In this document: piece after piece, positions 1 through 64,000 of the stretch | How positions within the stretch are numbered: position 1 is the stretch's first letter | Layout of the letters: each line of letters opens with the position of its first letter | From: Cephalotus follicularis | Lineage: Eukaryota; Streptophyta; Magnoliopsida; Oxalidales; Cephalotaceae | Direction: 5' to 3' | DNA: 64,000 bases | NCBI GenBank assembly: GCA_001972305.1 | Contig: BDDD01000708.1 | Location: 189,481 to 253,480, forward strand | Program-made: the position numbers and the translations under genes | The notes under the pieces: generated by a model | Told to the model about the DNA's origin: nothing | The model's database searches: none | What the model saw: the letters and a program-made list of their open reading frames with translations, nothing else

Positions 1-808
1 GGGAAGGCGGAAATCAAAGCCAAGCAGTTACTACACAACATATGTCAGCCGCTCAGGTCTAACGATACAACGTAAATCACGTATGATCTACTAGTCACCT
101 TTGACTAAGCACTACCGCGACAATAGGAACTCTATTGACAGAGGTGTTGACTCTCCAAATAGATAACCTATGGTGGGTCGGTTCAGTGTCGTGCCTCTGC
201 ATGCACCCCGCATCCGCTTTAGGGTAAAACCCAAATGGCAATGAGATGATCCATCCTCCTTTACCATTCGGAGCAAGCATAACACGGCAAGTCTTTGCGG
301 TTCATCAATTGCCCTAAGAGAGTGAACGAGGTGTTGACTCTCCAAATAGATAACCTATGGTGGGTCGGTTCAGTGTCGTGCCTCTGCATGCACCCCGCAT
401 CCGCTTTAGGGTAAAACCCAAATGGCAATGAGATGATCCATCCTCCTTTACCATTCGGAGCAAGCATAACACGGCAAGTCTTTGCGGTTCATCAATTGCC
501 CTAAGAGAGTGAACCTATGACTTGGAACTTTTGTCACAAAGGAGTAAGGATCTAATTCTCATAACCTCTCAGGCACGAGATCCAACCTTTTACGGACAGG
601 GCGCTATATGTGTATTCTGTTGATATGGTGATCAACTGATCCGTAGAGACGGTATGGGATAATACATATAGCAAAATGCCAATCTTTACTGAAATATGCA
701 CAACAGAACACGAATGGAACTAAGAATGTACGATTCAAGAGTGTGTCATATGCTGAGAACATATGTCTGCAGCCTTCTCGTGGCTTGCAGGGACACCCTA
801 ATCTAACA
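1..808 (-). mobile_element. Ty1/copia LTR, partial (runs off the left edge)
   Basis: Read on the minus strand this begins with TGTTAG at 808 and resembles the copia LTRs at 27671-29187, 29581-31622 and 48373 onward. They share the 'gtgaacctatgacttggaac' stretch and the opening that resembles TGTTAGGTTAGGGGTGTCCC. No copia coding sequence follows at 809, so this is either a solo LTR or the end of an element lying to the left. Its other end and any target duplication are outside the window. Confidence 0.75.
141..514. repeat. 187-bp perfect tandem duplication inside the copia LTR
   Basis: Bases 141-327 and 328-514 read the same by eye, with unit length 187 bp. Related LTRs in this window (for example around 28,720-28,920 and 31,190-31,360) have the unit once. 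The duplication is therefore private to this copy and recent. Confidence 0.9.
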
Positions 809-1348
809 GAGATATGACGAGCGGGCCTCGTGGACGCTTGTTTGTGAAGTGGGCGGAGTTGTGGAAGTCTGGTGAGTCAACTCAGTGAGTTTGACTCACT
901 GCCGGCTGTGACTGTACGATTCGTGGTGAGTCACAGCAAGACACCGGCAGTATTGAATAGATCGTCCAATGTGGAACCTGTTTATGGGTGTCGCCGGAGC
1001 TAAGGAGTGGGCCGGAAACTGGCCGAAGCTCCGATGGCGACAGTATTGTGATTCCGATGTGTAAAGTGTAATGAAATGTATTATGTGTGCAGTGTGAAGA
1101 GATTAGCTGAGGATAGGAGGTTCGATAGCCCAATCGCTAACAGGTAGGTTATACTATTTGCCACATTTCTACATTTGTATGGATTATTGATGTTGTTAAG
1201 TGATTGTTGATTTCTTACATGTTAAATGGAAGGAATGGGGAACTGGGTATATGTATAATCTGTTTTACTAGTTTTAAAACGGATTCCATGGATTTTGGAC
1301 ATAGTTTCACTGATCTGTGAACTATTTTGTAAATAGCATTTTCTATCC

Positions 1349-1364
1349 AAACCGTCGACGGTTT
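1349..1364. repeat. Perfect 16-bp palindrome AAACCGTCGACGGTTT in LTR A
   Basis: A self-complementary 16-mer with a GTCGAC centre. Looser relatives follow at about 1380-1480. It is the AAACC/GGTTT 'dialect' of the TCGA-core arrays seen in other LTRs of this window. Confidence 0.9.
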
Positions 1365-1924
1365 CATGTTTTAAACTGAGCAGTCGATGTTTTATACTTA
1401 TGCTTTCTAAAACCGTCGACTCTTTTGTGTGTTAACTAAATATTCGACACTTTACGTTTTTAAACTAAACTAATCGACGCTTGGTGCCTGTTTTGCAAAA
1501 TGTCACTGTTTCTCGCAGTTTTCAATTCCAAACTGTTTCTTCTTTAAATGGATTTCATAGGAAGCCTCCCTAAGGCCTTGTAACCTATGGAAATCCTTTT
1601 AACACTTGGATTTCAAAGATAAAGTTTCAAAGAAGAAGTTAAGAAAGTTCCCAACAAAATAGTTTACACAATGGTTTATGAAATGATTTCCAATGAATGG
1701 TTTGGATAGCTCCATTTGCAGGATTTCTGGACGCGGATATTCTCCATTTGACTTCCCTTCCATTCATTACAACTTCGCTAGGGTCCAACCTATTGACTAT
1801 TTAGTCTCAATCCTTGTTTTGATGATAACATATTTGCATTTGACAAGTTTAATTGATGTGCAAGGAATTATAAGATCAATACCAAAGCATAAATACAATC
1901 TGCAGAAGAAAACATTGACCTTCT

Positions 1925-2445
1925 AGGAAAAACATCGACGTCCGTACATAAATACATCGACGCCTTCCAAGAAGACATCGACGCCTTTCATGCCTGAAGT
2001 TACAGGACAATTTCACAAGAAGACATCGACTTCCAAAGGCAAAAACATCGACGTCCGTACGAAAGAAGTCGATCCCTAAGTCAAAGACATCGACGTCTTT
2101 TGATGCCAAAGTTACAGGACATTTTCGTGCAATGACATCGACTTCTAAAGGCAAAGACATCGACGTCCGTACGAATGACATCGATGCCTTTCAATGGACA
2201 TCGACGCCTTTCTAGAGCAACCTGGATTTCCCAGAAAACACATCGAGTATTACAGAAGAAGTCGAAGAGATGCTCAAAGTCTAATACCTGGAGTTTTCCC
2301 AGAAAAGACATCGACGTCTTTTGGAAAGAAGTCGACGCCTTTTTAAATAAACAAGACCCAAGAAAACAGGAACGGCTAGTTCAAGCACTACAACGGCTAT
2401 CAGCTACAAAGACATCAACGCCTTTCTGAAAGAAGTCGACGTCTT
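1925..2445. repeat. TCGA-core motif array, 'GACATCGACGTC' dialect
   Basis: More than a dozen irregularly spaced copies of (A)AGACATCGACG(T/C)C(T)TT-like words. The best is AAAGACATCGACGTCTTT near 2083-2100. The array ends about 100 bp upstream of the TATA box at 2539. The homologous LTR at 46821 has an array in the same place built on a different word. Confidence 0.85.
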
Positions 2446-2538
2446 CATACCAGCAGAAATAAAAATCAAAGATTGCAACTATGCATTTATTAATCAAAAG
2501 CTTTCACAAATAAAGCAACGGCTACAAACCTTTTATGG

Positions 2539-2548
2539 CTATAAAAGG
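2539..2548 (+). promoter_or_regulatory. TATA box of the SIRE-like LTR
   Basis: CTATAAAAGG, followed by A-rich transcribed-leader-like sequence. The motif array lies immediately upstream, as expected for a U3 promoter. Confidence 0.6.
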
Positions 2549-4639
2549 AAGACTGAAACCTCTGAGAAGATGTGGAAAAACAAGTGCAGAACATCATACA
2601 TACAAAGATCAAGCAAAACAAACATACAAAGATCAAATCAAATTCAAAGAGCTTTCTCTTCACACTTTTAAGCTATTTTCTTGTTCTCAACTGAATTGAT
2701 CAATTATCTTGTAATATCCAACCTGTGAGAGGTTTAGCTACAAACACTACATTTTATACTTGAATTGTAATAGGGGAGTGAACCCTAGTGAATTTGGGGA
2801 GTGAACCCAAAGAGAATTGTAAGTGATTGAGGTCAATCACAAAGGTGTACCGAATAGCACCCGCAATTGTATTCGGAGAACTAGTGGAAACTCAAGGAGA
2901 CCCTTGGGAAAAGTGGACGTAGGCAAGAGTTTGGCCGAACCACTCAAAACTAGTGTTTGCATATCTCCTAACTCTATCTCTTTACATTTTTGCTTATATT
3001 GAGATTGCTTATTATTATTATTCATTGCGAAAAGTTTAGATTATTTTTAGAAACTACAATAAACCCCCTCCCCCTTAACCAAATGGTTATGAAAATTGAT
3101 TACAAAATAGAATCATGGAAACGAAAATGACTTATGGATACGAAAAAATAACTTATGGCCATGTAAATGATTTTAATGGTTTGATGGATGTGGATCATAT
3201 GAGATCCTTTATGAAATGGTCCCTATCCTTTAAATAAATATATGTCAAGGGTTGCGAGTATGGAATAGTTATGATTATGGATATCATTGCTTGAGACCTA
3301 TGAGATAACCCATTCGTAATCTCCGTTTCCGTCACGAGGATTATGGATGTTAGATCACATCATCATTGGAGGTTACTGGCGCCTACAGGTTCTGACCGTT
3401 TTTACGACTTTACCACTATACTTACGGGTTCTGACCATTTTTACGGCTTTACCACTATACTTACAGGCTATGACCATTTTTACGGCTTAGCCATGATGTG
3501 ATCAGCGTTATCTCTTCCCCACTCGGCTACTACCTCAAAAGGGTAGGTAGTCAGTGGTAGTGCTATCTCGGGCCGGAGGGGCAGAGTAGTACTCAGACCT
3601 ACGGATTGTTTGTCCCTTTGTATGATTTCTGATTGTTTACAGAGTGTCTACAGGCCTATGGCCTTTGATGTGATTAGGACCAGCCAAGTATACCACTGCT
3701 TAGGGATGGTTGGTATACTGACGTTGTCCGCAATTGTCATTCATACTCATGACATTATACGACACATGATACACATTGTTCACTACATGACATATGATTA
3801 TATTGATTACATGCATAGCACATTACTATCCTGTGGCATGCATGACATATTGTTATATACCTGTTGCACTACATGGCATATAGTATACCTACACGACATT
3901 ATGTCGCTGACCCATTTCCCCTGTATATGGAATGGGTCAGGCTCAGGCCCGGGTGATGGACTGCAGTGAGGTAAGCTGAGAAGGACAGGTTTTCTATAGC
4001 AGATTTTGTTAGTTATTTGGTATGCAGATTTTGCTTATATGGAGTTGCTTATAAAGAGTTGTATAAAAAGGGGCCTCATGTTTATGGTTTACTTATATGA
4101 GACGTATAAAAGGCCTTGTATTTATATCTTATTGTACGGATGTATAAGACTTGTAATGTATAACAGACAAAATCTAAAGATGTATAACAGTTGTTTTATT
4201 TCAGCTATCGACCTGCCGACATGTGGCAGTGCTTATGATATGTGTGTTGATGTATTAGACATGAACAGGTCCATCATTTGAGATATTAGAATGATGTAAT
4301 AATGAGTCTAAGTTGTGATTGCTGAGGGTTAAGCCCCATATTTATATAAACTGCTGATTCCTCCTTCGGGAGTGTGAATGTATATAAATTGAGTTTTTCT
4401 TTACAGGGGTTAAGTCCGATAAATGAATACTTCATGCTCGATTTTCGGGAGATTTTAAGAGTTTGTTTTTATTTGAATTGATTATTCCGTTGATGTATTA
4501 TGACTTTGATTTAAATATATATATATGTATATAGCACTTTTGAGTATGATTATATGATTGAAAGGATTGAAGGGAATGTATATATCACGCGTCGGATCGT
4601 GGGGGTTTACCCTCACGGTTCGGGGCGTGATAGGAAACG

Positions 4640-5807
4640 CACAAGACGATGGAGAAAATAACTCTCTAACCGCGGTGTTGAGTCAACTGTCTCAGGTTAT
4701 TACTAATAACAACAATAATAACCATCAAGCACCTTTTCCAGCAAGGCCAACCCTAGAGTAGTTTGCAAGACAAAATCTGAAGACCTTGTCGGGAAAGGTA
4801 GATCCTATGGAAGCCGAGACATGGATCCAAGGGATAGAAAATATCTTCAGAGCAATAAATTGCACAGATCGTCAGAAGGTAGAGTTTTCGATCTACAAGC
4901 TATAAGGAGAAGCAGATCAATGGTGGAGCGTGATCGAGAGGACGAAGACACGTCGAGAGTTAGAAGCGATGACATGGGAAAGGTTTAAGGAAATATTTAT
5001 GGACAAAAATTTTTCTCAGACGATGAAGGACAAAATGGAGGAGGACTTTCTCCGACTAGAGCAGGTGAATCAGAAACCATAGCTCAATACGAGGCAAATT
5101 TTGCGAGGTTGCTCACATGGTGTCGACAGAAGAGAGAAGGGCTAACAGGTTTTGCCAAGGTCTAAAACCTCATATTCGAAGGATGTTGATAGCACAAGAC
5201 TTGCAAACCTACGAAGCAGTATTGAAGTGTGCGCTGAGAATAGAGATTGACAACCAAAGATATCAAAAAAATGGGCAGAGCAGGGACAAGGAAAGAGGAA
5301 GGCAAGTGAATCTTCTGGCAATAAAAACAAGAAAGCGAGGTTTGATGGGGGAAGAGACCCTAAAACTTGCCAACAGTGCGAAAAGATTCATCACGGGGAA
5401 TGCTTGCAAGGAAAGGGAGTTTGTTATTAGTGTGGAAAACCGGGACATCAAGCGACAGAATGCTGACCTGGACAAGGTCAAACTCAAAATCAATGACCCA
5501 TCAAATGTTATAATTGCGGTCAAGAAGGACATATGTCCAACCAATGCACTCATCCAAGGATGGGCAGACAAAGAGAAGGTGGAACCCAACAACCTAGAGC
5601 ACCAGCTAGAACATACGCCATGACAGCTGAAGGTGTGGGAGATCCTAATGATGTGGTGACAAGTACTTTTCCTGTATGCTCTAAAACTGCTCATATGGGA
5701 GCGACGCATTCATTTGTGTCCTTATCTTTTGTACGATATTTAAATACCTTATCACAAATTCTTGAGATAAGTTTAGCAATTGAAACACCAAATGGAAATA
5801 CCCTGAT
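4640..5807 (+). pseudogene. Element B gag and start of protease (fossil)
   Basis: Gag matrix/capsid-like sequence ('ETWIQGIENIF', 'QWWSVIERTKTRRELEAMTW' style) covers about 4740-5250. Cysteine-histidine knuckle remnants follow at about 5380-5545. The aspartic protease start ('GATHSFVSLSFVRYL') lies at about 5697-5740. The protease is then interrupted by the LTR at 5808 and resumes at 8456. This is the Tekay gag-protease layout, matching element C. Confidence 0.8.
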
Positions 5808-8455
5808 TATAATACCCCGTTCGATCACGTGCAGAATTTCAGATTTTATTTGATTTAGCATTGTTATATTGTGTTGGCATAATGTGATCTTTGGGCTATA
5901 TGATTTTAACTTAGGGGTTTTCGTATTTATTAGAATATGAATGTAGGAAAAGCAAAAACTTATTGTTTTGCATTTTAAAATCAGTTTTTAAAATAATAAT
6001 ATGGTTGGTGAATATTAATTTGGGCTTTTATGTTTTAGGCTTAAAGACGTTAATTTTGGGCTGTGGAATATTGGTTGGACTATGTACGTGAATAAGTAAA
6101 ATTAATTGAATTCATTTTATTGTATTGTAAATTAGTTTAAATTAGTTTTATTTATTATAAATGGCAAAATTGTTTTATTAAGGAATAAAATCTTTATTTT
6201 TTTGGTTAAAGGCTTATTTTTCCCTTTTATTTCTCTCCCTCTCCCGTACTCTCGCTCTCTCCCTTCACAAAACAGATTTCTTGCCTTATTTTCTCCCTGT
6301 CAATCCCGAAATTTTGCTCCTTTTCCTTATCATAACAGATTTTGATTTCCTTTTTGCCTTAGCATGACCTAAATTGCCTTTTCTAAGTGGTATATGTATG
6401 CCATTAGTCATTGTGTGCCTCCATTGCGTATCACTCCCCTGGTAGCCGAATTTGAGCCTGTTTTTGTCTCCTTTGCTTCACTGAAACAGGTTTGTGTTAG
6501 CCATTAAGTAGTCGACTGCCTTTTGAAACAGTCGACTGTTTTGCCTTGCAGTCGACTGGACCCCCTGTCACAGTCGACTGGATTCAACCCAGTTTGAGTA
6601 GTTGGCTGCCTATGCCACACAGTCGACTGCCACCCTTTGAGTAGCCGACTGGATCTTGATACAGTCGACTGGAATTGTCCAGAAAAATTTTTGGTTTTAA
6701 GTTTTGTAATCCGTTTGTCCGTCTAATGATTTGGAGTCTGTTTTAAACACTATTAAGTTACTGTTTGATGTTTGGAATGATATTTGAATGCTTATATGAA
6801 TGATATTGTATCTTTTAGATTTTTGTGCTTCGAGGGACTTTTTAAATTGTTGATCAATTCGTCTATCTTTGTTGTGATCGCTTAAGGTAAGGATGTTTCG
6901 TTCCTTGACAACCTCCTACTGTTTTTAAAATAAAAAGATAGTTTTACTTTATGGATAACGTATGGATTATATCGTTCTTCGGTTAACTGATTTTATTGAA
7001 ACTGTACTATTTTACTTTATGAATAACGTACGGATTTTTCATTACATGATATACTCTGATGATTTTATTAAAATAAATCAGTTATATGTTTTAGTGAAAA
7101 CGTACGGATGCTTTCGTTCTTTGGCTATCTATTTATCAAACTAAAATCAATTTTAATCTATGATATCGTTTTATAGACTTGGTTATGTTTTTAGATATGT
7201 TATGAAATGATCATCTCTTTATAGTGGAAAATAAATGAGTTGATGTTACGTAATGATTTTGGCTATGTCCAGAAAATGTTTAGAAAATGCGTTTACGCTT
7301 TTAAATTGTTTTTAGAAATAAAACAATGTTTTGAACTAAGGATACACACAGAGATATTTCCTACCTATGGAGGTACCATAGGCACGTCGTAGGCCTGGCA
7401 CGGGGACGTGACACTTCCGTAGCGGTGTGATTTGACTACGGCGTCTCTCTATGTTTTGAATAAATCCCATGAGGTGGATTTATGGATCCGATTTTGTGAT
7501 AGAGGCGTATGGGTATACTCTAGTTTTTGTTATGTTATGGATTCGGATTTTGGGGATTGATTGTGTAGTACTGTACACGTCTTTCCGTTTGGTATGTGGG
7601 CCTCATGAACCCCTTGCACTTATGCATATGTGTATGCGCTTTGGATCTCGGTAATGAGATATTGCAATCGGATAAGTCTCTGTGATATGTTTGGATCTCT
7701 ATGATGAGATTATGGAATCGGATAAGTTTTATTTTGAAAACTTTAACTTGACTGACGTTAAAGTAATTTGAACGTTTAATATGGATACTGTTTGTTTTTC
7801 GTTTTGAATGTGTTTTGGGATTTTGAACTTGAATTATGTTTTTAAATTGAATAACGTTTTGAAAATTGGATATTCGTTTTGAATTGATTGTATGACTACT
7901 TCCTTCGCTTTTGAAATTAACGTTAAATTATTTTATGCATAAAGTATATGATATTGAAGATTCAGGTATTTTCTATCTTTTAAATTATCGTTTTATGTTT
8001 TATGATTCTATATCCGTACTGAGGCTTTCTCAGCCGCGTTTTGTTTCCATGCGCAGGTATTCTGGGACAGCATCCGGGCAATGTGTGATGAGCGAGATGT
8101 CACCTATGATAAGGATCACTTAGGAGATGGACTCGATTTTGCTTAGTTATTTTATGGTCATGTTAAGACCACTATTTGAACAATGTTAGGCCTTTCAGTT
8201 TATGACTTAGAATTATGTTTAAGTTTTGGTTTATGTTTAACCTTCCAGATTATGTTTAAGTTTTCATATTATGAATAAAGTCTTAGACGATGTTTTAGAT
8301 TTTGAATATTAGGTTTTAGACCATCACGCAATTTGAATAAAAGATAAGTTAATATCTTGATAAAAAGAATAAAATTGAGCCATGTTATAAGATAGATTAT
8401 GTTTAGTCTCGGATTAGGAACCGTAACGACTCCCTTCCGAATCGGGGGTGTTTCA
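5808..8455 (+). mobile_element. Solo Tekay-type LTR inserted in element B protease
   Basis: Flanked by the 5-bp target duplication CTGAT (5803-5807 and 8456-8460). It ends ..GGGGGTGTTTCA, and its first bases read TATAATACCCC where TGTAATACCCC is expected. It is the same family as the minus-strand solo LTR at 35558-38355: both carry the 'cgtcgtaggcctgg' / 'gacacttccgtagc' / 'gaggtggatttatggatcc' blocks and the same CAGTCGACTG-type array. There is no internal region, so it is a product of LTR-LTR recombination. Confidence 0.9.
6500..6685. repeat. TCGA-core motif array, 'CAGTCGACTG' dialect
   Basis: About eight copies of CAGTCGACTG and one- or two-base variants, spaced about 20-30 bp. The consensus is a perfect 10-bp palindrome. 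A pyrimidine-rich tract (about 6220-6300) precedes it. Confidence 0.85.
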
Positions 8456-11400
8456 CTGATAGCCGATAAAGTATAAAGGTCATGTGAACTAGAGCTTTGC
8501 GATAGGAAGTTGCTAGTAGACCTAGTACCTCTAATAATCCTGAATTTCGACGTAATACTAGGCATGGATTGGCTCTCGGCAAATCATGCTAGTGTTGATT
8601 GTTTCAAGACGGAAGTTAGGTTTGATATATCTAATCAACTCGAGTTTATTTTTTGAAGCACGGGAGTTAGTAAACCTCTAAGCTTCATATCAACAATTCA
8701 AGCTAAACGATTGTGGAGAAGCGGCTGTGAAGGTTACCTCGCGTATGTGGTGGACACCAATGAAGAGAAGATGAAGATAGAAGATGTTCATGTTGTTAAG
8801 GATTTTATGGATGTGTTTCCCAAAGATCTACCGGGTATACCACCTGATCGAGAGATAGAGTTTGCAATTGACTTGGTACCTGGAACGGCTCCTATTTCAA
8901 AGAGTCCTTACCGTATGTTCCCAATCGAGTTGAAAGAATTGAAGAATGAGTTGCAAGAACTTTTGGATAAAGGGTTTATCCGACCGAGTGTATCACCGTG
9001 GGGTGCACCGTTGTTGTTTGTAAAGAAGAAAGATGGGACAATGAGACTCTGCATTTATTATCGAGAATTGAATCGAGTTACCATCAAAAATAAGTTTCCA
9101 TTGCCAAGGATCAATGATTTGTTTGATCAGCTCAAGAACGCTCGATATTTCTCTAAAATTCATCTTCGATTGGGTTACTATCAAGTGAAGGTTAAGAAAG
9201 AAGATGTACAAGGAACTTCTTTTAGAACAAGATATGGTCATTATGAGTTTTTGGTAATGTCATTTGGATTGACAAACGCTCCAGCTGTATTTATGGATTT
9301 GATGAATAGGGTATTCAGCAAATTTTTGGATCAGTTTGTGATAGTTTTCATTGATGACATTTTGGTATACTCAAAGAGTCGAGAGGAGCATGCAGAGCAC
9401 TTGACCACCGTGTTACAAACACTGAGGAAGGAACGGCTTTACGCTAAATTCAGTAAATGACAATTTTGGATGGAGGAGGTATCCTTTTTGGGTCACCTGA
9501 TCTCACGGGAAGGTATTTCTATAGACCCCACTAAAACGAAGGCAATAAGAGAGTGGCAAAGACCAACATCGGTAGCCGAGATACGAAGTTTTCTGGGATT
9601 GGTAGGCTACTATCGAAGATTTGTCAAAAATTTCTCTCGCATTGCGAACCCTCTTACAAGGTTGACGCAGAAGAATGTCAAATTCGAATTGTCTGACCAA
9701 TGCGAAAGGAGTTTTTAAAGGAAAGATTGATGAATGCACCAATATTAGCCTTACCCTCAGGATCAGAAGGTTATTTGGTGTATAGTGATGCGTCTCGCAA
9801 AGGGCTTGGTTGCATGTTGATGCAATAGGGGAAGGTGATCGCTTATGCTTCTAGGCAACTTAAAGTGCATGATAGAATTATCCTACTCATGATCTTGAAT
9901 TGGCTGCAGTCATTTTTGCACTAAAGAATTAGCGGCACTATCTGTATGGAGAAAAGTGTGAAATTTTCACCGATCACAAAAGCCTCAAATATATTTCTAC
10001 CCAAAAGGAGTTAAACATGAGGCAAAGGAGATGGCTGGAACTCCTTAAGGATTATGACTGCACTATTCAGTATCATCCAGGAAAAGCAAATGTCATGGCG
10101 GATGCCTTGAGTCGAAAGAACACGGGAAATTTGGCAATGACGATTACCGCATAGGAAGAATTAGTAAGAGATTTCCAAAGATTGAACTTGGAAGTTAGAA
10201 AGCAAGGACAAGGAGCATACATATCTCAAGTCATAGCTCAACCATCTCTAGTTGAAAGAATAAAGCAATGTCAATTTCATGATTTGGAACTTAAGGAGAT
10301 AGCAGATGAGGTACATAATGGAAAAGCGTCACGTTTTAACTTGGGAGTCAACGGTATATTGAGATTCGATTAAAGAATGTGCGTCCCATCCAATGCAGAT
10401 TTGAAGAAGGAAGTAATGACGGAAGCACATAGTTCGAATTTTTCAGTCCACCCTAGAAGTACAAAGATGTATAGGGATTTGCAAGATCTATATTGGTGGA
10501 TTAATATGAAAAGAGAAATTACGGACTTTGTGTCAAGATGTCTTATTTGCCAATAGGTTAAGGCTGAACATCAGTTGCCAAAAGGGACTCTACAATCGCT
10601 TCCCATACTCGAATGGAAGTGGGAGCATATCAGTATGGACTTTGTAACTGGACTTCCAAGGATAGCTAAGGGGAATAACACAATATTGGTGATTATGGAT
10701 CGTTTAATGAAATCTGCTCATTTTCTACCGGTTAAGGATAGTCATTCATTGTGTCAGTTAGCTAGGATATATGAGCAAGAAATAATCAAGTTACATGGCA
10801 TACCTGTATCGATTATTTCAGATCGAGATCCCCGTTTCACATCAAGATTTTGGAAGAGTCTACAAAAAGCTTTGGGCACAAAATTAAGTTTTAGCACGGC
10901 CTTCCATCCATAGACCGATGGACAATCAGAGCGGACTATTCAAACATTGGAAGACATGCTAAGAGCCTGCGTTATAGGCTTTCAAAGGAGTTGGGAGCAG
11001 CATGTGACTTTAATTGAATTCACCTACAATAATAACTTCCAAGCTAGCATACAGATGGCACCTTTTGAAGCACTTTATGGATGAAGGTGTCGAAGGCCTA
11101 TATGTTGGGAAGAAGTAGGAGAAAGGAAGTTATTGGGACCAAAAATGGTACAAGTAACTACTGTAAAAGTAAAGTTGATTCGGAAACGCCTCTTAACAGC
11201 CCAAAGTAGACAAAAGAGCTATGCGAATAAGAGACGAAAGGAGTTACAGTTTGAAGTGGGAGATCATGTTTTCTTAAAGGTATCGCCTTGGAAGGGAGTA
11301 ATGAGATTTGGAAATAAAGGAAAGCTTAGCCCGCGATACATTGGGCCATTTGAGATTTTGGAAAGAATTGGAGACGTTGCGTATAGGCTTGCATTGCCAC

Positions 11401-11684
11401 CAAATCTATCTCACGTTCACAATGTGTTTCATGTATCTCTACTTCAGAAATATATGGCCAACCCATCTCATGTTCTGATAGCTGAACTGATACAAGTGCA
11501 TAAAGACTTATCATATGACGAGCAACTGGTAGAAATTCTGGATTATAAGGAACAAATTCTACATACCAAGACAATTCTATTAGTAAAAGTGTTGTGGACG
11601 AATCATGGAGTCGATGAAGCCACTTGGGAATTGGAAGAAACAATGAGACAAGAATACCCTCATCTTTTTAAGTCTATTGTGTAA
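8456..11684 (+). pseudogene. Element B protease end, RT, RNase H, integrase, chromodomain (fossil)
   Basis: Protease end '[19 protein letters not shown]' (about 8548-8605). Reverse transcriptase runs about 8790-9700, with '[24 protein letters not shown]' and '[11 protein letters not shown]'. RNase H is at about 9770-10110, the integrase zinc-binding and core regions at about 10430-11130, and the integrase C-terminal region at about 11220-11460. The Tekay-type chromodomain tail '[19 protein letters not shown]' follows at about 11585-11640. In lineage and order it matches element C but is far more decayed. Confidence 0.9.
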
Positions 11685-11864
11685 CAAATTTTGAGGATAA
11701 AATTTTTGTAAGGATGGTAGAATGTAATGACCGGAATTTTCATTGAAGTTATTGTTTATGGAAGTGTGCTTGCTCTAACTCTTGTGTGTTGTGGAGTATG
11801 TTGTTTTGCATTGCATGATTGTTTTGCATCATGTTTTGTGTGTTCGGTATCATGTGTTGTGTTG

Positions 11865-12225
11865 AAAGCGTCGACTGCCAGGATGAAGCGTCGATAGTCT
11901 GATTTAATGCGTCAATGGTTAACCTTAAGCGTCGAATGGATGCCTCAAAGCGTCGACTGAATTCCTGACGCCAAGACAAATTAGTTAAGCATCGATGGTT
12001 TATTAAAGCGGCAACGCTTTGAATAGTAAACCAACGACGCTTGTACCCCTTCCAACGCCGGTTTAAACCAGTACGTTTTCATCTTTGGTAACACCTTCAA
12101 CCGATGACGCTTTTCATAAAGCGAAAGCGCTTTGAATTGTTTAAGAACAAATGTAAATTGGCCTTTGACGAAACCTGTAAAGCGGAGACGCTTCAGTTTA
12201 AAGCGCCAGCGCTTTGCCCTGCAGA
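11865..12225. repeat. TCGA-core motif array, 'AAGCGTCGA/AAGCGC' dialect
   Basis: Repeated GCGTCGA(C/A)TG, AAGCGTCGA and AAAGCG(C/T)(T/C)(A/G)(A/G)CGCTT words, about 15 in 360 bp, lying upstream of the TATA box at 12453. A shorter copy of the array is repeated at about 12905-13050 ahead of the second TATA box. Confidence 0.8.
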
Positions 12226-12452
12226 TCAATTGCAGAATCTAGATTTTTGTATCTTTGTGAATTAATTATTATAATTAAAGGACACGTGTCAAGTCATGGA
12301 GTGAGAACTTCAGATATTTTAGCCTAGTAACCATATTAGAATGATGAAAAGTGACAAGTGTCATTAAATTGAAAGTAGAAAATATCATCACATGGGCAAT
12401 AGGTGGCATGATGACTCACAAGGGGAAACTGGCACCCCAAGTTTCAATCCTC

Positions 12453-12461
12453 CTATAAATA
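12453..12461 (+). promoter_or_regulatory. TATA box, first promoter copy in LTR B
   Basis: CTATAAATA after 'caatcctc', with TCGA-motif words 230-590 bp upstream. Confidence 0.6.
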
Positions 12462-13290
12462 TGTGTGTAGATATAACCTGAAAATCGTCGGTTTCTACTG
12501 AGTTTTGCTAAGATAATTCAGTAAAGAGAAGGAGGAAGGAGATTAAATCAAAGTAAGGAAAATTCTACTCTTTTATGCTAAAGTATTCCTCTATTTTACA
12601 TCTGATATTTTGCAGCAACTTCTTTTAATTATATCTTTCTCGTTTCTTTATAAACATTTGAATGGTTGAATGTTCTGAAAACTTTAAGATGTCCTCTCCA
12701 ACTGTTATGTTTCATGTGTTGTGAATTTCTGTCAATTTCTTGACGAAAATCTATGTTTAAAACTACAGCTCATGTTCTGCTAACATATGGAACCTACAAC
12801 TTTAAAAATTTATTTCAGCTTCGTTTCTGAAATCTTCTGAAATCTTTTAGAAACGAAAATCTTCGTTTCTCAAACTACTGATTTCATCTTTGGTAACAGC
12901 TTCAACCGATGATGCTTTTCATAAAGCAAAAGCGCTTTGAAACCAAGCGTCAACGCTTTAAGTTCAAACAACGACGCTTTAAGAACAAATGTAAATTGGC
13001 CTTTGACGAAACCTGTAAAGCGGCGACGCTTCAATTTAAAGCGTCAGCGCTTTGCCCTGCAGATCAATTGTAGAATCTAGATTTTGGTATCTTTGTGAAT
13101 TAATTATTATAATTAAAGGACACATGTCAAGCCATGGAGTGAGGACTTCAAATATTTTAGCCTAGTAACAAGATCAGAATGATGAAAAGTGACAAGTGTC
13201 ATTTAATTGAAAGTAGAAAATATCATCACATGGGCAATAGGTGGCATGATGACTCACAAGGGGAAACTTGCACCCCAAGTTTCAATCCTC

Positions 13291-13299
13291 CTATAAATA
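13291..13299 (+). promoter_or_regulatory. TATA box, second promoter copy in LTR B
   Basis: CTATAAATA in the same context as the first copy, within the tandem duplication. Confidence 0.6.
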
Positions 13300-14508
13300 T
13301 GTGTGTAGATATGACTTGAAAATAGTCAGTTTCTGCTGAGTTTTGCTAAGATAATTCAGTAAAGAGAAGGAGGAAGGAGATTAAATCAAACTAAGGAAAA
13401 TTCTACTCTTCTATGCTAAAGTATTCCTCTGTTTTACTTCTTATATTTTGCAGCAACTTCTTTTAATTATATCTTTCTCATTTCTTTATAAACATTTGAA
13501 TGGTTGAATGTTCTGAAAACTTTAAGATGTCCTCTACAACTGTTATGTTTCGTGTGTTTCGAATTTCTGTAAATTTCTTGACGAAAATCTATGTTTAAAA
13601 CTACTGCTCATGTTCTGCTAACATATGGAACCTGCAACTTTAAAAATTCATTTCAGCTTCGTTTCTCAACCAAAATTTATGAACTTTATCTTTCTGAAAT
13701 CTTTTACATTTCTACTATAACTTTACTGTTTTAAGTTTTCTCTAGAAATGAATGTTTCTATATGCAATATCAGTTTTAAAAATGTTGTACGATCCTATTT
13801 TATGAATATTTTGAGCTGATCACTCAAAGTATTGAGAAATGATTTATGAAATGTGAAAAGTAATGAACTGAGATGAACAACTCTTGGATTGCGATCCAAA
13901 TAGGGATTAATGTTAAGAGCGGAGAGTGCTCTCGGACATGCATGTGATGTAAGGATAGTAATCGGGGAGTGCACAATGCCCCGGTGAAGAATGGTTATTG
14001 GATTCTTTAAGTTTGTATAACCCCTCGGTTTTTATGAAATGTTTTTATTCATGAGATATGATCAGAAAAAGGAATGCGATAAAGTATTTTATTATGAAAC
14101 CCTTACTTGGCTATTTAAGCTCATTCCTTTCAATGTTTTGTTTTCAAATAAAATTTTCAGGAAATGGTTGAACGTGGAGTTTCAAGCCTTAGAGGGAGTT
14201 CGAAAAAGAAGTTTTGGAAAGAATTATGTTATGCAATAACTGTTTTATGATGTAATAAGTTTATCTTTCCGCTGTGTATTGTATTATGTCAAGTTATGTA
14301 CAATTGTAAAGATATTAGAAATGATCGTTATAGTATATGATGTTTTCAAATAAGAGTATGATATTTTGAAGTTTAGTGTTGAAAGTTGTAAGACATATTT
14401 GAGATTATGAGAAGTCAATGAAAAATGTTAGCAATAAGTAAGATTGTTAAAATGGTTAAAGGTTACACCCCCGTAATGCACCGAATCCTCGAAGTTCACT
14501 TTGAGGAT

Positions 14509-14880
14509 TTAGTGAACTCGGATCGGGGGCGTTACATCTAAGGGCCAATGCACGACTGCAACATAGCACCCCCTTTGACATGTAAGTAAAAATTCATACG
14601 GGTGTTCTATACTAGTCACCTCAGTGTACACATTACAAATGTGCACCCACGTACTTTTCATAGGGCCTACTTGAAAGAACAAAACTTCGTTTATGGCCAC
14701 TTTAGGCGTTAGGTACATAGGATGTTCAACTTTAATTTTCATTAAAGTGGCTCTAAAATAAAGAACGTCCCCTATTCTAACACCATAAAGAAACATAAAC
14801 ATCCTAGGATCGCTAATCAACAACCCAATCAAACAATCACATATATACATATAGAGAATGATAGAATTTATACCGAGCAA
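14509..14880 (-). other. Open frame of 123 codons, unknown
   Basis: A minus-strand open frame across the gap between the 3' LTR of element B and the end of the copia F LTR. It is hydrophobic at its start ('IILYMYICDCLIGLLI') and then mixed. I recognise no family. It partly overlaps the LTR end and may be chance or a fragment of the sequence into which these elements inserted. Confidence 0.2.
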
Positions 14881-15357
14881 CCAACTCCCTCCTTCAAGAA
14901 TCTATTCTGAGACTTCAAGCTTTCACTCAGGAACAGACTGCAGCGGAATAACCAATGTAAATACAAGTCCTATATTACTAATCCTAATCTAGGATTAATA
15001 CAGGAAATGTAATACTCAATGTAAGCAGTACACCATATATAGAAATCAAGAAGTGGTGATATCGATTAATGGTATTGAGCTTTCACTCTTTTCTCTCTAT
15101 TGTTCTCTAAGAACAATAAACTAATGTTCACACTCTCTGCAAAACGTGTTCTCTGTTTTTCACTATGAAAAACGTCCAAGTTGCACTCACTAAATTGAAC
15201 ACGTTCTGTAATAACCGCAATTTCAATTCATGTATTTCGTAACCTACGATGAATAAAATATGCAGTTATTGAAATTATATGTTGGGTTATCGCTTGAATA
15301 GAAGGAATTTGGAATAAACTTTTAAATGAAAAATAAGGAAATAAATTCTGGCACTAA

Positions 15358-15530
15358 ACCGTCGACGCCTAACTTCACACCGTCAACGCTTTAAGCCCTG
15401 ACATGTGCACAAAACGCACAGTTGAAGGCTGAGTCAAGGTGCCAAACCGTCGACCTTTAAACACCCAGCATCGACACTTAAAGGCGTATAAGCGCCGACG
15501 CCCAAGACAACCAACGACGCTTTAAACGTG
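15358..15530. repeat. TCGA-core motif array 1 in C 5' LTR
   Basis: About eight words such as ACCGTCGACGCC, GCATCGACAC and GCGCCGACGCC. The 3' LTR has the matching array at 22405-22580, where several words differ by CpG-type changes. Confidence 0.8.
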
Positions 15531-16429
15531 TTCTGGCCCAGAACACTCGTCAATTGGCATGGAATTACAGTGTTAAAATGGTGAGGTAAGGACAACTGTC
15601 CTATAAACGTGTCAATGCTTACCAGAAGCCTTCACCAGCTGGGTAACATGCAAGGATGGAGCCTTGCATGTGATCTGAACCTACAACCTGCAAAACACAG
15701 CAGAAAAGTGAGAGAAAAACAATGAATGAATGCATGCATGAGGGAGAGAGAAATGTACAATGAAACTTAAACTAGCTGAGGAAATTAAAGGCACGGAATT
15801 GAGTCTTTATATCAGCTGATCCATGAGCTGATTGAGTGTTAGAAATACTGAGAAATAGAGAGACAATCAGGACAATTGCTGGAAGATTGCTAGAGGTTGA
15901 AGGAACCTAAAGTTCAAAAGGGGAAAACTTGGAGCATCACCTGGAATTGGTAAGTAAACCGAGATTTCCTTGATATTGTTAAGGTTGTTAGTGATGATAC
16001 ATGTTCATTTCTAACAAACGATTATGGAGTAAACCTGGAATTAGAGATTGCCTGGGTATAAATTGTAAATGAGAATTTTGAAGCTTAGAAGCTAATGATA
16101 AGCTATGGTTTAAGTTATAAGTTGTTACCATGATTTGATAACAAGATTAACTCACTGGTACTAATGTATAAACCTTAAACATGCAATTGTTTAGGCTAAA
16201 TTCTGCAATTTTGGAAGATTGAAGGAAACTGAAGAACTTGGGACATAGAGAGAGAAATCAATTTGATTTGATTTCGGGACTGCTTTAAAGGTAGGGGTTT
16301 TTGACATGTTTTTGAACATATAACATGTATAATGTGTAGTGATGGTCAATAGTTGATTGCATGTTGAATTGAACTGAGTTTGGGTTGATTTTGTGCTTCC
16401 CCTGTGTTTATTTTGCTCCTGGAATTCGT

Positions 16430-16585
16430 CTGAAGCGTCGATGCTTAAATTAAGATCGTCGACGCTTTGGTGTGGAAAATGCCTGTTAAGGCTTATAATG
16501 TCGACGCTTAAGCTTTGATCATGCGTGTAGTGTCAACGCTTAGACTACAACCGTCGACGCTTACACAGAAACTGTCAACGCTTTA
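16430..16585. repeat. TCGA-core motif array 2 in C 5' LTR
   Basis: About seven words of the GCGTCGACGCTT type, again present in the 3' LTR (about 23510-23665). With array 1 it brackets the likely promoter region (a weak TTTATAT near 15,806-15,812). Confidence 0.8.
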
Positions 16586-17275
16586 GGATTGTAAATGTAG
16601 AAACGTGTAAACTGATCGATTGAAGTGTTTGTGGTTGCGATTATCCCTGATCTGATATGTTGTAACTATTGTTACTGATATTTAATGAAATTGCTACTGT
16701 TATATATTTATTCAAGGATTTTACCAACCTAATGCTTAAAGCATAATTAATGATTTTGAACCACGGATTTCTAATAGCAAATCTTATTGTTATACAAACT
16801 GCTATTTTCTTCATTAATAGAGGCACTGTTACTGTTAGTTCTCGCAAGAGAACCACTGACTGACTGTTATGTTTTCTAAAAATGAAAACTACCGTTATAT
16901 TGCATATTATAGATATATGTGATATTACTACTGAATTGAATGAATTGATTGTCTATGCTATTGCCGTTAGTCGAGTGATAGGAGACATCACTGGCTACGG
17001 AGGTGGTCATATGTGCCAGGAGTTGGCTAGAGTATCCACCCAAACTGTCTGCAATGCAGAACTTAATTGTTAAACTGCCCGCTAATGCCGGTAGTAATTG
17101 ACCTGATCTATCATCTTCGGAGTGTAGGGTGATAGATAGGTGGTGCACAGTTGGTGCTAGGAGATAGCGACATGTGACACCCAAACCACTGTACTGATTG
17201 ATTGTACTCTTGTGCGGTATTCTTGCATTGTACTATCTATGGCCACTTGGCATGATTGCGTATATATTGGAATAC

Positions 17276-17277
<2 letters not shown>

Positions 17278-17317
<40 letters not shown>
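17278..17317. repeat. TA/TG microsatellite in C 5' LTR
   Basis: ATATATATG followed by about 18 TG units. The shorter 3' LTR lacks this stretch. LTR E1 has a longer TG tract in a similar position. Confidence 0.95.
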
Positions 17318-17382
17318 ATTTCATTTAACTGTCATGCATATTTACATTTATAGATTCAATTACATGTTTTATCTTCCTACTT

Positions 17383-17421
17383 AGCCAAGTAAGGACAACG
17401 GCTAACCCCCTACAATTTCAG
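17383..17421 (+). promoter_or_regulatory. Conserved LTR block 'aggacaacggctaacccc' in C 5' LTR
   Basis: A ~38-bp block ending ACAATTTCAG, conserved in LTRs E1 (27246-27283), E2 (50973-51010), J (minus, 43196-43233) and the C 3' LTR (23842-23879), about 160-250 bp before the stem-loop. The AG at its end could be a splice acceptor. Function is unknown. Confidence 0.6.
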
Positions 17422-17580
17422 ATTAAGTAAAGGCATTCGGGAAGGCCCGTTGCTGAAGCTCGGAGAGTTTTGATCTACTTAAGGTTGTTATCTTATTTTG
17501 TGATGTAATTGAAATGAACGATTCGCACTCCGTTACTGTTGTACTTTCCTTATGTAAAAGGATTTTGCTTGTATTGTTGG

Positions 17581-17602
17581 GCACGTAGTATGGGCTGCGT
17601 GC
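17581..17602 (+). promoter_or_regulatory. Conserved LTR stem-loop, C 5' LTR
   Basis: Stem GCACG/CGTGC around the 12-nt loop TAGTATGGGCTG. It lies 136 bp before the LTR end. The same loop with different but still paired stems occurs in LTRs E1, E2 and J. Confidence 0.65.
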
Positions 17603-17742
17603 GGATGACTTGTAATCCAGTTTTAATTGCTTCCGCTTATATTATAATGAAATGTTTAATGAAATGCTAGATTATATGTATTTCTGATATCACCATCTTT
17701 GCTTGTGCCTAATTGGAACCGAACGGCGGGGCGTGACAAGCA

Positions 17743-17754
17743 TGGTATCAGAGC
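17743..17754 (+). promoter_or_regulatory. Primer-binding site of element C
   Basis: TGGTATCAGAGC, complementary to the 3' end of initiator methionine tRNA, four bases after the 5' LTR. This is the standard primer site of Tekay and many copia elements. Confidence 0.95.
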
Positions 17755-17829
17755 ATATTCCATATATGCTAGCTGGGATAAGTTTCTCAGAAATTAAGTG
17801 AATTGTTTCCTAATGATTATGTCATTCCA

Positions 17830-20800
17830 TATAGGAAACTGAATGGACCTATGAAGAGGTAGAAGAGGACGGCGTAGAGCCGACGAAGGAGTCAATGCAC
17901 CGCCAGTGCACGAACATTATCCACCAGCGTACGAGGGAGTGAATGTTCCTCCAGTGCAAGATGAGAGGAGTAACTTTGACTGCATGGCTGACCTCTTTCA
18001 ACAGCAGATGCAAGCTAATGCGGCAAACATGGAACAGATTCGGAAAATGTAGGAGGCTAATCGGACTTATCATCAGGCTCCCGGAGCTTGTCATACCGGT
18101 GGATTTGGCCGAGATCTAGAGCGGTTCATGAGACAGAATCCTCCGATATTCAACGGTGAATTGAATGCTACTGTGGCCGAGCAGTGGATTAGAGATTTGG
18201 AGAATATATTTGTTGCCCTGGAATGTACTGATGAACAGAAGCTCAACTTTGCTGTATATCGCTTATGGGGCGAGGATACTTATTGGTGGGAAAGGACCGA
18301 AGCAAAGTGGGAATCTCATAGATTTGACAGGACTTGGGACAGATTTCAGTCTGAGTTCCTTGAAGCTTATGTGCCACAGATAGAACGTGACCGGAGGGAG
18401 ACTGAGCAGATGGAGTTACGTCAAGGGGATATGACGGTAGCTCAGTACCAGACCAGATTTATGGAACTGGCAAGACATACACCTTATCTTGTGGAGGGTG
18501 AATCACGGATGATACGAAGGTTTCTCAAAGGCCTTCGACCTGACATTAGATCAAAACTGTTATTACTGCAATTGACTTCTTTTGTAGATGTTGCGGAAAG
18601 AGCGATGGTTCTGGAAGCTGATGCCAATGAAAGGAGAGTAGAACGGACTCGTGCTAGTCAATCGAGGGCCGCACAGTCGCAGGGACAAGGAAGCAACAAT
18701 CCTGCTAAATCGGCAAAGTCTGGTAACCGGGGGCAAGGAGGTTCTCGACGCAGTAATTCACGGTCAAGGACTCCTAGCCGAAACAGTCAACAGAATCCAG
18801 GTGGATGTACTTTTTGTGGTCGTCAGAATCATGATGAGACTGAATGTTGGAAGAAGATGGGAAAGTGCTTGAGATGTGGTTCACAAGATCATATGATGAA
18901 CAGTTGCCCAATGATGAGGGATCAAGCACGCGGCCAACAGGAAAAGGCTAGTGCTAGTGGTAGTCCTGCGGCTGCTCAACCGCGGAAGGATACCGGGAAA
19001 GGGATTGTGAAAGGTAGGGTCTACACCTTATCTAAAGATGATGTGCCAGAATCTACTACTGTTGTGGGAGGTACAATTTATATATCTGGCGTACTAGCTC
19101 ATGTATTGATTGACCCTGGTACGACACATTCATTCATTGCATCTGAATTTGCTCGCAATTTGCATGGTATTACATCTAGATTACCTTATGTATTGGAGGT
19201 GAGTACTCCTACGGGTACTTGTCTTCTATCTGACACCGTTATGAAAGATTGTGAGATCATGGTAGCTGGGATGCCGTTATCTGCTGACTTGATAGTATTA
19301 CCTATCCGGGATTTTGATGTAATCTTGGGGATGGACTGGCTGTATGCTCATCATGCTTGTGTTGATTGCTACAACAAGATGATGACTTTTTATCTTCAAG
19401 ATGGGACTGAGTGCAAGTTTATCGGGGAGAAGAATGTTTCTACTCCGATCATTTCATATGCTCGAGCACAGAAGTATCTCAAGCAAGGATGTGAAGGCTA
19501 TTTGGTGTATGTGATTGATCATACGAAAGGTACACCCAGTATTGAACAAGTGCCTGTTGTATGTGAATTTCCTGATGTATTTCCAGATGAACTCACTTCG
19601 TTGCCAGCGGAGAGGGATATAGAGTTCAGTATCGAGCTGTTGCCTGGAACTGATCCTATATCCAGAGCATCGTACCGTATGGCTCCTGCTGAACTGAAGG
19701 AGTTGAAGGTTCAATTACAAGATTACCTTGATAAAGGCTTTATCAGACCGAGTGTATCACCTTGGGGAGCACCGGTTCTGTTTGTGAAAAAGAAGGATGG
19801 ATCGATGCGGCTATGCATTGACTACAGGCTGCTAAATCAGGTAACGGTGAAGAACAAGTATCCTCTGCCACATATTGAGGTGTTGTTCGACCAATTGCAA
19901 GGCTCAACTGTATTCTCCAAACTTGACCTAAGAATAGGTTATCATCAGTTGAGGATCAGAGAGGGTGATGTGGAGAAGACCGCATATACGCCAAATTCAG
20001 CAAGTGCGAATTTTGGCTGGATCATGTGACCTTCCTAGGTCACATTGTGTCAAGCGAGGGATTGTCCGTGGATCCTTCGAAGATAGAGAGTATTGTTGAT
20101 TGGCCCCAACCGAGGAACGTTACGGAGGTTCGTAGTTTCTTGGGATTGGATGGCTACTACCGAAGGTTTATCAAAGGATTTTCGAAACTTGCTGCACCTT
20201 TGACACATTTGACTCAGAAGAAGTCAAGCTTTATGTGGGATGATTCCTGTGAGGAAAGTTTCCAAGAGTTGAAGAGACGGTTGATTTCGGCTCCAGTGCT
20301 GGCATTACCGGAGGGTAATGAGGGTTTCACCGTCTATACTGATGCTTCTGGGAAAGGATTGGGATGCGTTCTTATGCAACATGGTAGGGTAATTGCATAC
20401 GCATCAAGGAAGTTAAAGTCGTACGAGGAAAATTATCCTGTACACGATCTTGAGTTGGCAGCCATAGTGTTTGCTTTGCAGAAATGGAGGCACTACCTCT
20501 ATGGTGCTCAGTTTGAGATCTTTACCGACCATAAGAGTTTGAAGTATTTGTTTTCCCAGAATGAGCTCAACATGAAACAGAGGCAATGGGTGGAATTCTT
20601 TAATGACTACAACTGCAATATTCAATACCACCCGAGAAAGGCGAATGTAGTGGCTGATGCGCTGAGTCGCAAGGCAATGATTGCTGGAGCAATGGTTTCA
20701 CAGTGGAAGCTATTGGAGGAATTTCAAAGATGGAATTCGTTCATGGTTTCTCGAGGAGTTGTTGTGGCAAGTCTGAGAGCACAATCGGAACTTCTGGAAC

Positions 20801-22215
20801 GTATTCTGACTGCTCAGTATAGTGATTCTGAATTGTGGAGTATCCGTGAGAACCTAGACACTGATTCTGAGTTCTCCATCCATACTGATGGTATATTGAG
20901 GTTTCGATGGAGGATATGTGTTCTGGATGACGAGAACATCAAGAATGAGCTACTACAACAAACTCACAAGTCAAAATATAGTGTGCACCCGGGAAGTTCC
21001 AAGATGTGGCACGACCTGAAAAAAAACTACTGGTGGAGTGGTATGAAAAGAGAGATTGCTGAATATGTAGCAAGATGTTTGACCTGTCAGAGGGTGAAGG
21101 CTGAACATCAGAAATCGGCGGGACTGCTACAATCGTTACCAGTGGTTGAATGGAAATGGGAACACGTGACCATGAACTTCGTATCAGGATTGCCAAGGTC
21201 ACGAAATCAGCATGAAGCAGTGTGGGTAGCAGTGGACAGACTCACTAAGTCTGCTCACTTCCTTCCGATGAACATGACATATTCTATCGAGAAACTTGCT
21301 CGATTGTATATCCGGGAGATAGTGAGATTGCATGGAGTGCCGGTCAGTATTGTTTGCGACTGAGATGCTAGATTTACCTCATGGTTCTGGAAGAAGTTCC
21401 AAACAGCTATGGGAACAACCTCAAACTTCAGCACTGCATTTCACCCACAGACTAACGGACAGTCCAAGCGTACTATTCAGACTCTGGAGGATATGCTACG
21501 GGCTTGCATGATTGATTTTGCTGGGAGTTGGGAGGATCATCTGGCACTGATTGAGTTCTCCTACAACAACAGTTTCCACACCAGCATTGGAATGGCTCCC
21601 TATGAAGCCTTGTATGGGAGGAAGTGCAGATCGCCAATCTGCTGGGACGAGGTAGGTGAGAGACAAGTGTTGGGAACAGACTTGGTACAAGAGACTACTG
21701 AAAAAGTAGAGCTAATAAAGAAAAGACTGCTAGCTGCACAAAGTCGGCAGAAGAGTTACGCCAATAGCAAGAGAAGAAAGCTAGAGTTTGAGAAGGGGGA
21801 TCATGTTTTCCTGAAGATCTCGCCTTCGAAAGGGATACCCCGTTTTGGCCTCAAAGGGAAGTTGGCTCAAAGGTATGTTGGACCTTATGAGATACTAGAA
21901 AGAGTGGGGGAGGTGGCATATCAAATTGCTCTACCGCCTAGTTTGTCGGACGTTCATAACGTATTTCATGTTTCAGTGCTACGGAAATACGTACTCGACC
22001 CATCTCACATTTTGAGCTACGACCCTGGATTTATTAGCGCTAGATTGACTTATGAGGAAAGACCGACGAGGATAGTGGATCGAATGGAAAAGGTACTAAG
22101 GAACAAGACCATTCCTATGGTAAAAGTGCTATGGCGTTTTCACGGAGCAGATGAAGCTACGTGGGAACGTGAGGATGAAATGATGGAGACATTTCCCCAC
22201 TTGTTCGGAATGTAA
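17830..22215 (+). pseudogene. Element C gag-pol region (fossil)
   Basis: Gag lies at about 17840-18750 ('[11 protein letters not shown]', '[13 protein letters not shown]', '[20 protein letters not shown]'). A paired cysteine-histidine zinc knuckle is at about 18805-18920 ([28 protein letters not shown]). Aspartic protease is at about 19090-19330 ([22 protein letters not shown]), reverse transcriptase at about 19560-20140, and RNase H at about 20330-20680 ([15 protein letters not shown]). Integrase is at about 20990-21960 (zinc-binding '[17 protein letters not shown]', core '[12 protein letters not shown]'). The chromodomain-like tail is at about 22110-22200 ('VKVLWRFHGADEATWERED'). Domain order and the tail place it in the Tekay/Del chromoviruses, whose tail is thought to steer insertion to heterochromatin. 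Confidence 0.95.
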
Positions 22216-22243
22216 GGGTTAAATTCGAGGACGAATTTTCTTT

Positions 22244-22256
22244 AAGGAGGGGGGAA
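22244..22256 (+). promoter_or_regulatory. Polypurine tract of element C
   Basis: AAGGAGGGGGGAA directly before the 3' LTR. The palindrome-like TTCGAGGACGAA about 15 bp upstream is usual in this part of gypsy elements; element I has the counterpart CTTGAGGACAAG. Confidence 0.9.
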
Positions 22257-24196
22257 TGTAATAACCGCAATTTCAATTCATGTATTTTGTAACCTACGAT
22301 GAATAAAATATGCAGTTATTGAAATTATATGTTGGGTTATCGCTTGAATACAAGGAATTTGGAATAAACTTTTAAATGAAAAATAAGGAAATAAATTATG
22401 GCGCTAAACCGTCGACGCCTAACTTCACATCGTCGACGCTTTAAGCCCTGACATGTGCACAAAGCGCACAGTTGAAGGCTGAGTCAAGGCGCCAAACCGT
22501 CGACCTTTAAATGCCCAGCATCGACACTTAAAGGCGTATAAGCGTCGATGCCCACGACAACCGGCGACGCTTTAAACGTGTTCTGGCGCAGAACACTTGT
22601 CAATTGGCATGGAATTACAGTGTTAAAATGGTGAGCTAAGGACAAGTGTCCTACAAACGTGTCAATGCTTACCAGAAGCCTTCACCAGCTGGGTAACATG
22701 CAAGGATGGACCCTTGCATGTGATCTGAACCTACAACCTGCAAAACACAGCAGAAAAGTGAGAGAAAAACAATGAATGAATGCATGCATGAGGGAGAGAG
22801 AAATCTGCAATGAAAGTTAAACTAGCTGAGGAAATTAAAGGCATGGAATTGAGTCTTTATATCAACTGATCCATGAGTTGATTGAGTGTTAGAAACACTG
22901 AGAAATAGAGAGATAATCTGGACAATTGTTGGAGGATTGCTAGAGGTTGAAGGAACCTAACGTTCAAAAGGGGAAAACTTGGAACATCACTTGGAATTGG
23001 TAAGTAAACCGAGATTTCCTTGATATAGTTAAGGTTGTTAGTGATGTAGCATACTGATGTGAGATATACATGTTCATTGCTAACAAACAATTATGGAGTA
23101 AACCTGGAATTAGAGATTGCATGGGTATAAATTGTAAATGAGAATTTTGAAGCTTAGAAGCTAATGATAAGCTATGGTTTAAGTTATAAGTTGTTACCAT
23201 GATTTGATAACAAGATTAACTCACTGGTATTAATGTATAAACCTTAAACATGCAATTGTTTAGGCTAAATTCTGCAATTTTGAAAGATTGAAGGAAAGTG
23301 AAGAACTTGGGACATAGAGAGAGAAATCAATTTGATTTGATTTCGGGACTGCTTTAAAGGTAGGGGTTTTTGACATGTTTTTGAACATATAACATGTATA
23401 ATGTGTAGTGATGGTCAATAGTTGATTGCATGTTGAATTGAACTGAGTTTGGGTTGATTTTGTGCTTCCCCTGTGTTGATTTTGCTCCTAGAATTCGTCT
23501 GAACGCCAGAAGCACCGACGCTTAAATTAAGACCATCGACGCTTTGGTGTGGATAATGCCTGTTAAGGCTTAGAATGTCGACGCTTAAGCTTTGATAATG
23601 CGTTTAGTGTCAATGCTTAGACGACAACCGTCGACGCTTACACAGAAACTGTCAACGCTTTAGGACAGTAAATGTAGAAACGTGTAAACTGATCGATTGA
23701 AGTGTTTGTGGTTGCGATTATCCCTGATCTGATATGTTGTAACTATTGTTACTGATATTTAATGAAATTGCTACTGTTATATTTAATTGTCATGCATATT
23801 TACATTTATAGATTCAATTACATGCTTTATCTTCCTACTTAGCCAAGTGAGGACAACGGCTAACCCCCTACAATTTCAGATTAAGTAAAGGCATTCGGGA
23901 AGGCACGTTGCTGAAGCTCGGAGAGTTTTGATCTACTTAAGGTTGTTATCTTATTTTGTGATGTAATTGAAATGAACGATTCGCACTCCGTTACAGTTGT
24001 ACTTTCCTTATGTAAAAGGATTTTGCTTGTATTGTTGGGCACGTAGTATGGGCTGCGTGCGGATGAATTGTAATACAGTTTTAATTGCTTCCGCTTATAT
24101 TATAATGAAATGTTTAATGAAATGCTGGATTATATGTATTTCTGATATCACCATATATGCTTGTGCCTAATTGGAACCGAACGGCGGGGTGTGACA
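22257..24196 (+). mobile_element. 3' LTR of element C
   Basis: 1940 bp, TGTAATAACC...GTGACA, shorter than the 5' LTR. Motif arrays at about 22405-22580 and 23510-23665, conserved block at 23842-23879, stem-loop at 24039-24060. Confidence 0.95.
24039..24060 (+). promoter_or_regulatory. Conserved LTR stem-loop, C 3' LTR
   Basis: Identical to the 5' LTR copy: GCACG, loop TAGTATGGGCTG, CGTGC. Confidence 0.65.
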
Positions 24197-25803
24197 CGTT
24201 CTCTCTCTCTTTTATGCCATGCTCCATCCAACGTCATGATCCACCAATTTTGGATCACCATAATGCCAGGAATCAAGAAAACGTGTTGCATGGATTTTAT
24301 TCCCGGAATACAAATCTCGTTTTCTATCTTTGGCTCCATGATTGTCTATGTTACCATTTCTAAAATGCATAACACATGGCTCCATGACCCATGGTTTCAA
24401 TCATCAAGAGTTGTGATGCACCAAGAGTGGATCACCATTAAGGAAATGTGTTAACAGGATTTCGTTCCATGAATAGAAATGTGTAACGCCCCAAAATTTC
24501 ATAAATAATTGTTGTGATATTGGTACAGTTTTTGGCCCTGATAAAGCCGATAGAGGCCCAGAGCCATAAAAGGCATTGTGCATTGAAGCCTTAATTATGT
24601 TTCCCAAAATGGCTAATAAAGCCTATTTTTAATGAGCGACAGTAAGGCCCAATGTTCACGTTATTATTACGATTATTTTAGTGACTGCTGGATTAATTTA
24701 TGCGCGGAATAAACGAAACCCATGCCTTAATATTTGCTGGTAAAATACCAATAAAGAAAGGGAGAGAGGCAATATTGAAAGGGGAAAGAAAGAGACACTG
24801 CATATAATGCACCCATGCAAAAGAAAAAAAAGAGACCAGTTGAGAGAGAGAGACGAGGGAGAGGAACGAGAGAGAGAAAGAGAGGGTTCTGGTGCACCAG
24901 AGAAGAGGCCGGAGCAAGTCGCTGGACTAGGAGAGGACGGCGAGCAAACCAGGCCCCCAAAACCGATGGTAACTTCTTCTCACTTCTTCTCTTTTCTCTT
25001 TTTCTTCTCTTCTCTTCCCCGTCACAGTCGTGCATTTTCGCCGCCGTTGGTGTCGCAGATGGAGCTGATCTTCATCTAGAAGGCCAGCTCTGCCCATTTT
25101 GACCACCATTGAGGAGTTTCTCGGCCTGAATTGTCCGAAATCAGTCTACTGGGCTGACTCAGCGAGTTCGACTCGCTGTCGCCTAAGACTGTGCATTTGG
25201 CGCTGAGTCTTGGCGAGTCTTGGACAGTGGTGTGTAGAACTAGTGGTTGTGTGGTATTTCTGGGTGGTGGCCGGAGCTGTTGAAGTCTGGTGAGTCAACT
25301 CAGTGAGTTGAACTCACTGTGGGCTGTGACACGGTGTTCGGCGCCGATTCACAATGAATCTTGAGCAGTTTTGAGTAGGCCATTCAATGTGGAACCCGTT
25401 TATGGGTGTTGCACAAGCTAGGTGAGTCGGCCGGAATCTGGCTGGCGCTCCGGTGACGGCAATGTTGTTTTAAGTGCGTTGATCATAATGAGAACGTGTT
25501 GTATATGCCGTTTGAATAAAGAGCATCTTCAGGGCTGTGAACCTTGAAGAGGTGGACTATGATTGCTAACTTGGAATCTGAGGTGTGGGATTTATACATG
25601 CAAATTTGAGTTCAATAATAATAAGTGTTCATTGGTGATTTCATGGTTGTCATGGATTGATTAGATTGTGTGGTTGATGTTGTGATCATCCTGAGTTGTT
25701 AAACTGTCATGCATGTTGTATTCTGAGTGAATATTGTACTAGATTGCATGTATGTTTGGTTTGGAGTCCACTGAAATGAGGAAGACGGTGTTTTGGTTTG
25801 CAG

Positions 25804-26150
25804 GACCGTCGACGCTTACAAAGGAAGCTTCGACGCTTTGACACGTTATGCGAAGAATGCATACTGGTTTAACGATAAACGTCGACGCTTAAGGAAAGGG
25901 TCAACGCCCTGTTTTGAATATGCGTAGTGATGGACACGTGGATGTCAACGCTTGAGGTCCTACCTCAAAGCGTCGACGCCAAAGTCATGAGCGCTGACGC
26001 TCAAGGGTCCTTACCTTGAAGCGTCGGCACCAAGGACAATTGTTGACGCTAAGGTTACTAGTTAAAGCGTCGATGCTATGGAATTGAGCGTTGACGCTTA
26101 GAGGTCATAAGCATCGACGCCTAGAGGTTAAACATCAACGCTTAAGCCAC
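25804..26150. repeat. TCGA-core motif array in E1, 'GCGTCGACGCTT' dialect
   Basis: About fifteen words such as ACCGTCGACGCTT, AACGTCGACGCTT, AAGCGTCGACGCC and GCATCGACGCC. The homologous place in E2 carries CAGCCGACTG words instead. Confidence 0.85.
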
Positions 26151-26507
26151 TGATTTGAACGATTTCGCTTAGATGAGATACGCTGACCCCGAAATGAGTT
26201 TAGACGCATTGTTGAGCATATATTTGCTTGCATAATTACTGTGGATTGGATCGTTGATTGAATTGTGATTAATTTCTAAAGTGTTGTATCATTTTAGAAG
26301 TGCATACATGATTTGTTTATAAAATCATTTGTTTATACAAAAATATATATTTTGACAAATGTATATTTTCGGAGGATTGAAATATTGTTTCAAATGATTG
26401 GTTATACGTTTGAATAAATGTATTATTTTCAAGCATTTTATAAGTTATAATCTACTTGGCAAAGGATTGACTGAATTGATTGATGGATTGTGATGGGAAT
26501 TCCACAT

Positions 26508-26760
26508 TAGTTACTAAACACCGAGTGGAAGTAACTAGGAATTTCACATGTGTTGGCTGCTAAACACGGAGTGGAAGCAGCTAGGGTTTCCCATACAGTG
26601 GTTACTAAAGGCAGAGCGGATGTAACCAGGCTACTAAACACAGTGTGGAAGTAGCTAGGTACTCCCACATTCGGCGGTTACTAATCGCAGGGCGGAAGTA
26701 ACCGGGTTACTAAACACAAAGTGGAAGTGACCAGGTGCTAAACACAGAGTGGAAGCATCC
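26508..26760 (+). repeat. Minisatellite 1 in E1 (~35-bp units)
   Basis: About seven degenerate units around 'ctaaacac(a/g)gagtggaag'. E2 holds only one or two such units (about 50,625-50,680), so the array expanded in E1. Confidence 0.8.
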
Positions 26761-26762
26761 CT

Positions 26763-27005
26763 GGATGGATTATTTTCCTTTGTGACATGACTGATGGATT
26801 GTTTGTCCTTTATGACATGACTGATGGATTGTTTGTCCTTTGTGACATGACTGATGGATGGTTGTCCTTTGTGACATGACTGATGGATTGTTGTCCTTTG
26901 TGACATGACGGATGGATTGTTTGTCCTTTGTGACATAACTGATGGATTGTTGTCCTTTGTGATGTGACTGATGGATTGTCGTCCGTTGGGATGTGACTGG
27001 TGGAT
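26763..27005 (+). repeat. Minisatellite 2 in E1 (~29-bp units)
   Basis: About eight units of 'gatggattgttgtcctttg' followed by tgacatgact. E2 has one unit at about 50,795-50,825. Open frames across it only reflect the repeat length. Confidence 0.9.
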
Positions 27006-27056
27006 TGCGTGGTTGTAGCCACTTAGCATGGTTGCTTACCTATTGGCACGTGTATT

Positions 27057-27063
<7 letters not shown>

Positions 27064-27087
<24 letters not shown>

Positions 27088-27150
27088 CTGTGTGTGTGTG
27101 TGTGTGTGTGCGTGTGCGTGTGTGTGTGTGTATGTGTGTGTGTGTGTGTA
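27064..27150. repeat. TG microsatellite in E1
   Basis: About 40 TG/TGTG units with a few interruptions, preceded by TATATATA. Confidence 0.95.
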
Positions 27151-27245
27151 TGTATTGTGATATATTATGTATTGCATCACGAATGCATTCATTACATGAC
27201 ATTCATTATCATTGACCCCGAAATGTATTTATATTTTCTCTACTT

Positions 27246-27283
27246 GACCGAGTGAGGACATAGGCTAACCCCATACAATTTCA
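27246..27283 (+). promoter_or_regulatory. Conserved LTR block in E1
   Basis: 'gaccgagtgaggacataggc' followed by taaccccatacaatttca: the E1 copy of the block at 17383-17421. Confidence 0.6.
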
Positions 27284-27498
27284 TATTGATGCAGTGGGAT
27301 TGATATCACTTACGCTTGGAAGATTGCGGAGAAGACTGAGTTGTTCTTCTTTTATGAAATGGTAAATCAAATAATGTATTAAGAGATGTTTAATTGGATT
27401 ACTATATTATGAATCAATGTATTTGGCTGAATATTAGATCATGCTCCGTTTTGAGGGCAATTGACAATGGTTATTGAAATGTTAAATCTAATAAACTG

Positions 27499-27526
27499 GT
27501 ATCATGTAGTACGGGATGCATGATAC
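27499..27526 (+). promoter_or_regulatory. Conserved LTR stem-loop, E1
   Basis: Stem GTATCATG/CATGATAC (eight pairs) around loop TAGTACGGGATG, 144 bp before the LTR end. Confidence 0.7.
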
Positions 27527-27670
27527 ATACTTGATTCAGCTTATGTTTAAATGCTTCCGCAATGATTTTTATATGAGATTGGAAAGTTTTAAATTTCCGG
27601 TAATTTTATATAAGCTGGATATATGTCGATTGCCATGACCTATTGTTGTTATAGAAACGAGGGTGTGACA

Positions 27671-29187
27671 AAATCCCATTCCATTCATGTCACCATGACA
27701 AATGGTTGTTTCCTTTTGCTGTTGCTTGACATACAAAATGTCCAAGCATCGAAGACGCATTGTCTTCATTTCCTTTTAAGAAGGAAAATGTGTTATGTCA
27801 AATACAGGTTGTCTAACAACCAAAAACACGTTGCTCTTCATGCGACCAATGAGAAGAGAGAGCTTAGCATGCAATCAACCAATGCTTGAGAGAGATTGAG
27901 AGATAAAATAATAATCCAATTATTATTTAATACCATAATCATATTAGTATGTTACGTCAACTAATTAGTCACATAACATCACTAATACACCATAATATAT
28001 AACATGTGCTATCACACGTTATAAAAATAATATGATATATGTATCTGATACATATACTCGTGAGACGGGACCCGAAAGTCCGGAATTAAATCGGTAACGA
28101 TGGTATGTTACTTAGACACCTTGCTCTTAAGTAAACTAACCATAAATAGTCCTTCACTATTTTAAGACCCTGAACCTATGACTATCATATTCCAGGTGTG
28201 TAAATTAGTCCCTTGATTAATTTCCACAATTAAGTCCGTTTCTGATACATCCGATACTTTATCCTGACGACAGTTACCGTATACTATAATCTCTCGTCAT
28301 CCTCGACTCCGATCACGGCCTAGGGTAAGGATACGTGTCAACCCAAGATATGTCGGTATCTATAAATCTATATATTTACGATCATGACTATCGACAGGCC
28401 TTTCCGGAAACCCTAGGTTACAGCTCGCCATAACCTGGCTAGGTATTTCAAAGTCCATAATGAATACAGATTCTATAGAGCCAATCACCCTCAAATCAGG
28501 TGTGACGATCCCATGTTGCGAACTCACTTACATTCACATAAATCCTGCAAGACCCAAAAGGTGCCTGTTTGCCAGCCCCGCGAAAGAACTGGATAGGGCA
28601 GAAATCAAAGTCAGACAGTCTATATGCAATGTACAGTAGCCACTCAGGTCTAAGGATCAAACAAGTCCATCAAGAACTTGCTAGAGTCGTAGAGCCTATA
28701 CACTATTGTCTTAGATGGGAAACTCTACTGACACGGGATATGTGACCATCCAAATAGAATTCCCATGGTGGGTCAAGTTCAGTGTACATGCTCCCAGCAC
28801 GCAGCCCGCATTAGCTTTAAGGTTCAACCCAAGTGGCAATGAGATACTCCACCCTCCCATTCGCGAGAGCAAGCATAACACGGCAAATCTGTCCGATTCA
28901 CGAATGCCCTAAATAAGTGAACCTATGACTTGGAACAGTTTAGTCAAGTGAGTAAAGAAGTCGCTCTCATATCCCTTGGCTCGACAACAAATCCTTTGAT
29001 GTGATAGGGCACCATATATGTAAGCAGTGACATGCTTCAATTATGTGATAAAACATATACGGTTATGCCATTAAATAAATACAATTTGCACAACGTAACA
29101 TGAATAGAACAAGACTGTATATAAAAATAGTAGAGTATAAGTATATCTAGCCATCCAGTGGCTTGACGGGTCACACTCTCTCTAACA
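27671..29187 (-). mobile_element. Copia F 3' LTR, first piece
   Basis: Minus strand, starting TGTTAGAG at 29187 after the purine-rich AAGTGGGAGTAG. It carries the 'gtgaacctatgacttggaac' and 'ctagggtaaggatac' blocks shared by the copia LTRs of this window. The LTR continues beyond E1 at 24202-24481 and beyond C at about 14908-15206. Confidence 0.85.
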
Positions 29188-29575
29188 CTACTCCCACTTG
29201 GCCCTTAAGCCACGAAGACCTATAGTTCAAGCCCATCATACTACTATGACACTCGACTACAAAGAGCTTTAGTTAGTGAGTCTGCTAAATTTGCCTCTAA
29301 GGCAACCCTCTCGAATAGAATGTTTCCTCTATCAATGATCTCTCGAATCAAATGATAATGCCGCAATAAATGTTTGAACCATTGGTAAGACCTGGGCTCA
29401 TTGGCCTGTGCAACAGCCCCATTATTGTCACAGTATTGCACTATAGCACAACTAATGGTTGGAACCACTCTAAGTTCAGCTATGAACTTACGCATCCAAA
29501 CACCCTCCTTTGCAGCATCTGAGGCTGCTATATACTCTACTTGAGCTCCTCAATATAGAAGTACCTAAATGAGAT
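29188..29575 (-). pseudogene. Copia F RNase H tail (fossil)
   Basis: Encodes the copia C-terminal region: 'AAKEGVWMRKFIAEL', 'YCDNNGAVAQANEPRS', 'HYHLIREIIDRGNILFERV', 'NLADSLTKAL', close to the same part of G (48088-48355). Domain order and the following LTR identify it. Confidence 0.9.
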
Positions 29576-29580
29576 CTAAT

Positions 29581-31622
29581 TGAAGAAAACGAAAAACCCA
29601 TTTTCGGTGCCAAATGGGACTTAGGTATAACGGGCGTAGAACAAATCTTTAAGAGCATAAATGGCAGCGGAATAAACACCCTAAACAAACAAAACCCGTC
29701 CATAATGGCATGAACACAAGCCACAAGGATCACCACATCATCAACAGTAGTTTAATTAAGACTCCCTCTTTGATGTTCTCCACGTCTCTGGTACAATAAG
29801 AATTCCAACCAGCAAAAACAAACAAAGTCACAATGCTCATACACTCTCTCTCTAAGCTTAGGAAGAGTAAGTTGAATTTGACAAGACTTAGCAAAAATAA
29901 ATCCACCCTAAATAAGCACTTTCTTGATGTATTTAAGTATATGAAACTCACTTTCTGCAGAGAGAACTCTTACTCAATTGCCCAGCAAAAATTGACTAAA
30001 AATTCTACAGAAAAAGCCTCTCACCAGCCACCTTTCCTCTCTCCCACTCTCCTATACACTAGGGATCATGGTGCTAACTCCCCGGGGGTTCAAAGCCATG
30101 ATCCCCACATGTACATATCATGTATGGATGTGAGAAACCAGCAAGAGATGAGAGAGAGAATGTGCCCACGATGTGTGATCGTGCACAGGTTGCACAACTC
30201 GCACAAAGTGTCGACGCTTTATATAATAAGGCACTAAACATCGAAGTCTTTCTAAAAGACATCGAAGCCTTTCTACAAAAGTTAAGCCTTGACGCTTCCC
30301 AGAAGGCGTCGACGCTTTGACCAAAGTAATGCGTGATTGGCAGGTGAAGCAAATTGAGTCTAACTCTTTTAGTGATTTCATGTACCCTTCAAATATTGAT
30401 TTAGTAAGATCAAACAAATATGTTTCCATAAAATGTAGGATCCACTTAACCGATATTTGACACCAAGACTTAATATGTACAACATATAAAAGAACTAATC
30501 ATTATTGGGCAGGGACCCTTTAAAATCTCGGTTAGAAACGGTGGCATAAATAAATTACTGAAATACCCCTAGGGTTCGGTTTAGCCATTCTAAATGGTCC
30601 TAGACCAATTTAAATGCTCTCAGAATAACATCTAATATTATTCAGATGGTAAAATTAATCTAATTAATTTTCCCATAATTTATTACACACCACTATAACC
30701 GTAGATTTTCTAAGTTGTCGGTTCATGTGTACTATAATCCCTTGTCATACTTGGCCCCGATTAAGGTCTAGGGTAAGGATACATGTTAACACTAGATAAA
30801 AACTCAATGTCTAAAATATCTGATTATTACTAGGACCTTTGGTAAACTCTTCATAAATCTAATTTACAGTCTACCTCAACCTTGGCCAAGGATTTCATAA
30901 GTCTAAAGTACAATCAGATCATAATAGAGTCAATCACCTTCGCTCAGGTGTGACAATCCCTTATTGCGCACTCACTTATATTCGTATAGATTCGATCATA
31001 CCCAAAGACCACCCGATTGCCAGCCCTACGCAAGAACTAAGTAAGGTGGATCAAAGCATAGCCGTTCCATACAATATAGAGCAGTCGCTCAGGTCCAAGG
31101 ATCAGACGAGTTTGAGAAGTCGCTATGTAACTAACACTTATACACAACTGCAACAAGTAGGAGTCACTACTGACATGAGAATAGCGACTATCCAAACAGT
31201 GTCTCCTACGTGGGTCCAGTTCAGTGTACACGCTCTTAGCGTGCACCCTGTATTTTTCCTAGTGTCCAACACAGATGGTAGTGAGAGAATCCATCCTCCA
31301 ATTCCATGAGCAGGCAACATACGCGCAAGACTATCCGGTTCACTAATGCCCACAAAGTGAACCTATGACTTGGAACTAATTCGACATAAGGAATAAGGTG
31401 ACCAATCTCGCATCCCTATGATAGGCATCCAACCTTATGTCTGGGCATCATAAGCGTAAGTCGCTAAATAATAAACTACTTCAATTAAGTGATAAAACAC
31501 AGATGATATTGCCATAACAAATTAGCACATTTCATATATATAAGGAATAACATCATTTATGTACATGGATCGATATAATACGACAGCCCATCTAATGGCT
31601 TGTCGGGTCATCTCACCTAACA
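29581..31622 (-). mobile_element. Solo copia LTR inside element F
   Basis: Minus strand, TGTTAGG...TTCTTCA, flanked by CTAAT at 29576-29580 and 31623-31627. It resembles the F and G LTRs over its length (Angela/Tork-like). Holds a motif array at 30205-30320 that includes a TATATAA stretch (30219-30229). Confidence 0.85.
30205..30320. repeat. TCGA-core motif array in the copia solo LTR
   Basis: Words GTGTCGACGCTT, ACATCGAAGTCTTT, GACATCGAAGCC and GGCGTCGACGCTT around a TATATAA box. The homologous place in the H/G LTR is 39120-39245. Confidence 0.8.
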
Positions 31623-32556
31623 CTAATCTCATGCTGGAATCTAATTCCAGGTGTGTCTCTAGAGGTGCCAGCCACTAATTCCTTTCCGTTCTGTGGTGTT
31701 TCTGCCAATGGCAACACATCGAGTTCCACTTTGCTCCCACTGCTTCCTGGGAGTAGGTATTCCTTCTCCAGGAAAACTGGAGTACGCAAATCAAACACCT
31801 TTTGTTCACTGGGATGGTAGAAATAATATCCCATTGTTTCTCTGGGATACCCCACAAACCAGCATCGATCTGATCGTGCTTCCAATTTACTAGGCTCCAA
31901 CCTTCTAATGTAAGCTGGACAACCCCAAACTTTCAAATGTTTTAGGCTGGGTTTCCTCCCTGTCCATACCTCGTATGGAGTGGAGGGAACGGATTTTGAA
32001 GGAATCCGGTTAAGGACATATGTAGATGTTTCCAGTGCATAACCCCAAAAAGAGGAAGGGAGATCTGCAAAAGACATCATGGACCAGACCATATTCATCA
32101 AGGTTCGATTCCTCCATTCGGACACACCATTATACTGTGGTGTTCCTGGAGGGGTCCACTGTGAGAGAATCCCATTATCTCTAAGATCATCCTGGAACTC
32201 AACAGACAGGTATTCGCCCCCTCGATCTGATTGAAGTGTTTCAATGGGCTTACCTATTTGCTTCTCTACTTCATTTCTAAATTCCTTGAACATCTCAAAG
32301 GAATCTGATTTGTGACTCATCAGAAACACATACCCATACCATGAAAAATCATCAGTAAAAGTAATGAAGTAAAGGTATCATCCTCGCACACTAACTGACT
32401 CAGGTCCACAAACGTCAGTGTGGATTAAACCCAGTAAATCAACCGCTCTCTCTACTTAACCGGAGAAGGGAGATATGATAATTTTTCCAAGCAGGCAAGA
32501 TTCACATGTTGGAAAAGACTCTAAGTCTTTGATGTCCAAAAGACCATCCTTTACTG
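31623..32556 (-). pseudogene. Copia F integrase region (fossil)
   Basis: Pre-integrase and integrase sequence on the minus strand: 'FITFTDDFSWYGYVFLMSHKS', 'LQSDRGGEYLSVEF', '[19 protein letters not shown]', 'VWGCPAYIRRLEPSKLEA'. It abuts, head to head, the same region of element H at about 32,556. Confidence 0.9.
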
Positions 32557-34970
32557 ATGATTTATCTTGGTTTTGTTATGTGTATCTAATGATACACAAG
32601 TCAGAATCCTTTAAGAAATTTAAGGAGTTTAGACTTGAAGTAGAAAAGCAGATAGGAAAGTCAGTTAAAATACTTCGGTCGGACCACGGTGGCGAGTACC
32701 TGTCAGCTGAATTCCTAGGTATTCTTAGAGATAACGGAATTCTATCTTAGTGGACACCTCCTAGAACACCACAGCATAATGGTGTGTTCGAAAGGCAGAA
32801 TCGGACCTTGTTGGACATGGTTCGATCCATGATGTCTTTTACTGACCTTCCTACCTATATCTGGGGATATGCCCTAGAAACAGCTGTCTACATCTTGAAT
32901 CAGATTCCTTCAAAATATGTGCCCTCCACTCCATACCAGGTATGGTCAGGGAGGAAACCCAGCCTGAACCATTTAAAGGTTTGGGGTTGTCCAGCTTATG
33001 TCAAGAGGCTTGACGCAGATAAGCTGGATGCACTGTTGGACCGGTGCAGGTTTGTGGGGTATCCGAAAGAAACTAAAGGATACTACTTCTACCATCCTAG
33101 CGAACAAAGAATATGTGTTTCGCGAAATGCTGTGTTCCTAGAGAAGGAATACCTTCTTGAAGGAAACAGTGGGAGTCAGGTGGAACTCAAGGAGTTACCA
33201 TAGGTAGAAACCACACAGGATATGGAGGAGTTGGGGGTTGGACCTTAAACAGACACAATTGAGATTGGATCTTAAACTGAGAATGGATCTCAGTTAGGCA
33301 AAGCTCCTTTGAGGAGATCAGGCTGGATCCCATTAGCACCTGAGAGGTATGGTTTCCTCATTGATGGTACTGATGAGGTCAACGTCGTTGAAGACGATGA
33401 GTCTACCAGCTATCAGGAGGCAGTGTAGGGCACTGAATCTGAACCATGGCTAAGAGCCATGAAATCTCAAATGGATTCCATGTACTCCAACCAAGTTTAG
33501 AATTTGGTTGAAGCACCCGAAGCATAGTGCCTATTGGCTATAAATGGATCTTCAAGAAGAAGATGAATGCATATGGAAAGATCGAGACATACAAAGCTCG
33601 ATTAGTGGCGAAAAGGTATAGACAAGGACATGGTGTCGACTATACTCAGACATTCTCACCTATCGCCATGCTCAAATCCATTCAGATTTTGCTTGACATT
33701 GCCGCTCATTATGACTATGAGATATGGCAAATGGATGTCAAGACGGCATTCTTAAATGGACGTCTTGAAGAGGACATATATATGTCCCAACCCGAGGGGT
33801 TTACATCTACCGAGCATCCGCACATGGTGTGCAAGCTCGAACGGTCCATCTATGGACTGAAGGAAGCATCACTTAGCTAGAATCTACATTTTGATGAAGC
33901 AGTCAAAGCTTTTGACTTCATTAAAAATGTAGATGAGCCCTGTGTTTATCGAAAGTAAGAGAGACCTAGTATCACCTTCTTAGTGCTATATGTAGATGAC
34001 ATCCTATTCATTGGGAATGATGTAGGGATGTTGCAGTCTGCAAAGATATGGCTGACTAAGAAGTTTTCCATGAAAGATTTGGGAGAAGCTACCTACATAC
34101 TGGGTATTAGGACCTTCAGGGATAGATCCAATAGGTTGCTTGGGCTTTCCCAAAGCCAGTACATTAGCAAGGTGCTGAAAAGATTTAGCATGGAGAATTC
34201 CAAAAGATGCCTATTACCAATAGGTGAAGGAATTCATCTTTCTTCTCAGACATATGAAGAGAGAGCATGCAAGTCGGATACCTTATGCTTCAGCAGTAGG
34301 AACGATCATGTATGTCATGTTATATACTAGGCCTGATGTCGGGCATGCCTTGCGAATGGCAAGCCGATTTCAGTCTGATCCAGGTGAGAAGCACTGGGAG
34401 GTGGTCAAGGGAATCCTGAAGTACCTTAGAAGGACTCATGATATCTTCTTGATCTATGGAAATGATAGTGAATTAAAATTGGAAGGCTATACAGACTATA
34501 GTTTTGATAGTGATCCTGATGATCACAAATCTGTCTCTAGATATGTCTTTCTACTTAATGGAGGAGCTGTGAGCTGGCGCAGTTCAAAGCAAAGGACTAT
34601 AGCAGATTCTACTACAGAAGCCGAGTACATCGTAGCCTCATATGCCGCCAAGGAGGGTGTATGGATGCGCAAGTTCATTACTGAGCTCGGAGTTGTTCCT
34701 TCCATTAGTAGTCCGGTTGTAAGATACTGTGACAATAATGGGGTTGTAGCACAAGCCAAGGAACCATGGTCTCACCAGCGATCCAAACACATTGAGCGGC
34801 GCTATCATTTGATCTAGGAGATTATTGGTAGGGGAGATATTCAGCTTGAGAGGGTCTCCTCAGAGAAGAACACAGCAAATCCACTGACCAAGGCAATGGG
34901 CACCAAGGCTTTGGAGCATCATCGTGGGACGATGGGTCTAGGCTATAGGAGTTCATGGCTTGAGGGTCAT
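32557..34970 (+). pseudogene. Copia H integrase, reverse transcriptase, RNase H (fossil)
   Basis: Integrase lies at about 32557-33210 ('SDHGGEYLSAEFLGIL', 'NRTLLDMVRSMMSF'). Reverse transcriptase lies at about 33440-34230 ('YKARLVAKRYRQGHGVDY', 'QMDVKTAFLNGRLEEDIYM', 'LYVDDILFIGND'). RNase H lies at about 34330-34960 ('TRPDVGHALRMASRFQSDPG', 'YCDNNGVVAQAKEPWSHQRS'). The gag and protease half is absent. Tentatively Angela/Tork lineage. About six or more breaks. Confidence 0.9.
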
Positions 34971-35557
34971 GTGGGAGATTGTTAAATACGATGACCCGAC
35001 AAGCCATTGGATGGGTTTTTCGTTTTGTATCTATCCTTGTATATAACCAATCTTATTCCTGATATATGATACATGCTACTTTGTTTATATTATTTATGGC
35101 AATATCACTCGTGTTTTATCACATAATTGAAGTAGTTTAATTTTTTTCTGCTTACACTTGTGATGCCCTGACATAAAGTTGGATGCCAAGCATGGAGGCA
35201 ATGAGATTGGCTACCTTATTCCTTATGTCGAAATTAGTTCCACGTCATATGTTCACTTTGTGGGCATTAGTTAACCGGATAGACTTACGCGTATATTGCC
35301 TGCTTTTAGAATTAGATGATGGATTCTCTCACTACCATCTATGTTGGGACACTAGGGCAAATACGGGGTGCACGCTGGGAGCGTGTACACTGTACTAGAC
35401 CTGCGTAGGAGACACTATTTGGATAGTCGCTATTCTCGTGTCAGTAGTGACTCCTACTTGTTACGGTTGTGTATAAGTGCTAGTCACTTAGCGAGTTTTT
35501 GAACTCGTCTGATCCTTAAACCTGAGTGACTGCTCTATATTGTATGGAGACGGTTAT

Positions 35558-38355
35558 TGTAACACCCCCGGATGGCGGAAGTCATCACAGGTCATAATAC
35601 AGAACCTATCATAACATAGCATAACTTATCTGAACATAAACATTTCTTTATTAGCCAAAACGTGGTGGTCATAGCACAACTGGAAAAAAAAAACTGTTCA
35701 AATTTGAAACTTAACATATTCAGAATCTTAAACATAAATCATGTCCAAATATTAAACATAAACCATATGTATCTTATTGTTCATGACCACTAAAAACAAA
35801 GGCACATAAGGATCACACTCCTAGGAATCCATGACATAGAGGTGGCCATCTCTCATTCACACATTCCCCCGCTGCTCCTGATAACCTGCCGCATGGAAAA
35901 CAAAAACGCGGCTGAGCAATCCTCGGTATGGATAAGGAAAGAAAAAGCAGTAAACGATAAGTTTAAAAGCAGTAAGATTTCAATAAAATTCATAACAGAA
36001 ATCTTAAGCAATTAAAACAGTTAAATCATATTCAAAAATCCCATAAAATAATAATTTTCATATCTTTCAAAACATTTACGAAACATTTCAAAAATATCAT
36101 CTCATGATTGATAAAGTCATACTGAGCCACATACATATCACATTTCATAACATAGATTGGCAAGGGATGCGCTAATTCCACATGCCCATTAGAATTGCAG
36201 TGTACGGCACTACACAAGTCAATTCTCACATATCATTTCATATCACATATCCATATGCTAGAATCGATTCATACGCCTTTATCATACATAGCGGATCCAT
36301 AAATCCACCTCACGGGATTTATTCATAACATACAGAGACGCCGTAGACTAATCACATAGCTACGGAAGTGTCATGTCCCCATACCAGGCCTACGACATGC
36401 CTATGGTACGCCCCATAGGTGGGTACAATACTCAGTATTCAATCATTTCGAAAACATCGATTTATCGAAATCAATTTAAAACACATAAATATGCTTCCAC
36501 AAAACATAGTTGAAAGTCATTCATAACGATATCATAACATACATTTCATAGTCAAAACATCAACTCATTTATTTTTCGTGATAAAGAGATGATCATTTCA
36601 TAACATATCGTAACGTATCATAACATAAAAATAAAGTCAGGAACATTCAATCTCATAAAATGTCAATAACCAACTTCATTTCCGAAATATAATCCAGTTC
36701 ATAAAACGAAGGAACATAGCATAAAACAAAACTGATTTTAGTTCGATAAAACCAGATAGCCAAAGAACGATAGAAATCCGTACCTTAAGCGTTCACAAAA
36801 GCACTTACGGATAGATTGTTAATTAAATTCCCCTTTTGAAGCACAACAATCTGAAAGACACCCAAAACCATTCATATAAGGGTCTAAGAAACATTAGAGA
36901 CATTAAACAGACCTATTACAGTGTTTAGAAAAGACCCGGATTGATTCGGAGAACAAACGGATCAAAACAGTTGAAAATAGAAATTTTTCTAGGCAAAACA
37001 GCCAGTTGTCACAAAGCTCCAGTCGACTGTTGAAACTTGGCAGTCGACTGTTCAACAGGGCCAGCCGACTACTCAATAGAAACAGTCGACTGCTTTCATA
37101 TGACAGCCGACTACTCATCCAAACCAGCTGACTGTTCAAAAAAACAGCCAGCTGTTATGGACGACAGAACAGCAGAAACTTGACATTTTCAACACAAAAA
37201 CTGCCCAAACATGAATGACATCATACCAGAGACTTATGAACATATACATGAGACATTATATGATGTTTAGATGACAGAAAAACACGAAATTGACATGAAG
37301 AAGCATATAGGCAGTGATTAACTTCAAGAGATATGGAAGAACCTTTAAACATATGCATATGTACAAGTCCAAATTTTCTGTCCACCACCACTTGCAGACA
37401 TTAAAACCAGATTATAACATGTCCATGGTGTTTAGAACATACTGGCATACTTAGGAATACAATGACAAAACACAATAAGGCAGGAATTCAAAACTTCATA
37501 GCCAAGAGGACAAAAAAAAACTGGATTAATAACAGTGTAGCTAAACCATCACATTAGGAAACGAAATAACTAACCTGTAATGGTATTAAGAACCTAGAAA
37601 CAGCAGAAAGAATACCGTTGAACAATTGTTAACCGGCTGTACACAAGAGATCAAAGGAAGAAGACAACACAACTCAAAGCTTGCAAAAGAAATATAATCA
37701 AAAGACAACAAAAGACAACAACCAAACCTGATATTGATGAAGAACTAAACAATCACAAAAACACAGCAATTCCAACTTGCAATTCGACAGTGACAGGCTA
37801 GAGAATTCGGTTGACATACACACAATGACAAAGGCATTCTTAAATGGGAAAAAGAAGAGAGAATAGAGGGAAGAATAATGAATTTGGAAACATAATCTGA
37901 TCACATAAGGAAGAAGAGAAGATTTTCAGGCAATAAGAATGGAAAAATAAGATTGAAAACGTGTGAGAAGATTGGGAAAGAGAGAGTTACGGGAGAAAGA
38001 GAGGGAAGAAAGAAGGAAAGAAAGAAAAATAAAAATAAAAATAAAAATAAAAGGAATAATAGAAAATAAAAGAAAATAAGATAAAGGATTTTAAAATAAA
38101 AGGGAATTGTTTTAATATTTTTCAAAATTGTAAAATAAAATAAAGTTTTGATAAAATAAAAGTTATAAACATAAGTCCAACCCAACATTACTTTAACATA
38201 TCCAAAATTCAGGCTAGTATTAAACAGCCCAAATCACATAAGCCCAAAACACAGGGCAACCGGACTTAAAAATAAAACAAATAAAAATCCCGAAAACAAC
38301 ATATATATAAGAATAAAATATCCGTAAAGCACATACGAACAAGCAGGGTATTACA
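35558..38355 (-). mobile_element. Solo Tekay-type LTR in the H/G LTR
   Basis: Flanked by GTTAT (35553-35557 and 38356-38360). On the minus strand it runs TGTAATACCC...GGGGGTGTTACA. Same family as 5808-8455, in the opposite orientation. Confidence 0.95.
37015..37155. repeat. TCGA-core motif array, CAGTCGACTG/CAGCCGACTA dialect
   Basis: Eight units within 140 bp, matching the array of the sister solo LTR (6500-6685). Confidence 0.85.
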
Positions 38356-39119
38356 GTTATACTTTGATCTTCACCTTACCCAGTTCTTACGCAGGGCTGG
38401 CAATCGGGTGGTCTTTGGGTATGATTGAATCTATACGAATGTAATCGAGTGCACAATAAGGAATTGTCACACTTGAGCGAAGGTGATCAGCTCTATCATG
38501 GTCTGATTGTACTATAGACTTATGAAATCCTTGGCCAAGGTTTAGGTGGACTGGAAATTAGAGTTTCGAAGAGTCTACCAAAGGTCCTAGTAATGATCAG
38601 ATATTTTAGGCATTGAGGTATTATCTAGTGTTGATACGTATCCTTACCTTAGACCTTAATCGGGGCCAAGTATGGCAACGGATTATAGTACACGCGAACC
38701 AAAAACTTAGATTCTCTCGCGTTACAGAGGTGTGAAATAAATTCTGAGAAAATTAATTAGATTAATTTTTTATATGGATAATATTGGATATTAGTCTAGG
38801 AGCATTTAAATAGGTCTGGACTATTTAGAATGGCTTAACCGAACCCTAGGGGCATTTCGGTAATTTATGAACACAACCGATTATAACCGACATTTTACTA
38901 GGGTCCCTGTCCGATAATGATTAGCTCATAAATATGGTGGACATATTAAGTCTTGATGAAATTTATAAAATCAAATATCGGTTAAGTGGATTTTGCAATT
39001 TGTGGAAACACATTTACTTGATCTTACTTAATCAATATTCCAAGGGAAATGTGCTAATACTAAAATGAGTTGGACTGATTTAAGTAAGAGTTAGACTAAA
39101 TTTGTTTGTTTAACCAGCC

Positions 39120-39245
39120 TTCAAAGCGTCGACGTCTTTTGGAAAAGCATTGACACTTAAGCCACGTCTAAGCGTCAATTCCTTGTGGAAAGGCGTCGAC
39201 GCTTATCCATCTAAGCGTCAGCGCTTATAAAAAAGTGTCGACGCT
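39120..39245. repeat. TCGA-core motif array in the H/G LTR
   Basis: AAGCGTCGACGTCTTTT, AGGCGTCGACGCTT, AAGCGTCAGCGCTT and GTGTCGACGCTT around CTTATAAAA, a possible TATA box within the array. Confidence 0.8.
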
Positions 39246-40309
39246 TAGAGAGGCAACATGGTTGCCCGCTATACGCACACGATCTCTCTCCCACTCTCGG
39301 TGTTTTTTCCACATCTGTACATGATAGGGAGCACGTTGGGATCATGCTTTCAGGATTCCTTAAAGGAAGGAGCATGATCACCACTAAGAGAATGGAGCAT
39401 GAACACCACTTGGTGGTGTGCATGTGACGTCCGAGAGAGAGAGAGAGCTTTTTGCCTGGTATAAAACCAGAAAAATGAACAAGGCCGGTAGGAGTCTTTT
39501 TAGTAGAGTATTTTTCTGAGCAAATACATTCTAAGATTTCTTCACCAAGATTGAAGCTAACCTAGGGTGGATTGCCATTGACAACACTTGTCAATTCCAA
39601 TCTTCTCTATGTAAGCATTGTGAGAGACAGAGAGAACAAAAACAAAGACTATTTTGTGGACAGTAGCTGCTGGCGTTTTTGAAGCTTGGTGACTTGGAGG
39701 AACTTGAAGTTTCAAAGGGAATCTACTCAAGATAGTAGCAGTACGGTATGAACTCATTGTCTCTCTCTATCTTGCCATGTTTGTGTATCATCATTGCATG
39801 CATTGGTGATGTCGATTCATTTATGATCATGTTGTGGTGATCCTTTGCCTGCGGATTCACTGTTTTGGACATTGTTTTATGGTGTTAAAGTTTCAACTTC
39901 CGCTGCATTATGTTTAGAATTTTTTTTTTGTTCTACATTATAACACCCTTGGTCCGAATCTGGGTGAATGGTATGGTTTACCATTCCCAATAGAATCTTG
40001 TATTGAATCTTACATATGGGCGAGAGGTCCTAATGTAAATTGGTATACATACCTACCTATTCAATTATTATGGTTTGCACGGCGACAGTCGGGACTATAG
40101 TATCCTTGATAGATTCCGATCCCCACTAGGGAGCGAGAGGCTTCTCGAATTCCACATGGGGGTGTGAGATACGATTAGAATAGTGGGAGGATCCATATTT
40201 ATAAAAGACTAAGTGTTATAGTAATAATATAAATTGAATGATTTGCTAATTAATCTCTCTCTTGTTTCCTCTTTTATAGGTTACTAGTTATCACCATATT
40301 CTGCAACCA

Positions 40310-42814
40310 TGTCAGTTGGCACAACACTTTCACGCGTTCTTGAAACAAACAAGCTTACGGGTCCTAACTTCTTGGATTGGAAGCGCAACCTGCGCTTAGC
40401 ACTCACGAGCATGAAGCTTGCTCATGTCATGACTAAGAGCCCCACTAAACTGGGAGCCAACCCGTCAGATGAGCTTAAGGCCTAGACAGCCAAATGGTTA
40501 GATGAGGACGAGCAAGCTCATTGCCTAGCGATTTCAGGTATGGTCCCAGAATTGCAAAGACAGCACGAGAAGCTTGATACCCAAGGAGCTATACTTCTCC
40601 GTCTTCAGGAGTTGTATGGATCCCGGTTGAGGACCAAGTGGTTTAATTTGTCCTGTCAGCTCTTCTGCACGAAGATGGCCGAGGGATCTTCAGTCCACGC
40701 ATATGGATTGCAGATGATTGATCTTGTTGAGCAGCTGGCTCAATTAGACCTCACAATGGACAATGATTTCTACATTGACCTGGTGCTTTCATCTCGCCCT
40801 CGATCATACTCCTAGGTCATCACAAATTTTCACATGAATAAGGTGGATACTAATCTGCCTAAACTTATGGAAATGCTTCATACGACCGAAACTGACATGG
40901 ACCACGGGAGGTCCAAGTCAAATGTGATGTTTCTACCTTATACTTATTCCCGGACAGCTCCAAGAGGGAGCGGATCGAGAGGATCCACGTCCATGAAACC
41001 TAAAGGGAAGAAGAAGAAAGGGAGAAAAGCAGATGCGCCGGCAGGGCCAGCTATTGGGGGATCCATCCTTGATACGATCCGGCAGCTACAGGATGATGAC
41101 TGTTGCTTTTATTATGGAAAGCACGAACATTGGAGATCACAGTGCAGTGAGTTCCAAAATTCCAAGTCAGGAGGTGCCTCAGGGTCAGGTACTTTCATGA
41201 TTGAGCTTTTTCTAGCTACTAATGTTAGTTCAACTTGGGTTTTGGATTCAGGTTGTGGAACTAATATTTGTAACTCTTTGCAAGGGCTAGGAGGCGCTAG
41301 AAAGCTGAGAGAGGGTGAAGCTTTGGTCTTGCGCTTAGGTGATGGATCGAGGATTCACACCACGGCAATAGGCATTTTTGAGTTGTTTTTGGGAAATGGA
41401 CATGTAAGTAAACTTGATCCTTGTTATTTTGTCAAGAACCTTGTAAGAAACGTTGTTTTTGTTTCATATTTGTATAAGATGGGCATGGAGCACACTTTTT
41501 CTGCATATGGCTGTAGACTTATACATAACAATGTTATTTTATGTGATGGACACATTGACAATGGGATCTATATTTTAAATACTAATTCTCAAATGGCTTT
41601 AACAATTCAAATTGGAACAAGCACTAAAAGACAACGAGAGATATGCGATGTAAACCCTTCATACATATGGCATTGTAGATTAGGTCATCCTGGCGAGGCT
41701 AGATTAACACGTATGGTTAAGAATGGTCTTTTAGAAATCCAGGATGTGGAGTCCTTTCCTATATGTGAGCCATGTCTTATTGGCAAGATGACCAAATCTC
41801 CCTTCTCCGGGGTAGGAGAAAGGGCAATGGACATACTGGGACTTGTCCACACCGACGTCTGCGGACCTATGTCGGTCAATGCTAGTGGAGGTTTTCCCTG
41901 CTTCATCACCTTCACCGATGACTTGTCACGGTATGGGTATGTGTTTCTGATGAAACACAAGTCTGAAGCCTGTGAGAGGTTCAAGGAGTTCAGACTAGAA
42001 GTAGAAAAGCAAATGGGTAAACCCCTTAAGATCCTCCAATCGGATCAAGGTGGTGAATACCTATCTGCATAATTCCAGAGTTTTCTGAGGGATAATGAAA
42101 TTCTCTCTCAGTGGACACCTCCAAGAACACCTCAGCATAATGGTGTGTCCGAGCGGAGGAATCGGACTTTGATGAACATGGTCCGGTCCATTATGTCTTT
42201 CGTGGATCTTCCTATATCATTCTGGGGTTACGCACTGCATACGGCGGTGTACATCCTAAACCAGATTCTTTTAAAATCGGTCCCCTCCACTCCTTATGAG
42301 GTGTTTAAAGGGAGGAAACCCAACCTAAACCATTTGAGGGTTTTGGGCTGTCCAGCTTATGGTAGGAGGCAGGAGCCTTCTAAGTTAGAGGCACGAGCGG
42401 ATCGTTGTCGGTTTGTGGGATATCCTAAGGAGAGCATAGGATATTACTTTTACGATCCCAGCAAACAAAAGACTTTTGTTTCGTGAACTACCAAATTCCT
42501 AGATAAGGAATACCTGCTTGTAGGGAGTAGTGGGAGCAAGGTGGAAGTGAGAGAGTTATCACCTAGTGAAAGCCCAAAGGATGAGGAGGAATTAGAGATT
42601 CAACCCTCTACAGACATGGTTGGGGAAGGTTCCCAACTTGAGAGTGGGTCTCAGTTAGGCGCTCCTCTTGCGAGGAGATCAGACAGAGTTCCAGTACCGC
42701 CTAAGAGATATGACTTTCTCATTGAGGACACTGAGGCACTCAATGACATCAATGATGACGATCCGTCAGTTACGAGGAGGCAGTGAAGAGCACTGAATCC
42801 GGGGCATGGCTAGA
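40310..42814 (+). pseudogene. Copia G gag, protease, integrase (fossil)
   Basis: Gag starts ATG at 40310 ('MSVGTTLSRVLETNKLTGPN', 'LRLALTSMKLAH') and continues to about 41000. A single zinc knuckle (CCFYYGKHEHWRSQC) lies near 41100, the protease 'TWVLDSGCGTNIC' near 41235, the pre-integrase 'WHCRLGHPGEARLTRM' near 41670, and integrase at about 41800-42480. The linker toward reverse transcriptase is cut by LTR J. Confidence 0.9.
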
Positions 42815-42967
42815 TGTCACACCCCGTTTCCACAGGACATAAACAACATAGAAAGTGGTATGGCAATCAACATATGAATCCGGCTTATGCAAAATTTCCA
42901 TAAAATTTAAACTTTCAAAATCCTTCATCAAATTGCGGAAGCATACAAAAATAAGCCGAAGAAAAAC

Positions 42968-42995
42968 ACATCACGCATCCCATACTACGTGATGC
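42968..42995 (-). promoter_or_regulatory. Conserved LTR stem-loop, J
   Basis: Minus strand CATCACG/CGTGATG plus one G-T wobble, around loop TAGTATGGGATG, about 150 bp before the LTR end. Confidence 0.7.
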
Positions 42996-43195
42996 CCACA
43001 ATTATAAATATCCCCTGGTACAACTGACGATTGCCCAAAACGGAGCGTGAAACAATACGGTACAAAATAACAAAATATCCAATGTTACAAAACCAAATAA
43101 CATGATAAATGTTCCGTAACCCAAATAAGAGAAAATAATAAGTCTTCTCTTTAAACCTCCGTGCATGCTCCATGTAAAGACCACTCCATCAATCT

Positions 43196-43233
43196 GTTAC
43201 AGTAGGGGTTAGCCTTTGTCCTCACTCGGCAAG
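43196..43233 (-). promoter_or_regulatory. Conserved LTR block in J
   Basis: Minus strand GAGTGAGGACAAAGGCTAAC followed by CCCTACTGTAACAG. Same block as in C, E1 and E2. Confidence 0.6.
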
Positions 43234-44104
43234 TGAACAAATCCATAAATACAGTTCAAGTAATAAGGCAATGAGTATCATTAATGAATGCATAATGATG
43301 AGCCATGTCATGTAATTTTTATAGTTAAAATACCTCCGTATATACATATAAAAATGTATGCATGCTCACAGTACAAGTATAATTCAAGATTATATCATCA
43401 CAAGCAGTAAATATGTTCCCAAAAAGGAACCAGACAGTCCAGTCGTCATAACCGTCGCCACCTCCTGGCCCCAACGTCACGCACTCTTATTCCATACCCG
43501 TTTGCGAACGGTTTTGGAGCAAGTCCTCCGTAAGTTGTTTAGCATGGCGACCAAACCAACAGCAGGTTACTAGCTCGGCGGCTAAGTAATCAACAGGTTA
43601 TTAGCACGGCGGCTAATAATCAACAGGCACAAGCAATCCACAGTACAAGTCGAGCAATTTCACATATTTACTTGATCAAATATATTTGTTTGAAATATAC
43701 TTTTCAGTTCACAAGTTGTAATAAGTCATAAGCTTAAAACAATACGTATCTCTGTCTTTGGAAGTCCTTCCCCAATCATTTAGAAAATATATATTTTCAT
43801 AAATTATACATTTTCGCAAATTTCATTTGGTTTTATAAACAACCTTTAGAACATTTTTCTGTCATTGGAAATACTTCCCCAAATAGTTCGAAAATATATA
43901 AATTCATAGTTTGACAAATATACATTTTAGTACCCAAATAATCATGCAAGCTTTTCAAAATGGTTTAACACTTTTAGGAAAGCAACCATAATGCAAGTCA
44001 CAGTAACAATGCAATCATATGCTCAGAATGCATCTAGGTTCATTTCTAGAGTCGTTCCGGGTCTAACGGTCCTTATTCATATGAAATTCTACTTCTCAGG
44101 AGGA

Positions 44105-44490
44105 AAGACGTCGATGTCTTTCCATAAGGCGTCGATGTCTTTTAGCCTAAAGCGCCAGATCAAAGCACAAATGTTCCCAGGCTTTTCTGGTCCAAAGACG
44201 TCGATGTCTTTTTCAAAGACGTCGATGTCTTTTTCATAGCAGGGAGTATCAGTTGCGAGCCTTGATTCAAGAGGCTAAATCCAGCCCCTTAATCTCTCAT
44301 ACAAACGAATCTTACTCCATAAACGTATAGGGTATACTACGGATTAACAGGTACACAATCATAACATCAATCCGAAATCAAACAGGTAGTTCTAAGTGGC
44401 TAAAATAGCCATCTGAAATGAATATCACAGTTCAATGTTTTCCCAGAAAAGAAGTCGACGTCTTATACAAAGACGTCGATGTCTTTGTCA
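44105..44490. repeat. TCGA-core motif array 2 in J
   Basis: Words such as AAAGACGTCGATGTCTTT (near-palindrome), AAGGCGTCGATGTCTTTT and GAAGTCGACGTCTTAT, on the leader side of the J promoter. Confidence 0.8.
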
Positions 44491-45229
44491 GCACAGAACG
44501 GGGTTTTCACTTAAACCATTTCTAAAACAATCCTTTACACAACAGAATCACATATTCACGTAATCATGCATGCAGGCTTAACTCAGTGTACCACAGTAAC
44601 ATTTCAACAAGTCCGGAATCTCAATTCATTCACTAACATGCAATCCATCATGCTATACATTAACTTAGAACTTAAAAAGCACATATGAATCCATCACTTT
44701 CCCCTACCTTTGATTTCATGTTAGAAATCGAAAGTCCACCTCTTTTAGTACTCCAACAGGTCACTTGAGTCCACAGGTACGCTTTGGCAACACCCTGGTT
44801 CGTCCTGGCAGTTGGTGTGCAAGCTCCAAGCTCCAACAATGGCACACACACACACACTTTTTCTCTTTCTCCCTTCTCTCTTTCCTTCTGGTGTTATAAA
44901 ACGAGAGAGATATGTGGGGAGGAATATCCTTAAGCAGATAGCTTCCTCCTGCCCTTTTCCTTTTGTCAATACACAGACCAACCCGAGATCTCTCCCACTT
45001 TCTCTCCTTCTGCCTATTCTTTTGCATATTCAAATCTTCCTTTGCAGGTGGCATATGGCAGGTGAGGATTCCTCTGCATGTTCCATGTGAGGACACGTTA
45101 TGGGCATTCCTGGCAACACACAGGCACGGTTAACACGTCGAATCGCACTCGAAAAGGCGGTAGGTAAGGCCCTTAAATAATCCTCCTTGCATGTTATTTC
45201 TGCCGACGAAGAACGTGCTGGCCATTCTC

Positions 45230-45400
45230 ACAAAGGCGTCGACGTCTTTCCCATGACGTCGATGTCTTTTGCGCTTTCTAAGAAGGTGTCGATGCCTCCT
45301 CCCTGAGTCGACGTGCATGCCCATGCATTCACGTGTGCCCTAGCTCACAAAGGAGTCGACGTCTTTTCCAAAGACGTCGATGTCTTTTCCCCAGAACGCT
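45230..45400. repeat. TCGA-core motif array 1 in J
   Basis: AAAGGCGTCGACGTCTTT, ATGACGTCGATGTCTTTT, GGTGTCGATGCC, AAAGGAGTCGACGTCTTTT and AAAGACGTCGATGTCTTTT, upstream of the J promoter region (minus strand). Confidence 0.8.
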
Positions 45401-45555
45401 GCCGTTCAAGCTTTAACATACACATTCCAATTCCATGACCATAAATAGGGCTTTAAGCATACATTTGAGTCCAAAACTCAACATTCTCATTATTCCAATT
45501 TAAGAATTACATCATAAATCAAAATATTACATTCAGGAAAATACCGGGCGTTACA

Positions 45556-46820
45556 GCTAGAGGCCATGAAATCCAAGATGGACTCCATGGACGCCAACCA
45601 AGTATGGAACTTGGTCGATGCACCTGAGGGTATTAACCCAATTGGTTGCAAATGGATCTTCAAGAGGAAGATTGGCGCTGATGGTAAGATAGAGACTTAT
45701 AAAGCGCGATTGGTCGCAAAAAGGTATAGCTAAAGACACGGAGTCGACTATCCCAAAACTTTCTCACAAGTCGTTATGCTTAAGTCCATCCGAATATTGC
45801 TTGCTATTGCTGCTCATTACGATTATGAGATACGGCAAATGGATGTCAAGACAGCCTTCCTGAACGGCTTTCTTGAAGTGGACATTTACAGGTCCCAACC
45901 CGAGGGGTTTGTATCCATGGAGCATCCACAGAGAGTGTGTAAGCTCCAAAGGTTGATCTACGGCCTTAAGTAAGCGTCCTGTAGCTGGAACAACTGTTTT
46001 GACAAGACCATTAAGACTATCGGTTTCATAAAAAACGTGGATGAGCCTTATGTCTACCAGAAACGGGATGGCCAGAACATCACATTCTTGGTACTATACG
46101 TGGATGACAAACTAATCATAAGGAATGATGTGGGTATGTTGCAGTCCATTAAAGTATGGTTGTCCAAGAACTTCTCCATGAAGGATTTGGGACAGGCTTC
46201 CTATATTTCGGGTATAAAGATCTATAGAGATAGATTTAATAGGTTGCTAGGACTCTCCCAAAGCCAGTACATCAGCAAGGTGCTGAAACGGTATGGCCTT
46301 GAGAATTCCAAGCGGGGCCTTCTTCCGATTAGCCAGGGAATTCACCTCTCTAAGAGGATGTCTCCACAGACAAATGAGGAGAGGGCTCGCATGAGTAGGT
46401 AGTCATATGCTTTGGCTGTTGGCTCCATCATGTATGCCATGCTGTGTACTAGACCTGATGTCGCCTATGCCTTGGGTATGGCTAGTCGATTTCAATATGA
46501 TCCCGGTGAGAAACATTGGGAAGCAGTCAAGGGGGTTCTCAAATACCTGAGAAGGACTCAAGATACCTTCTTGTTCTATGGAGGAGATAGTGAGTTGAAA
46601 TTAGAGGGCTTTACGGACTCTAGTTTCAATAGTGATCCGGATGATCACAAATCCGTTTCAGGATATGTTTTCGTCCTGAACGGAGGTGCTGTGAGATGGA
46701 GGAGTTCTAAGCAGGAGACTACTGCTGACTCCTCACGGAAGCGGAATATGTTGCAGCCTCATATGCAGCTAAGGAAGCTGTTTGGATGCGAAAGTTCATT
46801 GCTGAACTTGATGTGGTTCC
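45556..46820 (+). pseudogene. Copia G reverse transcriptase and RNase H start (fossil)
   Basis: 'MDSMDANQVWNLV'-like start, 'GCKWIFKRKIGADGKIETYK', 'QMDVKTAFLNGFLEVDIY', 'FLVLYVDDKLIIRND', 'TRPDVAYALGMASRFQYDPG'. Continues after the nested LTR at 48088. Confidence 0.9.
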
Positions 46821-48087
46821 TGTTGACATTTATGTCTCAATCCAGGTTTTGATGATAACATATTTGTATTTAACAAAGTTTCTTTTTGTGCAAGTTAAGA
46901 TAAAAAGTTTAAAAGTCAAAACAGGAAATTACAGATACAAGTCTAAGCATCGACGGTCACAATGAAACAGTCAGCGCTTTGTGAGACCTTCGACAACCAA
47001 GTGAAAAGCGTCAACAGTTGAAGCATTTTGCATAAAGGAGAAATTGCTCAAACCGTCGACGCTCTGAAGAAAGCGTCAGCAGTTAAGCACCCCATATTAG
47101 TGGTTAAAACCAGAGAAGTTTGAACACAAAGCGGCGACGCTTAGAAGAAAGCGTCAGCGCTTCGATCCAAGGCGTCAGCAGTTAAAGACTCTACATCAGT
47201 GGTTAAAACCAGAGACGTTGGAAGGCAAATTAATTTGCACAAAGCGGCGACGCTCTACACAAACCGTCAGCGCTTTGTGACAAATCGTCGACACCAAGAT
47301 CAAGACCTTCAGTGCTTTGAGCAGAACTTTAAAATTCAAATTTCCAACGAACACATAAGTGGCGACGCTTTGAGGAACAGCGTCGACGCTTTGCGCACAA
47401 GGAACAACTTACTGACAGCATTTTTAATAAGCCATTATTGAAGGAACAAGTCTCAAGACCGAAATAACACTTCCCAAGGCTGAAGAAACAAGTTTCAAGA
47501 AAAAGCTGCACTTCCCAAAGTAAAAAGCAGCTATTCCCAAGGTCCAAACAAGTATCACTATTAAATCAATTCAGCTACAAACAAGAAGACACAAGAAAAC
47601 AAAAAGATCATTCAAGAAGGAGATTATCAAGAGCAAAAATCCACAAACTTTCATATCAACAAAAGTCTGAACAAGATCTATCTGAGAGCTATTAACTTTC
47701 TTGTAATCATATAGCCATATCAAACCTTTGAGAGGTTACTCAAAACAAAACATCCTTGTAATCCATACTTGTAAAAGGGAATGAACCCTAAAGTTAGAAA
47801 GGGGAGTGAACCCTAGTGATTGAGGTCAATCACAAAAGATTGTAAGGTGCACCGAATAGCCCCTGTAAAGATATTCGGAGATTGTATTCGGGTGGAATAC
47901 TAGTGGAATCTCAAGGAGGACCTTGGGAAAGTGGACGTAGGCACAATCTTTGTCGAACCACTATAAAATTGTGTTTGCATCTCTCTAACGTTATCTCCTT
48001 AATTTCTTTATTTATTTACTTTTGATTGCTTATTTATTTTGTGTTCATTGCTTAATTTGATTAATCCGAAAAATTAATTAATTAANA
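46821..48087 (+). mobile_element. SIRE-like Ty1/copia solo LTR in element G
   Basis: Flanked by GTTCC (46816-46820 and 48088-48092). Starts TGTTGACATT and ends N-A, where the single ambiguous base at 48086 falls in the terminal dinucleotide and is most simply C. Same family as 1791-3058. No internal region. Confidence 0.9.
46940..47400. repeat. TCGA-core motif array, 'AAGCGTCGACGCTT' dialect, in the SIRE-like LTR
   Basis: About fifteen words such as ACCGTCGACGCTC, AAGCGGCGACGCTT, AAGCGTCAGCGCTT and CAGCGTCGACGCTTT. It lies in the same LTR position as 1925-2445 but uses different words. Confidence 0.85.
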
Positions 48088-48355
48088 GTTCCAACCATTG
48101 CACATCCAGTTGTGGTGTACTGTGACAACAATGAGGCTGTTGCACAAGCCAAAGAACCCCGATCTCATCATCACTCCAAGCAGATACAGCGACGGTATCA
48201 CCTGATTAGAGAGATCATTGACAGAGGAGACATTACCCTTGAGAGAGTTGCCACGGAGGCAAATTTAGCAGACCCACTGACCAAGGCCTTGAGCAGCACT
48301 ATTCTAGAGAGACATCTGAGTGCTATGGGCTTAGGGTATCGGTCTTCGTGGCTAT
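48088..48355 (+). pseudogene. Copia G RNase H tail (fossil)
   Basis: 'VYCDNNEAVAQAKEPRSHHH', 'RRYHLIREIIDRGDITLERV', 'NLADPLTKALSSTILERHL', ending just before the polypurine stretch AAGTGGGAGAT and the LTR start at 48373. Confidence 0.9.
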
Positions 48356-49683
48356 AGGGCCAAGTGGGAGATTGTTAGGTTAGGGGTGTCCCTGTATGCC
48401 ACGATGTGGCTTATTCTTTGTATATATACACTCTTGATTTATACAATTCTAAATTTCATTCATATTTCATGTGCATATTTATTTATTGGCAAGGCTATGT
48501 GGCTCATCCCAACCAACCAACATAAACAGAATAATTATTCGTAATTAACTGTATGTCATATAGCGCCCTGTCACACCAAAGGATTAGATCTCGTGCCAAG
48601 AGGGCTATGAGAATGAGATCCTTATTCCCTGTGACAAATGTTCCAAGTCATAGTGTAACGCTCCGGATTTTCGCATATTGTAATATTTGAATTTCAAATG
48701 TGATCTTATTATGGAATTAATGAGAATAGCGGAATTCCCGACTTTGATGATGTTTCCCTTTTATAAAGTCGAATTTCGAAAGAGGAATGATGAGAAATGT
48801 TCAAGGCATTTTGCATTGAAGCCATAATTATGTTGCCTAAATCGATAAATAAAGCCTATTTTTAATGCCTGATAGTAAAGCTCAGTGTCCGCATTATTAT
48901 TACGGTAATTTTCGTGGTGGCTGGATTAATTAATATCGCAATTAGCGAAAAAAACGAGACCCAGATCTTAATATTTTATTGATAAATATCATAAAAGAAT
49001 AGAAAAGAAACAAATTAATAAAAGGGAAAAAGGATACACACGGGCGCATAGCGCACCCGTGCAAAAGAAAGACAGAGGGAGAGAGAAGGCGAGAGAGCGG
49101 GAGAGAGTGCGGGAGAGAGAAGGAGAGAGGACGCCTGAGCCAGCCATTGGACTAGGAGACGACGGCGAGTAGCCCAGGACCTCAGCCCGCCGATAACTCT
49201 TCCTCATCCTCCTCTTTTCTCTTCTTTTCTTCTCTTCTTCCCTGTCACTGTGCGCCTCTGCCGTCCTTTTTCCGATGCCATTAGCGTCGCGGATGGAGTG
49301 GGTTTTGGTGTAGAAGGCCAGCTCTGGCCATTTTGACCACCATTGAGGCGTATTTCGGCCAGAATCAGTTAACTGAGTTGACTCAGCAAGTCGACTCACT
49401 GCCGCCTGTGACCATGCATTTGGCGCCGAGTCTCGGCGAGTTTTGGGCATTGATGTGTAGGACTGGTGAATGTGTGGTGTTTTTGGGTGGCGATCGGACT
49501 TGTTAAAGTCCAGCGAGTTGACTCAGTGAGTCGCAACTCGCTGTCGGCAGTGACGTAGCTTTCGACGCCGATTTGCGGTGAGTCTTGAGCGATTTTGAGT
49601 AGATCATTCAATGTGGAACCCATTTATGGGTGTTTCACAAGCTGGGGTGAGTAGCGATGTAGAAAATGCGTATTGTTCACTAA

Positions 49684-50232
49684 ACAGTCGACTGTCAAGA
49701 GGAGACAGCCGACTGTTAAAGGGGCAGCCGACTGTCAAAAGAGGAGACAGCCGACTGTTAAGGGGGCAGCCGACTGCCAAACATGGGACAGACGACTGTT
49801 GAAGGAAACAACCGACTTCCAAGAGGACAGCCAACTGTTCGAGGGTATCATCCGACTATTCAGTGAGAACAGCTGACTACTCGAAGGGAAACAGCCGAGT
49901 GTGCAAGGGAGTCAGTCGATTATTCATGCATTTTAATGGAGGACACCCTTTGCTGTTTGATTAAGCCGACTGTAGAGAGAAAGCAGCTGACTGTAGATGG
50001 CACAGCCAAATGTTTGGGATGACAGTCGATTGTCCACGCGTCACTTTACCCGGATTCGCTGAGATGGAAATGTTGGGGTGAGTGGCGACGAGGGAGACGC
50101 TACTGTTCACGGACCAGCCGACTGCCAAGAGGGCAGCCGACTATTGATTGAGAGCAGCCGACTACCAATAGAGGACAGCCGACTGTTGATAGGCAAACAA
50201 CCGACTGTCATGAAATGACAGCCGACTGTTGA
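49684..50232. repeat. TCGA/CCGA-core motif array, 'CAGCCGACTG' dialect, in E2
   Basis: About 22 units of CAG(C/T)CGACTG and variants at irregular 17-35 bp spacing, in the place where E1 carries GCGTCGACGCTT words. Confidence 0.9.
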
Positions 50233-50972
50233 GGGACTGACCTGCACTTTGAGCATATGTTTTGCTTTGCATTTTGATATGAAATGAATTGATTATTGGA
50301 ATATGAATGATTTTAAAGTGTTTTATTCATTTTAGAAATGTGTACATGATTTTATACAAATCATTATTTGATACAAAAATGTATATTTTGATAAATGTAT
50401 GTTTTCGACGGATTGAAACATGGTTTCAAAGATGGAATACATTTTAAAATAAATATATTATTTCTAGTATTTTATAAATTACTTGGAAACGATTAGATTT
50501 GAATTGATTTGTTGATTGTGATTGATGTCGTACTGGCTGCGGTGACGGAGTGTCGCTGATGGCTGGTGGCGGGATGTTCTCCTAGGAGCCAAGAGATGGC
50601 TAGGGACGCCCAAATACAATGTTACTAAACACTGAGTGCAAGTAACACGGGTTATCATGATTACTGAACACTGAGTGCGAGCATCATGAGTTTGATTGCC
50701 TTGCTTCGTGACCTGGGAGTCGGGGGCCGGAGTAAGAGTACGACGTCGGGGCTAGGAGATGGCGGCGCTCTTCGTACCGATTCGATTTGATTTGGTTTGT
50801 CCTTTGAGACATGATTGATGATTTGATGTTTGTAGCCACTTGACATGGTTGCACATATTGGCATAGATACATATATGTATATATGTAATATGATATATTA
50901 TGTATTGCATCACGAATGCATTCATTACATGACATTCATTATCATTGACCTTGAATTACACTTATATTTTAG

Positions 50973-51010
50973 TCGAGTGAGGACAAAGGCTAACCCCCTA
51001 CTATTACATA
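50973..51010 (+). promoter_or_regulatory. Conserved LTR block in E2
   Basis: GAGTGAGGACAAAGGCTAAC followed by CCCCTACTATTACA, the E2 copy of the block. Confidence 0.6.
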
Positions 51011-51212
51011 TTGATGCAGTGATATGGATTTCGACCGTGCGCGGCCGAATCAGAGGGGAAATGGAGTTTTATTTACTTAAATAAATATTAAACGATGTAT
51101 TGAGACATGTTTTATTACGGATTACTTTATTAATGTATTAATGATGTTGATCAACTTTTAATCATGCTCTGTTTAAGGAAAATTGACAATGGCTTAATGA
51201 TTTTAAATATTG

Positions 51213-51240
51213 GAATCATGTGGTATGGGACGCATGATTC
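51213..51240 (+). promoter_or_regulatory. Conserved LTR stem-loop, E2
   Basis: GAATCATG/CATGATTC (eight pairs) around loop TGGTATGGGACG, 140 bp before the LTR end. Confidence 0.7.
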
Positions 51241-52404
51241 GGTTTACTTGTTCAGCTTATTATTAAATGCTTCCGTAAGATGTTAATGGAATCAAAGTTT
51301 TAAATTTATCGTATTTTGTGTAAGCTGGATTTATGTTGATTGTCATGACTCTTATGTTGTTAATGAAGCGGGGTGTGACACATAGGTTCACTTTGTTTGG
51401 GTCATTAATGAACCGTGAAGACTTGTCACGTTAAGCTTGCTCCCGAGTTAGCAGTGGAGAATGGTTATCTCGTAGCCATTTGGGTTTATCCCTAAAGCTA
51501 AATGTGAGGTGTATGGTAGAGAGCGTGACACTGAACAAACCCACCGATAGGAAACCTATTTGATAGTCAATACCCAATGTCAATAGGATTCCTATGGTCT
51601 CGATAGTGTATAGTCTATGGAAGCTAGTAGGTCTATAGCCTGCGTTGCCTCCTTTGACCTGAGCGGCTAGCATGCATTGTGTGGTGACTGCTTGACTTTG
51701 ATTTATGCCTTCCCCAGCACTAGGCAAGTGCTGTAAAAGGGTTGTCTTTGGGTCTTGTGGGAACTGCAAGGAGATGTATGGGCGAGTGCGCAATAGGGGA
51801 TCATCACACCTGGGCTGAGGGTGACCGGCTCTAGTTATCTATGTACGTTGCAGACTTAAAAGTACTGATCAGGCATAGGTGGACTGGGAACGAGAGGCTC
51901 CCGTGGGAGGTCTACCAATAGTCTCAGTGCGATCATAGATTCATAGTTATCGTAGCAATACTAGGGGTGACATTCATCCAAACCCTATGCTGTGATCGGA
52001 GCCAAGTATGACGAGTGAAACATGACACATATGCCGATGACTAGATAGAGCGACTAGCTATTCGGACTATGATTGATAGACGTGGTAATACACGAATCCA
52101 AGGGGTGACTGGCGCTCACACCGGGGCTATTTTGATAGTCGATGACTATCAGAATAGTCGTACCAGATATCAGGGTGTATTGGGAATTTATCATCATACC
52201 AGAGATCGGCAGGCTTTTGGGTCCTGCCTGACTTTGAACAGGTTGATATGTGGTGGGACACATATCATTTAGTGAAATGACAACATCAAGGAAGATGTTC
52301 CTTTGATAGTGAGAATTTCATTTGAAGGATTTAGGTCCATGCAATGTCACGATGAAATATTCCATGCGAAGGGTTATGAAAATAGAAGAGATTGTCTCAT
52401 CTTT

Positions 52405-52740
52405 GTCTTGGGCATCAACGCCATGGGTGCGTGTTGACGCCATGTCTAGTTGAGTTGCTGCGCGTTAACGCCATGAAGAGCATGTGTTGACGATGATAAA
52501 ACCAGTAGCTTAAACGTCGACGCCATGAAGAGCATGCGTCGACGCCATAACTGGATAGAGTCCCTGGGCGTTAACGCCATGGAGAGCATACGTTGACAAT
52601 TTAAAAACCAGTGACTTACGCGTTGAACTATGATGTTCATGACATTGACGCTAAGACAACTGAGACTCCGCGCATGTTTCATCCTATCGTTGGCATTGAC
52701 GCCTAGATAATATGAGACGCATGGCGTTGACGCCATGACG
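52405..52740. repeat. TCGA/TTGA-core motif array in G 3' LTR, 'GCGTTGACGCCATG' dialect
   Basis: About a dozen words such as GCATCAACGCCATG, GCGTTGACGCCATG and ACGTCGACGCCATG. Ends about 80 bp upstream of the TATA box at 52818. Two more words (GCGTCGACGCC) occur at about 52925-52955. Confidence 0.8.
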
Positions 52741-52817
52741 GCTGACACACGGCTTGTAACTAAATTTGAGAGAAATTGGTTTGACTTTTGGGATAAAGTG
52801 GAGAGAGAAATTCAACA

Positions 52818-52827
52818 CTATAAATAG
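52818..52827 (+). promoter_or_regulatory. TATA box of G 3' LTR
   Basis: CTATAAATAG followed by leader-like sequence and a pyrimidine-rich stretch. The motif array is directly upstream. Confidence 0.65.
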
Positions 52828-53799
52828 CTTGAGAAAAGCTTGCAGAACACAGAAGAGGCTTGACTCTTTCTCTCTATTCCTCTCTCTTCCCTACCTTGCA
52901 TTCTCTTCTTGCTGCTATCGTACGCGTCGACGCCCATCGCCTACACGTCGACGCCCAAATCGCCTGGTTCGGTTTTGCAGTCATTTTCATCCCTCCTTTC
53001 ACCCCTCAAAGGTCATAATAGGTGGAGATGACTTGTACCCTGCATCTTATCTACACCTAGAGTGATTTAGTGTAGGATAAACACTTGGCTTGCATCCTTG
53101 GATCCTCCCTTTCGTGGATTGAGGAGGAGCTTGAGGTTTTTGGATCTAAATAGTAGAGGGAGCTTGACTTGAAGGAAGGAGTCTTCATCCTTGGTAAGGA
53201 TTTCTCTTCTTCTTCTTCTTGTGGGTGTGGCAGCGGATTGTAGCTGGGTTAGAGAACCCTAGCCGAACCCCCTTACCCTCTTTGTGGTTTCCTTGCCATC
53301 CCTTAGGGTTAGGGATGTTTGAATATGGGTTGATTGGACTTTTGGCTAGGGTTTGTGTGTTTCCTTGTGAGCCAATTTTTGGGAGTCCATTTCTAGGGTT
53401 TACGGTAACCCTAGTGTTTTGACCCATTTCGCCCTATGCTTGGTTTTGGTTTCGGTTTGATTGTTTGTTCAATTAGGGTTCCTTGGCACTCATTTGGATA
53501 ATCCGAACTTAGCTTAGGGCATCCCATTGCTTGGGGATCAATCAATTGGATGAAATTTAAAATTAATCATCCCTAAACTTTAAAGTATGGATTGCATGTT
53601 TTCTTCTGCTGCGTCTTTGAGCCGTTCCCAACAGCTATAAGATCTGCTATCAAGGTACGATCGACGATCTCTATGGCACAAGACTTACACACCCATTCGG
53701 AATAAACAGGCTCTCCTACTGGAGTGCTAACTTCCTTTTAAAAAAAAGGTAAAGATTCGGGTTCCACATCGATATAGCATAGAAAATGCAATGCAATGT

Positions 53800-55330
53800 A
53801 TGAGTGGGATGAATGTTGATCTATAAGAGTTCGTACTATATGCTGAGAGATACAAATAGGACCTCCTATAACTGAAGCAGATCTCGCTATAGATCTCTAG
53901 TCCATAGCATAAACTCTACCCTGCACTATAGGTGTCGATCCCATAGGTTGCTTACCACGATCTCCTCTTAATACTGAAGGTGAACTAGTACTAGGAGGAC
54001 CTTGATACTACTGTCCAAAACCACAGCCCTGCTGATAATCGATACTTTGGTTCTGCTAAGAACCTCCCTGAAATCGACCCATACTCAAACCTTGCTGATT
54101 CCTGGTACCAAACCTTCCATAAGGACACTCCTTAGCCATATGATTCGAAAATCCACAAACCATGCACTTACCAGCCTTCCACCAACAAACATCGATGTAT
54201 GGTTAGTGCGTTGACAATACACGCACGGATCAAAAGAAGCCTAACTACCATCACTGGAAAGTCTAGAGCGACCTCACCGTGTCCCTTGGTTCCTCTGCTG
54301 AGATCCCTGCCCTCTACGCCTTTGCTGCGAACATCGAGATTGCCCCCTATGTCCTGAAAAATTGGGCGAACAGCTGATACTCTAAGGTGAGCCACTCTGA
54401 CTTGGGCTACTGTTCCCTGATCTCTGGGACTTGTTACTGCTCCCAGAAATCCTCTTTGACTGCCAATCTGAAGAAGCAGGTCTACTGCCACCAGCCTAAA
54501 TCCTCAAGCTGCGCAGTTCTTCATCCACACACTCAAGTTCTCTGGCTCTGCTAACCAACTCAAAGAAAGACCTCAACAGGAGTGGTACTAACTTCTATCT
54601 AATATCTGGTCTAAGCCCACCAAGAAACTTCTTGGCTTTCCTTGCTTCTATGCTAAAAATGTGAAGAGCAATCATTGGCAATTCAATAAACTTGGCCTCA
54701 TACTGGGACACAGTCATGTTGCCTTGTACTAGACCAAAGAACTCGGCCTCTTTTTTATCAAGCTCAGTCTCGGGAAAATACTTCTCATTGTACTCAGAAA
54801 CAAACAAATCCTAAGACCTCACTATCCCTGATTCCTCCCAAGAAGAATCAACCATTCTCTACCAATGCTTTGCCTCACCCTGTAGCATATAAGTGGCAAA
54901 AACAACTTTCTGCAAGTCTAAACACCCCAAGAACCCGAAGATCTTGTCCATCTGTATCGACCATCTCTCAGAGGCAACAGCATCAGAATCTCCCATAAAA
55001 GCTAAAGGATTTAGCTTCAAGAACCTAATTAAAGGATCCTCCCTCAATGCAAAACGATCAACTGATCGCCCTAGTGCTTCTGCACGTCCAGCTGTTCTAG
55101 CAGCTGTGGCTTGACCTGATGCAGCCACTTGGCACTGCAAGATCTCATTCATTTGGGTCGTAGTGGCATACATCTCCCTTAGGAAATCCCTTGGCTCTTC
55201 TTGAGCGGGTGCAACAAACTCCACATCTGGTGTCACATTACCTCCTTCCAGTTCCTCAACCCCCCTGCTAGCTCTGGTGCGCCTGGTCTACAGCCCACAT
55301 TTGGCTCTTCTAGCAGTTCATGCTCGACGA
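53800..55330 (-). pseudogene. Element D gag (fossil)
   Basis: Gag of the Tekay type: 'FMGDSDAVASERWSIQMDKIF', 'VFATYMLQGEAKHW', 'FVSEYNEKYFP', 'EAEFFGLVQGNMTVSQYEAKF', 'KFLGGLRPDIR'. A zinc knuckle with CMVCGFSNHMAKEC spacing lies near 54,125-54,170, and the gag-protease linker 'GRVYAMD' near 53,910. Confidence 0.85.
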
Positions 55331-55481
55331 CCTTCCATATCTACCTTATATAAGAGAAAATGTTATATGTGCACTTATTTCAACCACAATTCCAAAATAA
55401 ACTGAAACAATGAACAATCTTATCAATAACTCTTAAGTCCAATAGTCAATGATCCTATCCCAGCATAGCCAACTTAAAGTA

Positions 55482-55494
55482 GGCTCTGATACCA
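55482..55494 (-). promoter_or_regulatory. Primer-binding site of element D
   Basis: Minus strand TGGTATCAGAGCC, complementary to initiator methionine tRNA, six bases after the LTR end. Confidence 0.95.
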
Positions 55495-56939
55495 CTGATC
55501 TATCACGCCCCGAACCATGGGAGAACCCCCACGGCTCAATACATGGCAAACCGTCCATACGATTCATCCTTATATGTAGCATAATCCCCAATATTACGCT
55601 ATGAATTCAAAATTTATTAAACGACCATGCATGCGGACAATAGCCATTCAGATACTTGCATAAACAATCCAAGTTATACAAAACATTCAATACATATGTC
55701 TGCAACACTACCACAGGCCGGCAGATCGATACAACTAAAATACACAAGTCTTATACAACGTAGATCAAGGGGAAACTAAACTGCAACTAAAACTCCTGCC
55801 CTGAAGGTCCAGTCCGACTCACTTCGACGCATTCTTAGCACTCGACCCTAAAAGGCTGTGCTCATTTCAAAAATGGGTCAGCCAAACATGACTATGTAGG
55901 CAATACTATATGCAATGAAGTGAGCAGATATATACAGATATATGCATGGCATGTGAAATGCATGAATACCAATTATGGACGATTTTAGTATATCAATCGT
56001 CTCTAATCGGTGGCATACTTAACGAGTCATAACCATAGAGATTATCATCCATAAACCTTAGGTCTACAGACACTCCATGAGTCGATCCATAAGCATCCAT
56101 GGGCACAAACAATCCATAAGGCCTAAGTACTACTCTGTCTCTCCGGCCCGAGATAGTACCTCCACCGTCTACGCACTTTCTGTGTCATTGCCGATAGAGC
56201 CAAGATAACACTGACCACATTAACCATACCATACCATAATACTAATCCCCTTAGGTTTTAGCCCATAATTTCTTCCATAAACCATACTACAACACTAGTC
56301 CCCATAGGTTCTAGCCCATAACCATATTTCCATTAGTCCATTTGATACTCTGTTCCCATGGGTCCATCCACAATGCGGTGTCACCCTAAAGTGGGTTCCT
56401 ATAGGTCCATACTACTTTCATACTATGTGGTCAACACCCCTAACCTCCATGACGAAGTGAAGAGTAAGAATGGGTTATCTCATCAAGTCTCAACAATATC
56501 AAACCATTTAGACCATAACCATAAAACCCTTTTTAATCCATAACCATAAAACTCTTTAAACCATAACCATAAAAATCTTTAAAGGAAAGAGACCTAACCA
56601 TAAAGGATTACGTGGGATCCATCCGTCAAACCATTTTGCATAACCATCCATACTATTTTCATAATGCTAATCCCCAAAGATTCTAGCCCATAATGGTATT
56701 CCCTTAGGTCCAACCATACCATGCCATATCCATATCTCGGTCCATATCGAAGTTAATAAAACTCATTTATTGAAAATTTCATTGAAATTCATTTTGAAGA
56801 TTGATTTGAAGATCAATTGTGTTAAAAGGGGATTAACATAGGTTAAACGGCCTTAGGGAAGCTTCCTATGTAACACATTTGAAGGTAAAGGAGTTTGGGA
56901 TTGAAAAGGGGTGGAAAACATTGCATTTTGTATAAAACA

Positions 56940-57110
56940 GAGCATAAAGCGCCGACCCTTTGTGCAAAGCCTCAACAGTTAGCATTTCAGGCCAAGCGTC
57001 GACGATTTGATCAAAGCGTCGATAGTTTAGCATTTTGGCAAAGCGTTGACGCTTTAACAAAAGCGTTGACGGTTACGGGCTTTACAGTATCGACGAATTC
57101 GGCTGTTAAC
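56940..57110. repeat. TCGA-core motif array in D LTR
   Basis: AAGCGCCGACCCTTT, AAGCGTCGACGATTT, AAGCGTCGATAGTTT, AAGCGTTGACGCTTT and AAGCGTTGACGGTT: about seven words in 170 bp. Confidence 0.8.
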
Positions 57111-57634
57111 AGTCCAAAAATCAATCCAAATCCATTTAAATCATTTAAAACTCAATCCAAAGAAAGTTATAAGCTCCAATGGTCGATTACAACTTAAAAA
57201 TAGCTTTAAACACTAAGATTCATACCCACAAACTCATAATCTAGAGAGAGAAAGGAGATTGGGCTAAATGTCCCAAAACTCACTAATCTCTCTCTGATCT
57301 CCATTCTAATCCGTTATTGGTCATATCAAATACCCTAACTCATCCATCTAACACATATATATCCATCCATAGCCATATTATCATTCGATTCAACGAAATG
57401 CATAAATTCAAAACATATATGTAGAACCTAGCTGTAAACTGTTGAGAACGAAGAACGGGCTAGATTCGATGTTGAATCCTTGTTCTGATCATTCCTTCAA
57501 GTTCCAAACTCCGTCACAAATCCAATAAGTCCTTCCTTGCTTGATTCTGACTTTTCTCTCTCTAACTCACTCTCTCACTCACTCTCTACAAATGTAAATA
57601 AGAAATGTAAATAAGAATAGAAAAAAGTAACTTG

Positions 57635-57646
57635 CCTATATATAGG
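57635..57646 (-). promoter_or_regulatory. TATA box of element D LTR
   Basis: CCTATATATAGG, upstream (minus sense) of the GAGAGTGAG-rich leader. Confidence 0.6.
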
Positions 57647-58051
57647 TTCCTTTAGGGGAAAAACCCAAAAACTCTCCCTAAGTTCGATTGAACCCACACT
57701 ACCCATAAACAACCATAAAAGTGAAAATACAATAATATCATATACATGTCATGTTATCCATCAATATAATACCATACAATACCATATAAATACAAACAAT
57801 TACGAACACCTATAACTCAGAGCTTGCAGCAATTGACTCTAACAATCCTCAATTCAATATTTACACTAATCTTTCATAATAAACTATCAGTCAATAGCCA
57901 CAAATAACAACTTCCCAGCTTCTGTTAATATGTGCAAGTCATTCTTCCTAGACTTCATTTACAAAGTAAATAATGTCACACTTCAATAGTTTCACGAAAA
58001 GAACAAAACAAAAACAAAAACAAAAAGACATCTAATGGTTGTGAACTCTTT

Positions 58052-58396
58052 TGATTGGGGTTATTCCTATTAGTTTGTTTGTTTACCAAGATAATAAGAA
58101 CAATGGTAGGAAAATGATGGAAATGAAAGTTGGATTCGAGTTCCAACAAAATTCCTAGTTTCTCTTATTCGAGTCAGAGAATAACTCCAAGAACAAGTTC
58201 TTTATTGATTGCTTAATTCTTGATACAATGAGTACTGTCTTTATGTGGTTTACAATGCATAACATCCTAACTACCAACTAAGAATAACAAACTAACAGTA
58301 ACGATTCCAATTATGAACTAATGCTAACAACAAACCAAAATAAACCAAAATGAAAGACTTAATCTATTTCTATTACTAGCAATCGTATTAATACCA
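58052..58396 (-). mobile_element. 3' LTR of element I
   Basis: 345 bp. Minus-strand start TGGTATTAATACG, end ..CCCAATCA. Direct repeat of 59945-60271. Confidence 0.75.
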
Positions 58397-58409
58397 TCCC
58401 CTTTAAAAA
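58397..58409 (-). promoter_or_regulatory. Polypurine tract of element I
   Basis: Minus strand TTTTTAAAGGGGA immediately before the LTR start TGGTAT. This fixes the element's orientation. Confidence 0.7.
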
Positions 58410-58507
58410 CAAGCTTGTCCTCAAGGTTGAGTGGGCAAATTGAATCTGAAGGCTGCTCAAATATTCCAATGATCTCTCACAGTCATTTTATCAAACAGCT
58501 AATGAGC

Positions 58508-58935
58508 ATCAGTTAAGTTGAAGGTTGCGTATGCATCTTGGATATTCTCAACAAGCCTGTGGAGAAATATATTTGATATGCCTCTAGCAACAACAATAAA
58601 TGGACCAGTAGCTAATGTGATGAGTGCAATCTGCCAACAGTTGACAAATCCAATAACAAGACCACTGAAAAACGTAGCCATGTTATGAATATAATTTACA
58701 ACATTTTCACTAAGAGTAGACTGAATGAGCAACACATCACTTAAAACTTGGCTGACAATGTCCCCGTTATTCTCGTAGGTACCAAAAAAAGAAAACTCAT
58801 GTCTTGGTTAAGTAATACTTGAACATATTTTGACCTGCAGACAGCAGTCTGCCGTTCTCCAGCCAGAATCCATCATGAAACCTCAATCCAACCAGCTGCA
58901 AATACACCCACAACGATATAAACAAAGGATAAAGC
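58508..58935 (-). pseudogene. Fragment of an ABCB6/ABCB20-type ABC transporter
   Basis: The minus strand encodes about 140 residues of the first transmembrane domain of a full-size plant ABCB transporter: 'LALSFVYIVVGVFAAGWIEV', 'AGERQTAV', 'SKYVQVLLNQDMSF', 'NNGDIVSQVLSDVLLIQS', 'NYIHNMATFFSGLVIGF', 'CWQIALITLATGPFIV', 'GISNIFLHRL', 'ENIQDAYA'. From memory these words are near-identical to Arabidopsis ABCB6/ABCB20 (plasma-membrane auxin-efflux-type transporters). The rest of the protein, including both nucleotide-binding domains, is missing, and the frame is decayed, so it is not functional. It reads through without a visible intron. It sits between the LTRs of element I, which suggests capture, possibly from processed mRNA. 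Confidence 0.85.
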
Positions 58936-59196
58936 AAGCCTCTGAAGTATCTGAATAACTACTTCTCCGATCAATACACCCTTGATCATAACAAAACTCC
59001 ATCGCAACAGGGAGGTGACAACATCCACTGGTGGCCAAGAAGGTTTCCAAAGACTTGGAAGTGTAGAATGGAAATGCAATGAGCAACTTGACAATGGACT
59101 GGTGATTCCTCCATGACCAAAATTAAATCTTGGATTGCCATCCTCCCCGAAACCCAAGATTCATCTTGAGTCTCCATGGCATTTGTTGAAGACCCG

Positions 59197-59799
59197 TTAA
59201 CCGAAGAATGATCCAATGTTTTTACAACACATTATTATCTCAAAAACAGCCTTTGGCTTTGAAATTGAAGACCCATTGAAATTATTAATTTGCACATCAA
59301 CATCGACACTATGAAGAGAATTATCATCAAAACTTTGCTCACCATAGGATTCACCAAAATCCTCAAGACTTACATCCTTAATTTCTGTGTTGTCGTTCTC
59401 ATCTTTGGAAGTTGCTTGATCAAGCGTATCATCACAATTTTCTGGAATTAAATCTGCAAGTGTTGCTTCATCATCTTCTTCATAGATTAAGAATTCATCT
59501 TCCTCGGTTTCTTGATCACTATCCATGATGCAAACTGTTTCTTTGGCCAGTTATTGGTTACCCACTTCGGACGATTCTAATGTTGCAATTGTAGCGAGAC
59601 GATCACTCAATTCCTCCATTGCTTCTTGATCGGTGATGTCTATGTCATCCACTGTATCATCAATAACAGTAGAAGTTGCATCGCCTCTTTGAAGTTTTTT
59701 ATCCCAATCAAAATCAGAATAATAAACATATTCCAATTCTCTGTAGATTGCATCTTCAAGTTGCTAGAGCAAAGGATCATAGGGATTTTGTTGTTCCAT
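59197..59799 (-). pseudogene. Acidic coding fragments of unknown origin in element I
   Basis: Downstream of the 5' LTR, minus-strand open stretches begin 'MEQQNPYDPLL' and continue with strongly acidic sequence ('DWDKKLQRGDATSTVIDDTV', 'SDQETEEDEFLIYEEDDEAT', 'DVSLEDFGESYGEQSFDDNS'). I recognise no domain. It could be element-coded or a second captured host gene; biased composition argues for former coding sequence rather than chance. Confidence 0.45.
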
Positions 59800-59944
59800 A
59801 GAATAAAATTGGATGACCAATTTATTGTATTTTGTGAATTGTCCCATGATTATCAAAGAACGAAAGATGAATGATTGTGAAACACTGAGGTTGAGCAAGT
59901 GTACATTTTGTAGAGAGGTGAGATCAAAGAATGAAAACACCAAA

Positions 59945-60271
59945 TGATAGGAGTTATTCCTATCGGTTTGTTTGTTTACCAAGAAAATAGGAACAATGAC
60001 AGGAAAATGATAATGAAAGATAATTGGATTTGACTTCCAACAAAACTCCTAGTTTCTCTTATTTGAGTCAGAGAATAACTCCAAGAACAATTGACTGCTT
60101 AATTCTTGATACAATGATCACTCTCTTTATATGGTTTATAATGCATAACATCTTAACTACCAACTAACAATAACGATTCCAATTATCAACTAATGCTAAC
60201 AACAAACCAAAATAAACCAACACAAAATAAACCAAAATAACAGACTTAATCTATTACTAGCAATCATATCA
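59945..60271 (-). mobile_element. 5' LTR of element I
   Basis: 327 bp. Minus-strand start TGATATGATTGC, end ..CTCCTATCA, followed by TTTGGTGTTTTC, which may be a worn primer site. Confidence 0.7.
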
Positions 60272-61529
60272 ATTTTCATGGTTTCCCTTTGATGAATTGG
60301 ACGTGAGACCTTTGGAGAGGATATCGAATCTCTTCGTTACTTGACATGGAAATTTGACAAAAATCCCCCACTATTTCTTTTCCTCTTGTCATGGTCAGAT
60401 CCTTTTATAATCTTCCCACTAAGCTAGTTATCCAGGCCAACGTCCAAGTCACAGCCACTTGAATGTCATCTCATATCAGAGACATCACAGCAACTTAATC
60501 ATATGACACAAATGAGGGAAACCATAAGGAGATGTAGATATAATGGTAATCATCTTTCACTCTATAATCACCAACATTACAACAAATATTGCTCCTTCAA
60601 TGGGGGAAATTTGATTTCTAACAGAGCATAAATGAGCTATGTTTGATTACACAACCAACTTAAAAGAGACCTAACTGGTGAAATATGTTGCAACCAAGGA
60701 TCCAGTTAAAACAAAATGCAGACATGAAAAGATTGCAGTGGAAGATCCAAATCATGAGTTTACTGCAGATGATGGAGTACTAAGTTAATGAATTGAAAGA
60801 ATAAAACTTGCAGGCAAAACTTCCTATGCCAATTCATTCAATCCAACATATATGTGAGGGATACATGGCCTTCCAGCTTCAATGCCCACAAAGGTCTAAA
60901 CTCTGAAGTTTATATCGATATGCAAGTACCAAAAGGACCCATTTGAAAGTTTACACGATGTACATTAATTGCCCCCAAGCTCAACCATAAAATTGATAAA
61001 TTGTCTCCATGGACATAAAATTACTGTGGCGAAGTATATCAACTTGTGCTTATTATCTGCCCTGCAACCGGAGACATAACTGATAAATTCAGTTTGGTAA
61101 ACGTTTTGGTAGTTTTCCTGAACCTTTTATTGGTGTCTCTTTCCCAATTTCGATTATTTTCTGTTGCGGTTGTGTTTCTTTTTCCTTTGATATGCAACGA
61201 ATGCTAATGCTTACTGTTTTTCATTTTGTTGGTATATTCCGGAATAAAGAAGGTCTTATGACTCCTACCAAATTGAGGATCTTATTTGACATGGTCCAAA
61301 ACCTCTAAATTCATTATCAGGAGCAGATAAATACCACAAAGATGATTAAGGAAATTTCAAAGTTCAGGAAGAAACTGGATATTTATATTTATAATTTTTT
61401 TTTTATTTTGTGGGAAAGAAACTGGATAATTATGTATAACATGTACAGAAATGTTCAATCCCATGAAAAATAATGAATACCAGTATTGAATATAACAAAA
61501 ATGTTTTCCAGTTACTTCAAATTATGTCA
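60272..61529. other. Intergenic stretch between element I and the CRM gene
   Basis: No coding sequence, RNA gene or known repeat recognised. The right-hand part (about 61,300-61,529) is presumably the 3' untranslated region of the CRM-domain gene. AT-rich, with a T run at about 61,397-61,408. Confidence 0.5.
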
Positions 61530-63389
61530 TCATCCATTTTTTCTAAAAGGATGACCATCGTTCTGAAAGGTTGGACGTACCAAACCTTGCTCAGCTTCCC
61601 AATCAAATGCGTTGTCATCATCATCATCAATGTTAGCACCCTCAGATTCTATCAACGAGGCATCTTCATCTTCACTCTGCATATGAATAATTGATAAATT
61701 TATTTAACATGAGAAATATTAACTTTTCTGCCTGGTAACAAATAAGACGATTTCAACAAATCCCATAAAGACATGCGGAAGAATCAAACCCACACTCCAT
61801 CCTACCACACTCTCAACCAAGACAAGGATAGTAGCAAAGCTCGATATCTCACTTGGGTAAATTCTGAGATGCTATCAAATAGGCCATGTTCCCCTACGCT
61901 CCACTTGTTCTCATTATTTGCGTCTTCAGAAACACCCTGTAAAGACAAGGGAAACTTCTTTAGTTGGCCTAATATGTAACACGACAAATAAGCTGAGTAC
62001 GACACAAGCACTATCGGAATAATGTCAAAAATAGATAACATCTTATTAAACATCTGATAGTGAAGCTTTCCACTTTTAGGAAAATGCAAGAAATCGATTA
62101 GAGCCTCCTTCACTTCCACCCTGACCAAAAACAGGAAGGCAACCAATTTCTCAAAGTACAGATCTTAAAACACCAGTGGATACTCTTCTGCCATTCGCAT
62201 TGTTGGGTGGGGATCAGTTTAGAAACCCTATGCTTCTAATGTCAATCCATCACAATCAATCCCCTACATTTCAAGGGTTTAAGATCTTTGGAGCATTAAA
62301 TCAATACATCTATAGTAAGAAACTCGAAAATTTAATCAGGAAGCTATCAACAACCAAGATCAGTGAGCCCAAACATCATTACTGAAGGGACAGGTCACTC
62401 AGGTGTAATGAGTATGCTCAGATAACCGATCCCAAAATTATTGTTGATGCATCAAATTGTTAAAGGCCGAACCAATTAGAATTACCTAGGCATGGACAAA
62501 ATATACCCAAGCTCATCATATGAATACATATGTACAAAAAGATTCTTTTTTCTTAAGTCCTTAAGAGTTTATAAATTTGGCTCAAGCAGATTGCAATACT
62601 GAAGAGTTAACATTTCAGTGTGCCTGCATGTGTGCAAAATGGAATAAAAAGACTTGCAGTTTGATAATAAAAGATCTAAATGATTGACTACTCACAAGTT
62701 CTTTTTTCATCTGCTCTATGGTTGTCTCCAGTTCAGATATGTGCTGACTTAGAGCCTGCACACACAGCTCATGTAAGATATATTATGAACAGTGGAATAT
62801 ATAACAGCTACAGAGAGCCATGATCATAAATACAAAAGCAAACTCAGGACATAAGAGATGGAACCTCATGACGCTGCATGGCCACTGAACGCTTCAATGC
62901 TTTGGCCTTGGTTAGTAAGTTTCTCGGCCTTACGCTAATAGGTCGCTGATAATTCTTTCCACGATAGTATATAAGAGCATATCCTTTAGGAACTCTTTCG
63001 ATTGCCACCAGTATACCACCGCTCTCATATTCCAATAACCTTGCAGAATCTTCAACAAACGCACGAGTCTTTTGTTTGCTTATTAGCTTCACAAGTTCTC
63101 TATGTTTCCAATGTAGATGCATATTCTCAATGACACCATCAAAAACACCCCGAATACCTGATACATCATCATATGCAAACCATCAGTACATCAACACTGA
63201 ATTCAAACTTCACCCAGTGAACTGACAATTACCAAGAGGTAAGTATGGCTTCATCCTTAATCCCACCCTGCGAAACATAACCCGTTCCTCATCGGTGATT
63301 GTTTCTTGGTCATAATCAGGACCAGCAGGAATCATAGTGGCTTCTATTTTTGATAAAATTCTGTCTGCTCTAAGCTTTTTTGCTTGGGC
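61530..63389 (-). CDS. CRM-domain group II intron splicing factor, last five exons (CFM2/CFM3-like)
   Basis: Minus-strand exons: 63389-63233, 63157-62865, 62755-62696, 61936-61853 and 61676-61530 (stop TGA at 61532-61530). All introns are GT-AG and the phases agree, giving about 246 residues. The final CRM (YhbY-like RNA-binding) domain spans the first two exons: '[21 protein letters not shown]', then the GIRG loop (a GxxG motif) and '[19 protein letters not shown]', '[20 protein letters not shown]', '[10 protein letters not shown]'. A basic stretch, a short coiled-coil-like segment ([19 protein letters not shown]) and an acidic tail ([20 protein letters not shown]) follow. Plant proteins of this type bind and splice group II introns in chloroplasts, some also in mitochondria. 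The wording is closest to CFM3/CFM2-type proteins as I remember them, but the 5' exons are outside the window, so the exact member is unsettled. The reading frame looks intact. Confidence 0.9.
61937..62695 (-). other. 759-bp intron of the CRM gene
   Basis: Donor CTT|GTGAGT at 62695, acceptor TTTACAG at 61937. No element or RNA gene recognised inside. Confidence 0.85.
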
Positions 63390-64000
63390 CTGTTCGTGCA
63401 TTCAAGATATTTAATTCCCACAAAAAATAACAGAACATAAATCCAGAAATCATGGACTGGACAACAAATTTAGGTTCTGATTGTTAAACAAATCTAGATG
63501 CCTTAGTAGATAACAAACCACAAAAATCCAATAATCACCAAGGAAAAGCCCTAATAAATTACATCATAAATCTTTGAAGGATAAGGCAGGATGGAAACTT
63601 AAAAATAAAAAAAAAAGTGAGCCCGGAAATAATTAAAGGACTTAACAAGGAATATGGACATCCTTGTACTTTATTTCAAATGCTCAAGAATAAGAAAAAT
63701 AGTACATGAGAACCGAGACAATCCTTTTAACATATGTGACACGGCACAATGACACGAAAATTCTCTTCCAACCCATTTGGACACACACGAAGAGAGATAT
63801 ATGTTAAATTATCATTTATATTATTATTAGAGTAAATTTCAAAAACCCCCCATGAGGTTTAAACGCGCTAATACTTAGGTCTCTCTATTTTTAAATATTA
63901 CAACAACAAAAAAAAACCACTAAGGTTCTCATCCGCTTACCCTTTACCCCCTTTGTTAATTTGCCATTAGGTTTAGTTGTCCAACAAGCTTGCCATATCA
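63390..64000 (-). other. Probable upstream intron of the CRM gene
   Basis: The exon at 63389 is preceded (minus sense) by CGAACAG, an acceptor. No further exon is recognisable to the window edge. An A-rich stretch lies at 63,601-63,620. Confidence 0.6.
63835..64000. repeat. Possible dispersed repeat (unclassified)
   Basis: The composition 'aaaaaccccccatgaggttt', an A9 run and 'ccctttaccccctttg' resembles a type of short unclassified repeat often seen in plant introns. No inverted ends or target duplication can be shown because it runs off the edge. Confidence 0.25.

Follow-up and report, generated by a model that had tools for sequence, protein, structure and literature searches.

TCGA-core palindromes occur in the LTRs of both Ty3 and Ty1/copia retrotransposons of Cephalotus follicularis, and neighboring palindromes are most often about 21 bp apart. 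From their sequence the arrays are predicted to be cis-regulatory binding arrays within the LTRs, and we regard this reading as the probable one.

Abundance of TCGA-Core Palindromes

The window, i.e., the whole stretch of 64,000 nucleotides that was analyzed, contained 233 TCGA, and in 20 cases at least five of the six outer arm positions were mirrored. In 50 dinucleotide shuffles of the window the mean was 0.9 and the maximum 5. For the first 20 random stretches of the same genome (180,639 readable bases) 41 of 626 TCGA were mirrored, compared with a mean of 2.3 and a maximum of 5 after shuffling. The mirrored fraction was highest for TCGA among 16 palindromic cores, in the window and in the genome sample alike, while the absolute mirrored counts in the genome sample were higher for TATA (60) and ATAT (54).

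A consensus scan, with at most three mismatches for two classes and at most two for the remaining classes, yielded 403 sites, of which the window held 114 and the 249,166 random bases 289; the same sequences reversed yielded 10. At least three sites were present in 21 of the 26 random stretches with readable sequence. Genome-wide, three exact 14-mers were counted 18,108, 12,263, and 11,812 times, versus 15-25 for the reversed patterns and one for an arm-swapped TCGA palindrome. Facing half-site pairs at most 30 bp apart were counted 20,915 times, versus 38 reversed. Extrapolation from the random-stretch scan gives roughly 1.8 million sites for the genome.

The consensus scan, the shuffles and the 14-mer counts agree with the initial annotation that these palindromes are real, and extend them to the whole genome, far above chance. 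Its examples fared less well. The exact AAGCGTCGACGCTT, with 18,108 copies genome-wide, was absent from the window among the listed palindromes of at least 12 bases. AAACC-GTCGAC-GGTTT was present in the window, but it is a minor variant, the inner 14-mer of which has 324 copies genome-wide. AAAGAC-GTCGAT-GTCTTT is not self-complementary, as it has G/T at one pair, and this asymmetry is systematic.

Arm Classes and Mirror Symmetry

Three main half-site types, AAGCGTC, AAGACRTC, and ACAGYC, were found around the TC|GA center. The consensus centers were GTCGAC or ATCGAC, and the arms AGC, GAC, and CAG (GC, GAC, and CAG classes). The arms were matched by class, as had been proposed: genome-wide, the homotypic counts were 18,108 and 11,812, whereas heterotypic A|C places, i.e., sites with unlike arms, numbered 4,102. 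About 29,250 would be expected under free mixing, and, thus, the deficit is about 7-fold.

The further claim that self-complementarity is kept did not hold site by site. Mirror positions within a class covaried little beyond non-mirror positions, and of 25 sites with the changed right arm GACGGTT only 3 had the mirrored base in the left arm. The mismatch limits used to choose the site sets bias such covariation tests somewhat, mirror and non-mirror pairs being affected equally. Within a class the arms therefore vary largely independently, which counts against a folded RNA. Additive half-sites would give little mirror covariation within a class, as was observed.

In the GAC class, the sense strand had A..C at -3/+3 in 30 of 52 oriented sites, and the sense orientation was identical in Ty3 and copia. 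An asymmetry in one sense orientation is contrary to the prediction for a plain symmetric dimer.

Doublet Geometry

The arrays had been described as irregular, which is not wholly the case, because the commonest neighbor distance was 19-22 bp, often in pairs. This distance, two helical turns, was found for 77 of 142 independent distances. Single palindromes apart (121 runs), the doublet, i.e., two palindromes 19-22 bp apart, was the commonest arrangement; 103 doublets were counted versus a geometric expectation of 58, and 12 triples versus 23 (copies not de-duplicated). Past the 21-bp peak the helical periodicity was weak (R 0.29 at 10.5 bp, p 0.006, n 63), and the best-fitting period was near 9.9. 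Among the first 50 facing half-site pairs listed, 5 had a spacing of only 14-15 bp.

The information dropped at the palindrome edge, and the linkers carried little. Tandem duplication of a 21-bp unit was rejected, because linkers were hardly more alike inside arrays than between loci; the flank identities of 0.31 and 0.27, respectively, argue against recent tandem duplication. A single larger dyad per doublet was also rejected, because inner and outer half-sites showed similar mismatch numbers.

The palindromes could be kept as RNA hairpins, formed within a site or across a doublet, that serve small RNAs or a function of the retroelement RNA. Windows of 110 nt around doublets were indeed more stably folded than their shuffles (mean z -2.43, 166 strands, versus -0.55 for random windows, n 79), and 13 of the 166 but none of the 79 were below -40 kcal/mol. 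According to the accessible part of a maize study, Sirevirus palindromes correlate with small RNAs (PMC10760457, citing Bousios 2016), and the doublets of the small CAG set leaned to pairing (p 0.12, or 0.07 with G-U; n 10). However, compensatory change within classes was nearly absent, and for the larger classes the two copies of a doublet showed no excess complementarity over shuffled doublets (GC p 0.93, n 34; GAC p 0.84, n 30). The A..C of the GAC class is unpaired, and a hairpin requires neither TCGA in the loop nor a 21-bp phase. Folding thus beats shuffles without compensation in sites or larger-class doublets, and selection for a hairpin is very unlikely. Class-matched arms, little covariation and the lack of doublet pairing favor dimer half-sites over a maintained hairpin. 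Of the two kinds of selection on a palindrome that had been suggested, the dimeric protein site fits best.

Location in Ty3 and Ty1/copia LTRs

The features of the window are compiled in Table 1. In five Ty3 elements 71 sites were found in 20.8 kb of LTR and none in 22.2 kb of internal DNA; without L009, for which the LTR start was assumed, the numbers were 59 and 0. In Ty3 LTRs the arrays may be located downstream of the transcription start; in L006 and L017, TATA-like words precede the array on its upstream side. The initial annotation had assigned the Ty3 elements to Tekay, a chromovirus lineage, for which a chromodomain after integrase would be expected; a search with a Ty3 element retrieved Pfam Chromo with an E value of 0.0014 and 18.9 bits, under the cut-off of 25.1.

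Table 1. Palindrome arrays and retrotransposon features of the window (GC, GAC, and CAG denote arm classes).
Position	Strand	Feature	Remarks
1348..1425	.	AAACCGTCGACGGTTT palindrome (1349-1364); also a decayed site of the GC class	arm type rare genome-wide (324)
1791..3070	+	Ty1/copia LTR, 14 GAC-class sites at offsets 144-645	start conserved, 3' end approximate
6525..6674	.	CAG-class array, 5 sites	
11985..13053	.	two clusters with 10 GC-class sites in all	
15207..17738	+	Ty3 5' LTR, two clusters with 12 sites in all	primer site at 17743
17739..22256	+	internal region of Ty3 element (gag, protease, RT, RNase H, integrase)	0 sites in 4518 bp
22257..24196	+	Ty3 3' LTR, 11 sites	element with 5' LTR 15207..17738
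25802..26144	.	GC-class array, 8 sites	
30204..30318	.	mixed GC/GAC array, 5 sites	
37016..37095	.	CAG-class array, 3 sites	
39122..39247	.	mixed GAC/GC array, 5 sites	
42815..45555	-	solo LTR in copia pol gene, 10 GAC-class sites	flanking repeat GCTAGA
46821..48087	+	solo Ty1/copia LTR, 9 GC-class sites at offsets 129-562	
49681..50231	.	CAG-class array, 11 sites, many with ACAGCCGACTGT	
56945..57075	.	GC-class sites, 5, some with unlike arms	

The sites of the solo LTR at 42815 form five pairs 20-21 bp apart (44112-45378), and this LTR is partly related to the Ty3 LTR of L009. A copia label was rejected for 44-45.4 kb of the window, for 8.6-10 kb of L012 and for 1-989 of L028, which have long alignments with Ty3 LTRs; the first segment belongs to this 2.7-kb solo LTR, inserted in the copia gene. 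The LTR at 34980 had been named as an array carrier, but carries none by the consensus definition, because no consensus site lies between window positions 30,310 and 37,024.

Sirevirus-like copia LTRs likewise contain GC- and GAC-class sites, and, as had been claimed, both superfamilies carry the palindromes. The numbers per copia LTR were 14 (1791), 9 (46821), 9 (L027), 8 (L025), and 7 (L006), and just 1-3 in four other copies. The array started at offset 126-156 in all five array-rich LTRs, and in four copia LTRs the CpG o/e was 1.16-1.41 in the arrays versus 0.30-0.58 in the remainder. A TATA box soon after the array was clear in two of the five (1791 and L027), whereas 46821 had only a late TATA word and L006 and L025 none after the array. 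The 1791 LTR has a TATAAAAG box at offset 749 and is homologous to the L025 LTR, downstream of which lie a TGGTATCAGAGC primer site and copia gag. The 46821 LTR has the target-site duplication GTTCC (46816-46820 and 48088-48092) and sits in the same copia pol gene as the solo LTR at 42815. At L026:8864 the LTR start comes immediately after the Sirevirus AGGGGGAG-AT junction, and AGGGGGAG-AT-TG was also found at L028:6988(-), where an LTR may start. Apart from this the octamer is scarce (8 in 346 kb versus 6 for the reversed octamer), and, thus, multiple PPTs were not seen.

As had been noted, LTRs can hardly be aligned between the superfamilies. The compared Ty3 and copia LTRs align over just 18-76 bp, mostly at motif doublets and many-to-many. 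This bears on shared descent, i.e., U3 modules with arrays that were exchanged between families, spread by copy number and are functionless now. Copia LTRs can be mosaic: toward the 5' end L027 resembles 46821 more closely (93% in the first 73 bp), and toward the 3' end 1791 is the better match (79% versus 70%). In addition, the GAC-class sense orientation is the same in both superfamilies. However, besides the short alignments, the linkers share little signal, and doublets of about 21 bp were seen in all three classes. Shared descent is therefore quite unlikely as the explanation; the initial annotation had also judged it less likely, and the scarce alignment agrees, although U3 segments may have been exchanged between families. 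In favor of binding arrays, related copia LTRs differ in class at one and the same position, with GAC at 1791 and GC at 46821.

Proposed Function as Protein Docking Arrays

In the favored reading, a plant DNA-binding protein would occupy each palindrome of 14-18 bp as a dimer. The doublet would be the most frequent functional unit, with two dimers on the same helix face, two turns (about 21 bp) apart. The three half-site types may stem from several related factors, or from one factor family that takes different partners. Ty3 and Sirevirus-like copia elements may have converged on the same docking arrays, or exchanged them, by shared use of the same host factor or factors for LTR transcription. 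ARF, NLP, VOZ, bZIP, and WRKY factors were considered by their half-sites and dropped due to mismatches in spacing or half-site, and the palindromes were thus matched to none of these plant factors.

Alternatively, the arrays may not serve an activator; a protein that silences, or counteracts silencing, in a sequence-specific manner may act on them, either a VANC-like protein or one that recruits DNA methylation. VANC proteins bind short motifs in non-coding transposon parts, and these motifs often are tandem repeats that differ between related elements, according to the accessible text of the VANC study (PMC5735166). The high CpG o/e of the arrays in otherwise depleted LTRs would fit, as would an additional ORF of the copia element L028, which is located between RT and the arrays and matches PF20167 (putative plant transposon protein). 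However, VANC arrays are described there as tandem repeats (PMC5735166), while the linkers here are hardly related, and neither DUF1985 nor DUF287 was among the Pfam hits of a scan that covered ORF pieces rather than whole elements. A silencing target is thus unlikely.

Within the reading as protein docking arrays, a further-reaching and rather doubtful idea is a genome-wide docking code, in which LTRs of unrelated superfamilies would be addressed by doublets of three interchangeable dimer half-sites, spaced by two helical turns. One protein family, from the host or derived from an element, would read the code, and its specificities would co-evolve with the elements.

Comparison with Known Systems

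In the literature searched, no match was found for such palindromes in Ty3 LTRs, for classes common to both superfamilies or for the doublet geometry. Searched as strings, one motif 12-mer had three hits in papers that are off-topic by title (the match examined was in a Taxus MYC coding sequence), and the sole match of the LTR starts was to soybean SNP assays. A scan of viral contigs found no motif doublets. The LTR enhancer repeats of Tnt1 and Tto1 are repeated U3 boxes to which host factors bind under stress; they are unlike the present arrays, having few copies and other sequences and being confined to single families.

The initial annotation knew of no described motif of this kind, but the repeated motif (RM) boxes in Sirevirus LTRs are such palindromes, some of them TCGA-centered (PMC2829016). 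In the accessible part of that paper, Bousios et al. (2010) describe them as short, CpG-rich, high-copy palindromes in the upper LTR half, upstream of the TATA box, with sequences that vary between elements, and were unable to identify one binding factor shared by them. TCGA-centered examples are CGGTCGACCG of grape and ACAATCGATTGT of tobacco Tnd-1 (PMC2829016). The copia LTRs analyzed here resemble them in array position and, in the four compared, in CpG richness, with a clear TATA box soon after the array in two of five, and at least eight palindromic repeats per LTR, the number that defines RMs, were found in 1791, 46821, L027, and L025; the others had fewer. Most RMs have a CGG-CCG signature, with Tnd-1 as a published exception, whereas the consensus centers here lack it and have a GTCGAC core. 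Further differences from the RMs, as far as that text describes them, are that the same classes are also present in Ty3 LTRs, outside copia elements, and that the common 21-bp doublet is unmentioned there (PMC2829016).

The maize Sirevirus palindrome CACCGGACNNNGTCCGGTG is similar in forming clusters in copia LTRs, and it was reported also for a second, unrelated element type, Helitrons; in contrast to the present case, maize Ty3 elements are generally without a structure peak in the accessible part of that study (PMC10760457), and maintained pairing was not found here. The VANC/VANDAL system shares short, protein-bound non-coding motifs with many copies that diversify between related elements, binding being only predicted for the present arrays. 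It differs in that these DNA transposons encode their own binder and the arrays form by tandem repeats, and the word palindrome is absent from the accessible text of that paper (PMC5735166). Relative to the Sirevirus boxes, the Ty3 LTRs, the shared classes and the preferred doublet spacing appear to be new. Box classes shared by Ty3 and copia with a preferred spacing provide short probes for isolating the predicted protein, and such probes would show whether a single host factor is contested by several retrotransposon families or serves to silence them.

Abundance of three classes of TCGA palindromes

The analysis covered a single genome of 1.577 Gb, and the sample consisted of the window and 27 stretches of 10 kb drawn at random from this genome. 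The random stretches gave 249,166 readable bases; one was all N, three were partly N. Regardless of class, a TCGA was counted as palindromic if five or more of its six outer arm positions were mirrored, and 50 dinucleotide-preserving shuffles were used as the control. In the window 20 of 233 TCGA were palindromic (shuffles: mean 0.9, maximum 5), and in the first 20 stretches 41 of 626 (mean 2.3, maximum 5), far above chance, which confirms the palindromes of the initial annotation. In the window and the genome sample alike, TCGA ranked first among the 16 cores by its share of extended palindromes; in absolute numbers TATA and ATAT exceeded it in the genome sample.

Sites were also detected by consensus for classes named by arm, the main ones being GC, GAC and CAG (half-sites AAGCGTC, AAGACRTC and ACAGYC), and these site sets depend on the mismatch limits. 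The scan yielded 289 sites in 27 stretches, 114 in the window, and 10 when all these sequences were reversed. At least three sites were present in 21 of the 26 readable stretches, and simple arithmetic extrapolates to about 1.8 million sites per genome. Genome-wide, the exact 14-mers AAGCGTCGACGCTT, AGACATCGATGTCT, AACAGTCGACTGTT and AACCGTCGACGGTT occurred 18,108, 12,263, 11,812 and 324 times (reversed controls 15, 15, 25 and 1), and the arm-swapped TCGA palindrome TTCGCTCGAGCGAA occurred once. Thus, the enrichment is a property of the three arm classes and not of palindromes or TCGA generally.

The sites often form doublets with a spacing near 21 bp

The centre-to-centre distances had a sharp peak at 21 bp, and 77 of 142 neighbour distances of up to 110 bp (related pairs removed) were 19-22 bp. 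Runs defined by a spacing of 18-24 bp, with copies not de-duplicated, comprised 121 singles, 103 doublets, 12 triples and 10 quadruples, while a geometric law of equal mean predicts 58 doublets and 23 triples. The 83 distinct doublets were 34 GC-GC, 30 GAC-GAC, 10 CAG-CAG and 9 mixed. The facing half-sites GACGCTT and AAGCGTC were found at most 30 bp apart at 20,915 places genome-wide, versus 38 for the reversed control; in a manual tally of the first 50 places listed, related copies included, 27 had a spacing of 20-21 bp, 34 of 19-23 bp and 5 of 14-15 bp. At distances above 25 bp the helical periodicity was weak (p 0.006 at 10.5 bp; best around 9.9; n=63), and thus the claim that the sites lie on the same face rests on the 21 bp peak.

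Recent tandem duplication was ruled out as the source of the arrays, because sequence information dropped at the palindrome edge and the flanks were barely more similar within arrays than between loci (identity 0.31 versus 0.27).

Arm matching between and within classes

Covariation was analyzed with 279 distinct sites from the window and the first 20 stretches. Between classes, mutual information was high at -4/+4 (z 53) and -5/+5 (z 37), and likewise in neighbouring non-mirror cells (z 50 and 32), because the arm behaves as a block. Heterotypic AAGCGTCGACTGTT was found at 2085 + 2017 places genome-wide (4,102), whereas free mixing would give about 29,250. Within classes, the mean z was 0.27, 0.54 and 0.42 for mirror pairs and -0.12, 0.13 and 0.15 for non-mirror pairs. 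The mirror pairs GAC -3/+3 (z 4.6) and GAC -5/+5 (z 2.4) stood out, the largest cell was the non-mirror GAC -3/+7 (z 8.2), and the two commonest states at GAC -3/+3, A..C and G..T, are both unpaired. The arms therefore match by class, as the initial annotation had it, but hardly covary within a class.

A folded RNA had also been offered as a reading of the self-complementarity. Maintenance of the palindromes by RNA pairing fits poorly, as GC and GAC doublet copies paired no better together than with copies of other doublets, and within-class mirror covariation was near nil. The CAG doublets (n=10) leaned towards pairing with their own partner, short of significance, and doublets folded with better energy than shuffled sequences, which the palindromes alone give.

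The GAC class was asymmetric (AAGACATC followed by GACGYCTT), and the asymmetry pointed the same way along the element in Ty3 and copia LTRs (stretches L006, L009, L017 and L025, and the LTR at window 1791). A was present at -3 in 24 of 30 Ty3 and 18 of 22 copia GAC sites, 52 sites from about three independent LTR lineages. Neither a symmetric dimer nor CpG decay at random accounts for this asymmetry. At L028:2043-2144, L031:6602 and window 57000-57067 the two arms of a site were unlike, with AAAGCGTC on one side and GACTGTT or a GACNGTT-like arm on the other. Some families may keep such unlike arms, since the doublet at L028:2043 has the unlike-arm site twice.

Arrays in the LTRs of Ty3 and copia elements

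Five Ty3 elements were compared, one in the window (15207-24196), assigned by Pfam domains, and four (L006, L008, L009, L017) assigned by protein similarity to it. The LTR limits were set from paired copies and primer sites; the second LTR of L006 and L008 was cut off by the stretch end, and the LTR start of L009 was assumed. All 71 sites fell in the LTRs (20,754 bp) and none in the internal regions (22,226 bp); minus L009, the LTR count was 59 in 17,078 bp, against 0 in 17,488 bp of internal sequence. A chromodomain is suggested by a match (E 0.0014) that falls short of the Pfam cut-off, which does not establish the earlier naming as Tekay. The CAG class was found in Ty3 LTRs (L008, L016). 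In L016 and at window 49689-50223 its centre was often CCGA instead of TCGA (ACAGCCGACTGT) with both arms retained, and thus the core varies more than the arms in these arrays.

The start of the copia LTR at window 46821 was common to window 1791, L001, L006:1186, L027:4454(-), L025, L026 and L016. In L025 a primer site, TGGTATCAGAGC, and a copia gag come after the LTR. In L026, AGGGGGAG-AT lies immediately 5' of such a start, and L028 has a second case at a possible LTR start. Five copia LTRs contained 7-14 sites, the first at offset 126-156 (L001, fetched by motif, was excluded from this count), including one weak CAG site only; four further copies (L026, L016) had 1-3 sites each. The copia arrays keep CpG high, and in two LTRs the array was clearly upstream of a TATA box.

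Solo LTRs and further features
Feature	Position	Target duplication	Remarks
Solo LTR, L009 type (Ty3), 2.7 kb	window 42815-45555 (-)		inside copia pol gene; flanking repeat GCTAGA
Solo copia LTR, 1.27 kb	window 46821-48087	5 bp, GTTCC	same copia pol gene; penultimate base is the window's sole ambiguous base
Stretch with the two solo LTRs	window 42809-48092		one copia pol gene carries both
Direct repeat, 750-790 bp, 91% identical	window 12077-13669		contains GC-class sites
Copia element with extra 421-aa ORF after reverse transcriptase	L028:2586-3848 (-)		ORF matches PF20167 (putative plant transposon protein, E 2e-20)

The extra ORF in L028 sits where an env-like gene is found in some Sireviruses, and it could encode an additional function of the element.

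Taken together, arrays occur in LTRs of both superfamilies, and no more than 18-76 bp align between Ty3 and copia LTRs, both in line with the initial description. Families have probably exchanged U3 segments as well, which would add to the sharing: the L027 LTR looks like a mosaic of the 46821 and 1791 LTRs and related copia LTRs hold different classes at the same position.

Proposed function and comparison with known systems

We infer that the arrays are bound by a dimeric DNA-binding protein, which would activate the LTR promoter; the half-sites would act additively and class-matched, often with two dimers two turns apart. This is based on the additive, class-matched and often paired half-sites, the confinement of Ty3 arrays to LTRs, the location of copia arrays near the 5' end, in two cases before the TATA box, and the high CpG. 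A protein that silences the elements, or one that counteracts silencing, would explain the arrays almost as well.

In the open-licence PMC literature no paper was found that describes shared palindrome classes for Ty3 LTRs, or a doublet with 21-bp spacing. A maize study (PMC10760457) ties such palindromes to small RNAs, reports the same palindrome in Helitrons and describes Ty3 elements as generally without a structure peak. The initial view that no motif of this kind had been described does not hold, since Bousios et al. 2010 (PMC2829016) describe repeated palindromic, CpG-rich boxes upstream of the TATA box in Sirevirus LTRs. They differ in sequence between elements and include CGGTCGACCG (grape) and ACAATCGATTGT (tobacco Tnd-1), and the same paper gives AGGGGGAG-AT as PPT and attachment site of Sireviruses. 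In contrast to the copia arrays found here, most of the boxes described there carry a CGG-CCG signature. The copia arrays are a new case of boxes of this kind, carried by elements that are putatively Sirevirus-like.
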